Positions 1 to 64,000 of a DNA stretch of 64,000 bases are shown here, one piece after another (position 1 is the first letter of the stretch; every line of letters begins with the position of its first letter). The notes beneath the pieces were generated by a model. The model saw only the letters and a list, made by a program, of their open reading frames with translations. It was not told where the DNA came from and did not search any database. The position numbers and the translations under genes were made by a program. The stretch is taken from contig JAHQIW010005555.1 in NCBI GenBank assembly GCA_019055375.1, positions 62,001 to 126,000 of the forward strand, written 5' to 3'. Source of the stretch: Parelaphostrongylus tenuis (lineage: Eukaryota; Nematoda; Chromadorea; Rhabditida; Metastrongylidae).

Positions 1-842
1 CCTAAATAATTCACTGCTATACTCCAGAATGCCATGCTATCATTAGATAGGACATTGAGGAACTAGATGACAATTACATTACCTCGGATTTGCTGATTAT
101 ACTATAACATCAAAAATTAGCCAAGCAGAACGAATTGACTGATTTTAACAACGCATGTGCAGGAACTGGTCTTCGATCAAATTTCGCAAAAGCGATGTAC
201 ATGGGGAGCGAAATGGTTTCGAATGTCCCATTCAAAACTAAATGATTAAACTTCTTTCTACACTACAGTTAAGGCTATCAAGCTCAACAAGTCAATATGA
301 CGAACGATTCAGCTCCAGAGTTCAGCAGAAAGAAGCGAGCGGCGTGGAGAACGTTCACGAGCATAAAAGATGTAGCGTAGAGAACAAAGAACACTTAATT
401 CCGTGTCCACGTTTTTGGCTCAAGGGTAATACCTTCCTTAACGTATGCATTAGAAATCGGTCGTTACGTAAGCTGATGAAAGACCACTTAACGCTACTGA
501 ATGCGCAGTCGAAAGGCCGATGCCACGATTTCACGTATCTCACAAGCGACAGGATAAATCCGTAGATCTGACCAATCTTGACGATTAAAATCAGGACGTC
601 GTTCCACACGCTAGATATCTCAGATTAGACGAGCTTGACATGCAACGCACTTTAACGACAATTGATGGACGACAGTCGTTATCGACTGAAATTCTCGAGG
701 TGTCAAGCGCACAGCAGGAGTACCATCGATTCGATGGTGAAACATTTTCACAGAAATCGAAGAAGAAAAGAGTATGATGCTGAACAACTCCCTACATCGA
801 AAAGAACCACTGGATTACTCTTGAAACGTGATAGGGGAAAAT
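1..842 (+). pseudogene. RTE LINE fragment, end of RT and C-terminal domain
   Basis: Translated pieces match the region of the RTE open reading frame from just before the YADD motif to the C-terminal tail. Recognisable bits are ISQAER, the NMM/ELSRRKRAAW-like stretch written here in broken frames, and a final HWIT-L-RDRGK. Frameshifts and stops are frequent, so it is dead. It has an almost identical mirror copy at 7325-8254. Confidence 0.8.
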
Positions 843-970
843 GACATTGTGTGGCCTCATAAGTGTTTTCAAGGTTGTCACGCCCCTCGTATCAAGTGTT
901 TCTTTAAGACCTTGCTCAAAGCAATATGATCTGATAAAATAATTTTGGGAACTTTCATAGGCCCTGTTAT

Positions 971-1029
971 GGCACTTATGCACTGCAAGACACGTTTCAG
1001 CACTGCAGCCTCCTCGGTTGCACGACACC
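971..1029 (-). ncRNA. Family-2 hammerhead-like motif, decayed core
   Basis: On the minus strand, stem I UGCAA/UUGCA flanks CCGAGGA (canonical CUGANGA), stem II GGC/GCU with loop UGCAGU, GAAA, then CGUGUC before the stem I 3' strand. Stem pairing is kept, but two core bases differ from the consensus, so cleavage is unlikely. The mirror copy is at 7131-7189. Confidence 0.5.
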
Positions 1030-1323
1030 TTTAGGTTGAGTCTGTTCCGCGTGGATATAACCTCTATCTGTAGGAGCAGAGCAAAATACTTTTACGCGAC
1101 GTGAAGTGATAAAATCACCGAACTCGATTCCTCGTGTCTGATAGCACATAATTGCATGTCCTTCATTTCGAGTATTCTTCAAGACCTCGCTCAAAACAGC
1201 ATAATCTGATAACGTGTTTTTGAGCCTTTCGTGAGGTTTCTTATTATCATACGGCGTGTGTAAGTATTTCGGCGTCGTTTTCTATAGATGGGAAATCTCT
1301 CCGCGGAACTGACTGAACCGGAA

Positions 1324-1386
1324 GGCACTATGCAATTGGCGAGGCTACAATGCCAAAACACATATCTTGCACTGATTATGAGTGCC
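1324..1386 (+). ncRNA. Family-2 hammerhead-like motif, stems intact, core decayed
   Basis: Lower stem I GGCAC/GUGCC (1324-1328 with 1382-1386), upper stem I UGCAA/UUGCA and stem II GGC/GCC all pair perfectly. The core reads UUGGCGA instead of CUGANGA and AAAA instead of GAAA. It is a relic with preserved architecture. The mirror copy is at 6772-6836 on minus. Confidence 0.5.
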
Positions 1387-1604
1387 ATAATAGACCTCAT
1401 TGAAGGTTCAAAAAACATGATTTACAGAATTCTTGGAACTGTGCTGCCGCCTCTTCACATTCGTCTAGAAACATCACTGTTACTCATCGAATTTTTGATT
1501 ACTGTTTGATCTCTTGCTTGGATCGTTCACATCATTTCCCGAAAACACGAGAACTGTAAATGTTCCGAAAAAGTATAGAAGATGCAGAAGGAAGAAGATA
1601 CTCC

Positions 1605-1712
1605 CGTACGTGATAAGGAAAAAGGAAAGTGCTGTCGGTGCCCGTTTGAGTGACTCGACGATCAACGGGACGACAGGTGATACAGGTGATTCTATAATTA
1701 CCGACTCCTCAC
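1605..1712 (+). pseudogene. RTE 3' terminal stub
   Basis: The last roughly 100 bp of an RTE element, ending in the GACAGGTGATACAGGTGAT tail typical of the RTE copies in this window. The sequence that should precede it is present in the mirror arm (5872-6555) and deleted here. Confidence 0.75.
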
Positions 1713-1739
1713 GTATATAATGCCTAATCTATAACAACA

Positions 1740-3500
1740 TAAAACAAATGCGTTTCTTACATTTCATTGATGAAAAGGAGGTCCTTAACTAAAAACTGAT
1801 GTACTTGCATCAGTAGCAACTAGCACTTCTTGAAAAGTGGTTCAAAGTATAGTATTTCTTGGCAGGGCCAATGGAAATGGTTACTCGTATCTAGAGGAGC
1901 CGATGGCAGTGTACGAGTTTCCTGCTTGACATTACACCCTTTTTGATCACTTATTAGAAGCTGATGCTTTGAGAGACTTGCTAATTTTTCTGATTTTATT
2001 TCTGCTAGGCCCGAAAATTGCTCTACTACTCGCCATTAGGCTGCAGTCACATATCAATTTTTTTGAAGTGATGAAATTTTAAACATCCTTTCGAAATAGC
2101 ATGCGGCTGGTAGGAAGGATGCTCGAATGTTTCTTTAAAATTCGAAAGCAAGTCGAATCTACGCAGCTTTAGTAGACATTTATGTACTTTTAGATTTATC
2201 CAAGCTCCACCCACGAATGGTGGGCCACCGATGGTCGCGGATCCATCGGCATCGTTCGCACCCTCACGACTGGTAGTTGCCCCCCAGTTAATTTCTCAGC
2301 AACCTTCCGTCTTGCGCGTTAAAAAAAATTCGCTTTGACTTTGCCACATTAAGTTTGGCAATGCACGCCATTCTAATGTTCTGTGCTGCTACAGTCTTTC
2401 AGTGATGCTTAAAGATCTGCATTTTATTTGAATATTCATTACGTAATCTTAATTTCTAGCGCTGTAATTCGACCTACTGGCTATTCCATGCCATTAATGA
2501 ACTAGTAAGGATTTCTGAACATAGCATATCATAATGGAAGATCTCGTCTCTGATGAAACCGTTTATGTCCAATTATTACCTAGGAGAAATGATTTTCAGC
2601 TAAGCTCCACCTTCGTCACCATTAAGGATGTCGTACATAATGTAATAACAGGTATGCCAGTTACAAGTTTACATGAAGAAAATTCGAGTGCATATCGATC
2701 ACTGACGGTGTGATTGTTCCAGTTGAAATTGTATCTTTATTTCAGGCGAATGTTAATCCACCAAAAATGATCATTCACAGTGCTGAAGCGTCGCCACAGA
2801 ATTACGAGGACGCACATTAACCCTATAAGGATCGTGTATATCATTTTCGGTGCACGACTAACTTTAAATCTTTTTCTGGAGACAAATTTTTTACTAGACT
2901 CTCAATAATTTTCCGATAACTTTGAGGATAATTTTGAAATATTGTCTGTTACTTTGAAAAGACATACTTAGTACACTGTAGCAACCAAGAAAAGCTTACT
3001 ATTGACCTAGGATGAGTATTTTCTGCATCACTGTCGTCTGCGTTGAGTCTCATTCACTTTTAGTGAATGTCTAGAAGCTCAAGTCAAGGCAATATCAAAA
3101 CTCAACTTGATTTTGGAAACATCTCCATGAAGTGCTGTATTTGGCTTGTCAACATAAAATATATTAGTACCTATGTAACGAGTAAATTACAAAAACTTGG
3201 AAATCTTCCCGAGACTGAGCAAAAATTTCTTATCACGAAACGAAAATAGCCGTATCGCTTCGCGTGCAGTGCTTTTAGCTGTCGCTCCGAAGGGGCGCTA
3301 TTTCCGTTCCTTAGTTGGAAATTTCTTCGCCGTTTCGGATGAAGTTTGAGATTTTCCTTAAATACTGTGATAAACCACGATTTACTCTACTTGCTCACAT
3401 GCTAGTCATGCATGTATCATCGTAAACAAACGTAGTTTCGCTCTTACAGTGCTATAAAGACCTTTTCAAGGATCAAATTTGGTTACAAAATCATCGAATT
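1740..3500 (-). repeat. Repeat R, copy 1
   Basis: Reverse-complement match to 3965-5735 and to 31345-33120. It has no long open frame and no recognised coding or RNA motif. It contains small hairpins such as CATTCACTAAAAGTGAATG and a GGTGGCCCACC palindrome. Its identity as a transposon is inferred only from the separate third copy; no terminal repeats or target duplications were established. Confidence 0.8.
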
Positions 3501-3683
3501 TGAGTTAATAATCGGTAATTTATATTTTAGCGAAAAACAAAGCACAGAAGCCAGCCGGTATAGACAATCTGAGGCGAAGATGGAGCGCCATTTTCTCTTG
3601 GCTGCTACAGAGTGACAAGAATGTCTTCTTGAAAACAAAATTCAGAAACGAAATTGCTGAGGTTCAGCGATCGTAAGAATACT

Positions 3684-3785
3684 GATCCGGGTGACGCAAA
3701 CGTTTTAGAATGTATCAGCTTGACGGAATGTAGAGTCCTCACTTTAACCCTCTCGAGACTTGGTCTTTCACTTTTCATTGGACTC
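3684..3785. other. Spacer at the centre of the giant inverted repeat
   Basis: About 100 bp of non-palindromic sequence joins the two arms. No gene, terminal repeat or known motif is visible. A spacer of this size is compatible with a natural palindrome stabilised by a central asymmetry. It is also what an assembly or read fold-back could leave. Confidence 0.8.
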
Positions 3786-3964
3786 TCAGTATTCACACGA
3801 TCGCTGAACCTCAGCAATTGGTTTCTGAATTTTGTTTTCAAGAAGACATTCTTGTCACTCTGTAGCAGCCAAGAGAAAATGGCGCTCCATCTTCGCCTCA
3901 GATTGTCTATACCGGCTGGCTTCTGCGCTTTGTTTTTCGCTAAAATATAAATTACCGATTATTA

Positions 3965-5735
3965 ACTCAAATTCGATGATTTTGTAACTAAATTTGATCC
4001 TTGAAAAGGTCTTTATAGCACTGTAAGAGCGAAACTACGTTTGTTTACGATGATACATGCATGACTAGCATGTGAGCAAGTAGAGTAAATCGTGGTTTAT
4101 CACAGTATCTAAGGAAAATCTCAAACTTCATCCGAAACGGCGAAGAAATTTCCAACTAAGGAACGGAAATAGCGCCCTTCGGAGCGACAGCTAAAAGCAC
4201 TGCACGCGAAGCGGTTCGGCTATTTTCGTTACTTGATAAGAAATTTTTGCTCAGTCTCGGGAAGATTTCCAAGCTTTTGTGTGTAATTTACTCGTTACAT
4301 AGGTACTAATATATTTTATGTTGACAAGCCAAATACAGCACTTCATGGAGATGTTTCCAAAATCAAGTTGAGTTTTGATATTGCCTTGACTTGAGCTTCT
4401 AGACATTCACTAAAAGTGAATGAGACTCAACGCAGACGACAGTGATGCAGAAAATACTCATCCTAGGTCAATAGTAAGCTTTTCTTGGTTGCTACAGTGT
4501 ACTAAGTATGTCTTTTCAAAGTAACAGACAATATCTCAAAATTATCCTCAACGTTATCGGAAAATTATTGAGAGTCTAGTAAAAAATTTGTCTCCAGAAA
4601 AAGATTTAAAGTTAGTCGTGCACCGAAAATGATATACACGATCCTTATAGGGTTAATGTGCGTCCTCGTAATTCTGTGGCGACGCTTCAGCACTGTGAAT
4701 GATCATTTTTGGTGGATTAACATTCGCCTGAAATAAAGATACAATTTCAACTGGAACAATCACACCGTCAGTGATCGATATGCACTCGAATTGTCTTCAT
4801 GTAAACTTGTAACTGGCATACCTGTTATTACATTTTGTACGACATCATTTATGGTGACGAAGGTGGAGCTTAGCTGAAAATTATTTCTTCTAGGTAATAA
4901 TTGGACATAAACGGTTTCATCAGAGACGAGATCTTCCATTATGATATGCTATGTTCAGAAATCCTTACTAGTTCATTAATGGCATGGGATAGCCAGTAGG
5001 TCGAAGTACAGTGCTAGAAATTAAGATTACGTAATGAACATTCAAATAAATGCAGATCTTTAAGCATCACTGAAAGACTGTAGCAGCACAGAACATTAGA
5101 ATGGCGTGCATTGCCAAACTTAATGTGGCAGAGTCAAAGCGAATTTTTTTAACGCGCAAGGCGGAAGGTTGCTGAGAAATTAACTGGGGGGCAACTACCA
5201 GTCGTGAGGGTGCGAACGATGCCGATGGATCCGCGACCATCGGTGGCCCACCATTCGTGGGTGGAGCTTGGATAAATCTAAAAGTACATAAATGTCTACT
5301 AAAGCTGCGTAGATTCGACTTGCTTTCGAATTTTGAAGGAACATTCGAGCATCCTTCCTACCAGCCGCATGCTATTTCGAAAGGATGTTTAAAATTTCAT
5401 CACTTCAAAAAAATTGATATGTGACTGCAGCCTAATGGCGAGTTAGTAGAGCAATTTTCGGGCCTAGCAGAAATAAAATCAGAAAATTAGCAAGTCTCTC
5501 AAAGCATCAGCTTCTAATAAGTGATCAAAAAGGGTGTAATGTCAAGCAGGAAACTCGTACACTGCCATCGGCTCCTCTAGATACGAGTAACCATTTCCAT
5601 TGGCCCTGCCAAGAAATACTATACTTTGAACCACTTTTCAAGAAGTGCTAGTTGCTACTGATGCAAGTACATCAGTTTTTAGTTAAGGACCTCCTTTTCA
5701 TCAATGAAATGTAAGAACGCATTTGTTTTATGTTG
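3965..5735 (+). repeat. Repeat R, copy 2
   Basis: Mirror of copy 1 within the giant inverted repeat and a diverged direct match to 31345-33120. In copy 3 the match stops at about TTTTATG, where this copy runs on into the RTE tail at 5765. That suggests R is an independent unit, with ends near GATGATTTTGTAACT and ATTTTATG. Confidence 0.8.
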
Positions 5736-5764
5736 TTATAGATTAGGCATTATATACGTGAGGA

Positions 5765-6300
5765 GTCGGTAATTATAGAATCACCTGTATCACCTGTCGT
5801 CCCGTTGATCGTCGAGTCACTCAAACGGGCACCGACAGCACTTTCCTTTTTCCTTATCACGTACGGGAGTAACACAGTGGGCTTTCTTGTCCTAGAAATT
5901 CGTTGAGCATCATATCTTTCGGATAGGCTTTTCGTGATGAAATCGGACCATCGGGTCGGTGGCGTTACTGTGAATCGCTTGGCAAACCGAGCAATCCAGT
6001 CGGTAACAACTCTGCCCATCGGTTGTCGTTGAAGCGCATTTCGTGTACGGCCCACCTTATTTTCGTTGACCTGCCATATTGAACGACATCCTTGATCTCC
6101 ATTCAATGGCGTAGGCCAGATCCTCGGATTCATTCCCTTATTTGTAAGATACGGGATGCTTCTAGCATCGACCGCTCGACTCTCGTTTTATAACTCCAAG
6201 TGATCTTTCATCCTGCTTATGTAGTGACTACGTTTCTGCTGCCTTTAGGGCAGAGATAACTGCCGAGTCGAGAAGGTCGGCAAGGAGTCGGATGTTCTTT
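5765..6300 (-). pseudogene. RTE LINE 3' fragment
   Basis: The minus strand encodes the RTE C-terminal region: AETR-like, RWAGHVM-like and DWIARF/RWSDF stretches, ending in a tail with the tandem CACCTGTAT motif (antisense) at about 5777. The frame is open for about 127 codons from 6133 but is 5' truncated. Most of this segment is missing from the mirror arm. Confidence 0.8.
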
Positions 6301-6659
6301 TTTGTTCGTTGAGTGGCATTCAAAACATTTGAGATTAGGCAGTAGTTGAACCAGGATTCTGTTATCTGTTTCGGCTAACCGATTAGTAACGGGTTTGGGA
6401 AGGGATCTAAGAACCAATTACACAGGTGTAGTGCATTAAAATCAGTATTAATTTCCGTTTTCTCAAATATTACTTCTACATTTTTTTATCATTTGATTTC
6501 CTTGATGCATTTTTCCACCACCCCATACTGGTTATTTTTGAACTTTCTGCTACTATTCTCAATCTTCTTCCTTCTGCATCTTCTATACTTTTCGGAACAT
6601 TTACAGTTCTCGTGTTTTCGGGAAATGATGTGAACGATCCAAGCAAGAGATCAAACAGT

Positions 6660-7320
6660 AATCAAAAATTGATGAGTAACAGTGATGTTTCTAGACGAAT
6701 GTGAAGAGGCGGCAGCACAGTTCCAAGAATTCCGTAAATCATGTTTTTTGAACCTTCAATGAGGTCTATTATGGCACTCATAATACAGTGCAAGATATGT
6801 TTTTTGGCATTGTAGCCTCGCCAAATGCACAGTGCCTTCCGGTTCAGTCAGTTCCGCGGAGAGATTTCCCATCTATAGAAAACGACGCCGAAATACTTAC
6901 ACACGCCGTATGATAATAAGAAACCTCACGAAAGGCTCAAAACACGTTATCAGATTATGCTGTTTTGAGCGAGGTCTTGAAAAATACTCGAAATGAAGGA
7001 CATGCAATTATGTGCTATCAGACACGAGGAATCGAGTTCGGTGATTCTATCACTTCACGGCGCGTAAAAGTATTTTGCTCTGCTCCTACAGATAGAGGTT
7101 ATATCCACGCGGAACAGACTCAACCTAAAGGTGTCGTGCAACCGAGGAGGCTGCAGTGCTGAAACGTGTCTTGCAGTGCATAAGTGCCATAACAGGGCTT
7201 ATGAAAGTTCCCAAAATTATTTTATCAGATCATATTGCTTTGAGCAAGGTCTTAAAGAAACATTTGATACGAGGGGCGTGACAACCTTGAAAACACTTAT
7301 GAGGCCACACAATGTCATTT
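6660..7320. repeat. Family-2 hammerhead inverted pair (right palindrome arm)
   Basis: Mirror of 845-1500, with hammerhead-like relics at 6772-6836 (minus) and 7131-7189 (plus). The two arms differ by only a few bases here: a 65-codon stretch at 6965 differs from its mirror at a single residue. The inverted duplication is therefore recent relative to the element's decay. Confidence 0.7.
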
Positions 7321-7324
7321 TCCC

Positions 7325-8254
7325 CTATCACGTTCAAGAGTAATCCAGTGGGTTCTTTTCGCTGTAGGGAGTTGTTCAGCATCATACTCTTCTTCTTCTT
7401 CGATTTCTGTGAAAATGTTTCACCATCGAATTGATGGTACTCCTGCTGTGCGCTTGACACCTCGAGAAATTCAGTCGATAACGACTGTCGTCCATCAATT
7501 GTCGTTAAAGTGTGTTGCATGTCAAGCTCGTCTAATCTGAGATATCTAGCGTGTGGAACGACGTCCTTGATTTTAATCGTCAAGATTGGTCAGATCTACG
7601 GATTTATCCTGTCGTTTGTGAGATACGTGAAATCGTGGCATCGGCCTTTCGACTGCGCACTCAGTAGCGTTAAGTGGTCTTTCATCCAGCTTACGTAACG
7701 ACCGATTTCTAATGCATACGTTAAGGAAGGTATTACCCTTGAGCCAAAAACGTGGACACGGAATTAAGTGTTCTTTGTTCTCTACGCTACATCTTTTATG
7801 CTCTTGAACGTTCTCCACGCCGCTCGCTTCTTTCTGCTGAACTCTGGAGCTGAATCGTTCGTCATATTGACTTGTTGAGCTTGATAGCCTTAACTGTAGT
7901 GTAGAAAGAAGTTTAATCATTTAAGTTTGAATGGGACATTCGAAACCATTTCGCTCTCCATGTACATCGCTTTTGCGAAATTCGATCGAAGACCAGTTCC
8001 TGCACATGCGTTGTTGCAATCAGTCAATTCGTTCTGCTTGGTTGATTTTTGATGTTATAGTATAATCAGCAAATCCGAGGTAATGTAATTGTCATCTACT
8101 TCCTTAATGTCCTATCTAATGATAGCATGGCATTCTGGAGTGTAGCAGTGAATTATTTAGGCGAGATCGATAGCTTTGTCGCACTCCCCCTCTTATGCTT
8201 ATGGTAATATCGTTAAAGAATGGAAACATTGAGTCTTGTCATGAGTTCTGTCAT
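7325..8254 (-). pseudogene. RTE LINE fragment, mirror of 1-842
   Basis: Minus-strand RTE sequence from the RT motif region to the C-terminal tail, with many frameshifts. It extends about 90 bp past the palindrome match and is interrupted by the mariner-like element whose TA target is at 8255-8256. Confidence 0.8.
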
Positions 8255-8256
8255 TA

Positions 8257-8773
8257 GAGCAATAAACACCAGATTTATTAGCCGGAACTGATAAAAATCG
8301 CGTAACAACACTATTTGAAGAATGCACCATCAGCCTCAACACATTTCTGCCACCCTTCAAGCAACAAATCAACACTTCTTTCTAAAAACTTTGTGAGGTT
8401 TTTTTGGATACCCAGTTTTTCCATATTTACCGCACCATGGCTGTTCAAGGAAGTCTCAATCGCAATTTGCTTCTTTACGAATACAAATAGGGACGCGCTA
8501 CACAAACCACCTTCAGGAACATCAATCATGCAAGAGCTCAAGAATTTGTGTCCAGGCGAATAACATGTTCTTTTCTTAGTTTCGGGCAGGCGACACCAAC
8601 TCGAAGGACCAGGTGCACTCCGGACATCCCGAAGAGGCAAAGTTGGTTGAGAGGCCGCCATCGAAGCAGTTGAAGAGGATCTGACTTTTACTTTTATTGA
8701 TGGCGTATACTATGAATAGTGTTGTTAAGCAAACTTGATTTCTTTTTGTTAATAAATTTGGTGTTTATTGCTC
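8257..8773 (-). mobile_element. Deleted mariner-like element with 24-bp inverted ends
   Basis: The ends are near-perfect inverted repeats, 8257-8280 and 8750-8773 (GAGCAATAAACACC..., one mismatch), each next to a TA dinucleotide (8255-8256 and 8774-8775), the standard Tc1/mariner target duplication. The 517-bp length is too short for a full transposase of about 340 codons, so this is an internally deleted copy. It sits inside an RTE fragment and is therefore younger than it. Confidence 0.85.
8311..8661 (-). pseudogene. Transposase C-terminal remnant
   Basis: A 116-codon frame whose last roughly 30 residues (LERSVDLLLEGWQKCVEADG and FFK) resemble the C-terminal end of mariner-type transposases, where a final helix with a W-x-K-C-V pattern is followed by an aromatic pair. 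Upstream residues are not recognisable and no catalytic aspartates are present. Assignment rests mainly on the surrounding inverted repeats with TA targets. Confidence 0.5.
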
Positions 8774-11700
8774 TAGTGCCAAAACTTATGAGAAGACCCT
8801 TATTGTGAAAAACTTACCTACTTACTTACATACTGATTTAGTATCGAGACGCTTGATGTGAACATCTTCGAACAGTTCTGTATTATTTGAGCGAGCGAAA
8901 AAGTTCATCAACACTTCAAGCAACTAAGAATTTCCTTCATCAGGTGCCTTGTTCTGCCTTCTGAAGACATAGTTCTATGCAGAGCTGTATTGCGTAAACC
9001 AAAACTTCTAATTAAGCCTTTGTTCAAACTGAAGCAAGAACAGTATGCACGTGAAGGAATCACTTGCGTTCACACCGACTATTATGGCAAACGACAAGCC
9101 ATTGATGTCATCGAAAGAAGACCGAAGCTTATTTTCTATGTCGACGAGCAATGCAAGGCTTACAAAGCTCTGACTTACTTACATTATTCTTATGAGTAGT
9201 GCGAATATTGTAATGGTACTTTTCTGACTTTTATATGTCTCCATAGCAATTGTTCGTCGTCGGATAGGTGTTAGTTGCTCGATTAACCTTCTGAGTCAAA
9301 TAACAGCATTTCCAAATTGAAGAAGGAACAGCCAACTTCAAGTCCGCGTATAACAAACTCGTGTTCATCATCAAGAATTTAAGTCGAAATACGGGTTCCC
9401 TACTTTTGCGATGAAGCATATCAAAATGGGCTATGTTGCTTTGCCACCGGCGACAAGGTGACCACTTCTTATTATCCCATGCTGTCAAACACTCCGAGAC
9501 GATTATGAGGGCCACTGTCCGTCGCGTTGCAACAAAATCTCATGTTAGACCATCTGGCCAGCTGATATTCAGGCCATATCAATCATGGTAGCTGCCACCT
9601 CAATGCAAACTCCTAAGGGCCGTGAATAGCAACACCCAAGACTCCGACGTCTAGTCGTGCTCCGTAGACAGGTTCACCGTATTGAGCCTCTCACATCATA
9701 TCTCTACTGTCCAGTGACCACCACTCGCTTTGAACCTCATATAGTCGTTCTATAGCTCTTTGTGATCCCATTCATCATTGTACGCTGCTCATTGTCATTC
9801 ATGCACCTTATTACATCATTGAACTTGCTCCATCATGACTTTACTGTTCAAGCGATTGCTACTTTGAATATCATGGAGTCGTTCCATGCCTCATCTTGAT
9901 ATTACTCATCTTTATACGCTGCTCATTGCCATTCATACATCTCATTTCTTCGGATCTTAACCCTCATCTCATAAGAAATCATCATAATCGATCTCATCCT
10001 ATTGTTCTTTCATTACGCAGTATCGCCATCGTGGATTACTCTTCTGTAATATTACTATTTGTTACTATTGTATTTTATGGGTTAATCGTGTAGAAAATTA
10101 GTGATTGTTCGAATAAATATAGGAAGAGCAACGTGGCAGGATGCTCAAAACGCATCGCACGTTCACCACACACTCATCGAGGAATAAACACAAGTTCTTG
10201 CAACTAAGGCAAGCTGAACTACTCTGGCACATTTGCTACTACACGTAGACTTCCTTCACGCACACGCCACTAAAACTTCGACAGGTGGTGCATTTGCCGA
10301 ATTCTACAACTACTGGCACGCCTCTGAAGCTTCTAGACACCTGCCATTAGAAAAGTTGAAAAAAAAGCAGTCAATGAGAAGTCAGAGTTGTGACTTCTAT
10401 GACTGTTATTGAATTTTGCGATCTTCCTATAGTTTTCGGATTTTTGAAACAGTTGGGATAATGATCAGAATGAGTTCATTAGCGTTGTTGGTCAATTCTG
10501 AGTGTATTTAATTCTCGTTCAATTCACCATATTCTTCAATCTTATCCGTCAATAGCAAAGGGATGTCCGCGAGTACTCCGTAATATCACACGTCAAAATC
10601 ACCTTGACGAGCATTTGGCGCAAACTTCGTTCTGTGCATTCCTTATCACCTCCTTACCACATAACTCATTGATGTTCTGAAGCCTTTGCCGAGTGAGTTT
10701 GAGTTCGTAGGAGTACGTTGGAAATTATGATATAAATATGAAGAAATGGACGAGCTAAATGAAATCTACCTGAACACAATGTAAATTGGAATTGTAGAAT
10801 AAATAATGATATCAGAAAATATTACCTTGATATCTCAATTCCTATTCTGTAAAACTAGTGGAAAAAAGCATACAATATTCAGCCATCTAGAGGAAAAGTA
10901 TGTAAAAAGCAATATAAGATGAATATGATAGTAGAATGCTCGAAAAGGGATTGCTGTTCAAGCTCACATGCATGAATGGAAATTGCAGTATCAGCATCAG
11001 TTTGTACGAAAAATGTCTTTCAGTAAATCGAGGTAAGATTTGCGATCCAACTGCGGAACTTAACACCTCTTTTGAAAACACATTAAGTTGCAGATGAAAT
11101 CTCACTATGAGACAAGTATTATAGAGCTCCGTTTCAATCGTTAACAGAAAGCTTTATCTTAAAGCGATGAGCATTTACATGTATATCGCTGCGTATCGTC
11201 TATGAACAACGTGATAAAAAATTCGATGAGTTTTGAATAGATCTCGAAATGCTTGTGCCTCCTGTTTATCTATCTTGATCTGAAATTTCAGCACTTTGAG
11301 CCCGAATAAGCGGTAACTCGCTAATCATACGGCTTATAGATAGATTTCTTGAATGTGGGAAAGTATAATGATCTTGCGAAACTACTGAAAGATAATGTAT
11401 TATGATAAGATTCAATATATATAATGTCTCCAGTTAGGTGAAAGATGGTACATCCGCCGACTGAGGTCGAATGTTTTGCACATCACTTAGCAATCTTGGA
11501 CGACTAGTTATAACACGACAACGCTGCTACAAAACGATGTAGTAGAAAAATCGCAGAGTGTATATGGTGTTTATAGTGAAGAAAGTGAATAGAGGTGGTA
11601 ATATTGGTGGTCTAACTAACGATAGTATTCCGCAGGTCTTTTTCTTTTATTATTCCAATGTCATGCATCTATGCAGATCATTGAAGGGAGTTTGAGATTA

Positions 11701-12354
11701 TTGATAGGAAGGGTAACAACGCACGTGCTAACACATAACGCGTTACTTCCGCTGTTTGCATTTACTTTCTTGTATTATTCAACATACTTTTCATTGCATA
11801 CACTAGATTTAAGCACACCTGTGCTTACTGGCATATCTCTAATCCGACTATTGAAAAACCTACTGTCTAACAAATAGCATCTTTGTGAGAGCATTATATT
11901 GTTAATCAATGGATGGAGTCTTATATTGTTGTGGAACAAATGATAACTGTGTAATGAAACCATCGATGTCATTGGTTTCTTGTCAAGTGTGGTTGTTTGG
12001 TCACTTCTCGTTTTCGTCTTCTCTTCACAGCTATCACAGTATCGGAGTTTGTTGCACGGCATAATCGTTTTTCCAGAAACGTCATGTAGAGTAGCGTTCA
12101 CCGAAATGCTATTTCGATCTCATGTTTTAGAAAAAAGGCTTCCATCTCTCTGATATGTTCAAGAGAAAGAGACTTTGAAAAAGTGATGACAACAAAGCCC
12201 GGACTTGATACGTTGGTAGGTTATCGCAGGCATAGATCAAGGACGCATTGAACAGCATATACGGCTCTTGATGTAGATGAAAGTATGAGACTTTTCACGG
12301 AGATAAGGCAACGTCGACGCTTCATCCATTGTCTTTTGAATACGGTCGAAGTAT

Positions 12355-14041
12355 CACCTGTATCACCTGTCGTCCCGTTGATCGTCGAGTGACTCGAGCG
12401 GGTACCAGCAACTCTTCCATTTTTCCCTATCGCGTGCAAGAGTAGCCCAGTGGGTCCTCCTTGCTCTAGGAATTCGCTGAGCATCATATCTTTCTTCCAT
12501 CGCTTTCGTGAAGAAATCGGACCAACGGGTCAGTGGTCTTCCTTTAGAGCGCTTGACGTCCCGAGGAATCCAGTCGGTAACGGCTCTCGTCCATCGGTTG
12601 TCGTTGAAGCGCATCACGTGTCCGGCCCACCTTATTTTCGATATCCTGGCGTGTAGAACGGCGTCTCTGATTTTCGATCGTTGACGTAGGTCGGAAGTTC
12701 GGATCCTTTGTCTCATTTGCGAAATACGAGATACTCCTAGCATCGACCTTTCGACTGCGCGTTCGATAACGGCAAGTGATCTTTCATCCTGCTTACGTAA
12801 CGACCAGGTTTCTGCTGCATACGTTAGGGCAGGGATAATTGTCGAGTCGAAAAGGTGAGCACGGAGTCGGATGTTCTTTGTCCTCTTCACTACATCTTCG
12901 ATGCTTTAAACGTTCCCCAAGCCGCTCGTTTCCTCCTGCTCAACTCTGGAGCTAGGTCGTTCATCATGTTGATTTCACGACCTAGATAGACGTAACTGGA
13001 GCATTCGGAGATTGTCGTTCCGTTGAGCGTGAATGGGGCATTCGAAACCCATCCGTTCCTCATGAACATTCTTTTCGTTAGATTTAGTTGAAGACCAATC
13101 TTTGCACAGGCGTTATCAAAATCGGTCAGCATTCGTTCCGCTTGGCTGATGTTTGATGTTATGAGAACGATATCGTCAGCATAACGAAGATGGTTTAGTT
13201 GTCGACCGTCAATTTTCACTCCCATTTCGTCCCATTCTAATGTTCGCATGACGTTTTGTAGGGTGGCAGTGAATAGTTTTGGCGATATTGTATCGCCTTG
13301 TCGAACCCCTCTTCTTACGTCAATGGTGATATTGTTGTAGAATGGAGATATTCTGGTCGTGAAATCTTTATAAAGCTCACGAAGGATCATTATGTACCGA
13401 GTAGGGACGCCCTGGTTATCCAGAGCCCCTATAACCACTTCTGTTTCCACTGAATCAAAGGCTTTCTTAAGATCGATGAAAGTGAGGCAGAGTGGTTGTT
13501 TGTACTCTCGTGAAACTTCGATGAGTCTTGTAATCGTGTGGATGTGGTCCATGGAACTGAATCCTTTTCGGAACCCTGTTTGTTCGCATGGCTGTCCTTC
13601 GTCCAGTGTTCTGTCAATCCTGTTTAGGATGACTCGAGTAAAGAGTTTATAGACAACGGACAGCAAGCAGATTGGGCGTTAATTGCTATGTCGTGAAGGT
13701 CTCCCTTTTTGAGCAACAATACGGTCTTGCTTGTTTTCCATTGAATAGGGACCTTGCATTCTGACAGGTAGCGGCCGAACCAGGGTGTTGATGAGAACTG
13801 GCGGCAGATTCTTCAGATGTTCTGGTCTAATCCTGTCTGGACCGGGTGTTGTTCTGTTCTTCACCGACGATATAGCATGTCGGATTTCGAAACGGAAGAC
13901 CGGTGAAACTATAAGTTCACCCTCCTTCAATTTATATGACGGTAAGAGGACATGGCTAGCGAAGAGATCCGAGTAGTATTGGTGGATGATTTCCTCCATA
14001 GCCCTTCTTGAAGCTGTAAGTGTCCCGTCAGGGTATCGGAG
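12355..14041 (-). mobile_element. RTE-clade LINE, 5' truncated, with target duplication
   Basis: The element is flanked by imperfect 14-bp direct repeats, TACGGTCGAAGTAT (12341-12354) and TATAGTCGAAGTAT (14042-14055). The paralogous block A copy has the uninterrupted single site TACAGTCGAAGTAT at 36230-36243. The 3' tail on the sense strand is GACAGGTGATACAGGTG, a short tandem tail as in RTE elements. The endonuclease half is missing (5' truncation). This is the least decayed RT in the window. Confidence 0.9.
12363..13999 (-). pseudogene. RTE reverse transcriptase, three broken frames
   Basis: Sense strand is minus. Frame 13999-13679 has the SVKNRTTPGPDRIRPEHLK stretch before the RT fingers. 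Frame 13666-12890 has motif A in FIDLKKAFDSVE, motif B in RQGDTISP, motif C in LRYADDIVL and motif D in LQLNLTK. Frame 12890-12363 has the C-terminal tail with RWAGHVMRFNDNRWTRAV and RWSDFF. A one-base loss near 12907 separates the last two frames and another indel near 13690 separates the first two. The YADD catalytic pair is intact, but the protein cannot be made. RTE proteins normally also carry an N-terminal APE endonuclease, which is absent here. Confidence 0.9.
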
Positions 14042-14788
14042 TATAGTCGAAGTATTGACCCAAATATATAACTTTTGTATATCATAGAACAGATCGACAA
14101 AAGGTCTGAGTTATACTTTTTCACTCTTTTCGCCGCACATACAAATCTGTCCGTACATACTGCCACATGTAGAATAGTCGTAACACTTTTAACAACAAAC
14201 TGCTCGGCAATCGGACGCTTATACTGCCTTAGAGCTTTGTGAACAAATTCAGTGCAAAGTATCTTATACATATACGGTGTGTTCACAAATTTGGACTTCT
14301 GGTAACATGAAGTGTACACGGATTAGTTGATCTAAGACCTAGAGTTGAGAAAAACTTCTTTTGACGTTATTCTTGCATCCGCAACTGAGCCATCATGGAA
14401 AACTTAAATTAATGGTTTTCTTAGGCTCAGCTCATTCTAACTAGGATAATGAGTGCCGCAATCGAACCGTAAATTCAGAAGTTTTGTTCACGCAGCAATG
14501 ATGTTAAAGGCTCATTCAAACTTTTCACATATCACTTAATCTTCCTAATAATTTTGTTTTCTTACTTAACACACTCATGGCTAGTAATTCCAACTACTTG
14601 TAGATAATCATATAGTAAATTTGTTGCTTAGACATTGAGCCATAACAACCGACTCACTGATGGTTCGTACTGTGCTTACCAGCGACTCACAGACGTTTCA
14701 TAGGGCTTTCTTGTTGACTGCACGACAGTGTTGAGAGGTGGAGTTCAGCTCCACGTGCGCCGCGCCGACCATCCCAACCACTCTGCCG

Positions 14789-14803
14789 CCCCCCCCCCCC
14801 CCC
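14789..14803 (+). repeat. Homopolymer of 15 C
   Basis: An uninterrupted run of 15 C residues inside block A copy 1. The equivalent place in copy 2 (about 36990-37010) has interrupted C runs. Length may be unreliable in the assembly. Confidence 0.9.
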
Positions 14804-15480
14804 AGCTCCTCCACATGCAGTATATAATTTTAATAATCTAATATTTGTATGGGTGGGTCGTGGCCGTAGTGGTTGTGATGCTCGTTGAGGCGTGGGCGCA
14901 AGACTGACTCCTCCCCGCACATTCTTGAGCAGACATCAACGACTCTAAGGCACATCACTGCCATGTATCCTTTAGATTGCAAGTAGACATGCTCCATCAG
15001 TATCTACGACGTAGAAGGAAGCAAATAATAAAAACTGGATGGTACAAGTATTGGGATCCGCACAATGAGAAAACTGTGAGCACGGGTCAAGTAAAGAAAT
15101 TAAAGATATATCTCTATGATGTGTGATTTATCCTGCTCAAAATTTACTCGCCCAGTTGTCTCGATTTCTTCTGCTGTCTAAAATCGTAATACAGAAGCCA
15201 CAATTGCTACATACGCCATTCGTTTCCTCATCATTATGCAGAGCTTGAGCGAATTCATGTTTTTGAATCTACTTTATGATGCATGATTCATACTGCTTAG
15301 TACCTTCCACAAATCTTGCGCTTTCTATGAGCGTGATACAAACCTGTTTTCCATTAACTGGCGCGAATTGCAAAGGAACCTCTTTTGCCAGACAATGACT
15401 TCAGAACTTTCAGTGATAAATTGAAAGCTTAAAATATACTTTCATCATTATTTGAGCCAACATGTTATGTGGTCTGGTAA

Positions 15481-15543
15481 GGGCTCTTGTACAGCGCGAG
15501 ACATGTGTTTCGTCCTTACAGACTCATCAGCCGGGTAGAACCC
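15481..15543 (-). ncRNA. Hammerhead ribozyme motif, family 1 (HHR1)
   Basis: Core CUGAUGA and GAAA are intact, stem II GUC/GAC with loop UGUAAG. Stem III is ACAC/AUGU with the UC cleavage site. Upper stem I (ACCCGG with UCGCGC) has two mismatches, so this copy is probably weak. Lower stem I GGGUUCU/AGAGCCC is complete. Confidence 0.8.
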
Positions 15544-15817
15544 GTCGTCTGTCGATTTTTTTATAGTCAGTTCTCTCGGGAGCGTCACACTCATTATATA
15601 TAGTTATCGACGACGTGCGCTTTACACTCTATGTCAGGTGAAGGTTAAAGGTATAATTATGATAAAAGTACCAGCCATTGAGCAATCAAGTGCACAACAC
15701 TCTGAGTTAGATGAATGTTTCACCTGACATAGAGTGTAAAGCGTACGTCGTCGATAACTATAAATAAGGAGTGTGACGCTCCCGAGAGAACTGACTATGA
15801 AAAGATCGACAGACGAC

Positions 15818-15880
15818 GGGTTCTGCCCGGCTGATGAGTCTGTAAGGACGAAACACGTGTCTCGGGCTGTACAAGAGCCT
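15818..15880 (+). ncRNA. Hammerhead ribozyme motif, family 1 (HHR2)
   Basis: All conserved hammerhead bases are present. Upper stem I GCCCGG/UCGGGC (six pairs, last one G-U), lower stem I GGGUUCU/AGAGCCU, and between them on the 3' side a UGUACA bulge that could contact loop II (UGUAAG), as in natural fast hammerheads. Core CUGAUGA (15831-15837), stem II GUC/GAC, G12-A13-A14 at 15850-15852, A15.1 pairing with U at 15860. The predicted cleavage is after C15861. Stem III is only two or three pairs, the layout known from the Schistosoma satellite ribozyme. Confidence 0.9.
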
Positions 15881-16140
15881 TTACCAGACCACATGACATG
15901 TTGGCTCAAATAATAATGAAAGGATCTATTGAAATTTGAGCGTGGTCTTAATAAAGCACTCGAAGGAAAGGTATAATATGATAAAATACCAGCCAGCTAG
16001 CAATCGAGTGCGAAAACACTCTGTGTTAGGTGAATGACATAGACACCTGGCATAGAGTGTAAAACGTAGGTCGTCGATAACTAGATATGAGGAGTGTGAC
16101 GCTCCCAAGAGAACTGACTATGAAAAGATCGACAGACGAC

Positions 16141-16203
16141 GGGTTCTGCCCGGCTGATGAGTCTGTAAGGACGAAACACGTGTCTCGGGCTGTACAAGAG
16201 CCT
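16141..16203 (+). ncRNA. Hammerhead ribozyme motif, family 1 (HHR3)
   Basis: Same 63-nt motif as HHR2, complete core and stems, predicted cleavage after C16184. It follows HHR2 in direct orientation, so a plus-strand transcript cut at both sites would release the 323-nt fragment 15862-16184. Confidence 0.9.
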
Positions 16204-16616
16204 TTACCAGGCCACATGACATGTTGGCTCAAATAATAATGAAAGGATCAAATCTTAAAATTTTAAAGTGATCCGAATAGAAAACAATATTGTTTGATTA
16301 TTCCCTATAAGCCATGCAGAATTCATCCGATTGAAAGAGGGCAAATGGGATGTCACTATTTGGGTTGATCTGCTTGCTGAAATAAAAAAGGTTCTATGGT
16401 TATGAATTTAGCGCGCGCTGAATCTATGTATTCATGTATTAGACCTTTTCCTAAACGAGGCCTTGAGGGGAGTGCCATTCCTCGTTCGATTGACCTTGAA
16501 CGTCCACTAAACTAAATAACTATAGCTTTATTTTCGAGTGCTTTGTTTAGACCACGCTTAAATTTCAATGGATCCTTTCATTATTATTTGAGCAAACCTG
16601 TCATGTGGTCTGGTAA

Positions 16617-16679
16617 GGGCACTTGTACAGCCCGATACACGTGTTTCGTCCTTACAGACTCGTCAGCTGGGCAGAACCC
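16617..16679 (-). ncRNA. Hammerhead ribozyme motif, family 1 (HHR4)
   Basis: Core CUGACGA and GAAA intact, stem II GUC/GAC, stem III ACAC/GUGU, cleavage triplet GUA (between 16636 and 16635 on minus). Upper stem I GCCCAG/UCGGGC has one A-C mismatch. It represents the subtype with A instead of C at the cleavage position. Confidence 0.8.
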
Positions 16680-16937
16680 GTCGTCTTTCAATCTTTTCAT
16701 AGTCAGTTCTCTCGAGAGCCTTACACTCCTTATAGAGAGTCATCGAAGACGTATGTTTTACACTCTATGTCAAGTGAAATTTTCACCTAGCACAGAGTGT
16801 TGCGCACTTGATTGCTATTTTGGCTGGTACTTTTATCATAAATATACCTTTATTTCGAGTGCTTTGTTTAGACCACGCTCAAATTCTAATAGATCCTTCC
16901 ATTATTATTTAAGCCAACTTGTCATGTGGTCTAGTAA

Positions 16938-17010
16938 GGGCTCATGTACAGCCCGATACACATGTTTCGTCCTTACAGACGTGTATTGGGCTGTACAAGA
17001 GCCCTTACCA
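16938..17010 (-). ncRNA. Truncated hammerhead (HHR5)
   Basis: Stem II, GAAA, stem III and the 3' part of stem I are present on minus. The sequence breaks at 16980, before the CUGANGA segment, and joins directly to the inverted 3' arm. Without the CUGANGA strand it cannot fold as a ribozyme. Confidence 0.7.
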
Positions 17011-17713
17011 GACCACATGACAAGTTGGCTCAAATAATAATGAAAGGATCTATTGAATAACTATACTTTGAGATTAAAGCAATGTCGATTATTGTTGACA
17101 TGAACATTATCGTTGTTTACGCACCAACATGAAGCTATGTCGAAGACGAAGTCAGCGGACTCTATATGGACTTCGATAAGCTCTTTAGAAAAGACCATAG
17201 ATTCTTCAAGGTCATCATTGGAGAACTTAACGTGAAGGCCGAACTTAGAAGAAGGTCTGAAGAAGGAAGAAGGTCTCATAAGGGCGCGCGAACCAGAATT
17301 GAATAAAAAGAATAAAAAGTTATCCGAATTTTTCACAGTGATCAAAGGTGATCTCCGTGCTATCTCACAATTTCAAATACCCTACAATGGACTTAGCAGT
17401 GTTCTAATAAAGAGTACCATAACGTTGCTACTCCAAATTCTGCACAGGTTCAGATCAGCGTACTTTTCACGCATCATCGCATTTTTCACGAACAGAAGAA
17501 AGAGCCTTTGAATTTGGATATCGAAATTCCAGAACTACCATAAATTGGAATATATGCAAATCAATAGTCGTCTTTTAGAGAGATACCGCTATATAATCAT
17601 CGAAGTAATCATCCGTGCCCTCATCTATTAGTCAGAAACATGGTCGCTGCGTAGCAGGATGAAAGCTCATTTGGCATTACTAAGAACATAAATGTTTTGA
17701 GTTGATAGGCCTA

Positions 17714-17761
17714 GTGGTATATGGGCGCCTGTTTCGTCCTATTGGGACCCACCATTACCAC
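17714..17761 (-). ncRNA. Family-3 hammerhead relic, stem I intact
   Basis: Stem I GUGGUA/UACCAC pairs perfectly, stem II GUCC/GGAC with loop CAAUA, GAAA present. The first core strand reads AUGGUGG rather than CUGAUGA, so it is inactive. Compared with 61539-61586 the stem I pair changes from C-G to G-C, a compensatory double change. Confidence 0.65.
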
Positions 17762-18053
17762 CCTACTTCGGTTTAGCCAATACCTTGAAGTCAAATATTC
17801 CTCCAAAGAAAGCGGCACCGAATAAAAATCACCTCAAGTCAGGTGATGTAGTTACGTGACTTTGTGGTGACCGGCAGTCGATAGTCTATGAAAAACGGTT
17901 TATAGAAGAGGTTTAATTCATTACAGCTACGTACTCGACTGCCGGTCACCACAATGCCAGGTAAGTGCATCACCTGACTTGGGGTGATTTTTACCCGGCG
18001 CCGATTCCTTTGGAGGATTATTTAACCTAAGGGATTGGCTGAACCGAGGGAGG

Positions 18054-18099
18054 GTGGTACTGAGTATCAATAGGACAAAACAGGCGACTGTAAACCGTC
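18054..18099 (+). ncRNA. Family-3 hammerhead relic, decayed
   Basis: GUGGUA then CUGAGUA..., with a three-base loss in the first core/stem II region and AAAA in place of GAAA. The stem I 3' strand is changed to AACCGU. Recognised only by its symmetric place in the inverted element. Confidence 0.45.
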
Positions 18100-18865
18100 A
18101 GACCTATCGGCTCAAAACATGCTATATCCTTATGAGAACATACAGTATAGAGGTCGATACAAGAAATGCATAGCATCTCGCTAAGGAGTATTGAAGTTCT
18201 GACTCATGCCAACGATTGGAAATCAAAGATACCGATCTGCATGTCAAGCAATCAAAGAGTGAGCAAGGCACGTAAATGTGCTTCTACAACAATCGATGGG
18301 CGAAAGTCGTCACCGCTGGATTACTCATGATGTCAAACACAGCACAGAAGACGACCCAATGGTCGACGTCTTCACGAGGAGCCTAAAAGAAAGATAAGGT
18401 GCCCAACGAAAATCTAGAGCAAAGACTTACTTACTTCTGCATGCGATAGAAAACAATGGAAGTACTATTGGTGCCTGCTTAAGTCACCCGACGATCAACG
18501 GGCCGACTTGTGGCAGGTGACCGTTGTTTTGTCCATGAGGACAATCCAGTGTAGAACGTTGACTGACCCCACCTTTTGATTCCAGCTCTTTATACCATAC
18601 GGATGGTTTTCATTGATTTCAATGGCCATTCATTTGTGCGCCAATAATTTGGCGACTAGATAGAAAATTTACATACTTGTCAGTTTGCAGAATTTACACA
18701 TAAAACGCAGTTGTAATGGACAAGTTTTACGTCCTTATGTTGGTGATAACACACTTGTAGTCGAGAGAGAAAAGGTTTGAAACCTTTCAATCGACTATTT
18801 TAAGACCTCGTTCAAGAATAGTATAATTTGACAATGTATTTTGAGCCTTTCATAGGTTTGTTATG

Positions 18866-18912
18866 TGCTGACGAAGCTGCAGGGCTGGGACACATGACAC
18901 TGTATAAGTGCC
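18866..18912 (+). ncRNA. Family-2 hammerhead-like motif, truncated
   Basis: CUGACGA, stem II AGC/GCU with loop UGCAGG, then GGGA instead of GAAA, and a 3' GUGCCC. The stem I 5' strand is missing. Relic. Confidence 0.45.
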
Positions 18913-19142
18913 CATAACAGATTTCATAAGAGGCTCAAAATATATTTCAGATTATATTGTTCCTGAGCCAGGTCGCAGAATAGTCGATTGAAAGATTTCT
19001 TAAATATGTCGACAGCTATATCGACAATCAATCACTATGAAAGAACTCCACTGTGATTTTTTCACCGTACGTTGGGTGTAAAAAGTTTGTCGTCGTTTTC
19101 ATTCTACAGAGGTAGAATTCCCGAGGAAATGACTGAATGAAA

Positions 19143-19210
19143 GGGTACCGTGCAACTGAACTGACGAGCCTGGAAGGCCGAAACACATTTCTTGCACTGC
19201 ATGACTGGCC
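19143..19210 (+). ncRNA. Family-2 hammerhead-like motif with intact stem I
   Basis: Upper stem I GUGCAA/UUGCAC pairs perfectly and CUGACGA and GAAA are present. A five-base duplication (ACUGA) separates stem I from the core and stem II is slipped by one base. It is the clearest evidence for the family-2 stem I pairing but probably inactive. Confidence 0.55.
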
Positions 19211-20099
19211 GTAAGAGACCTTATGAGAGGCTTAAAATACATTGTCAGGAAGTGTTCCATCGTAATTTTGTTATTTTAGAAGAAGTTGTCCAGCTCGAAA
19301 CGTGGCACGTTTGCTTGTTGTTTTTAAAGTGGAAAATTGGAACATCGCCAGTGCAGTAGAATCGTTAGCTTCGTTACGACTCTTTATGGGCAGGAAATGG
19401 AGCTGAATATGCATTAACGTGACTAATCACTTCTGTGTTGTTGTAGTTCCTTGTTGTTCTAGCTGAAATGGTAAGCATAAAACACTTTCGCTTAAGTATT
19501 CCTTATGTCCTAAATACAATGTGCTGAGCACAAAGCACTGAGTCGGCAAACTTTCACAAATGAATCTATAAAACTATTACATCAAAGGCTGTGTGGACAA
19601 TATTGTTTCACAGCGTTATTTCATATAAACTGATTGTAGGCGTTAGACTAGTTTAGCGTTGCCGAAATTCGGTATGAAAGGGCAACTCTGGGCACACGTT
19701 TGTTTTTCGCTGTTTTTAACACTCGATTTGTGTCAATGTGACGGCTGTGAAAACCAACATTGCCTAAAGAATAACTGTGGAGACTCGACTTAAATCATCG
19801 TGGCTTTGATTGAAGCAAACTGTCAAAGAACTAGTCAAATAAAGTTGCCTAACAGTCTTGTGAAAGCTCATCATTTGAGCAAAAAATTGTTAGTCAACGG
19901 TGAAATTCAACGAAAATCGAAATTGAGCATTCCTTGCTATTCGGAATAAAACAGCGCAAAATATTGACAAGCCCAATTTTATGATTTCAGTAGTTCAAAC
20001 GCACAGAGAATGTTCGCTCACATGACTGACCGCTCATTGACTTTTCAGCACTTCCGTCATCAGATAGTAAAAGAACTCAACGGTTTTTACATAAAATTG

Positions 20100-20960
20100 A
20101 TAGTCAGATGAAAATTGACGGTCGACAATTAAACCATCTTCGCTTCGCTGATGACATTGTCTTCATAACATCAGGCATCAGCAAAACGGAGCGATTGTTG
20201 ACCGATTTTGACAACGCTTGCAGAAAGATTGGCTTTCTAAATCTAACGAAAACGATGTTTATGAGGAAAGGATGGGTTATTAGTGCCCCATTCACGCTTA
20301 ACGAAGCGGATATCTCCGAATACTCCAATTACGTCCATCTAGGTCTTCAAATTAACATGATGAACGAGCTAGCCCCAGAGTTGAGCAGGAGAAAACGAGT
20401 GGATTGGGAAAGTTTAAGAGCATCGAAGATGTAGTGAAGAGAACAAAGACATCCGACTCCGTGCCCACCTTTTCGCCCTGCCCTGACGTATGAAGCAGAA
20501 ACCTGGTCGCTGCGTAAGCAGGATTAAAGATCACTTGGCTTCATTGAACGCACAGTCGAAAGATCGATACTACGAGTATCCAGTATCTGGCAAATGAGAG
20601 AAAACATCCGATGTTCCAACCCACGTCAACGATCGAAGATCAAAAACGCTATTCTATACAGCAGGATCTCGAAAACAAGCTGAGCTGGACACGTGATGCA
20701 CTTCAACGGCAACCGATGGACGAGAGCCGTTACCGACTGGATTCCTCGGGATATCAAGCGCTGTACAGAAAGACCACCGACCCGATGGCTCGATTTCTTT
20801 GCGAAAAGACTAAAAGAGTGATATGATGCTCGATGAATGCCTAGAGCGAGATGGACCTACTAGGCTACTCTTGTGCGCAATATGAAAGAATGAATGTGAT
20901 GTGTTGCTGGTGCCCGCCCAAGTCACTCAACGATCAACAGGGCGGCAGGTGACATAGGTG
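20100..20960 (+). pseudogene. RTE LINE fragment, RT motif C to 3' end
   Basis: Starts at the KIDGRQLNHLRFADDIVF stretch (RT catalytic motif C written FADD), continues through FLNLTKTMFM and the ELSRRKR region, then breaks into several frames. It ends at the GACAGGTGACATAGGTGAC tail. The 5' end is joined to block B sequence at the same point as the copy at 50400, so both descend from one insertion. Confidence 0.85.
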
Positions 20961-21152
20961 ACAGATGACATTCAGAAGCCGATGGCGTGGATGTGTTATC
21001 CTAAAAAACTTATCACCCATGAATATACAAGTAGGAATTGAAATTTGTTACAGAAAGCGTTTACGTTTCCATGTGCGTGGTATAACACTGTTAATCGAAG
21101 AGCGTACAACTTTTCATTATTATTTGAGCCAACATGTCATGTGGTCTGGTAA

Positions 21153-21215
21153 GGGCTCTTGCACAGCCCGAGACACGTGTTTCGTCCTTACAGACTCATC
21201 AGCCGGGCAGAACCC
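21153..21215 (-). ncRNA. Hammerhead ribozyme motif, family 1 (HHR6)
   Basis: Full 63-nt motif with intact core, GCCCGG/UCGGGC upper and GGGUUCU/AGAGCCC lower stem I. The bulge reads UGUGCA rather than UGUACA, a change shared with its partner at 21305-21367 and with no other copy. Confidence 0.9.
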
Positions 21216-21304
21216 GTCGTCTGCCGATCTTTTCATAGTCAGTTCTCTCGGGAGCGTCACACTCCTTATATATAGTTATCGACGACCTAAGATCGACAGA
21301 CGAC

Positions 21305-21367
21305 GGGTTCTGCCCGCCTGATGAGTCTGTAAGGACGAAACACGTGTCTCGGGCTGTGCAAGAGCCT
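21305..21367 (+). ncRNA. Hammerhead ribozyme motif, family 1 (HHR7)
   Basis: Intact core. The last base of the stem I 5' strand is C (GCCCGC), giving a C-U mismatch next to the core. It carries the UGUGCA bulge shared with HHR6. Predicted cleavage after C21348. Confidence 0.85.
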
Positions 21368-23309
21368 TTACCAGGCCACATGACATGTTGGCTCAAATAA
21401 TAATGAAAGGATCTATTGAAATTTGAGCGTGGTCTTAATAAAGCACTCGAAGGAAAGGTATAATATGTACAACGTTTTTCGAAGCTTTGCGTAATCGACA
21501 CTTCGTCAGTTTGCATAGTAAAATGCGGTGGTTCTTTTACGCCTGATAGTCATACCGAAAGCACATGCAATACTGCTGAACCACCATTTTTTCTGTGAAA
21601 AGTTTATGAGTGCTAAATATAGCTAAATACTCACTCCATGTCGCTCAAATTGAATTGCTGAGCGAGGAGAAGATCTGCTGTGGGATTCTCTTCGCTTCCA
21701 ACAGGTTGCTTTGATTCAGTCAGTAAATTTGGGCTAGGGATAGACGATAATAACTGCGTTCGTATAAATTGAAGAATTTGATGTTCGTGTTGAATTTTGA
21801 AAAACTTCAATTGAAGCACGCAATGTTATTTTACAGTAGCAGAGGCAAAATGACAAGCACTGCACCATAGCCGGTCCATGCATTGGCTTTCATTTGATGT
21901 GCTCAAAAACATCGACTTTCATTCAATTTTGGCGTGTCTAGCCAATATTTTCCCGGATATCGAAATGAGACGAATTTGGTTTTCAGTAGCGCTTGAGAAT
22001 ATTTGTGGGTGGTGGAATTTCTATGATTTCCTCATTACTCCGCAGGCTTCTAAGTTTTGGGACATCATCTTGATGATAATGCTTGCTTTTATATTGCGTC
22101 ATTTTTCAAGACCTCGCTTAATATTCAGTGCACCCTCAAAGCATATTTAAAGCTTTTATTCAGGTCTGTTTGTGATATTTATTAGGTGCTAGACGTTTCG
22201 GAGTTTTCACTTCAATTACTGCAGTGTTAAGTAATCCTATCACTTGACATGTAGTGATCTGTTGTTCCTGCAGTGTAAAGTGATCTGCGTGAAGAGCAAT
22301 GGAATGGTCGCCATGTATCGAGGCTACTGTATTGATCGTAGACCGGGTTACCTTCCTTCCCTTTGAGAGGTTCTGCGGTTATGTAGGCGGTTTGTCCTCT
22401 AGATCGTTCTCCTCTTCTAGAGGCTACGGTAGTTGCTGTTGCCTACAAGTGGAAGCTTATTTTTCTGTGCTTGCTGTATTTTTTCCGTAGGAATCTGCCA
22501 TGCATTCAAGTAAGCAGTGATATGATGGACCACAATTGAAGCGAAGACTGCGATTTTTACATCTGTACTCTTTTTTGATGAGTTTTTATCGTAATACAGT
22601 TAGTGCATAGGCGTTCTACATTTCTGCAGTGAAATCACGAACGTGGTTTACTTGGGACTGTTTTATGATGGTTTATGTACATCCTCGGTTGGGTGATTAT
22701 GCGATGTGTTGTTGCTTTTAATCGCCGGCGCAACAGATTTGTCTAACTGACCCTGTTTTTTTCAGTTCTTTGGTTATGTATTCTCGGATTGTTTGGAGGA
22801 ACCCACTGTCCTGTGTATCTATCTGACACAACACTGCTTCATTTATGCTGCTGAATTTCTTTAGGTAAACTTTTCTAGAAGTTGCTGTTGCCGATATGTG
22901 TTATCGACCTGTACTCCTTTATGATGTAAATGGATGACCACAGAGTGGAGACTTTCGCACAGGGTTTTTTGATCGTCTAGTCGATTACTGTCCGCTTGTA
23001 CTCTATGTAGTCGCTCCAATAGTATATTTACCAGAGGTTTCCTTCTCATACTCAGCCTTTAAATGGTCGATTATTATTGAATATGGTGCTCGTGATAATT
23101 CCTATTGCTAAACGAACGTTCTAATTTTTCTTTGGAGAGTATTTGATAGATATTTCATTTTGGAGTGATCACCCATCTGCTTGGAATGGACAGAGTGTTC
23201 GAATGTCTCGTCTAATTATTTTCCAATCTCATACATCATCGATAATAGGATAGTGGTAAATTTGTTACTGGTGGGGCAACGCAAGTGTCATCGTTGTTGC
23301 TTTCTGTGC

Positions 23310-23334
23310 TTTTTATTTTATTTTATTTTATTTT
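23310..23334 (+). repeat. TTTTA microsatellite
   Basis: About five tandem copies of TTTTA. Simple repeat with no further meaning visible. Confidence 0.9.
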
Positions 23335-24350
23335 CTAGGTTTAGAAGCTTAAAGAGGTAATCTTATGCCTTGTAAAAGTGCTACAGTGTTTTTTTTTATG
23401 CTCACTTTGATGCATTGCCTCTGTTTCACTGATACTGGAGTTTGCAGCTCGAAGTTGTTCGCAGAATATATTCAGTGCTGTCTGCACTTGGCTTCGGTTT
23501 TCTAAATAGCCCATATCGCTTGTTTTTTAGCTTCTTCGTGTGGCGTGTATTCCGCTCGTTAGGATTCGTCAGGGAGGCTGTCTACTGGATTACTAACCTA
23601 ATTTTCGCAAGTGTCAAATGAGGATTTCAGGCGATTGACCGCTTTCGTTAATGTCTCCACGCGTGAGGAAATGGTGTTTGACATATTTTTCTCGTATAAC
23701 TTATATGGAAAATGACGTGCTTGAAGGGAAGAATCTTGCCGTAATGTCGTCCGTGTTGTCTCTTAATTCGTCGAATATTAGTTGCTCTCTTGAGTTCAAA
23801 TCGGCTGTTTCAGGAGAATATTAGAATCGTAGCACTGATTGACTTTTCCAATGAGCCGAATATCAGTTGGTGCAATGGAATGATGTAGTGATGGCTTTGA
23901 TCGATGTCTTACGTTAAGTTCGACTCGGATTAACCATTGGACCAAATCTGTGACGGGCTAAACTGGCCAAACTGCAGAAGTAGATAATAGAGAATGTCGT
24001 ATACTGGTTTGATACGGAAGACCTGTGCACTAAATGATTGAGTCGAACTGATTAAAGTAGATATAGAAAGTAGCTAATATATCGTATTCGGTCATGATAC
24101 GAAAGACTAATTCATTAAATGTATTGGTTGAGCTGGTCATGTTGTATGGGCTGAGATCAGCAACGTCTTATCCGAGTTTGATACGAAAGGTCGACGTACC
24201 AAATTTATGGTTGAATTGGCCGGGTGTGGAACAAAGGAGTACTTTTCCCAATTTCCCTATCCAAGAATAACACATTTCTAAAAACGTATTTTTGCTCCTT
24301 TTTGATGTCTCGTAAATACCTAAGAGAACTGAGTGGTGAACAGAAACACT

Positions 24351-24422
24351 GTCTCAACCAGGAATCGAACCCGCGTCTCATTCTTACCGGGGATGCGTGC
24401 TATATCATCACACCACCAAGGC
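24351..24422 (-). pseudogene. tRNA-like relic
   Basis: The minus strand has a B-box GGTTCGATTCC and a T-arm, and a diverged D-arm region. The acceptor ends GCCTTGG and TTGAGAC pair poorly. It belongs to the same tRNA-derived family as the four copies at 60 and 63 kb. Not a functional tRNA by eye. Confidence 0.55.
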
Positions 24423-25234
24423 ACATTGCATCATCATTCATTCTTCAACATCCCTATGTTAGCTATCAGCCACCAACTTTAGACAGATTTTGTCGGGGAT
24501 GCGACTTTCCCTTATAAACCCACTTGAGCTAACAGCCATTCTAGTAACTAATGCTCGAATTTCTGCTATTTCAACCGCATTTTTCGCAGTGTTATGATGT
24601 TATGCAGCTTGCTCACCATCAGATTCTTAAGTATTTACGAAACATCAAACCACTGCGAAAAATGCAGTTGAAAAACTAGAAATTTCTTTTTCATGTTTCC
24701 ATAATTGTTCGGTAGCTTAAGTCACAGTTTTTTATATGCTGTACCTTATTTTCCAAATGGATTTGTTGTGTTAACCCTACGGGTGACCTGCACCAGCTCA
24801 GGTACATGATTGCTTGAAGGCCTTTCTTGTTACAAAAAAAGTTTTCTTTTAGACAATTGGTAAACATTCGAAAGCTTACTTTTCTGCTAATGCACATACC
24901 TGTTTAGCTTCAGAAAGAAAAACTTTTTACTACGGTATAACAGCGAAAATAAAATTTTTTCACACTCAGTTTTCTCCACTTGCTCGGCTGGAGTCGCTCT
25001 ATAGCTCTCCCCTAAAGTTTAAATATTCATTGAATAGCCCAAATCTCGGAAATTCTGATAAAAAAATTATTTTCTGAAAGGGATGCTACATAACGCCGTT
25101 AGAGTGAAAAGAAGATCACATTTCACGCCTAAGGTGCTAGCCCGCCGCTTGGACGTCATAGGTGGTTTATTGCTATTTATAGGTGAAGTTTATAGCTCAG
25201 AGGTGTCTTATAGATACATAAAAATAAAATAACA

Positions 25235-27414
25235 CGAATGAATCTTTTGTGAAGATTTTTCGGTCCAAAGAGTGACTACTCCTTTTGAAATACTATATTT
25301 TTCAGTGATAATATCAAATCCTAGTACAAAAGTAATTTTTCAACTCCTATTCCGCAGTTGGATAGCCTGTCTTGCGAGAACGTCGCTTGAAAACACATCT
25401 TCTACAACCAGACATCTCTAATCAAGATTTATGTGGAGCTATCTCTGATATATAACTCGATTAAGTGTAGGAAGAGCGCGCGTTCATTATTGCGCATGAT
25501 ACGTTACTTCCCCTGTCAGCACCCATATCGAAAAAAAAAACATTCTTCGTTCTTTGTAGACATTTTAGCAAGTTATTCTACAGCTCAAATCTCGAAAAAT
25601 TAGAAAATGTGTCACTTTTCAAAAGTTCTCTGTATTGCACTGTAACAGAGAAATGAATATGCTATTTGACACCTAAACATCTCTCGATGAGCAACGCTTT
25701 TCCTCAAAAAATTCAGCAGTTTTTCGATAACACAAATCTCGGCAAATTTAACTTAAAATTTTCAGGATATGCTCAGTTTTGAGGAAAACTTTTAAGCTCG
25801 CCGTAACAGCTAAGAGAACATTGAGCTTTACACCAGGCGCGCACCGGACGCCACATGTAAACTGCGCTGCGCAACCGACACGTAGCCCGAGTGCGAAACT
25901 CAATGGTCTTCTAGCTGTAGCAATAATACGTCGTTCTCAAAAAACCAAGCCGATCATTGAGACTGTTGAGATTTGTGCTATCGAATGGTTATTGAAAATC
26001 TAAATGATAACCTCTGTCCAGCGAGAAATGCTTGAGTGTGAAAGAAAAATTGGTACTTGTGTGAAAAACGGTGACAAATTTCTAAGACAATCTCATTCGC
26101 TGAACAGGCAATTTTCATGAGAGTATTTGTACTTATTCGAAAGCTTGAGTCTATGCCTGCAACCGTACGTTGCCGGTTCTTTTGAGCACCCTTTTGTAAA
26201 CCTGTGGCATCCGGGAAAAATTTATTTTTCACTCGCATTCGCCTTCATTTTTACCGCGAGTATAATTGCTAGAAGCACAAAAAGCATGTCAACATGCACA
26301 GAATTTTTCGTTGTGTCAAGATCACGCGCTTTTATTCGATGTGTTTCTGTTCATGCGGTAGAAAATTCCTCAATAAAATAATAACAGTTGCTGCCGTTTT
26401 AACGTGCAATGCGGTAGATCACTGTCGATGTATGCGGTAGAACGGGCGATTATCTTGCTAACAAGTCGTCTCTGTGACTTGCCTTCACATTTTACTCGGC
26501 TGTCAACCTTTTCGGCGGCTTGGATTAATGGCCAACTCACGGAGCTGGGGAACGGGGCCGGGGTGGAGCGACCAATTGCGTTTGAGATATTGTTACTCAG
26601 TCTAGGATTCTCCGCCACATTGACAGTACTTTTGGAAAAAAACGTAGATTCTGATGCTCCAAAAATTATCTACAAGCTGATATGCTTTTCGCGCCTTTAG
26701 CGATTAATGAGTGTGCTAAAAATGAAGGCGAAAGCAAATGAGAAGCGAACTTTTATTCTAGATGCTACAACGCGTTTTTCTCTATGCAAGACGCATCTAT
26801 CTTAACTGAAATCATATAAGCGAAAAGAGAGAAACTTTTCCTATCAAAGCAATACGAGAACTACTAAAACCTTTTGAAAACGACGGAAAAAAACCTTAAG
26901 CAAATGGCGGAAATTGCATATTTAGCGTTTCGCGCATCGATTTCTATAGCCGTCCCATAGGGATTAAGCAAATTTAATTGGGAAAAGACGGATGATCTAT
27001 GATGACCACAATTAAGTAGGCAACTTAGGAAGTTCACAAACAATGCAGAAATATGAACCATTAGTGGAATATTTACCAAGTAAGATTTGAAACGTTTATC
27101 TGGGTACAGTTGATTTGGATGTTATCATATGTAAATAAATATACGCCATACAATGAACGTGTGTATGAATTGTTAACAACAGATGTGACAGCGGCAAAGT
27201 AGATGTGAAACAAAAAGGTAATAACATCTTAAATTTTAAGGCAGAAATGTGCTAGTGCATCTAAAGATGCCCACAATGTAAACACTAAGCCATTTTGAAG
27301 ATTTCTTCTCAATGGTTTTTTATTCAACCACAACGATAAACTCTTGTCGAATTACAGTGTTAAGGTAGAGCCAGTTCTACTTAGTTTCACCTTTTCAGTT
27401 TTACGCACTATCAT
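25235..27414. repeat. Duplicated block C, copy 1
   Basis: Aligns directly with 50840-54440 and, more diverged, with about 40330-42060. Non-coding; contains an internal inverted repeat (around 26040-26110 against about 26700-26860). Position 27096-27108 (TTATCTGGGTACA) is the empty site of the hammerhead element inserted in copy 2. It runs without a break into an RTE shared by both copies. Confidence 0.75.
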
Positions 27415-27644
27415 CTGCATCACCTGTCATCCCGTTGATCGTCGAGTGACTCGAGCAAGCCTTGGCAACTCTTCTATTTTTCCTTATCACGTGCAAGAGC
27501 AAACCAGTAGTTCCCCCTCGCTCTATGGATTCGCTGAAAAACATATCTTTATACCTTCATCTCGAGTGCTTTGTTTAGACCACGGTCAAATTTCAATATA
27601 TCCTTTCATCGTTATTTGAGCCAACATGTCATGTGGTCTGGCAA

Positions 27645-27707
27645 GGGCTCTTGTACAGCCCGAGACACGTGTTTCGTCCTTACAGACTCATCAGCCGGGC
27701 AGAACCC
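27645..27707 (-). ncRNA. Hammerhead ribozyme motif, family 1 (HHR8)
   Basis: Complete 63-nt motif with every core base, both stem I parts, UGUACA bulge and UGUAAG loop II. This is close to the family consensus and a good candidate for testing activity. Confidence 0.92.
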
Positions 27708-27883
27708 GTCGTCTGTCGATCTTTTTATAGTCAGTTGTCTCAGGAGCGTCACACTCCTTATATATAGTTATCGACGACGTACGCTTTACACTCTATGTCA
27801 GGTGAAACATTCACCTAGCACAAAGTGTTGTGCACTCGATTGCTCATTGGCTGGTACTTTTATCATAATTATACCTTTATCTT

Positions 27884-27939
27884 GCCCGGCTGATGAGTCT
27901 GTAAGGACGAAACACGTGTCTTGGGCTGTACAAGAGCCC
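27884..27939 (+). ncRNA. Hammerhead ribozyme motif, lower stem I lost (HHR9)
   Basis: Core and cleavage site intact, upper stem I GCCCGG/UUGGGC (two G-U). The GGGUUCU strand is missing because the inverted copy is truncated there, so the loop-loop contact may be lost. Predicted cleavage after C27920. Confidence 0.85.
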
Positions 27940-28299
27940 TTACCAGACCACATGACATGTTGGCTCAAATAATGATGGAAAACATATCTTTCTTCTATGC
28001 TTTTCGTGAAGAAATTGGCCAATGGGTCGGTGGTCTTCCTGTAGAGCGCTTGGTAACCTGAGGAATCCAGTCGGAAACGGCTCTCATCTATCGGCTGTCG
28101 TTGAAGCGTTGAAGCGCATCACTTGCCCGGCCCACCTAATTTTCGATATTCTGGCGTGTAGAACGACATTTCTGATCTTTGATCTCTGCCATATGTCGGA
28201 ACATCGGATCCCTTCTCTTATTTTCGAAATACGGAAACTTCTAGCATCGATCTTTCAACTGCGCGTTACATAATGTCAAGTGATTTTTCATCCTGCTGA

Positions 28300-29510
28300 C
28301 ATAGCGATCAGGTTTCTGATGAATACGTTAGGGCATTGATAATCGTCGGATCGAGAAGGTGGACACGGATTCGGATGTTTTTGGTTTTCCTCACTACATC
28401 CTCGAAGCTCTCAAACGTTCCTCAAGCAGCTCGTTTCTCTGCTCAATTCTGGAGCTAGGTCGTGCTTAATGTTGATCTCACGGCCTAGATAGACGTAATT
28501 GGAGCATTCGAAAATGTTCGTTTCGTTGAGCGTAAATGGGGCATTCAAACCCTATCCGTTCTTTATGGACATCGTTTTTGTCAGATTTAGTTGAAGGCCA
28601 ATCTTTCCACACGCGTTGTCGAAATCGGTCAAAATTCGTTTGGCTTGGCTGATGCTTGGTGTTATGAGGACGGTATATGAGGAAAGCGAAGATGGTTTAA
28701 TTGTCGACCGTCAATTTTCACTCCCATATCATCCCAGTCTAATTTACGTGACGTTTCGGAGCGTGGCAGCGAATAATTTTGGCGAAATTGTATCGCCTTG
28801 TCGAACCCCTCTGATTAGGTCAATGGTGATATTTTTGTAGAATAGAGATGTTTTCGTTGTGAAATCTTTATAAAGCTTACGAAGGACCATTATCTACCAA
28901 GTAGGGATGCCCTAGTTATCCAGAGCCTTTATAACAGCCTATGTTTCCACTGAATCAAAGGAGTTCTCAAATCGACGAAAGTAAAATAGAGCGGTAGTTT
29001 GAGCTCTCGTAAAATTCTAGTAAGTCTTGTAAATGTGTGGATGTGCTCTGTGGCACCAACTCCTTTTATAAACCCTGCTTGTTCACATGGCTGTCGTTCG
29101 TCCCGTGCTCTGTCAATCCTGTTAAGGGCTTGAGCAAGAGTTTATAGGCAGTAACGAAGAGCAGGCAGAATGGGCGATAGCTGCCTATGTCGTGAAGATC
29201 TCGCTTTTTGAACAATAACACGGTCTTGCTGGTTTTCCACTGAATGGAAACCTTGAATTCTGACAGGTAGCCAGTGAATAGTCGGACCAGGGAGTTAATG
29301 AGAACTGGCGGTATGTTCTCTAGGTGTTCTAGTCTAATCCTGTTCGCACCGGACGTTGTTCTGTTTTCACCGACGATATAGCATGTCGGATTTCGAACGG
29401 AAGACCGGTGAAACTATAAGTTTACCCTCCTTCAATTCATATGACGGTAAGAGGACATGACTAGCGATGAGACCCGAGTATAATGGTGAATGATTTTCTC
29501 TATCGCTCTT
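28300..29510 (-). pseudogene. RTE reverse transcriptase region, decayed
   Basis: Pieces of RT are recognisable on minus: the PPVLINSL-like stretch, the GFIKGVGATEHIHTF region, motif A around 28970 and the NHLRF-like motif C region near 28700, where the ADD pair is not cleanly preserved. No continuous frame above about 80 codons. Family members use this domain for target-primed reverse transcription. Confidence 0.75.
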
Positions 29511-29759
29511 CTGGAAGCTGTAAGTGTCCCGCCAAGACATCTGAGTGCGATCATCTTGGTCTTATAATTTGCGAAATCTCGCTGGGCTTTGCGAATTCTC
29601 TTCCCAGCTTCCGCAGCTTGTGTCATAACTGCTGCTCGTCTCTCTTTCAGGTCTTCTTTTATAGCTTCCCTGCAGCGTTGCGCAAGTTCTGACGAAGGGT
29701 TTCGGTTCTCTGTAGCTCAAGCGATTCGACGTTGACGTATCAGCTCGAGTGCCTGCGGA

Positions 29760-30650
29760 GACAATCATCTCTTTGTGACTTCACGACTCTCTAACGCTAA
29801 CGTGAAGATATTCAACGAGCCGGTCGTAATCTTCGTCTATGTTGTCGACAACGGCATCTTCCCGGGAACCGACTAATGATTTGAATACATCGAAGTTTAT
29901 GATAGTTCTGAGACTTCGTTGTTTGAACAGCGGCTTTCTCTGCTTTTTGCGAAAAACGGAACATTGCGCGATGGAGGCGATGGTCTGATCCACTTCAGAA
30001 CTCAGGAACAACAGCGACATCGGTCAAGCAAAACTTTTGATTTACTAAGATGTGGTCTATTTCGTTATGGTACTCTCCATAAGGAGACTCCCACGTCCAT
30101 CGATAAGAGTGAGGCTTTTGCAATTCTGAGTTGCTATGGTTGGCTTGTGTCGTCATGATAAACTCAGATATCCTCTCAACCTCTCCATTGTATTCTAATC
30201 CGTGGGTCCCAATGTGACGTTCTTCAGACTTTCTTCTAGGTCCAAACTTCGCGCTGAAATCTCCAGAATGACCTTGAAGAAAGTATGAAAGAAAGTAGTA
30301 TCTATGAAATATTTTTCGAGGTCCATATAGAACGAAGGACTTCGTCTTCGTCATAGCGTGGTGTAGGTGCGTAAGCAACGAAGAGGGTCAAAGACGGCAT
30401 TGAACCACATCGTATCAATCGTAATCGTCCGATACGGGTTGTTAGTTGTTTAAATGAATGGATGTTCACGGTCAAATTATATTATAAGAGGATTCCAAAG
30501 CCGCGGACACCTCTACTATCGCATGTTCCAAGAAAATTTTTTTCCTGTGTCATAAACAGTGTGAAAGGGATGGAGTCTTCTCGTCCTAGCCAAGCCAATG
30601 ACGTTGTGCCTTATCCTTCTTGCTTGCATCACTAGATCTTCTGCAGAGGA
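29760..30650 (-). pseudogene. RTE APE-type endonuclease domain, decayed
   Basis: The best preserved part is 30378-29995, with GDFSAKFGPRRKSEERHIGT, RWTWESPYGEYHNEIDHILV and CLTDVAVVPEF. These match the substrate-binding and catalytic loops of APE-like endonucleases (D-x-N written DFS, and the IDHI loop). Upstream, TTRIGRLRLIRCG and VAYAP are readable with frame changes. At about 30580 the motif expected to read L-T-E-T-R reads LARTR, so the catalytic Glu is lost. The SDHR loop lies beyond the last clean stretch. Confidence 0.8.
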
Positions 30651-30912
30651 TCCATGAGCAAGTGTTTTTGGATTGTAGGTACAGATCCGTTTTATTTTAA
30701 TCCTTTCCCATTTTGGCTGCCTAGTTCGGCCCTAAGATTTTAGCAGCCTCTTAGTACTGTTCTACCCGGCGCTGCCTTACCGGGCCTCTTTCGGGGTAAG
30801 GGGAATGAGGCCCATAGCTTGCTAAGCTCCGAACATGGGTGCTGGATACTCCCGAATAGCTTGCCAGCTCTCTCGGAGAAAACGAAAGGAGTTTATTTGT
30901 TGGAGGCGGCTC

Positions 30913-31143
30913 CTAACCGCCTCTCATGTTATTCCCAGCCACTTGATTGCAGGCTTTTGGCCGACTTGACTCGTAGAAATAGGGTTTCGTCAAATCGGCG
31001 CTGCAAAAGCAGGGAGCTCGTCCCCTTAATCCACTTGCGTCTCTGGGAAGCACACGGTCGCTTTTTGGTTCGCGTTGAGTTTCCATATCCACCGCCTGGG
31101 GCGCGCCACGCGCCCTCTCGACTAAGCGGGCTCGACCCCTCAA
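30913..31143 (-). CDS. Small frame in RTE 5' region
   Basis: A 76-codon GC-rich frame on minus starting METQREPKSD. RTE elements often have a short first frame or structured 5' leader upstream of the endonuclease. An overlapping frame (31183-30929) is equally open, so coding is not established. The leader contains a strong hairpin GGGCGCG-UGG-CGCGCCC (about 31089-31105). Confidence 0.3.
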   Translation of the reverse strand: MRGRARLVERARGAPQAVDMETQREPKSDRVLPRDASGLRGRAPCFCSADLTKPYFYESSRPKACNQVAGNNMRGG

Positions 31144-31344
31144 AGAGGGAGATTCGCGGCCTGCATACTATATTCAATAACAATATTACTTCATCGCAGA
31201 CTGTACCGGTCCAAAGAGTACTTTCTATGAGTTATAAAATGATGAGAAAAATTTCTATGAGCACAAGATGTTGACCATGTAATGGAGCAAAGACGTAAGC
31301 TATTGAATAATATCAGACTGAGCACAATGTTCCTCAGCACCCTC

Positions 31345-33120
31345 ACAAATTTTGATGATTTTGTAACTAAATTTGATCCTTGAAAAGGTCTTTATAGCGC
31401 TGTAAGAGCGAAACTACCTTTGTTTACGGCGATACATGCATCAATAGCATATGAGCAAGTAGAGTAAATCGTGGTTTATCACATTATCACAGAAAAATCT
31501 CAAACTTCGTCCGAAACGGCGAACAAATTTCCAACTAAGGAACGGGAATAGCGCCGCTTCGGAGCGACAGCTAAAAACACTGCACGCGAAGCGGTTCGCT
31601 TATTTTCGTAACTTGATAAGAAATTTTTGCTCAGTCTCGAGAAAATTCCTAAGCTTTTTGTTGTTGTAATTTACTTGTTACATTGATAGTAATATATTTT
31701 ATGTTGACAAGCCAAATACAGCACCTCATGGAGATATTTCCAAAATCACGTTGAGTTTTGATATTGCCTTGACTTGAGCTTCTGGACATTCACTAAAAGT
31801 GAATGAGACTCAACGCAGACGACAGTGATGCAGAAAATATTCATCCTAGGTCAATAGTAAGCTTTTCTTGGTTGCTACAGTGTACTAAGTATGTCTTTTC
31901 AAAGTAACAGACAATATTTCAAAATTATCCTTAATGTTATCGAAAAATTATTGAGAGTTTAGTAAAAAATTTGTCTCCAGAAAAAGATTTGAAGTTAGTC
32001 GTGCACCAAAAATGATAAACACGATCCTTATAGGGTTAATGTGCGACCTTCGTAATTCTGTGGCGACGCTTCAGCACTGTGAAAGATCATTTTTGGTGGA
32101 TTAACATTCGCCTGAAATAAAGATACCATTTCAACTGTAACAATCACACCGTCAGTGATCGACATGCACTCGAATTGTCTTCATGTAAATCTGTAACTGG
32201 CATACCTGTTATTACATCTTGTACGACGTCCATCAATGGTGACGAAGGTGGAGCTTAGCTGAAAATTATCTCTTCTAGGTAATAATTGGACATAAACGGT
32301 TTTCATCAGAGACGAGATCTTCCATTATGATATGTGTTCATAATCCTTACTAGTTCATTAATGGCATGGGATAGCCAGTATAGGTCGAAGAACAGTGCTA
32401 GAAATTAAGATTACGTAATGAACATTCAAATAAATTGCAGATTTTTAAGCATCATTGAAAGACTGTAGCAGCACAGAACATTACAATGGCGTGCATTGCC
32501 AAACTTAATGTGGCAGAGTAAAAGCGAATTTTTTTAAACGAGCAAGGCGGAAGGTTACTGAGAAATTAACTAGGGGGCAACTATCAGTCGTGATGGTGCG
32601 AACGATGCCGATTGATCCGCGACCATCGGTGGCCCACCCTTCGTGGGTGGAGCTTGGATAAATCAAAAAGTACATAAAAAGTCTACTAAAGCTGCGTAAA
32701 TTCGACTTGCTTTCGAATTTTGAAGGAACATTCAAGCATCCTTCCTACCAGTCGCGTGCTGTTTTCGAAGGGATGTTTTAGATTTCATCGCTTCAAAAAA
32801 ATTGATATGTGATTGCAGCCTAATGGCGAGTTAGTAGAGCAATTTGCGGCCCTGGTGGAATAAAATCAGAAAATTAGCAAGTCTTTCAAAGCATCAGCTC
32901 CTAATAAGTGATCAAAAAGGGTGTAAAATCAAACAAGAAACTCGTACACTGGCATCGCCTTCTCTAATACGAGTCACCATTTCCATTGACCCTGCCAGAA
33001 AATACTATTTTTTGAACCACTTTTCAAGAAGTGCTGGTTGCTACTGATGCAAGTACATCAGTTTTTAGTTCAAGGACCTCCTTCTCATCAACCGAAATGT
33101 AAGAACGCATTTATTTTATG
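31345..33120 (+). repeat. Repeat R, copy 3
   Basis: Direct match, with noticeable divergence and small indels, to 3965-5735. It stands alone (no inverted partner here) between the RTE 5' end and block A copy 2. This shows that R exists outside the giant palindrome. No coding capacity recognised. Confidence 0.85.
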
Positions 33121-33159
33121 CATCAGCTATTATGTTCAAATGGTCAGCTATTGATGCGA

Positions 33160-36100
33160 TCGGAGGAAGAGCGATACTTATTTACTATGTCGGCGACCAA
33201 TGCAAAGCTTACTAAGCTCTGACTTACTTACATTATCTTTATGAGTAGTGCGAATATTGTAATGGTATTTTTTTGACTCATACATATCTCCATAATGATT
33301 GTTCGTCGTCAGTTAGATGGTTAATGGCTCGGATTGGAGTCTCTTAAGTTTAATAACATCATGTTCCAAATTGAAGAGGAACAGCCAACTTCAAGTTCCG
33401 CGTATAAGAAGTTCATCATCAAGAATTTAACGTCGAAATACGGGTTACCTACTTTTGTGGTGAAACATGTCAAAATGTTTGCATTCCCACCGGCGACAAG
33501 GTGACCACTTCTTATTACCCTCATTATGTCAAACACGCCGAGACGTTGCAACATAATCCTATATTAGACCCATCTGGCCCAGCTGATATTCAGGCCATTA
33601 TTCAATCATCGTAGCTGCCATCTCAATCAAACTCTTAAGGGCCGTGAATAGCAGCACCCAAGACTCCACCGGCCGTCGTGCTCCGTAGACAGGTTCACCG
33701 TATCGAACCTTTCACATCATATCTCTACAGTCCAGTGATCACCTCTCGCTTTGAACCTAATATAGTCGTTCTATAGCTCTTTGTGATCCCATTCATCATT
33801 GTACGCTGCTCATTGTCACTCATGCACCTTATTACATCATTAACTTGCTCCATCATGACTTTACTGTTCAAGCGATTGCTATTTAAAATATCATTAAGTT
33901 GTTCTATGCATCATCTTGATATTACTCATCTTTATGTGCTGCTCACTGCCATCCATACATCTCACTTCTTCGGATCTTAACCCTCATCTCATAAGAAATC
34001 ATCATAATCGATCTCGTCGTATTGTTTATTAATTACGCAATATCGTCATCGTGTGATTATTCTTTTGTAATATTACTATTTGTAACTATTGTACTTTGTA
34101 GATTGTTCGTGTAAAAAATTAGCGATTGTTCGAATAAATATAGGAAGAGCAACATGGCAGGATACTCAAAACGCATTGCACGTTACCACACACTCAACGA
34201 GGACTAAACACAAGTTCTTGCAAGTAAGCCAAGTTAAATTACTCTGGCACATTTGTTACTACACTTGATTTTCTTTCACGTACACGCCACTAAAACTTCG
34301 ACAGGGATGCATTTGCAGAATTCTACAAACACTGGCACGCCACTGAATCTTCTAGACACTGCCATTAGAAGAATTTGAGAAAAAATTAGGCAGTCAATGA
34401 GGAGTCAGAGTTGTGACTTCTATGACTGTCATTCAATTTTGCGATCTTTCAATAGTTTTTGGATTTTTGAATTGATATATAACTGAGATAATGAGCAGAA
34501 TTTGTTCAATAGCGTTGCTGGTCAATTCTGTGTGTATTTTAATTCCCCTTCAATTCACTCTATTCTTCTATCTTTATCGTCGATAGTAAAGGGATGTCCG
34601 CGAGACTCCGTCATATTACACGTCAAATTCACCTTGACGTGCGTTTGGCGCGAACTTCGCTCTCTGCATTCCTTATCACATAGCTCATTGATATTCTAAA
34701 GCCTTTGCTGAGTGAGTTTGAGTTCGTAGGAGTACAGCGCAAATCATGAAATAGAAATGAAAAAGGGGACGAGATAAATGAAATCTACCTAAACACAGTA
34801 TGAATTAGAGTTATAGTATAAATAATGACATCAGAAATACTACTTTGATATCTCAATTCTTATTCCGTAAAACTAGTGGGAGAATGCGTCCAATATTCAA
34901 CTATCCAGAGGAAAAGTATGGAAAAGGCAATATAGAAGAATGCTTGAATAAGGAGTACTGCTCAAGCTCGCATGTAGGAATGGAAGATTGCAAGTTCAGC
35001 AATAGTTTTAAACAAAAATGTCTTTCAGTGAATTGAGGTAAGATTTGTGATCCAACTGCAGAAGCCTAACACCTCTTTTGAAAAACACATTGAGTTGCAG
35101 ATGAATCCCACTACGAGACAAATATTGCAGAGCTCATTCATCTTCATCGTTCACAGAAGGCTTCATCTTAGAGCGATCGGGCATTTACATGTATATCGCT
35201 GCTTATCGTCCCTGAACAACTTGATAAGAAACTCGATGAGGTTTGAAGAGATTCGAAATGTTTGAGCCTACTGTTTATCTATCTTAATCTGAAATATTCA
35301 GCACCTTGGGTCTAAATGAGCGGTAACTCGCTAGTCATACGGCTTACAAATAGATTTTTTGAATGTGGGAAAAGTATAGTGATCTTGCTCAATTGCTTAA
35401 CGCTAATGTACTATGATAAAATTCAATATAAATGATTCCTCCCGTATGGTAAAAGGGTAACAGTGAAGAAAGAGAATGGAGGTGGTACTATGACGGTCTT
35501 AGCGAAAGTATTCCGCAGCTTTTTTCCCTTTGTCAATTCAATGTGAGGCATCTATGCAGTTCATTGAAGGGAGTTTGATATTATGAAAGGAAGCACAACA
35601 ACACACATGCAAACTCTACAACACATGCAAACACACAACACTAGCGCGTCACTCTCGCTTTTTGCATATACTTTCTTATATTATTCAATAAGTTTTACAT
35701 GCATACACTAGATTTGAGCACACCTGTGATTACTGGCATATCTCTAATCGGACTATTGGAAAAACCTACTGTCTAACGAATAGCTTCTTTGTGACAGTAT
35801 TATAGTGTTAATCAATGGATGGGATCTTATACCATTTTTGTCAATGGTTTCTTGTGAAGTGTGGTCGTCTGGTCACCTTCCGTTTTCCTCTCTCTTCACA
35901 GCTGTCACAGTATCGGAGTTTGTTGCACGGCATAATCGTTTTTCCAGAAACGTCATATAGTGTAGCGTTTACAAAAATGCTACTGTGTGTATGTTTTTCT
36001 CTCGATCTAATATTTTAGAAAAAAGGCTTCCCATCTCTCTGATATGTTCGGAAGAAAGGGACTTTGAAAAATGATGATAACAAAACTCGGAGTTGATATG

Positions 36101-37309
36101 TTGGTAGGTTATCGCAGGCATAGGCCCAAGGACGCATAAAACAGCATATATGGCTCTTGATGTACATGAAAGTATGAGACTTTCCACAGAGATAAAGCAA
36201 TGTCGACGCTTTATCAATTGTCTTTTGAATACAGTCGAAGTATTTACCCATATATATATATATATATATCTTTTGTATATCATAGAATAGATCGACATAA
36301 TATCTGAGTTATATTTTTCACGCTTTTCGCCGCACGTACAAATCAGTCCGTACATGATGCCACAGGTAGAATGGTCATAACACTTTTAACAATAAAGTGG
36401 TCGGAAATCGGACGCTTGTACTGCCTTAGAGCTTTTTGAACAAATTCAATGCAAAGTGTCTCTTGTATATACGGTGTATACACAAATTTGGTCTTCTGAT
36501 TACATGAAGTATACACGGATTAGTCGATCTAGGACCTCGAGTCGAGAAAAAACTTCTTGTGAAATTATTTTTGCATTCGCTACTGAGTCATCATAAGGAA
36601 CTTAAACTAATGGTTTCTTAGACTCAGCTCATTTTGACCATGGTAATGAGTGCGGCAATACAAACTTAAATTTAGAAGTTTTGTTCACGCACTAATGATG
36701 CTAAAGGCTCATTCAAACTTTTCACATATAACTTGTTAGCCCGAATAATTCTGTTTTATACTTTAACACACTCATGGCTATTAAATGCAAACTACTTGTA
36801 GATGATCACGTAGTAAATTGGCTGCTTAGACAGTGAGTCATAACAACCGACTCACTGCTGACTCGCGCTGTGCTTACCAGCGACCCACAGACGTTTCATA
36901 GGGCGTTTTTGTTAACTGCCGGACAGTGTGGGGTGGAGCTCGGCTCCACGGGCGCCGCGACGGCATCACAACCTATTTGCAGCTGCACCCTCCCCCACAC
37001 CCCCCCACCTTCCCCCGTGGAGTATATAATTTCAATAATTCAAATATATTTGTAGGGGTGGACAGTGGCCGAGTGGTTGTGATGCTCGTTGAAGCATGCG
37101 GCGCAAGACTGACTCCCTCCCCACACTCATAAGCAGACATCAACGAAGCTCTATGGCACTCCACTGCCTTATATCCGTTAGATTGCAAGGAGACATGCTC
37201 AGTCAGTAATCTACGACGAAGAAGGAGGAGAAATGATAAGAGTTAGATGGTCAAGTACTGGGCTCCGAGTAATGAAAAAACTGTGAACATGGGTAAAATA
37301 AATAAAGAT
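33160..37309. repeat. Duplicated block A, copy 2 (left part)
   Basis: Aligns with 9115-15100. It lacks the RTE of copy 1: the site at 36230-36243 is empty. It is interrupted at 37310 by the PLE and resumes at 39936-40330. No gene recognised. Short open frames (60-128 codons) are not conserved with copy 1. Confidence 0.75.
36250..36269 (+). repeat. TA microsatellite
   Basis: About ten TA units immediately after the empty RTE target site; copy 1 has only a few. Confidence 0.9.
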
Positions 37310-37409
37310 TCCCACGACCGACTGTCTATTAACCTCGGCATGCTCTAATATAATTCCTGATTTTCTTCTTTAAGCAAAACGCAAGGTGTTACAATAAACT
37401 TTATTCGAC

Positions 37410-37444
37410 AGCTGACGTTTGGGCAGTTCGCCTTCTTCAAAGCC
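37410..37444 (-). ncRNA. PLE hammerhead-like relic, left end
   Basis: On minus: GGCU, UUGAAGA (for CUGANGA), stem II GGC/GCC with loop GAACU, CAAAC (for GAAAC), GUC, AGCU. Stem I GGCU/AGCU pairs. This is the position and layout of the minimal type I hammerheads reported in PLEs, but C3 and G12 are both changed. Confidence 0.5.
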
Positions 37445-37643
37445 TGGAAAGGCTAAAATGTCCGCAATCCGATCAGTCAAACACCTCCGTTACTCCTTTA
37501 GAAAAAATTAGCAGACCTAGATTTCAATCGCATCAAGCACTCAACACTCAACATACTCACCGCTTTTTATATGTGTTCCACCAAATGATTTAAGTGGAGA
37601 CCACTGAAAGAAGATCACATAGGCTCGTAATGCACCTTACCCA

Positions 37644-38214
37644 TCAAAACAGCAGTCTCTCCCTGCAGTTTATGGTTAGACTGAACGTATTAATCCATAA
37701 CGCTTCCAAGATCTTTCGCGCTGCAGCTAGACGTTTGTCAGCTAGGTGTTCTTCTATGCGGGCATAAAGCGGCCTACCCGTTTCGCCAATATATTTATCA
37801 CTACACGCTTTGCAAGAGATTAGGTAGACTGTACCTACGCTAATGCAATCACCGTCTCTACCGTTAGGACATATTTTATATTCTTTCGTCTCGCAGAGAC
37901 GGTCATTTAAGCGGTTGCGAATTAGTTGACGTTTTAGAGATACGGTGGTATTTCTATAATGGCCACCGAGTCCTCTAAACCCACTCTTTTCAAACACCGT
38001 TTATAGCTGTATTAACCTTATCTGAAAAGAACGGGAGGATAAACGGGACTTTCCTTACAATTAAGCTTTCGTTCGGAGGCGCATTATTTCCTCTAAACCT
38101 AAGCCGAGGGATTACGATTTCGTATCCATTATAAGTGGCTATTTCCCGAGCCAATTTCACGAATTCTACTCTCTGCTCCTCTCCGCTACATACATTGGCT
38201 GCTGTTCGAAACAT
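37644..38214 (-). pseudogene. PLE connector and GIY-YIG endonuclease
   Basis: Two frames (38214-37990 and 37997-37644). The second carries the GIY-YIG signature: GTVYLISCKACSDKYIGE, then GRPLYARIEEH with the conserved Arg and Glu. It is preceded by cysteines (LCETKEYKICPNGRDGDC) where PLEs have a zinc-binding motif. GIY-YIG nicks the target DNA. A frame change near 37995 links the two. Confidence 0.85.
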
Positions 38215-38222
38215 GTCTTTTA

Positions 38223-39330
38223 CTAGCGCTTTTTTCGTATGTGAGGGATGAGAAGAGAGATAGTGAACCAGGACATTTTATTACTTGGCCTTTGGTACCA
38301 CTTTGTTATGTAGCCGCTCTCAATCAAGCTTATTTGCACGTTCAAGAATGGGAGCCGATCGTCATTTGGTATCTCATGGGTAAATTTTATATACTCTGAC
38401 TGTTCATTCAACAATCTAAAACAGTTATCTAGCTCCTCTTGAGTCGAACAGATAACCAAACAATCATCTATATACCTACAGTAGAGTAATGGCCGGAGAT
38501 CCATCACTGGTGCTTCCACTTTGGAAATAGAGGCAATCGCCAGGCTAGGTGCCAGTCGCTGCCCATTGCCAGCCCTCTCATTTGAGTATAATAATTCCCG
38601 GACCATCTGAAGATTGAGCAGTTCAAGCACTCTTTTAGTAGGATCATGAACTGCTCAATCGTCAAGCCATTCATGTTTACAGCTCCTTGGTGTTGTACCA
38701 GAAGCTCATGTGTGGCTTGCAATGCGGAGTCATTCGACACGTTAGTATATAGAGCAGTGACGTCGAATGACTCCATTACGTACGCGTTGTTCAGGTTCGC
38801 GTTGCGTAAACGATCCAGGAACATCTGAGTGTTTGTCAGATGGGCTGGAATGTAACCTAGCAACTGGGATGTTATTAAAGTCATGAACCATGCTATCCTA
38901 TCCGTCGGTCCGCCTACACAGCTGATGATGGGTCTAACTTTGAATATACTTGGATCGTTAGACATTAGATCATCAGTGGATAATGACTTATGTGTTTTTA
39001 TAAGTATAAGACAGGACATGTTGGTAAGTGGATTTTTAATTGAGAAGTGATAGATGGTCTTAAGTCTGCCGCTTTTGCCCTACGGACCCACTCATTGTTT
39101 AATTTGAAGTTTTGCCTTTTGAATTTCTTTACAGAAGATGATCGGTAAAGCGAAGCATCGCCGAGATACTTGTTCGTTATTGCGATATCTAACTGTCAAT
39201 GAATCACAACAAATTCTCCACCCTTGTCACCAACTGATAACCTTATCCTTCCTTCCCTTATCAACTCTCGAACTTCTTTCATGCCACGCTTTTGTAGTTT
39301 GGTGAGATTCGTTGAAAGCTTTTCATGCGA
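38223..39330 (-). pseudogene. PLE reverse transcriptase
   Basis: The upstream part has SVGDKGGEFVVI (the PLE-specific DKG box) followed by a stop. The 39019-38504 frame has ILIKTHK, VRPIIS, motif A in FDVTALYTNV and motif B in MRGLAMGS. A one-base loss near 38560 moves the rest to the 38630-38223 frame, with LAPSLAIASI, catalytic motif C in YCRYIDDCLVI and DRLPFLNVQI. PLE RT is related to telomerase RT. Catalytic aspartates remain but the frame is broken at least three times. 5' truncated. Confidence 0.88.
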
Positions 39331-39349
39331 TAGTGAGTAAGGGTTCTAA

Positions 39350-39935
39350 AAGTCTCGTCCGGGTAGGCAGCTCTATGCCCGCATGGAAGAACACCCTGCT
39401 GACAAGCGTCTTAATAGACGGAACACCCCGCTAGGGACGCATAGAGAACAGAAGCACGACGGAATTGATTTTTAAAATCGAAGTCACCATCCTTGCGCAG
39501 GAGCAAAAAACATCAGCGCGAAAGATCTTGGAAGCGTTTTGGATTAATACGACCACTCCAACCGTAAACCGTAGGGAGGAATGCCTTGTAAACATTCGTG
39601 ATATAAGCCAGTATTATAAGACTGTTGTTTTGATGGGTAGGGTGCATTACGGGCGTATGTGTCTCTCGTTCCGGTGATCTCCACTTGGACCTTTTAGTGG
39701 AACACATATAAAAAAGCGGTGAGTATGTTGAGTGTTGATTTTTTTGCCTGATGTGATCAAAATTTAGGTCTGGTAATTTTTTCTAAAGAAGTAATGGAGG
39801 TGTTTGACTGATTGGATTGCGGACATTTTGACCTTTCCAGGCTTTGAAGAAGGCGAACTGCCAAAATGTCAGCTGTCGAATAAAGTTTATTGTAACACCC
39901 GTGTTTTGCTTAAAGAAGAAAATCAGGAATTAAAG
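39350..39935 (+). pseudogene. Inverted PLE 3' end
   Basis: On plus, GRQLYARMEEHPADKRL matches the GIY-YIG end of the main copy, then ARKILEAFWINTTTPTVNRR and the 3' non-coding end. It is a partial second copy in head-to-head orientation, an arrangement seen in Penelope elements. It differs from the main copy at many bases and carries an extra segment near 39410-39500. Confidence 0.85.
39840..39874 (+). ncRNA. PLE hammerhead-like relic, right end
   Basis: The same motif as at the left end, on plus, with AAAAU for GAAAC. Together the two relics point outward from the element, as in the short hammerhead elements. Confidence 0.5.
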
Positions 39936-40329
39936 TAAAGATATTTTTCTATGATGCGTGATTTATCCCGCTCAAAAATTGCTCTCCCAATTGTCTCGAT
40001 TTATTGCGTTGTTTAAAATCGTAATACAAAGGTCACAGTTGCTACCACATTCGTTTCCTCATCATTCTGCACCGCTTGAGCGAATTCATAATTTCGTATA
40101 TACTTCATGATGCATGATTCATCCCGCTTAGTACTTGTCACAAATTCCTTGCGCTCCCTATGAGCGTGATACAAAAGCCACTATTCCAGCTTAAGCATTT
40201 CCTGCGTTGTTTCCATTAAGCGGCGAGAATAGCAAAGGAACCTCCTTAGCCAGACAAAGATTCCAGAACATTCAGTGACCAACTGAAAGCTCATATATTA
40301 GAGAACTGCTATATGCACTTTCTTTCCAA

Positions 40330-42500
40330 ACGACTTCTTCACAGTGCTGTAGTATTCAAAATAAAAATATGTTTCACACTCACACCTCATGCTTTTATTG
40401 CTTCACGCTTATATTTTGTTGGACAAGACTGTTCCCTTAGACGTAGTAAACGTTCAGTAGCCTAAATCTCGAAACGTTCTAGATGTGTTTGCTCTTTAAA
40501 AAGCCTTTCTAACTCACTGTAACGAAAAGAGAAGTTTTGTGTTCCAGGCAAGCGTATTTCTCTCATATTAAAGCTCTTTCCTAAAATGTTAAGAAAGCAC
40601 TTTATAGCGGAAGTTTAGGGAATCCCATCGCTGTGCTTATTTTCTTGAAAGACCATTTCACTACAGTGTAGCAGCGTAAAGAAGATTGAGATTCAATGAT
40701 CCCCTACATTTCCTGCCGGCTAATGTGCGAGTGGTGTGGATCAATAGAGTCAAGCTCTAGTTCTCGCAAGCGTGGTTGCTTCACAAGTAGAGTGAGATTC
40801 TTGTTATTGAATTCAAAATTTTCCTCCTTTTTGATGAAACATCTGGATAAATATGAGTTTGATAGTCAAATATTTCCTCTACGTGTTCTTGTGCTTCTTG
40901 TACAAATGCCTAGGCTGCTCAGGCTTAGGCTTAGGCTTATCAGAGGATTTGGTTAACATTATGAAATGGAAATAAAAGCCTAAGCCTCAGGAAGATAGAA
41001 AAAATTTTTCTACGACAATACAAAAAGCCAAAAAATTTCTGCGAAACGGAGAAAAAATTCCAAGATAAATTATGAGAAGCCTTAACGAGACGCGTATGAA
41101 TCACAGCTTAAATTTTGCCGCGACACCACTGTGAAGGGCTTTTCTGAAAATCAGGAATATTCTCCAGCGCCCTGGAATGTAGTCTATTCAATAGTTACTG
41201 AGATGGGCTACTAATAGGCCTGTTAATGAGATGACTGAGAGGTTTGTAAGCTGTTTAGTGATTAATAATAGGTTGGAAAAAAGTTGTAGGTACTTTTATG
41301 CTAGGCGGCGGCAAATTTTCAAGCCAATCTCGCTCGCTGTACAGGAAATTTTCATAAGAGTGCTTGCAACTAATAGAAAGCTTGAATCTCGGGCTACGAC
41401 ACTACCTTGTCGCTTTTTCCAAACATTACTATATAACGTTGTAGCATTTAGAATAAGATTTTGTTTCTTACTTGCCTTTCGCTTTTATTTTCATTATGAG
41501 TGTAAATCGCTGGAAGCTTGAGAAGAATATTAGCGCGTAGAGAATTTTGTGTAATCATAACCATACGCCTTTTTTCAGAGTTTCTGTCGATGTGGTGAAA
41601 AAATCCTCAGTAAAATAAGAGCAGTCGCCGCCGTTTCAGCGCACAGTGTGGCAGATCACAATCGAGCTACGGGATAAATCAGGCGATTACCTAATTAATA
41701 AGTCACCGCTGTGATTTCGCTTCATATTTTACTCCTCTATGAACCTTTCCAGCGACTTTGTCTACTGGGCAACTCACGGAGCGGGAGCAGGGCAGGGGTG
41801 AGACGATCGACCGCTTTTAAAATATTATTATTCAACTGGGAATTTCTTCACCGCTTCGATAGAAAACTACAAATAAAAACGTGGATTTCGATAGTGCGGA
41901 AAATTCTCTGCAATCTGATATTATTTTTGCTTCCAGCAAATTACATGCGTGATAAAATTGAAGGCGTAAAATGAGTGTGCAACATAACCTTATTGTAGAT
42001 GCAACAGGGTTATAAAAGAGTATTTTGAAAAAGTGGCGAGATAAGTTGTAGCCAAGGATTAAGGCTTTCTGATGAATATCAATACTCCTATGAAAAGCTT
42101 TGTCCAGCGAACAAGGCCGGCTTAAAAATTTGTCACCGCCTAACATATAAGTACAAGTTTCGTCCAGTAAAATATAAGCGCTATAGTAATTAAAGCAAGG
42201 AGCTCGAGTAAAACATGATTTTATTTTGATCCCTGAAAGGGCGAAAAAGGTTTTTCGGATAATCAAAGATACTTTTGAATTCCCTAAATTTCGCGCTAGT
42301 AAATGGTTGATAATAAGTTGTGGAAAAAAACTATGGATAGCGAAATTTGAGCGGTATAATATTGAAGCGCGATATGTGTGAAGCATAAATTTATTCCAAA
42401 CGCTAAAACGGTGTAAATGGCTTTTAAGAAAAAAAGTGATTCAGCAGTTTCTAGAAATTTTAGCTTTCAATTTTTTGCTAACACTCTAAAAAAGTTTCAA
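40330..42500. repeat. Diverged block C, copy 3
   Basis: Parts (41280-42060 best) align with 26040-26770 and 51650-52390. The segment 42060-42180 is an inverted match to about 41280-41370, so this repeat is itself partly palindromic. No gene recognised; one 184-codon minus frame (42386-41832) overlaps the inverted repeat and shows no family resemblance. Confidence 0.5.
40921..40987. repeat. Short interstitial TTAGGC/GCCTAA pair
   Basis: AGGCTTAGGCTTAGGCTTA at 40921-40939 faces GCCTAAGCCT at 40978-40987, giving a small hairpin of nematode telomere hexamers. Only about three and one and a half units, so chance is possible. Confidence 0.6.
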
Positions 42501-42506
42501 AATGCC

Positions 42507-43445
42507 AAATAATCATTATTTGAACCACGCATGTCAGTGGTCTATCAAAGAGGGCCGACTTATAGAGCCCGATACACGTGTTTCGATCTTACGATCTCGT
42601 CACTCAAGCACTTACTTGTTCTCGTCTTTTGCTAATCTCTGTGGGTGCCCCTTCCCCATGCTAAGAGTTAACGACGCCAAACGTCTTATACTCTATGTCC
42701 AGTGAAATTATCACCGAACACAGAGTGTTGTACATTCGATTGCTCTTGGCTCGTATATTCAATGTACCACATCATACGTTTCGAGTGTTTTCTTAAGACT
42801 ATTCTCAGAAAAAGTTTTCTGTCTGGAAAAGAGGTCCCATTACAAGCCGTGCCGAATAACGGCAAATAACTTTTCTCTTTAATCATTATATGATCCAATA
42901 AGTCATGTGGCTTGTTAATGGGCTCATGTACAGCGCGATACAGGAGTTTCGATGTTACAGTCTTGCCAGTCGGGCAGAACTTGTCGTCATTAGCCAATCC
43001 TCTTGTGGCGCTCACTCCCCTATACTAAGAGTAGGCGATGACGAACGATTTACACTGTAAGTCAAGCGAGATAATCACCGAACATACAGTGCTGTACACT
43101 CGATTGCTCAATAGCTGGTATTTCTGTAATATTATACTTTACCTTTGCTAAAGACTATGGTTCCCCGACTGCCGAGACTACAAGGTGCAAACACGTTTAC
43201 CGGGCTGTACAAGAGCCCATTAACAAACCACATGACTTGTTGGCTAAATAATAATTACGAGATATATTCAAATTTGAGTGTGATCTTGATGAAACACTCA
43301 AAATAAAGGTATAATATTACACAAATACCAGCCAATCGAGTGCATAACACCGCATGTTCGGTGATATTCTCACTCGACTTATACTGAATCGTTCGTCGTT
43401 GCCTACTCTTGGTATAGGACAGTGAGCGCCCCAAATGGATTTCCT
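42507..43445. repeat. Diverged family-1 hammerhead repeat array
   Basis: Two units on minus and one inverted on plus, with recognisable ends (ATTATTTGAACC, GGCTAAATAATAATTA), the inner CACTCTGTGTTCGGTG-type hairpin and three decayed hammerhead motifs (42553-42612 minus, about 42918-42980 minus, about 43150-43215 plus). Spacing between the first two cleavage positions is 366 nt. It is older than the other family-1 copies. Confidence 0.7.
42553..42612 (-). ncRNA. Diverged hammerhead with C3-to-G change
   Basis: Stem I GCUUGA/UCGGGC pairs over six positions with two G-U. Stem II GAUC/GAUC is closed by GUAA, then GAAA, ACACGUGU and A at the cleavage position. The core begins GUGACGA rather than CUGACGA, which should abolish activity. 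Stem II differs from other copies yet still pairs. Confidence 0.6.
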
Positions 43446-44197
43446 GTAGGCGACGATTATCTTTATCATTTTGCTTCATGAGACATGCAATGCGCCATAG
43501 ACTGCCAATCCTCTTAATTGTAAGAGAATTTTTGCGACCGGTATTCCATGGCACTAACGAAGGAAACTCATGCAGCAGTCGAAGCAACGCACAAAAATTT
43601 TGCAGACCTTAGGATCGATAACTGCAGGGAAACGAATCTAATGCTGCAAGCAGTGGGATCCGCGCTGGAAAGTGTGATAACGAATTGCATGAAAAAGTCC
43701 GCAGCACACAGATTCTATGCTTGAAAGTGTGAAATACAACTTTTATAATATTGCTTATTAGCACTGCTTGTTGCTACATTGCCCTTATATTGCTTGTGTC
43801 CACTTATTTATTGCTCTATTATTCCCGTTTTCTTTGGATTATTATGTATCGATATACTGTCAACTGTTATTAACAAAAAATCTTTATTGTTTTTGTCCTT
43901 ACCATCTTTTTTTTTTCTCAACTAGCTTTGTTATGATAAGTAGTGAGGCAATAATGGAAGCGCTTTCACAAATTTTGAGCGAAAAGCAGTTGTTTTGCGA
44001 TTTCCCAATTGTAAAATTCTCAGCTCATTTCTAGAGAGAGCACCATATCGAGATTCATTACAATGCACACTTTGATTTTATGCTGCATTACTCTGGCTAG
44101 TCAACATCCATGTGATTTATCAGTTCATTGCTGTTGTGATGCGACAATAAACACCATTAAATGAAATGCTTGCCTCAAAACACACCACCGTCCATGT
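43446..44197. other. Non-coding sequence downstream of the secreted-protein gene
   Basis: Contains the presumed 3' untranslated region of the minus-strand gene. A GATAAA-like poly(A) signal on minus lies near 44120, with no canonical AATAAA close to the stop. An 88-codon plus frame (43768-44034) is hydrophobic and unrecognised. Confidence 0.4.
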
Positions 44198-46253
44198 TCA
44201 GTTTCCGCCGACAGTGGCAAATGCCGAGAAGAAGTGTAATTCAAATGGACCCAATGCCAACATTCGAACCGCTCTATTCACTACATTTTGCCACATCGTT
44301 CTCGACCAATTCGCCATGATGATGTTTGTGGTCTAGACAGAATTTTTGTAAAAGGAGGTTGTGGAAGAAAAGGAAGCAACTCATACCGAGAGAGTTCCTG
44401 ATATTGTCAAGGCAGTGCTAGGAACGTTCTTTATTGTCACTTCACGGACGCCTGCCATGCACATTTTTTTATCTGCACTCTGCATTGCTTCGCAAATTCC
44501 GGTCACTGTGTTGCTGACGACGATGCAGTGTTCTTTCATTTCATGCTCTGCCGCTACTGGAAAGAAATGTGTAGAAGGACTCCTTTTTTCCATTCCTTTA
44601 GACAAACTGAGATGCTAATAGCATTTTCATGCGGTGATATTCTTGTCTTCATCAAAGCTTAAAATCGGTCACTTGCCATTTTGAATACTTTATTCTCATA
44701 ATAAACATAAAAGAAACTTGTTTAGAAAGTTCCATTGATTGAAAGGTTCCAATTTTGGTGCTGTTATGGTAGCCTTCCTCATAATCTAACATATTTTCTG
44801 GTAATTCTCTAGAAATTGTTTGTTTCTTCCAATTAGTGAATAGCAGACGTAGATCTGCTAATTTATTAGTTTCTATACTTCTGGCTACAATATTTCAAGT
44901 AGTTGTTCAATGTTGCGAACCCACATTCTAAATCTGGACTGACAACCCTCTGGCAGTTCATTGGTTCGTAGCTAATCTGAACCCTAAGTTGACCCAAAAT
45001 CATTGAGATCACAGTATCGGATAGGAGTGCGCTATGACCTTGGCCCTCGAGAACATCGAAGATCTTAAGTTCACTCATTGTTAGAATATGTTTGCAAATA
45101 TTTGTATTCAAATTACTTAAAGCTATGCTGAGCATAGAATCACTAGAAATCTAAGACATTAGCAGAAATTACAGCCGTCTCTTACGTGCTCCTAAATTTT
45201 CAAGAGAAAAACTTCAGATTTGAATTTTCAAACATACTGTTTGCATTACAAGACGCTCGACAAATCCCTTGGCTCCCGCCACGCTTGTTGAGATACCAGG
45301 GAAGCGCGCCTGGACATCGGATGCGGTAGAGTAAACCATAGCAACAGGCAATGTGAAGCCGGTGACGTTGAAGGTTCTAGTACTCGCTGCAACGAAAAAT
45401 CTTATTTTCCAATAACTAAACAAAAAATCAAGACAGCAAAGCGAACCCAGGTTTAATAATGTTTTAGAATGATTCTCTTTCTTATTTAGACCAAAAATCG
45501 TTTCAGCGAAGCATTTGGATTATACTGATAAAATATCTTGAGCCTTCATAAGGTCTCTTATGACAATTATACAGTGTATGACGCGAGTTTCAGCACTGCA
45601 ACCTTGTCAGTTACAGGGTGCCTTTCAGTTCAGTCAGTTCCACGGAAAGATTTCCCCTATCTATAGGAACCGACGCCGAAACACTTGTACCTCGACTGCT
45701 CGTGGCTGCTATAAACGTGATGGTCATACCTTCTTATCGAGTGTTTTTGAGACCTCGTACAAAACAATCACGTTTCGCCAGCCATAATCAATCGAGTGTA
45801 CAACATTGCGCATTCGGTTATTTTTTCGTTCTACGCGCCGTGTAACGATTTCGGCGCCGCTTCCTGTAGACAAGAGACATTTTCCGGGGAACTAAATGAA
45901 CCGAAAGACGTTGTGCAACTGACGAAGCTGTCAGGGCCGAAACACGTGCCTTGTCATTGTATAAATGCTCATGAAACGCTCAAACATGTTATCAGATTAT
46001 ATTGTTTTGATATAGGTCTCAAAAACACTCGAAACGGAAGATCTGGGTTATAATCTCCTCTCAGTAGTGATGGAGTGCTAGATACATTTATTCTGATTGA
46101 GATGCATAAACTTGCATTACGATTGAAAACATTTGCAACATTTGAAAATTACCATTCAATACCTTGACCTGCGGGCATCACGCCACATCCCAACGATGTA
46201 GAGATTGTAGTTAGCAAAGAAATCATAAAGGAACAAGTCGGAAACAGCGCCAT
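44198..46253 (-). CDS. Nematode secreted protein, five exons, 222 aa
   Basis: Exons on minus: 46253-46163, 45386-45238, 45063-44940, 44556-44387, 44332-44198. Phases agree at every junction (91, 149, 124, 170 and 135 nt). Introns are 776, 174, 383 and 54 bp. Donors at exons 1, 2 and 4 are GTATT, GTATG and GTATG. The exon 3 donor (GTCCAG) and hence the 3/4 junction is the weakest choice. The start MALFPTCSFMISLLTTISTS is a signal peptide, followed by LGCGVMPAGQ. Later landmarks are TGFTLPVAMVYS, ARFPGI, VMQTIFDVLEGQG, YEPMNC, KNVPSTALTISGTLS and TTNIIMANWSR...RMLALGPF, ending FATVGGN. The pattern fits a family of uncharacterised secreted nematode proteins that I recognise but cannot name; no function is claimed. 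Reading frame is intact. A possible trans-splice acceptor TTTGTCCAG lies upstream near 46293. Confidence 0.85.
45565..45622 (-). ncRNA. Family-2 hammerhead-like motif, sense to the host gene
   Basis: Minus strand: GUAA, CUGACAA (G8 changed to A), stem II GGUUGCAGUGCU, GAAA, CUCGCGUC. The stem II ends can pair but the core base G8 is lost. Likely inactive, so it should not cut the intron. Confidence 0.45.
45907..45970 (+). ncRNA. Family-2 hammerhead-like motif, antisense to the host gene
   Basis: CUGACGA (45919-45925) and GAAA intact; stem II AGC/GCC has one mismatch with loop UGUCAGG. The cleavage triplet is GCC instead of GUC, so U16.1 is lost. Stem I GCAA/UUGU pairs. Confidence 0.5.
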
Positions 46254-47384
46254 ATGTGTAAAAATTTTGTTCTTCTCCCTAAAAGCCTGGACAAATATTG
46301 TAGACTCAATTGATAGCCGAATTTCTGTTTTGTGCACTAGATCACTATAGGTGAGTGATGAAGTAGAGGCAGATCTTTGCTTTTACAAGGGTTCAACAGA
46401 ATTGCGAATGGCTTATTCCACAGAAAATCTTTCAAAGCACGTTTTTCGACAGATTTTGTTATTCCTAAGCTCACGGAAATCTCTAGTTAAGGTGAAATAT
46501 GTGACAATAAGCTGCATGGAAACGGCCATCGAAATGAAAGTTCAAATGAATGCACCAATTCTTGAAGTACTCTGCTTACATTGGGTTCCCGCCTCCTCAT
46601 TTCTGATGCTGCAGCATGAAATGCCGACATTCCCAAGATTAAAATATTCACATTCCACAAAGCAGAAGTATTACATGCGAAGTTTCTTAAGAAAATCTAT
46701 CAAACAAGATACTCTTTGCTGAATAGTATGCACAATTTTCTGCACTAAATGTTCATGATAGCAAATTCCAAAACTAGATACTGCTATGTTAAGCTCCGAT
46801 GTTTTCATCAGCTTCTTGCATGCAGTACCTAAATGAAACCATCTTTTTGACGGAGAAGCCGATGGAGAATTAAGGGAAGATTTTGTGTAGAACTTCCTTG
46901 AAGAATACGGAAACAGGTGAGGATTGAGTTGGCAGCACGAATATATGGATTTGGAAATGAAAGAATGAAGCCGTGCCAGAAATTCGCAGAAAAAAGTAGA
47001 TGCACTGAATCATCAGGCACTGTTTCACGGCATAAGATTGCTACACTTCGACGAAACTGTCAATGTATCGAGATGAGAAAATAAACTGCTCGTTCTAAAG
47101 AGCACATCTGATGTGACACTGGCTGGAGCTTTCTTACTCCCCCTTTTGAAAGCCCCTTGTCTCTCATCAAGTGGATGTTTTTGGAACGCTATAAATTTTT
47201 TAAAATTCATCTGCTATGAGCAAGCAAAACTAGATTTCAATTACATATTTTGTATGATGGAGGTTCAATCCTTTCGTGGAACAGTGGCAACATTTCAATG
47301 GTTTATCTCTTTTCTCAAATGTCTCAGTGATCTTCTGAAAAGTTCGACGTGCTCTGTTGTGCAACAAGCAATCAATTTCTCTTA
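46254..47384. other. Upstream region of the secreted gene, unassigned
   Basis: A 123-codon plus frame (46351-46722) starting MSDEVEADLCFYKG is unusually long for this region, and a further plus stretch near 46920-46990 translates as RIELAARIYGFGNERMKPCQ. Both look protein-like but match no family I can name, and stops interrupt between them. They could be exons of a plus-strand gene or a decayed one. Other frames here are not convincing. Confidence 0.3.
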
Positions 47385-48282
47385 TTTCAAGCCTTAAAAT
47401 TTCAAGGTGATCCGAATGGGAAGCAAATAATATTCAGTGATTCCCTACTAGTCATGCAGAGTTCATCTAATTGAAAAAGAGGGTTAAAAATGCCATTATT
47501 TCAGTTGATCTGCTTGCAGGAATAAAAAAAGGTTCGATGGTTGAGAATGCTAGCGCGCTCTAGATCTAATTTATGTATCAAAGCATTCTCCTAGACAAGG
47601 CTTAAAGGGGCTACCATTCCTTGTACTATTGGCCTTGAACATCGATCAAACTAAATGACTATAATTTGAAGTCAAAGCAATGTCGATCATCGTCGACTTG
47701 AACATTATCCTTGTTTACGCACCAACATGAAGCTATGCCGGAGACGAAGTCAATGCACTTTTTATGAACTTGGAAAAGCTCTTTAGAGAAGCCCATAGAT
47801 TCTTCAAGGTCATCATTGAGACGTTTAACATGAAGACTGAACCTAGAAGAAGGTGTGAGGAACGTCACATTAGGGCCCGCGCACTAGAACTGAATAAAAA
47901 GGGTGAGAAGTTGACTGAATTTTTCATGGTGACCAGAAGTGATCTCCGCGCTATCCAACATTTCCAAAAACTTTGCGGTTTACATGGCAGCATCCCAATA
48001 AAAAGTATCATAACGTCGCTGCTCTAAATTCTACACAGGATGAGATTAGCGCACTTTTCACGCAATATTTTCTATTTTTTACGAACTGAACAAAAGCCTC
48101 TAAATTTAAATTTCGAAATGCCAGAACTACCATAAATTGGAATATATGCAAATCAATAGCCGGCTCTTGGAAGATACTGCTATATACATCATCATAGTAA
48201 TCATCCGTGCCCTAATCTATTAGTCAGAAACATGGTCGGCACGTAAGCAGGATGAAAGTCATTTGGCATTACTAAGAACATA

Positions 48283-48545
48283 CATGTTTTGAGCTGATGG
48301 GCCTAGTGGTATACAGGCGCCTATTTCGTCCTATTGGGACTCAGCAGTATTACCCTCCCTCGGTCCAGTCAATCCCTGGAGTTAATTAATCCGGCAAAGG
48401 AATCGGTGTGGGATGAAATATTACTCCAAGTCAGTTGATGTACTTACCTAACATTGTGGTGACCGGCACTCGATAGTCTATGAAAAAGCGGTCGATAGAA
48501 GAGGTCTGATTCATTATAACAGCTACGTACTCTACTCGTACATGT
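48283..48545. mobile_element. Family-3 element, right arm lost
   Basis: The left arm and centre match 17692-17945. The right arm, from the GCCGGTCACCAC half on, is missing and the sequence passes to flanking DNA near 48545. Confidence 0.7.
48306..48353 (-). ncRNA. Family-3 hammerhead, one core change
   Basis: Core CUGCUGA (A6 changed to C), stem II GUCC/GGAC with CAAUA, GAAA, stem III and cleavage GUA kept. The stem I 5' strand GUAAUA no longer fully pairs with UACCAC. Confidence 0.6.
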
Positions 48546-49089
48546 CAAGGACTAAAAATCAAGGATACCGATCTACATGTCGAGCTATCAGAGAGTGAGC
48601 AGGACACGTGATTGTGCTTCAACAGCAACCGATGGACGGGAGTCGTCATCGCTGGATTACTCGTGATGTCAAAACACAGCACAGAAGACGACCTAGTGGT
48701 CAACGTCTTTACGATGAGCACAGAAGAAAGATAACGTGCCTAGCGAAATCCTAGAGCAAGACCTATCAACTTTTGCATGCGATAGAAACTAATGGAAGTA
48801 CTACTGGTGCCTGCTCTAGTCATTCGACGATCAACTAGTTCCTGCAGCTGTTATACCATACAGATGGTTTTCATTGATTTGTGGCCATTCATTTGTGGCC
48901 AACAATTTGGCGATTAGGTAGAAGATTTACATACTAGTCAGTTCGTAGAATTCACACTCATAAAACACGTACTTTGACGTGCTTCTCTGGATAATTTTTC
49001 ACTCAGTACTATCAGGTAAGCAGTTGTAACTTTTACGTCTTCATGTTGGTGATATCACACTTGTAGTCGAAAAAGATAAGGTTTGGAAT

Positions 49090-49590
49090 TTTTCAGTCGA
49101 CTATTTTAAGACCTCGTTTATGAATAGTATAATCTGACAATGTATTTTGAGCCTCTCATAGGTTTGATATGGGTGACGAAGCTGTAGGGCTGTAACACAT
49201 GTTTTGCATTGCATAAGTGCCCATAACAGATTTCATGAAAGGCTCAAAATATTTTTCAGATTATATTGTTCCTGAGCCATGTCGCAAAATAGTTGACTGA
49301 AAGGTTTCTTGCATATGTCGAGGACGCCTTATCGACAATCATTCACTATGAATGAACGCCACGGTGATTTTTTTCACCTTACATTGAGTGTAAAAAGTTT
49401 GTCGTCGTTTCCTTTCTACAGAGGTAAAGTTCCCAAGGAAATGACTTAACGAAAAGGCACAGTGCAACTAAACTGACGAGCCCGGAAAGCAGAAACACGT
49501 GTCTTATACTTCATGAGTGGCCGTAAGAGACCTTATGAGAGGCTCAAAATACATTGTCAGAAAGTGTTCCATCGTAATTTTGTTATGTTA
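49090..49590. repeat. Family-2 hammerhead repeat, block B copy 2
   Basis: Paralogue of 18780-19260. Motifs at 49170-49222 (plus; GUGACGA, stem II AGC/GCU, GUAA for GAAA) and 49456-49520 (plus). Confidence 0.6.
49456..49520 (+). ncRNA. Family-2 hammerhead-like motif
   Basis: CUGACGA (49473-49479), GAAA, ACACGUGUC cleavage site all present. Lower stem I GGCAC/GUGGCC pairs. Five extra bases separate stem I from the core as in the paralogue at 19143, and stem II GC/GC is short. The UUAUAC strand no longer pairs with GUGCAA. Confidence 0.5.
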
Positions 49591-50399
49591 GAAAGAGTTG
49601 CCCAACTCGAAACGTGGGCACGTTTGTTTGTCTATATCAAAGTGGAAAATTGAAACATCACCAGCGCAGTAGAATCGTTAGCTTCGTTATGACTCTTTAT
49701 GAGTGGGAAATGGAGCTGAATAAACATTTACAAGATTTATCACTTTTGTGTTGTTGTAGTTCCTTGTTGTTTTAGCTGAAATGGTAAGCAAAAAACAGTT
49801 TCGTTGAAGTATTCCTTATGTCCTTAATACAATGGTGCATTGAGTCTGCAAAATTTCACAGGTGATTCTATGAAATTATTTCATAAAAGAGTGTGTGGAC
49901 AGTATTGTTTCACAGCATTATTCCATATGGATTGATGTACAGTAGGCATTAGGCACTTTATCAAGTTCACTATGAAACGGCAACTCTGGGCACACATTTA
50001 TTCTTACGCTGTTTCAAGCAACTTGATTTGTGTCAATGTGAAGATCAACATAGCCTAAAGAATAATAACTGCAGAGACTCGACTTAAATCGTCGTGGCTT
50101 TCATGATAGCAAACTGTCGAAGTACTAGCTAAAAAAAGTTGCATAACAGCCTTGTGAAAGCTCAACATTTGAGCAAAACGCTTACAGTCCATGGTGAGGT
50201 TCAACGAAAATCGAAACTGAGCATTCTTTGCTTTTCGGAGCAAAACAGCGAAAAAACACTGACAAGCCCAATTTTATGATTTCAGCCGCTTAAACGCACA
50301 GGAAATGTTCGCTCACATGACTAGTCGCTCATTGACAGTTCAACAATTCCGTAATCAGACAGTAAAAGAACTTAACGGTTTTTTCATAAAGCTGATATT

Positions 50400-50830
50400 C
50401 AGATGAAAACCGACGGTCGACAATTTGATCATCTTCGCATGTTGATGATATCGCCCTCATATCATCAAGCATCAGCCAAGCGGAACGAATGTCGACCTAT
50501 TTCGACGCGTGTAGAAAGATTGGCTTCCAACTAAATTTAACGAAAACGATGTTCATGAGGAACGGATGGGTTTTCAATGCCCCATTCACGCTCAACCAAG
50601 CGGATATCTCCGAATACTCTAGTTACGTTTATCTAGGCCGTGAAACCAACATGATGAACGACCTAGTTGCAGAGTTGAGGAGGAGGAAAGGAGCGGCTTG
50701 GGGAACTTTTAAGAGCATTGAGCATGTAGTGAAGAGATGAAAGAACATTTGACTCTGTACGGTCCTTTTCGACTCGACGATTATCCACGCCCTAACGTAT
50801 GCAGCAGAAACGTGGCCGCTACATAAAGGA
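50400..50830 (+). pseudogene. RTE LINE fragment
   Basis: DGRQFDHLR at about 50414, then ISQAER in a shifted frame, then a frame from 50489 with CRKIGFQLNLTKTMFMRNGW and RRRKGAAWGTFKSIEHVVKR. It is truncated at about 50830, where block C copy 2 begins. Same insertion as 20100-20960. Confidence 0.85.
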
Positions 50831-53462
50831 TGGAATATCATGATGAACCTTCCATGAAGACTTTTTTGATCCAAAGAGTGGCTACTCCTCTTAAAATCCT
50901 TAATTTTCCAGTTGTAATACCGCATCCTTGTACAAAAATAAATTTTCAACCCCTATTCCGCATTTTAATCGCCTGTCTTGCGAGAACGCAGCTTGAAAAC
51001 ACATTTTCTACAACTAAACATCTTCAATAGAGGTTTATGTAGAGGTATTCCTAATATGTAACTCGAGTAAGTGAAGGAAAAGCGCGCGTTTATCATTGCC
51101 CATGATGCGCTACTTCCCCTATCAGCATACATATTCGAAAAAGAGCTACTTTCTCTCCTTGTAGACATAGCAGTTATTCGATAGCATAGATCTCGAAAAA
51201 TTAAAAGATATACTATGTATTTTTAAAGGTTTCTGTATTACACTGTAACAGGGTAAACCATATGTTATTTAACACTTGGGCATCTTTCGATGAGCAACGC
51301 TTTTCCTCAAGAAATTCAGCAATTCTTCGACAACGCAAACATCGGCAAAGTTAACTTGAGATTTTAAGGACATGCTCAGTTTTTGAGGAACACTTCTTAG
51401 CTCGTCATTACAACTAAAAGAACATTGAACTTTGCACTAAGCTCGCACCGGGCGCCACGGGTAAATTGCGCTGCGCGACCGACACAGCACCGAGTGCGAA
51501 GCTCAATGATCTTTCAGCTGTAACAACACACTAGAACGTCCTTCTCAAAACCGAGCCTATAATCGAGATTTTTGAGAATTATCCTATCGAATAGTTATTG
51601 AAAATCTGAATAAAAACATCTGTTCAGCGAAAGCTTGAGTGTGGAAGAAAAATTAGTACTTGGATGTTAAGCGGTCACAAATATTTAAACTGCTCTCATT
51701 CGCTGATCAAGCAGTTTTCATAAGAACATTTGTACCTATTGGAAAGCTTAAATCTCTGCCTACAACTGTACGTCGCCGGTTTCATAGAACAGCCTTTTAT
51801 AATTCTGTAGCATCCAGAAAAACAAATTTTACTTCTCACTCGCTGTCGCGTTCATTGAACCACGAGTATAAATCGCTAGAAGCACGAGAAGCATGTCCGT
51901 GTACAAATTTTCCGTCTTGGCAAAATCACGCATTTCTATTCGAAGTTTCTGTCGATGCGGTAAAAAAACACCTCAATAAAATAACAATAGTTGTCGCCGG
52001 TCTAACGTACAATGCGATAGATCACTGTCGACCTACCCGGTAGATCAGGCAATTATCTTGCTAACAAGTCACTGCTGTGACTTGCCTTCACATTTCATTC
52101 AGCTATGAACCAATTCGGCGACTATGCTTAACGGCCAACTTACGGAGCTGCGGAAGGGGGCCGGAGTGGAGCCACCGATCGCGTTTGAAATATTGTTTTT
52201 CAATTTGGAATTTTCCACAACATCGATAGCACCTTAAGAGAACAACGTAGATTTTGGTGTTCCTAAAATTGTCTACACGCTAATATGCTTTTAGTGCTTC
52301 CAGCGATTCATAAGCGTGATAAAAATGAAGGCGAAAGCGAATGAGAAACGAACTTTTATTCTAGGTGCTACAGCGACAAAATGGTTGGTTTAAGAAATCG
52401 GCAACGCATAGTTAACCAGAGATTTGAGCTTAGTAATGATTACTAACGCTTTCAAGAAATGTTATTGACCAGCGAATGAGATCGACTTAAAAATTTGTCT
52501 CCGTCCAACACATAAGTACCGAAAATTTTACTTCACCTTTACAGCATAATTTAGAAACCACTTGAAAAATAAAACATACCCTTTTCACCCGATATTCAAG
52601 CTGTCGAAAAATTATTGAAGCCACGGAAATGAGTAAAAACTACTTTGTTTGGATATGGGTGCGGATAGGGGAAAGGTACCGAGAATACTTTTCCGGAGAC
52701 ATATTTCTGACCAATAATTTGCGTAGTGCCGATGTTCTAAGCCTTTTATTCATACACGACTTCCCTTACAGCGCAGAGCTCTTCCACTATTCATAAGTAT
52801 TCAACCTTTTTTCGCTTATCTCAACTCTGAATAATTGGAAATAAACGAATGATTGATATAAACTTTATTATAACGAGAGGTATCGATGAACTAGTATCGA
52901 ATACAGCATGGCATGATCATTTTTGTTGTAAATTACTCATTGTTTTCGATTTTTATTCACTGTGTTTGTTCTTGGGCTTTGAAAAATACTATGGTAGATC
53001 AAAATTCAAGTTTTTTTTATTGTGATATTCTCCATGCAATTTACTACAGTTGACTAATTGTCAAATTTAGCATAGTTCCGCAATAAACCAGCGTTTTTCT
53101 CTACGCAAGACGCACGTGTCTAGACCAAAATCATATGAACGAATAGAGAAAATCTTTTTCTATAAAAGTAACACAAAAGTTGCAAAAAGTTTTCCAAAAC
53201 GGCGAATATACCTTAATCAAATAGCAAAAATTGCGTATTTTGCTCTGCGCGCATCGATTTCAATAGCAGTCCCATAGCGATTAAGTGAATTTATTCAAAA
53301 AAATCAATCTTTGATGGCCACAAATAACTAGGCAACTTAGGAAGCTCACAATAACACAAAACGTAAACCATTAGTTTAATATTTACCACGGAAGATTTGA
53401 AAGGTTTATCTGAGTACATCCTTTCATCATTATTTGAGCCAACATGTCATAAGGCCTCGTAA

Positions 53463-53525
53463 GGGCTCTTGTACAGCCCGAGACACGTGTTTTGTCCTTA
53501 CGGACTCATCAGCCGAGCAGAACCC
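53463..53525 (-). ncRNA. Hammerhead motif, family 1, G12-to-A
   Basis: CUGAUGA intact; stem II extends to GUCC/GGAC with a GUAA loop; but the sequence after stem II is AAAA not GAAA. The missing G12 (general base) predicts loss of activity. Upper stem I GCUCGG/UCGGGC still pairs using U-G. Confidence 0.8.
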
Positions 53526-53974
53526 GTCGTATGTCGATCTTTTTATGGTCAGTTCTCTCGGGAGCGTTACACTCCTTATAGAGAGTTATCGACGACGTAC
53601 GCTTTACTCTCTATGTCAAGTGAAACATTCACCTAACACAGAGTGTTGTGCACTCGATTGCTCATTGCCTAGTACTTTTATCATAATTATATCTTTATCT
53701 CAGGTGCTTTGTTTATACCACGCTCAAACTTCAATACATCCTTTCATCATTATTTAAGCCAACATGTCATGTGGTCTGGTAAGGACTATTGTACAGTCCG
53801 AGACGCGGTATAATTATGATAAAAGTACCAGCCAATGAGCAATCGAGTGCGCAACACTTTGTGTTAGGTGAATGTTTCATTTGACATAGAGTGTAAAGCG
53901 TACGTCGTCGATGACTCTTTTTAAGGAGTGTGACGCTCCCGAGAGAACTGACTATAAAAAGATCGACATACGAC

Positions 53975-54037
53975 GGGTTCTGCTCGGCTGATGAGTCTGT
54001 AAGGACAAAACACGTGTCTCGGGCTGTACAAGAGCCC
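53975..54037 (+). ncRNA. Hammerhead motif, family 1, G12-to-A (partner)
   Basis: Inverted partner of 53463-53525. It shares that copy's G12-to-A change, its GCUCGG stem strand and its CATACGACG flank. Predicted inactive. Confidence 0.8.
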
Positions 54038-55433
54038 TTACGAGGCCACATGACATGTTGGCTCAAATTATGATGAAAGGATATAATGAAATTTAAGCGT
54101 GGTCTAAACAAAGCACTCGAGACAAAGGTATAATTATCTGAGTACAGTTGATTTGGAAGTTATCATATGTAATTAAATATACGGCATACAATGAATGTGT
54201 GTTTAAATTGCTAACAACAGATGTGAAAACGGCAATGTAGATGTGGAATAAAAAGATGATAACATCTGTTAAATTTTAAGGGAAAATTTGATAGTGCATC
54301 TAAAGATGTGCACGATGTAAACACCAAGCCACTTTGAAGATGTCTTCTCAATGGTTTATTGTTCAACTACAGCGAGAAGCTCTTGTCGAATTACAGTGTT
54401 AAGACAGTGCCAGTTCTGCTTCGTCTCACCTTTTCAATTTTGCACACTATCATCTGTATCACTTGTCGTCTCGCTGATCGTTGAGTGACTCAAGCGGGCA
54501 CCAGCAAGGGGGGGAGTTCGCATCACGTGTCCGGCTCAAATTATTTTCGATATTCTAGAGTGTAGTGCGTTGTCTTTGATCTACGATCTTCGCCATAGGT
54601 AGATACATCGGATCCCTTCTCTCTTTTACGAGATACGGGATACTCTTAGCATCGATCTTTCGACTGCTCGTCCAATAACGTCAAGTGATTATTCGTCCTG
54701 CTCACATATCAACCAGGTTTCTGATGCATACGTTAGGGCAGGGATAATCGTCGAGTGGAAGAGGTGGGCAAGGAGTCGGATGTCCATGGTCTTCTTCACT
54801 ACAGCCTCGATGCTCTTAGAACATTTCCCACGCCGCTGGTTTCCACCTGCTCAACTCTGGAGCTAGGTAGTTCATCATGTTGCTCTCACAACCTAGGTAG
54901 ACGTGATTGGAGCATTCGAAAATGTTAGTTTCGTTAAGGGTAAATGAGGCATTCAAAAACCATCCGTTCATCATGAACATCGCTTTTGTCAGATTAAATT
55001 GAAAGCTAATCTCTCCACACGCGTTGTCGAAATCGGTCAACATTCGTTCCGCTTGCCTGATGTTTGATGTTATGAGGACGATATCATCAGCAAAGCTAAC
55101 ATGGTTTGATTGTCGACCGTCAATTTTCACTCCCATCTCGTCCCATTCTAATGTTCGCATCACGTTTTGGAGGGTGGCAGCGATCAGTTCTGGCGAAATT
55201 GTATCGCCTTGTCGAACCACTCTTCTTACGTTGATGGTTATATTCTTGTAGAATGGAGATTTGCTTGTGAAATCTTTGTACACCTCACGAAGGATCGATA
55301 TGTACCGAATGAAGACGCCCTGGTCATCCAGAGTCTTTATAATCGCATCTGTTTCCACTGTATCAAAGGCATTCTTGAATTTCAATGGATCCTTCCATTA
55401 TTATTTGAGCCAACTTGTCATGTGGTCTGGTAA

Positions 55434-55496
55434 GGGCTCTTGTACAGCCCGATACACGTGTTTCGTCCTTACAGACTCGTCAGTCAGGCAGAACCC
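55434..55496 (-). ncRNA. Hammerhead ribozyme motif, family 1 subtype GUA
   Basis: Core CUGACGA/GAAA intact, cleavage triplet GUA. Upper stem I GCCUGA/UCGGGC pairs at all six positions (one U-G, and A-U next to the core where others have G-U). Lower stem I and UGUACA bulge intact. Confidence 0.9.
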
Positions 55497-55727
55497 GTCG
55501 TCTTTCGATATTTTTACAGTCAGTTCTCTCGGGAGCTCTACTCATTTACAGAGAGTCATCAAAGACGAACGTTTTACATTCTATGTCAAGCTCAATCGAG
55601 TGCGCAAACACTCTGTGTTAAGTGAAATTTTCGCTTGACATAGAGGGTAAAACGTTTGTCTTTGATGACTCCCTGTAATCGAGTAGAGCTCCCGAATAAA
55701 CTGACTATATAAATATCGAAAGACGAC

Positions 55728-55793
55728 GGGTTTGCCCGACTGACGAGTCTGTAAGGACGAAACACGTGTATCGGGCCGCACCCGCACAAGAGC
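55728..55793 (+). ncRNA. Hammerhead ribozyme motif, family 1 subtype GUA (partner)
   Basis: Core intact, upper stem I GCCCGA/UCGGGC six Watson-Crick pairs. The 3' bulge is enlarged (CGCACCCGCACA) and lower stem I is weaker. Predicted cleavage after A55770. Confidence 0.85.
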
Positions 55794-56489
55794 GCTTTCT
55801 TAAATTTATGAAAGTGACACAGAGCGGTGGTTTTTGCTCTCGTGAAAATAAGTCTTGTGACCGTGTGGATGTGGTCTATGACACCAAATCCTTTTCGGAA
55901 CCCTGCTTGTTCGTATGGCTGTAGTTCGTCCAGTGTTCTGTCAATCTTGATTAAGATGATTCGAGCAAAGAGTTTATAGACAATAACGAACAGCAGGCAG
56001 ATTGGATGATAATTGCCTCTAGCGTGAAGATCCGCCTTTTTGAACAACAACACGATCTTACTGGTTTTCCGTTGAATGGGAAATTTGAACTCTGACAAGA
56101 ATCTCGCCTTCTTCGCCAATGTTCTCGGAAACGGTATCTTTCCAAGAGCCGCCTAATGATTTGAATACATTCCAGTTTATGGCAGTTCTGAGACTTCGTT
56201 GTTTAAATTTAGCTGCTTTCTCTCCTTTGTGCGAGAAATGGAACGTTGCTCAAAGGAGACGATGTCTTGATCCCGTGTAGAACTTAGGAACAACAAAGAC
56301 ATCGGTCAGGCAAAACCTTCGATTTAGTGAGATGTGGTCTATTTCGTTATGACACTCTCCATTGGGAGACTCTCACGCCCATCGCTGAGAGTGAGGCTTC
56401 TGAAATTGTGAGTTACTATGGATGGTTCGGGTCGTCATGATAAACTTGTTCTGGAATATATTTGATTATTTGTCTGTTTTTACACATTG

Positions 56490-56870
56490 CAATTAACTAT
56501 TTTGAGACCTTGCTTATGAACAATAGTATATGACTATACATATTAAATCTTTCATGAAATTCGTTCTAGCCACATGTACACTGTTTCGGCCACATACGTT
56601 CGACCTTTGCCTCGTCAGTTGCACGATGCCTTGCCGTCCAGTCATTTCCTCGGGAATCTACCCCTACGTAATGAAATGAAACAACCTTCAGACCGTCATC
56701 GGTTACTTCACATAAGGAGAGGTTCTCGAGGAATTGATTGATTGAAAGGCACTATACAACCGACAAGGTTGAAAGAACGAAACAAGTATCTTGCACTGTA
56801 TGAGTGCCCTTAGCAGACCTCATAAAAGGCTCTAAACACATTGCCAGATTATATAGCCTATTTTCAGCCG
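56490..56870. repeat. Family-2 hammerhead inverted pair
   Basis: Relic motifs at 56568-56630 (minus; CUGACGA and GAAA kept, but an internal duplication enlarges the loop II region) and 56748-56809 (plus; lower stem I GGCAC/GUGCC, core CCGACAA, GAAA). TTTTGAGACC and GGCTCTAAAC boxes flank. Confidence 0.6.
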
Positions 56871-56999
56871 TACTAAAGTTATAGATCGTAAAGATGAACA
56901 CATAGCAGTATTTCATTGCACAAGACGGAATTCAAAATAACCATCGTTATTAAAATAGACCGGTTTCAAACGAGTAAGTGTTTACAGAGCCGTGAAACA

Positions 57000-57871
57000 T
57001 TCCAAAAAGACTGGAGAAATTAGGGACCTTCTTTGGAAAGGTTGTCCAACCACTTGGTCTACTCTGAGAACTTTTCAGAAGATCTGCCCCAAGTTCAAAA
57101 AAATCCGGAGCGTTCGGTACGCATAAAGGCTCGGGAAGCTCCAAATCAGCGAGTGGTGCGTCCGAAGCCGAGGTCAAAAATAAGCGCAAGTTGCGCAGTT
57201 ACAAGATCACTCCTGTTTACTTTCTGAACAAAAATGTGGAAAAAGCATCTTTTAAGGACTCGTCGAATGATTCGTTCGATAGATGGTGCCCGTTGGTCGA
57301 CGTTGCATTTTACAGATGGAAAATATCTACGGTCGATCCACTTCAAAATGTTCAGAATCAACGTCGGCTTTTCAAGGAAGGTCAGGAGTCTGCAGTGGCA
57401 GAAACCATGATCCGCTGTCACTTTCCGGCTTCTGTGGTGGTCTGGGCTGACATTTGCGCCACAGCAAGGACGCCGCTGGTACTCATCAAAAAAGCATCAA
57501 AATCAAAGCCGCCAGCTAATAGCAGCTTGTTCCATGGGGCGCACTAAAGCCTTGGAGCACTCAGCTCTTTGGCGCCGACGGATATACGCTTTAGCAAGAC
57601 TGGGCTTCTACTCATTCGACCCGCCTAACGATACCGTATGTCAAGAGCTGTTTCCAGACTTCGGAGAAAAAACATCGGGATCGAAGCTTACCGGATCTCA
57701 ACCCAGTGGATCGATTCGTTTTTCCATGCTGGAAAAGAAGTCTCAGCTAATCTCTGCACTATCGTATCGCAAACGTGGTTTGAGACTTTGACAAGCACTT
57801 GTTACGGAATTACGGTGGAAACTTGTGGGAGCACCGTTAGAAATTTTCGCAAGCGTTTCGCAGATATATAG
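57000..57871 (+). pseudogene. Mariner-type transposase, broken
   Basis: Pieces in three frames: NPERSVRIKAREAPNQRVVR (helix-turn-helix region, about 57095), YKITPVYFL, then the ISTVDPLQNVQN stretch where the first catalytic Asp of an F-S-D-E motif is replaced (FYRWK). Next come AVAETMIRCHFPASVVVWAD and ICATARTPLV. In another frame, FGADGYTL-stop-QDWASTHS keeps the second Asp and LPDLNPVDRFVF the third. It ends ETCGSTVRNFRKRFADI. Normal length is about 340 codons. No matching terminal inverted repeat was found upstream, so the 5' end is probably lost. Confidence 0.85.
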
Positions 57872-58490
57872 AGGCACAGAGGAAGTTGTTCTGAGGATTT
57901 ATTATTAACTTTCTCTTTTTGTTTGCTGTAGTTGATCTAATAGACGTAAATGCTCCTTCAAATGAATGAATTTATTTGCTTATGCAGTGTTTTTTGACTG
58001 TTAATATAACTCTAAAAATTACCAGAACTTCTCTCGGATCCTGTATATAGGAAATGTACAACAATACTATCACTTGATAGTTTTTGTTTCATGTGCAACT
58101 GAATAACGAAATAAAATTTTACATCAGTTTTTATTATCACTTCGAAATACGTCGTGTTGAGGTAATATAGCCCTAACTGATTCACGATTTGAATCCGCTT
58201 TACTCATCGCATTACGTCATCCACTGCGACATAGAATAGAGCTAAGGCTGTCAGTTCTTACTCGAAGCTAATTTGTCTGTTACTACGAGGTTGACTGGGA
58301 GGTTCATTCGACTTACGTGTTGTCGTCTTCACCTTTCTCATAACTGACCAGTCAAATCGACGTTCGTCTATTCGCGATCAAATAATCGGCTTTACTTATT
58401 GCATCGAGTATTAAGATGGCGAAGGCGTTACAATCCCGACAGAAATATCCACATATCACGTGGTATCGGTTAAATCAAAGTATTAACTAT
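57872..58490. other. Non-coding sequence after the mariner relic
   Basis: The first roughly 180 bp may be mariner 3' non-coding sequence ending near GGATCCTGTATA (58038-58049). Beyond that, nothing recognised. Confidence 0.4.
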
Positions 58491-58494
58491 CAAG

Positions 58495-58695
58495 AAGTTC
58501 ACTTAAAGGACAGTGTAAAAGGTTCGTGGTTGACTACTCTTAGTATAGGGAATTGTGCGCTCCGAGAGGATTGGCAAATGACAAAGTGTAACTCCCCACT
58601 GATGAGACAGTCAAGGTCGGAACATGTGTATCGAGCTCTGCAAGTTTTAGCTATAACAGACAACATAACATGCTGACTCAAATAAGAATAATGAG
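58495..58695 (+). repeat. Diverged family-1 unit with hammerhead relic
   Basis: Right half of a family-1-like unit, ending in GCTGACTCAAATAAGAATAATG. The motif at about 58592-58643 has CUGAUGA, stem II GAC/GUC (a swapped but still pairing version of GUC/GAC), GGAA instead of GAAA, AUGUGUA and UCGAGCUCUGCAAG. Confidence 0.6.
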
Positions 58696-60075
58696 GCATC
58701 AGAAAAGTATGCACTTTGATTTAGTTTGAATAAGCTAGATGTGAATAGCCTTGAGCAGTTCTATCACAACTATGCATAAGAGCAACTCAACAACAGTCTG
58801 GTTAAGTAAGTATTTACCATCAATTGCTCTGTCCTTATTTTTGGAGAAAGCGAGTTATTATACAAAGGTTCATGGCATCAATCTAATGTTTCTAATTGGG
58901 CATTTGCTCAAACTGGTCCAAGAAGAATATGTACGAGAAGCTTGGGACCCCATCGCACTGTGATGACAATCAGCCGGCTATTGATCTCATAAAATGAATA
59001 TCAGATCTTATCTACTATCGCGACGGGCAGTGCAAGGTTTACGGAACTTTAACGTACATTATCTATGATTAGTCCGAATACTGTAATGATAATCTCGCGA
59101 CCAATGTATGTCTACATATCAATAGCTCGTAATCGATGGAGTAGTATTCTAACTGATTCAATCAATAAACAACGCATTCCAATTGAAGACAATCAGGCAA
59201 CTTCAGTATCGCGTGTAGGAAGCTTTGGATTCATCATGAAGCATCACGTCGAAACACGGGTTACTTCATTCCGTGGTGGAGCATATTAAAGTGCGCTACA
59301 TCTGCTCGGCCACCGACAGCAAAGTGGCCAGTAATCTGTGTTACCACACATGTTACCAAGCACGTTGCAGAGCGTATAGGGGCCGCTGGTCGGAACATGA
59401 TAACAAAATTTTGTACTGGACTCGTCTGACCCAACTGCATCAAAATCAATCACCTACTGACTCTCAGATATCGAATAGCAACGCCCAGATCTCCGCCGAA
59501 TAGTCGCGTTGTGTAAACAAACTCACCGTACCCGACTTACTGAATCGCGATCAACTCTCCAGGCTACTGCCACTATAAACTTCATCAATCTGTTCCGTAA
59601 CTTATCTTGATCTTTGATGTCGTTGTACGCTGCTCATTAACAGTCTTACATCTCGCTAACTGAGCCTCTTGCATCATGACTCTACTGTTCAAACAATTTC
59701 TCCTTTAAACCTCACCAAGTCGTTTTATACCTCATCTTTATGTCACTTAGCGTTATACCGTCACTGCCACTTAAAAAATTCTTCACGTCTGATCTAAACC
59801 TCATCTCATTGAAAGTCGTCCTGGTCGTCATTACCGTATTGTTCCTACCTAAATTATCGTTATCGTGTGATTACTATTCTGCTTGCGTTACTGATACTGT
59901 ACTATTGCATTTTCAGAGGTGTTCGCATAGAGGATTATTGATCGCTTGAGTGAATACAATAGGAGCAACGGAGCAGGACTACCAAAAACCCATTGTACGT
60001 TCATTACACACTCAACGAGCAATAGGCACAAGTTCCCGCAATCAAGCCAAGTCAAACCACTCTGGCACGACTTTC

Positions 60076-60149
60076 GCATCAGGCGGGACTCGAACCCACA
60101 TCTCACCCTATCCGGTAGCGCTTGCTTCAACCCGTTACACTACTAACGC
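60076..60149 (-). pseudogene. tRNA-like element, left of inverted pair
   Basis: 74 nt with acceptor GCGTTAG/CTGATGC (pairs with G-U), D-loop ACGGGTTGA, T-arm with GGTTCGAGTCCCGCC (B box GGTTCGAGTCC). The anticodon arm does not form a standard five-pair stem with seven-base loop, so it is read as a tRNA-derived SINE-type copy rather than a working tRNA. Confidence 0.6.
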
Positions 60150-60348
60150 CTATTTTGCACACAGCTCTTTCTTCGCTACAGCGCATCTAATTGCCAACCG
60201 CCAACCGTCAGCGGCCCGGCCCGGGTACTTGGTATCGACATTGAACCCAGTCACGCTGAGACATATTAAGTATTGATGATCAAATTGAATTTTTCATAGT
60301 GAACAGTGGTGGTATAGTGTGTGATTTAAAGAGTGGTCTGCAAAATGG

Positions 60349-60422
60349 GCGTCAGTAGTACAACGGGTTAGAACACGCGCTATCGGATAGAGTGAGATGT
60401 TCGTTTGAGTCCCGCCTGAAGC
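60349..60422 (+). pseudogene. tRNA-like element, right of inverted pair
   Basis: 74 nt, acceptor GCGTCAG/CTGAAGC, D region ACGGGTTAGAAC, B box decayed (TCGTTTGAGTCC). Faces away from the copy at 60076-60149. Beyond it, AAAAGTTTTGC matches in mirror the start of the left copy. Confidence 0.55.
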
Positions 60423-61277
60423 AAAAGTTTTGCATATCACTCTACATTAAAGGGTATATTCAAGAATTCATACCACCGCTAGAAGCACACGAATGAAAAA
60501 AGTTCTATTTTGGCACATTTGCTACTGCACATTTACTACTCTCACGCGCTCGCTAGTGAAAATTTTGCAAGTGGTGTATTCGCCGATTGTTACAATTAGT
60601 GAGACGCCACTGAAGCTCCTAGGCACCCTGACATTGAAAAAAAAAGAAAAATTTGGCATTAAGTAGAAAGTTATACTTGTTAATGCTTAGACTGTTATTC
60701 GATTTCGATTAAGCCATTTGTCGAACTTCTCCGACTTACCAGTTTTTTGTGAAGCCGTTGACATAATGAGCGGATAAACAGAGGGACGTCCACGTTCTCC
60801 TTCATTTCAAACGTAAGACTCACCATAACAAAAAGTCCTTGAGCCAGCTTTGTTCTATGCATTTGCGAACACTTAATTGGCCACGTTCTTAGTCAATTTT
60901 TCAAAACCTTTACCGACTGATTTTGAGTTCGCACGTCGGATACATGAAATCATGAAAATATAGATACAAAAAACTTATTGAAATTCAAAACATATAAAAT
61001 GTGAATGGAAAATGAAAATTAAATCATCAACGTCGGCTTTGCTATCTTGACATTTCAAATTTTAACTCAAAGAACTAGTGGATAAAGAATAAAGCTTTCG
61101 GCGTTGATAGCATTCGACTTCAATTTTTAACTTTGTTTGAGGTGATTGAATGCATAACTAACCTTCATAGTGACTCGTAGTGGCCTCCAGCTGAACCGAG
61201 TCAGTGTTGCTTATCCTCTTAGACAAGTTTGGGACCTGTCTAGTGCCAATTTACCGACCTCAAAGTGATGGATGGCT

Positions 61278-61358
61278 TGGTGAATCATAAGCGCGAAGTC
61301 GAACCATTATCCTCGTGTGCGATGCAGAGCACCTCTAACCACTGAACCACATGCATAA
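61278..61358 (-). pseudogene. Second tRNA-like relic type
   Basis: On minus, GTGGTTCAGTGGTTAGAGG (A-box region) and GGTTCGACTTC (B box) at tRNA spacing. Acceptor stem not evident. Promoter-like tRNA relic, not a functional gene by eye. Confidence 0.45.
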
Positions 61359-61506
61359 CTAGTGGAAATAAACTAATATCATAATTCGGTTATAGAAAGT
61401 GCATAGGAATCGCCGTAGGAAAAATATAGCAGTAGAGTGATTGCTATAGGATTTCTGCTTAGACACGATGTACGAGAAGAAATATGAAGATTCACTTTTA
61501 ATGTGA

Positions 61507-61815
61507 TAAGGATAACATGTCTTGAGCCGATAGGTCTAGTGCTATATAGGCGCCTATTTCGTCCTATTGGGACTCATCAGTAGCACACTCCCTCGGTTAC
61601 GTCGATCCCTTGAGGTTAAATAATCCTCTAAAGACATGTCATATCCTTATCAGATTAAATCGTTTTGAGCGGGTCTGTAAAAAAGCAGTCGACAGCAGAG
61701 GTATGATTCATTCTAAAAGCCTCAAGCTCGAGTCACCACAAAGTCAGGTAATACCATCATCCGACTTGGGGTGCTTAATTTTTACTCGGCGTCAATTCCT
61801 TTAGAGGATTCCCGT
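61507..61815. mobile_element. Family-3 hammerhead element, right end truncated
   Basis: The left end TTGAGCCGATAGG, a hammerhead on minus and then a degenerate hairpin centre; the right arm stops at GGATTCCCG before its ribozyme. It matches 17692-18122 with divergence. Confidence 0.75.
61539..61586 (-). ncRNA. Hammerhead ribozyme motif, family 3, intact
   Basis: Perfect 48-nt motif on minus. Stem I GUGCUA/UAGCAC, core CUGAUGA (61574-61580), stem II GUCC/GGAC with loop CAAUA, GAAA (61557-61560), stem III AUAG/CUAU around GCGC, cleavage triplet AUA between 61545 and 61544. Every conserved base is present. Stem II nearly matches the Schistosoma satellite ribozyme (GUCC CAAAUA GGAC). Stem I is short with no obvious bulge partner, so activity may be modest. 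Confidence 0.88.
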
Positions 61816-61989
61816 TTTTTCCTTTATTTTGGAACAAGGTGATCCTTTGACGATTTTCGGAATGACTATTCTGTCGCTTAATATTACTAATCAGCCTTTT
61901 GTTGACTCTATATCTTGACCCTACATATCTCAGCAACGGCAATCGTATTTCCTAATAAACCAAAAGATTCATCAACGATCCTTTTATTT

Positions 61990-62130
61990 AAAAAAGTTCT
62001 CTCGCAAAAGAAATTAGCTCAGACGAAAAGTACCGTGCAACTGATGAGGCTGCGACACAGAAACACGTGGGTTGCACTGCAGGAGTGCCCATAACACACC
62101 ACATGAATGGCTCAAAAAATAATTACCAGG
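61990..62130 (+). repeat. Family-2 hammerhead fragment
   Basis: Motif at about 62031-62090: upper stem I GUGCAA/UUGCAC perfect, CUGAUGA (62041-62047) and GAAA kept, 3' GUGCCC present. Stem II GGC/ACA broken and cleavage triplet changed (GUGGG). It ends with GGCTCAAAAAAT. Confidence 0.6.
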
Positions 62131-63367
62131 CATACATCGAAACACTTCATTTTTCCGTAGATTGCACATCTATGTAGTGAATATCATTGATAGTGGAGAA
62201 TTTATCGCGGAACATTGGCTAGAATTTTCCTGCCACTTCAGAGTAAGCATCTGTGCAAAGTCGTTTGACTATGGCTTCTTTGTTGCTGCTCTAGAATCTT
62301 TTATGAAATGTCAAGAAAATTGCGCGGAGAGCTAACACGGCAGTTAGGAATCACTGTCTGTTTTGAAATCTTATAAATTCTCCACTATTGCTCTTGCAGA
62401 CCTAGATTGTGCTTTCGCGTAGTCCTTTTCGCAGGTGTCCAGATTGGGTCGACGCTCCGGAGTCGAACATGGAACGGAGGATGGAAGTAGGTTGATCAAG
62501 GAACAAAGAGGTTGCGAGTGCCCAAGGCGCACGGTTCATAATATAATGATTCTATGAGTTTTTTGTTTTACAATAACTAATTTTGATGAAAATAAGTGCT
62601 TGTGTATATTCAATTTAATCGCAGGTTTCTTTCTCGTGCTTCTCATAATGTGGTCATTGCGACTTCAGTGCTAGAACGATTCCCTCAACTCGTGAACAAT
62701 TTTTCCGATGGAATTTCGACTTTCCTATCGCCGTAACTAAAAGGAGATAGCAAATTGAGATCTTCCATTTGAGCGGTGCTAGACTAAAAAAGAATCGACT
62801 GGAATGCTAGTGATTTATAAGATCCATGCAAGAGCGAACAACTGTGGATAATCGACCATAATTATCGGTTTTTGAGAAAGCGAAGACTCCCAAAAATTAG
62901 CAGAATAAACCTACATGTCATTCCACTGGTATTAGCCAAGTAATTATGGAAATATAATGAAGGCGCATAGATACGGTGCCAACTTTTACATCATAATCTT
63001 TTCCTTCATATTTCCGTTCTCTGTGCTGGCCTAGCGGAGCATTTTGTTTGGTGTTGACATTTTTGAATAAGTAGAATTATATACGAACGCAGAGAGGTCT
63101 ACCCAGTTCTCCAATGTATTCCTCCTGTATATAGATTACATTAGATTAGGTATACCATACCACGTCTAGTACAAACGCAGTCCCTACCGTTTAGGTAAAT
63201 TATGCAATTTTTTCTTACTAAGACCATCATGCATTGAGTTTCGGTCTAGGTGGCATCTCAGAGTGCTTGGAGCATTTTACTTACTGCTACCTAATGTCCT
63301 CATTCACTCTTTCCACAGCAGCAATCAATAACTGTGCTTACATTGTAGGATGACGTGCAAAACTTTC
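62131..63367. other. Unassigned non-coding sequence
   Basis: No gene, LINE, hammerhead or tRNA-like motif recognised. Confidence 0.4.
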
Positions 63368-63441
63368 GCGGGAGGAGAGACTCGAACCCGCATCTCATTC
63401 TATCCGGGAGCACGTGCTCCAACCTGTCACACACCTGACGC
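63368..63441 (-). pseudogene. tRNA-like element, left of second inverted pair
   Basis: 74 nt, D region GACAGGTTGGAGC, B box GGTTCGAGTC intact. The 5' acceptor GCGTCAG is kept but the 3' strand is mutated (TCCCGC). Confidence 0.55.
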
Positions 63442-63622
63442 CCATTTTACACATCACTCGTTCTACGTTACAGCGCATCTATCTGACAGCCTGCAACCGT
63501 CAACTGCCTACCCGGAGAGGTCGGTATCGACATTGAACCCAGTCACGCTGACAGATACTAGATACCGAAGATTAAATGAAAATTATTTATTTAGCCTCTT
63601 TAGCGGTGGTAAGATTCCATGG

Positions 63623-63696
63623 GCGCCAGTAAAGCAGCGGGTTAGAGCACGATCTTCTGGACAGAGTGAGATGCGGATTTGAGTCCCGCCTGACGC
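63623..63696 (+). pseudogene. tRNA-like element, right of second inverted pair
   Basis: 74 nt, acceptor GCGCCAG/CTGACGC (one mismatch), D region GCAGCGGGTTAGAGC, B box GATTTGAGTCC. The same outward-facing pair layout as at 60 kb, with a mirrored GCAAAAC/GTTTTGC at the outer edges. Confidence 0.6.
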
Positions 63697-64000
63697 AAAA
63701 GTTTTGCGCATCCCTCTACACCACTGGGTATATCTATGAAATTTTACTACCGCTAAGCGGTTAAATAAAATAATTTCATGTGTTCACATTGTGGAAATGA
63801 GGTACAGGGTGAAACAAGATCTTATTTTACAAGACTCATTGTCTGGGGAGTCGCTTTTCTTCTAATTCTAACTAGGAAAGTTCTCACTGCGTACCATCAA
63901 AATTACCATCACCATCAAAATGGCTATTTTTCACAACAAGTTTAGACAATCTTTCTCGTGTTGTCTTTTTTCTGCGCATTCATAGCTATCTAGAGCATTT
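63697..64000. other. Window end, nothing recognised
   Basis: AT-rich sequence without identifiable features. Confidence 0.4.

Follow-up and report, generated by a model that had tools for sequence, protein, structure and literature searches.

The 64-kb window (the whole stretch of DNA analysed) holds a family of twelve hammerhead ribozymes (HHRs), here termed family 1, which are distributed over six insertions (E1-E6), and a decayed Penelope-like element (PLE). Twelve type I HHRs had been proposed in a first-pass annotation of this DNA, and the Rfam hammerhead models, to which that annotation had pointed as a check, detect all of them (12/12) in a cmscan search of the window, with five copies assigned to type I by covariance model at or above the gathering score and the other seven falling below it. 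The five match RF00163 (Hammerhead_1) at 34.1-34.9 bits, with a gathering score of 34 and E-values of 5.5e-5 to 9.7e-5, and are located at 15825..15867 (+), 16148..16190 (+), 21166..21208 (-) and 27658..27700 (-), each with 34.9 bits, and at 27884..27926 (+; 34.1 bits), where the outer stem I is lost at the junction. Six of the remaining regions were detected as RF00163 at E<=5, viz., 55734..55776 (+; 31.6 bits), 21312..21354 (+; 30.6 bits; one stem I mismatch), 55447..55489 (-; 29.8 bits), 16630..16672 (-; 28.4 bits), 53476..53518 (-; 27.8 bits) and 15494..15536 (-; 24.0 bits; weak stem I), and the seventh, 53982..54024 (+), was detected at the same cut-off as RF00008 at 53972-54016 with 23.7 bits against a gathering score of 48.5.

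Inspection of the core by eye reveals CUGAUGA or CUGACGA in 12/12 HHRs, a stem II of GUC/GAC, and GAAA in 10/12 copies, which have an intact core; the other two (53476-53518 and 53982-54024) carry AAAA, i.e., G12A, and are expected to be inactive. Stem III can be read either as 2 bp with an ACGU loop or as 4 bp without a loop, and cleavage is predicted after GUC in most copies, with GUA taking its place in the HHRs at 16630, 55447 and 55734. These observations bear out the first reading of the core, of the short stem III with a UC or UA cleavage site and of ten intact copies, and the RF00163 matches support the type I layout it had suggested. Its two-part stem I with a 6-nt bulge is likewise found as described (GGGUUCU/AGAGCCC, with UGUACA bulged on the 3' side), but the outer part is absent in the HHR at 27884, broken in that at 55734 and mismatched in that at 16630. 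A structural descriptor written for this analysis matched nine family-1 copies and one copy of a second family; a control set of 60 first-order Markov sequences, each 64 kb long, yielded a single match. The descriptor overlooked the copy at 15494, which has too few stem I pairs, and both G12A HHRs. The exact HHR pattern had no match in viral_contigs or in genome_contigs, both of which are viral or prokaryotic collections.

The HHRs reside in a larger repeated unit, for which a natural copy of 323 nt at 15868..16190 (+) serves as the reference and source of unit coordinates; the HHR occupies unit positions 281-323 and its predicted cleavage lies between 317 and 318. The unit has a G+C content of 44%, and the longest stop-free stretch, when the repeated unit is read in its sense frames, is 51 amino acids; there is no protein-sized open reading frame (ORF) and no room for one encoding a reverse transcriptase (RT) and GIY-YIG endonuclease as in a PLE. 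Its circular fold has a predicted energy of -94.3 kcal/mol (z -4.6 against 100 shuffles), which predicts strong self-pairing. A tandem dimer with two HHRs 323 nt apart is seen once (E1, 1/6 insertions), and four further halves span more than one unit (the left halves of E2 and E4 and both halves of E5). The first-pass label of retrozyme-like mobile elements thus fits, since the unit lacks a protein-sized ORF, is predicted to be strongly self-paired and occurs once as a tandem dimer; what is mobile, though, is the 323-nt unit in inverted pairs and not the 56-66-nt copy.

In all six insertions a minus-strand half stands on the left and a plus-strand half on the right, forming a head-to-head inverted pair, and therefore both outer edges correspond to the 3' side of the RNA. 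The insertions are E1 (15439..16249; left half unit 177→55, right half 95→323→1→323→59, the tandem dimer), E2 (16525..17055; left 294→~106, span 450, right 311→64, the right half containing just the final bases of an HHR), E3 (21111..21466; left 200→54, right 258→112), E4 (27551..27978; left 100→109, span 333 and thus slightly more than one unit, right 280→52), E5 (53419..54133; left 312→59, span 396, right 103→110, span 331; G12A in both halves) and E6 (55377..55793; left 181→67, right 134→323→~11). In 6/6 insertions the left and right halves stop internally at different points, 17-209 unit positions apart (82, 17, 58, 180, 209 and 47 for E1-E6, respectively), and 12/12 halves run across the HHR cleavage site, the right half of E2 by 7 nt only. 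A MIR821 microRNA match was rejected: its scores of 83.8-86.9 bits are below the gathering score (249), it lies on both strands, and it extends across the palindromic head-to-head junction of E5. This anatomy, which comprises head-to-head pairs, target duplications and PLE-like ends, was missed in the first-pass annotation. It is described here for six insertions in one 64-kb window, and the counts of orientations and edges are based on 12 of 18 mapped unit rows, six divergent rows having been excluded: a pair at 42877-43364, also left (-) and right (+) but with its right edge at neither of the sites described below, a single minus stretch at 42512-42807, and plus stretches at 56770, 58599 and 62041, for which no inverted family-1 partner was mapped.

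Target duplications vary in length, about 7-13 bp, and are clear in E2, E4 and E5 and weaker in E1, E3 and E6. They are exact in E2 (10 bp, AATAACTATA, at 16515-16524 and 17056-17065), E3 (7 bp, GTACAAC, at 21104-21110 and 21467-21473), E4 (13 bp, AAAACATATCTTT, at 27538-27550 and 27979-27991) and E5 (13 bp, TTATCTGAGTACA, at 53406-53418 and 54134-54146). The duplication of E1 is an imperfect repeat around CTTAAAAT with 8 bp exact, a length reached by 36/5000 random pairs, and that of E6 is 8 bp with one mismatch (GC[A/T]TTCTT, at 55369-55376 and 55794-55801); those of E3 and E6 are weak on their own, an equally long exact word being present in 148/5000 and 2042/5000 random pairs, respectively. 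A homologous empty site is present inside the window for four of the six insertions: at 47654-47663 for E2, within 12485-12501 for E4, at 27096-27108 for E5, and at 13461-13468 and 28964-28967 for E6. None was found in the window for E3, and no complete one for E1.

The twelve outer edges fall largely at two positions past the HHR cleavage site, seven at 58-73 nt and four at 112-118 nt; the single outlier, the right edge of E6 at 17 nt, does not fit this two-site pattern. One short and one long edge are combined in 4/6 insertions (E2, E3, E4 and E5), and the difference between them, or tail, measures ~40-60 nt. With edges set by eye, an arc of 60 nt, out of the 323 nt of the unit, takes in 11/12 (0/20000 uniform draws match this), and two arcs with a summed span of 21 contain the same number (0/4000 draws); with edges defined by BLAST the arc is 59 (0/100000 draws). 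No poly(A) or simple-repeat tail was seen at the family-1 edges. A hairpin loop is predicted at or close to each putative start site of reverse transcription, by single-sequence folding only, because covariation in these hairpins showed no excess over shuffles; 92% of the paired cells of the hairpins can pair, above slid versions, for a structure derived from one of the rows itself. RNAalifold on the gapped alignment recovered only the outer helix of stem I.

The PLE lies at 37307..39931 (-), with a GIY-YIG piece within 37647-38000, RT pieces at 38226-38654 and 38507-39079, and outward inverted terminal copies that BLAST aligns at 37343-37723 (-) and 39514-39940 (+). The GIY-YIG piece scores above its cut-off (28.5 vs 22.6) and the RVT_1 piece below (24.9 vs 29.6). 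The RT ORF is matched by 89/101 candidate proteins, with named relatives from Angiostrongylus, Necator, Nippostrongylus, Haemonchus, Heligmosomoides, Parelaphostrongylus and Ancylostoma, and these strongylid relatives support the nematode host presumed at first. A viral_contigs scan with the RT piece gave five stretches by pattern, none confirmed, and a sequence search of the PDB with the GIY-YIG piece gave no match. The edges of the PLE lie 61 and 107 nt past an HHR-like motif, compared with 58-73 and 112-118 nt in family 1, the left edge extending 46 nt further. In this motif neither the C3 nor the G12 letter is present; it is called HHR-like only from its position and partial letters, and a cleavage-like site is assigned to it by analogy. 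Alignment of the PLE to an empty site gives an overlap of 3 bp only (15097-15099). No common sequence was detected between the PLE and the retrozyme unit; together with the missing letters and the short overlap, this tells against the Penelope-type insertion proposed below, and the PLE is at most a candidate partner. LINE-type RT ORFs, presumably from RTE copies, are also present in the window.

We propose, with a probability of roughly 0.72, that family 1 is a non-autonomous strongylid-nematode retrozyme, with a 323-nt unit and a canonical type I hammerhead, inserted by Penelope-type machinery. A tandem copy would be transcribed and its HHRs could cut the transcript to 323-nt monomers, possibly circularised, as in published retrozymes. 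A PLE protein, here an inferred enzyme, would then recognise the HHR and the module downstream of it and make the staggered target cut of ~7-13 bp that the duplications show. Reverse transcription would begin inside the RNA, downstream of the HHR cleavage site by ~58-73 or 112-118 nt, and plausibly from both cut DNA ends, since both outer edges are the 3' side in 6/6 insertions. The two cDNAs would read uncut or circular RNA beyond the cleavage site and would then be joined head-to-head at variable points, giving the junctions observed.

This anatomy resembles the published PLE signature, in which both strands are extended from two internal start sites with an optional tail. The anole PLE PAc is described as cleaving and extending both strands, with two adjacent internal start sites to which the optional tail of 30-40 bp corresponds (PMC11167929), and accounts of Penelope inserts report inverted pseudo-LTRs (pLTRs), 8-10 bp duplications and a tail on one inverted copy, the head-to-head arrangement being the commonest (PMC3846280). 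Family 1 similarly has outward inverted copies (6/6) with short variable duplications, two 3' edge positions with the tail on one copy of the pair, and putative start sites ~60-120 nt downstream of the HHR (PMC11167929, PMC3846280). The main anole start, 85-92 nt past the HHR cut (+26; +111 to +118), falls between the two family-1 sites, at a distance that matches neither, and insertion in vitro is retained by HHR mutants of this PLE (PMC11167929), in agreement with the insertion of E5 despite G12A in both halves. Unlike the PLEs described in these sources, family 1 has a 323-nt unit without an ORF, a canonical rather than minimal HHR and a tail of ~40-60 nt rather than 30-40.

Other Penelope-related origins are less readily reconciled with the insertions. 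Inverted pLTRs and truncated copies are frequent in PLE inserts, and the PLE-like anatomy would also suit solo, ORF-less pLTRs of an autonomous HHR-bearing PLE with no independent retrozyme; this is unlikely, as past the start sites the unit leads directly into another HHR, which leaves no space for a PLE ORF (the E1 dimer, the left halves of E2 and E4, both halves of E5), whereas the anole start sites lie inside the 5' part of the ORF, and as the canonical family-1 HHR differs from the PLE HHRs described as minimal. For head-to-head Penelope copies of A. vaga with palindromes at their junctions, the describers invoke self-priming on an antisense template and not two-ended priming (PMC3846280). 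Mirror halves made in this way, by snap-back of one strand during a PLE-type insertion, seem quite improbable here, where the inner ends lie 17-209 unit positions apart in every insertion, leaving no simple snap-back, and the outer edges are often unequal.

Inversions also arise from twin priming, and the LINE-type RT ORFs of the window could have moved a SINE-like element in this manner. Twin priming on one RNA yields two non-overlapping parts. In family 1, by contrast, the sequence leading to the edge is present in both halves, the two edges are drawn from one pair of sites, and no poly(A) or simple-repeat tail was seen, which makes such an origin very unlikely. Inverted terminal copies and target duplications are expected of a foldback or MITE-type DNA transposon carrying ribozymes by chance, yet the duplications vary in length from 7 to 13 bp, the edges do not stop at any fixed terminal base, a tandem dimer is found in one insertion and the inner junctions are different in every copy, and we consider this origin far-fetched.

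Metazoan non-LTR retrozymes are described as tandem repeats with monomers of ~170-400 nt and a G+C content below 45-50% (Cervera & de la Pena 2020; PMC7229834). Family 1 agrees with them in its type I HHR, monomer size, lack of a protein-sized ORF, G+C content, tandem dimer, predicted strong self-pairing, target duplications above 4 bp and a PLE nearby, and differs in that it forms six head-to-head inverted pairs with two edge positions instead of tandem repeats (PMC7229834). The satellite HHRs of newt and axolotl (amphibian retrozymes), as outlined in the same source, share a ~330-nt unit and a weak helix III with a palindromic tetraloop, whereas family 1 consists of dispersed inverted insertions with a 2-bp helix III, as stated for invertebrates (PMC7229834). 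The Schistosoma satellite and W-elements are likewise short mobile repeats of a worm genome, though of a different phylum, and contain a type I HHR, a likeness drawn here by description (PMC8490949).

PLEs have been put forward as strong candidate movers of animal retrozymes on the basis of common HHRs, tandem copies and co-occurrence (PMC7229834), and on our best reading this long-held suspicion is here supported by insertion structure. The word nematode does not occur in the main text of that paper, and retrozymes are now extended to this group as far as the literature searched shows. It may be, and we would give it even odds, that animal retrozymes are to PLEs as SINEs are to LINEs: they would carry a copied recognition module (the hammerhead, then RT start hairpins at ~60 and ~110 nt), and a PLE protein would copy circular or uncut multimeric RNA, priming from each of the two DNA ends that a staggered cut exposes and so producing head-to-head twin insertions. 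E5, whose ribozymes are expected to be cleavage-dead, could then still be mobile because the hammerhead would mark the RNA for the PLE protein. Mirror-image pairs with Penelope-like ends point to machinery that may move such animal elements, and insertion scars of this pattern make the PLE hypothesis directly testable in any retrozyme-bearing genome. The findings also bear on the role of hammerheads in PLEs: if the parallel with SINEs is true, the conserved job of a genomic hammerhead would include marking RNA for the PLE protein.

Type I hammerhead ribozymes had been proposed at twelve places in family 1, and cmscan against Rfam, run once at gathering scores and once permissively, finds all 12 regions: five lie above threshold, all as RF00163, and the seven sub-threshold regions appear in the permissive run, one of them matching RF00008 and the other six RF00163. 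The core is intact in ten of the 12 copies, as claimed in the first-pass annotation, and the copies at 53476-53518 and 53982-54024 have AAAA in place of GAAA (G12A). The two-part stem I with a bulge, also described there, is present in most copies, though it is missing in the copy starting at 27884, broken in that at 55734 and mismatched in that at 16630. A structural descriptor matched nine of the 12 ribozymes and one copy of a second hammerhead family, as against a single match in 60 Markov sequences of equal length. The ribozyme belongs to a 323-nt unit (reference copy 15868..16190, plus strand) with a G+C content of 44% and small ORFs only, the longest sense stop-free stretch being 51 aa. 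Folded as a circle, the unit has a predicted energy of -94.3 kcal/mol, compared with -70.4 +/- 5.2 kcal/mol for 100 dinucleotide shuffles (z -4.6).

Mapping of the unit over the window gave 18 rows, 12 of which make up six insertions that contain all 12 ribozymes, viz., E1 (15439..16249), E2 (16525..17055), E3 (21111..21466), E4 (27551..27978), E5 (53419..54133) and E6 (55377..55793). In every one of them a minus-oriented left part is joined to a plus-oriented right part; each outer edge therefore corresponds to the RNA's 3' side, and the ribozymes point outward. The right half of E1 is a tandem dimer with its two ribozymes 323 nt apart, and the right half of E2 retains just the final bases of a ribozyme. 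Our counts exclude six divergent rows. Two form a left-minus, right-plus pair (42877-43364) whose right edge coincides with neither edge site, one is a lone stretch in minus orientation (42512-42807), and three, at 56770, 58599 and 62041, are in plus orientation and had no inverted family-1 partner in our mapping. The family-1 relatives within 42512-43441 are 68-76% identical and their ribozymes are broken. A MIR821 microRNA match at 53612-53888 was rejected, being sub-threshold, on both strands and across the palindromic E5 junction.

The outer edges, read by eye from alignments and accurate to within a few bases, fall into a short group (n=7; unit positions 52, 54, 55, 59, 59, 64 and 67) and a long group (n=4; 106, 109, 110 and 112), with the right edge of E6 (unit 11) as the outlier among the 12. 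A 60-nt arc holds 11 of the 12 edges, and none of 20000 uniform draws was as tight; the same 11 are held by two arcs with a summed span of 21 (0 of 4000 uniform draws), and with edges defined by BLAST, among them one that over-runs, the arc is 59 nt (0 of 100000 draws). The short and long edges lie 58-73 and 112-118 nt, respectively, downstream of the cleavage site predicted between unit positions 317 and 318; a short edge is paired with a long one in E2, E3, E4 and E5, and E1 has two short ones. The predicted fold places 8 of 12 edges by eye, and 6 of 12 by BLAST, in its two apical loops (unit 52-59 and 108-118). Pairing in these putative start-site hairpins is kept in 92% of cells, and since covariation among the aligned copies in the window is not above that in shuffles, the hairpins are only suggested.

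A homologous unoccupied copy occurs within the window for four of the six insertions. Target duplications were compared with 5000 random pairs of window stretches, scored for an exact word of at least equal length. E2 has a 10-bp duplication (empty site 47654-47663; 5 of 5000 pairs), E4 and E5 have 13 bp each (empty sites within 12485-12501 and at 27096-27108; 2 of 5000 pairs in either case), and E1 has an imperfect duplication around 8 exact bp (36 pairs). For E3 (7 bp) and E6 (8 bp with one mismatch; empty sites 13461-13468 and 28964-28967), random pairs reach equal words 148 and 2042 times, respectively, and these two therefore rest on their other evidence.

Each of the 12 halves extends beyond the cleavage site, the right half of E2 by just 7 nt, which suggests that the usual template was a circular RNA or an uncut multimer and not a cut linear monomer. 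Five halves (left of E2, E4 and E5; right of E1 and E5) are longer than one unit. Three 5' ends cluster at unit 95-103 (E1 right, 15640; E4 left, 27878; E5 right, 53807), the remaining nine being scattered; two of these three halves measure one unit plus about 8-10 nt, and the cluster perhaps marks the point where transcripts begin, or reflects one complete circuit of a circular RNA. G12A is present in the two halves of E5, which differ from each other at 4 of 105 positions, whereas each differs from every other copy by at least 6 over 57 to 105 compared positions. The dead ribozyme thus most likely predates the E5 insertion, and cleavage would be unneeded for insertion, though gene conversion between the halves may be the source of the shared change.

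The segment at 37307-39931 splits a repeat that is found unbroken at 15097-15099; the overlap, at 3 bp, is smaller than the retrozyme duplications. We call the segment a decayed Penelope-like element (PLE), based on a GIY-YIG piece (PF01541, 28.5 bits; cut-off 22.6), an RVT_1 piece under the cut-off (24.9 versus 29.6) and a 171-aa RT ORF with relatives among strongylid RT proteins. The best match of this ORF is from Angiostrongylus costaricensis (68% over 98% of the query), and Parelaphostrongylus tenuis pieces match short parts of it at 51 to 91% identity; this resemblance supports the nematode host that had been assumed, and a strongylid one. LINE-type RT ORFs are also found in the window, with RVT_1 in two of the five ORFs scanned. 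The putative PLE likewise bears outward inverted copies, and its edges lie 61 nt (right) and 107 nt (left) past a hammerhead-like motif (AAACGTC / AAAATGTC) in which C3 and G12 are not retained. BLAST found no similarity between it and the retrozyme unit.

The family-1 insertions, whose orientation, edges, duplications and empty sites are direct observations, carry the same set of marks as published PLE inserts, as far as these are described in excerpts of two papers (PMC11167929, PMC3846280). In the excerpts of Frangieh et al. 2024, a purified anole PLE cleaves both DNA strands and extends them, and it initiates at two adjacent positions within its RNA, which match an optional 30-40 bp tail; its hammerhead cuts 26 bp into the ORF, initiation is most frequent 111-118 bp into it, and hammerhead mutants still insert (PMC11167929). 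Those of the 2013 account of Adineta vaga describe inverted terminal copies (pLTRs), 8-10 bp duplications and a tail on one inverted copy (PMC3846280). There, the head-to-head arrangement is the commonest and is explained by self-priming on an antisense template. Such a snap-back, within PLE-type insertion but with no two-ended priming, could be invoked for the mirror halves of family 1 as well; we consider it improbable, as the inner ends of paired halves are 17 to 209 positions apart, which simple snap-back does not yield.

Other repeats lie alongside. The second hammerhead family (17692-18133, 48282-48392, 61506-61810) has a palindromic stem III (AUAGGC/GCCUAU) and an intact core at 61545-61580; at 17692-18133 it is outward-paired with both cores broken and is flanked by shared AGAACATA. 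A third, older family of partly inverted, hammerhead-like repeats occupies 18779-18999 and 49091-49302 (inverted), 19089-19258, 49401-49570, 45525-45690, 56484-56854 and 62039-62123, with a hammerhead-like stretch near 19160-19215. It has a GGCTCAAA box in common with family 1, where the box stands just ahead of the short edge. Positions 1599-5871 are their own reverse complement (96.9% over 4296 bp) and 1-1599 is repeated inverted at 6562-8161 (97.8%), making 1-8161 a very large palindrome, either natural or an assembly artefact. A tRNA at 60075-60149 (tRNA-Pro(CGG) by ARAGORN, tRNA by Rfam) sits within a repeat with further copies at 63362-63755 and, in inverted orientation, at 60328-60428; this is perhaps a tRNA-derived SINE.

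Animal retrozymes are described, in the excerpts of Cervera & de la Pena 2020, as tandem repeats yielding ~170-400-nt RNAs, with PLEs as strong candidates for moving them (PMC7229834), a suggestion that recurs in parts of two reviews (PMC7761336, PMC11722881) and of a curation guide (PMC8969392). Within the literature searched, which covers older papers incompletely, we came across no description of retrozymes in nematodes, nor of such a PLE-like insertion anatomy for retrozymes. The retrozyme-like family suspected from the sequence is real, and nematode retrozyme is the best name for it. What is new is its insertion scar, which works like PLE integration: a PLE-type enzyme would insert the retrozyme by priming at both DNA ends of the target, and the template for copying would be a circular or multimeric RNA.
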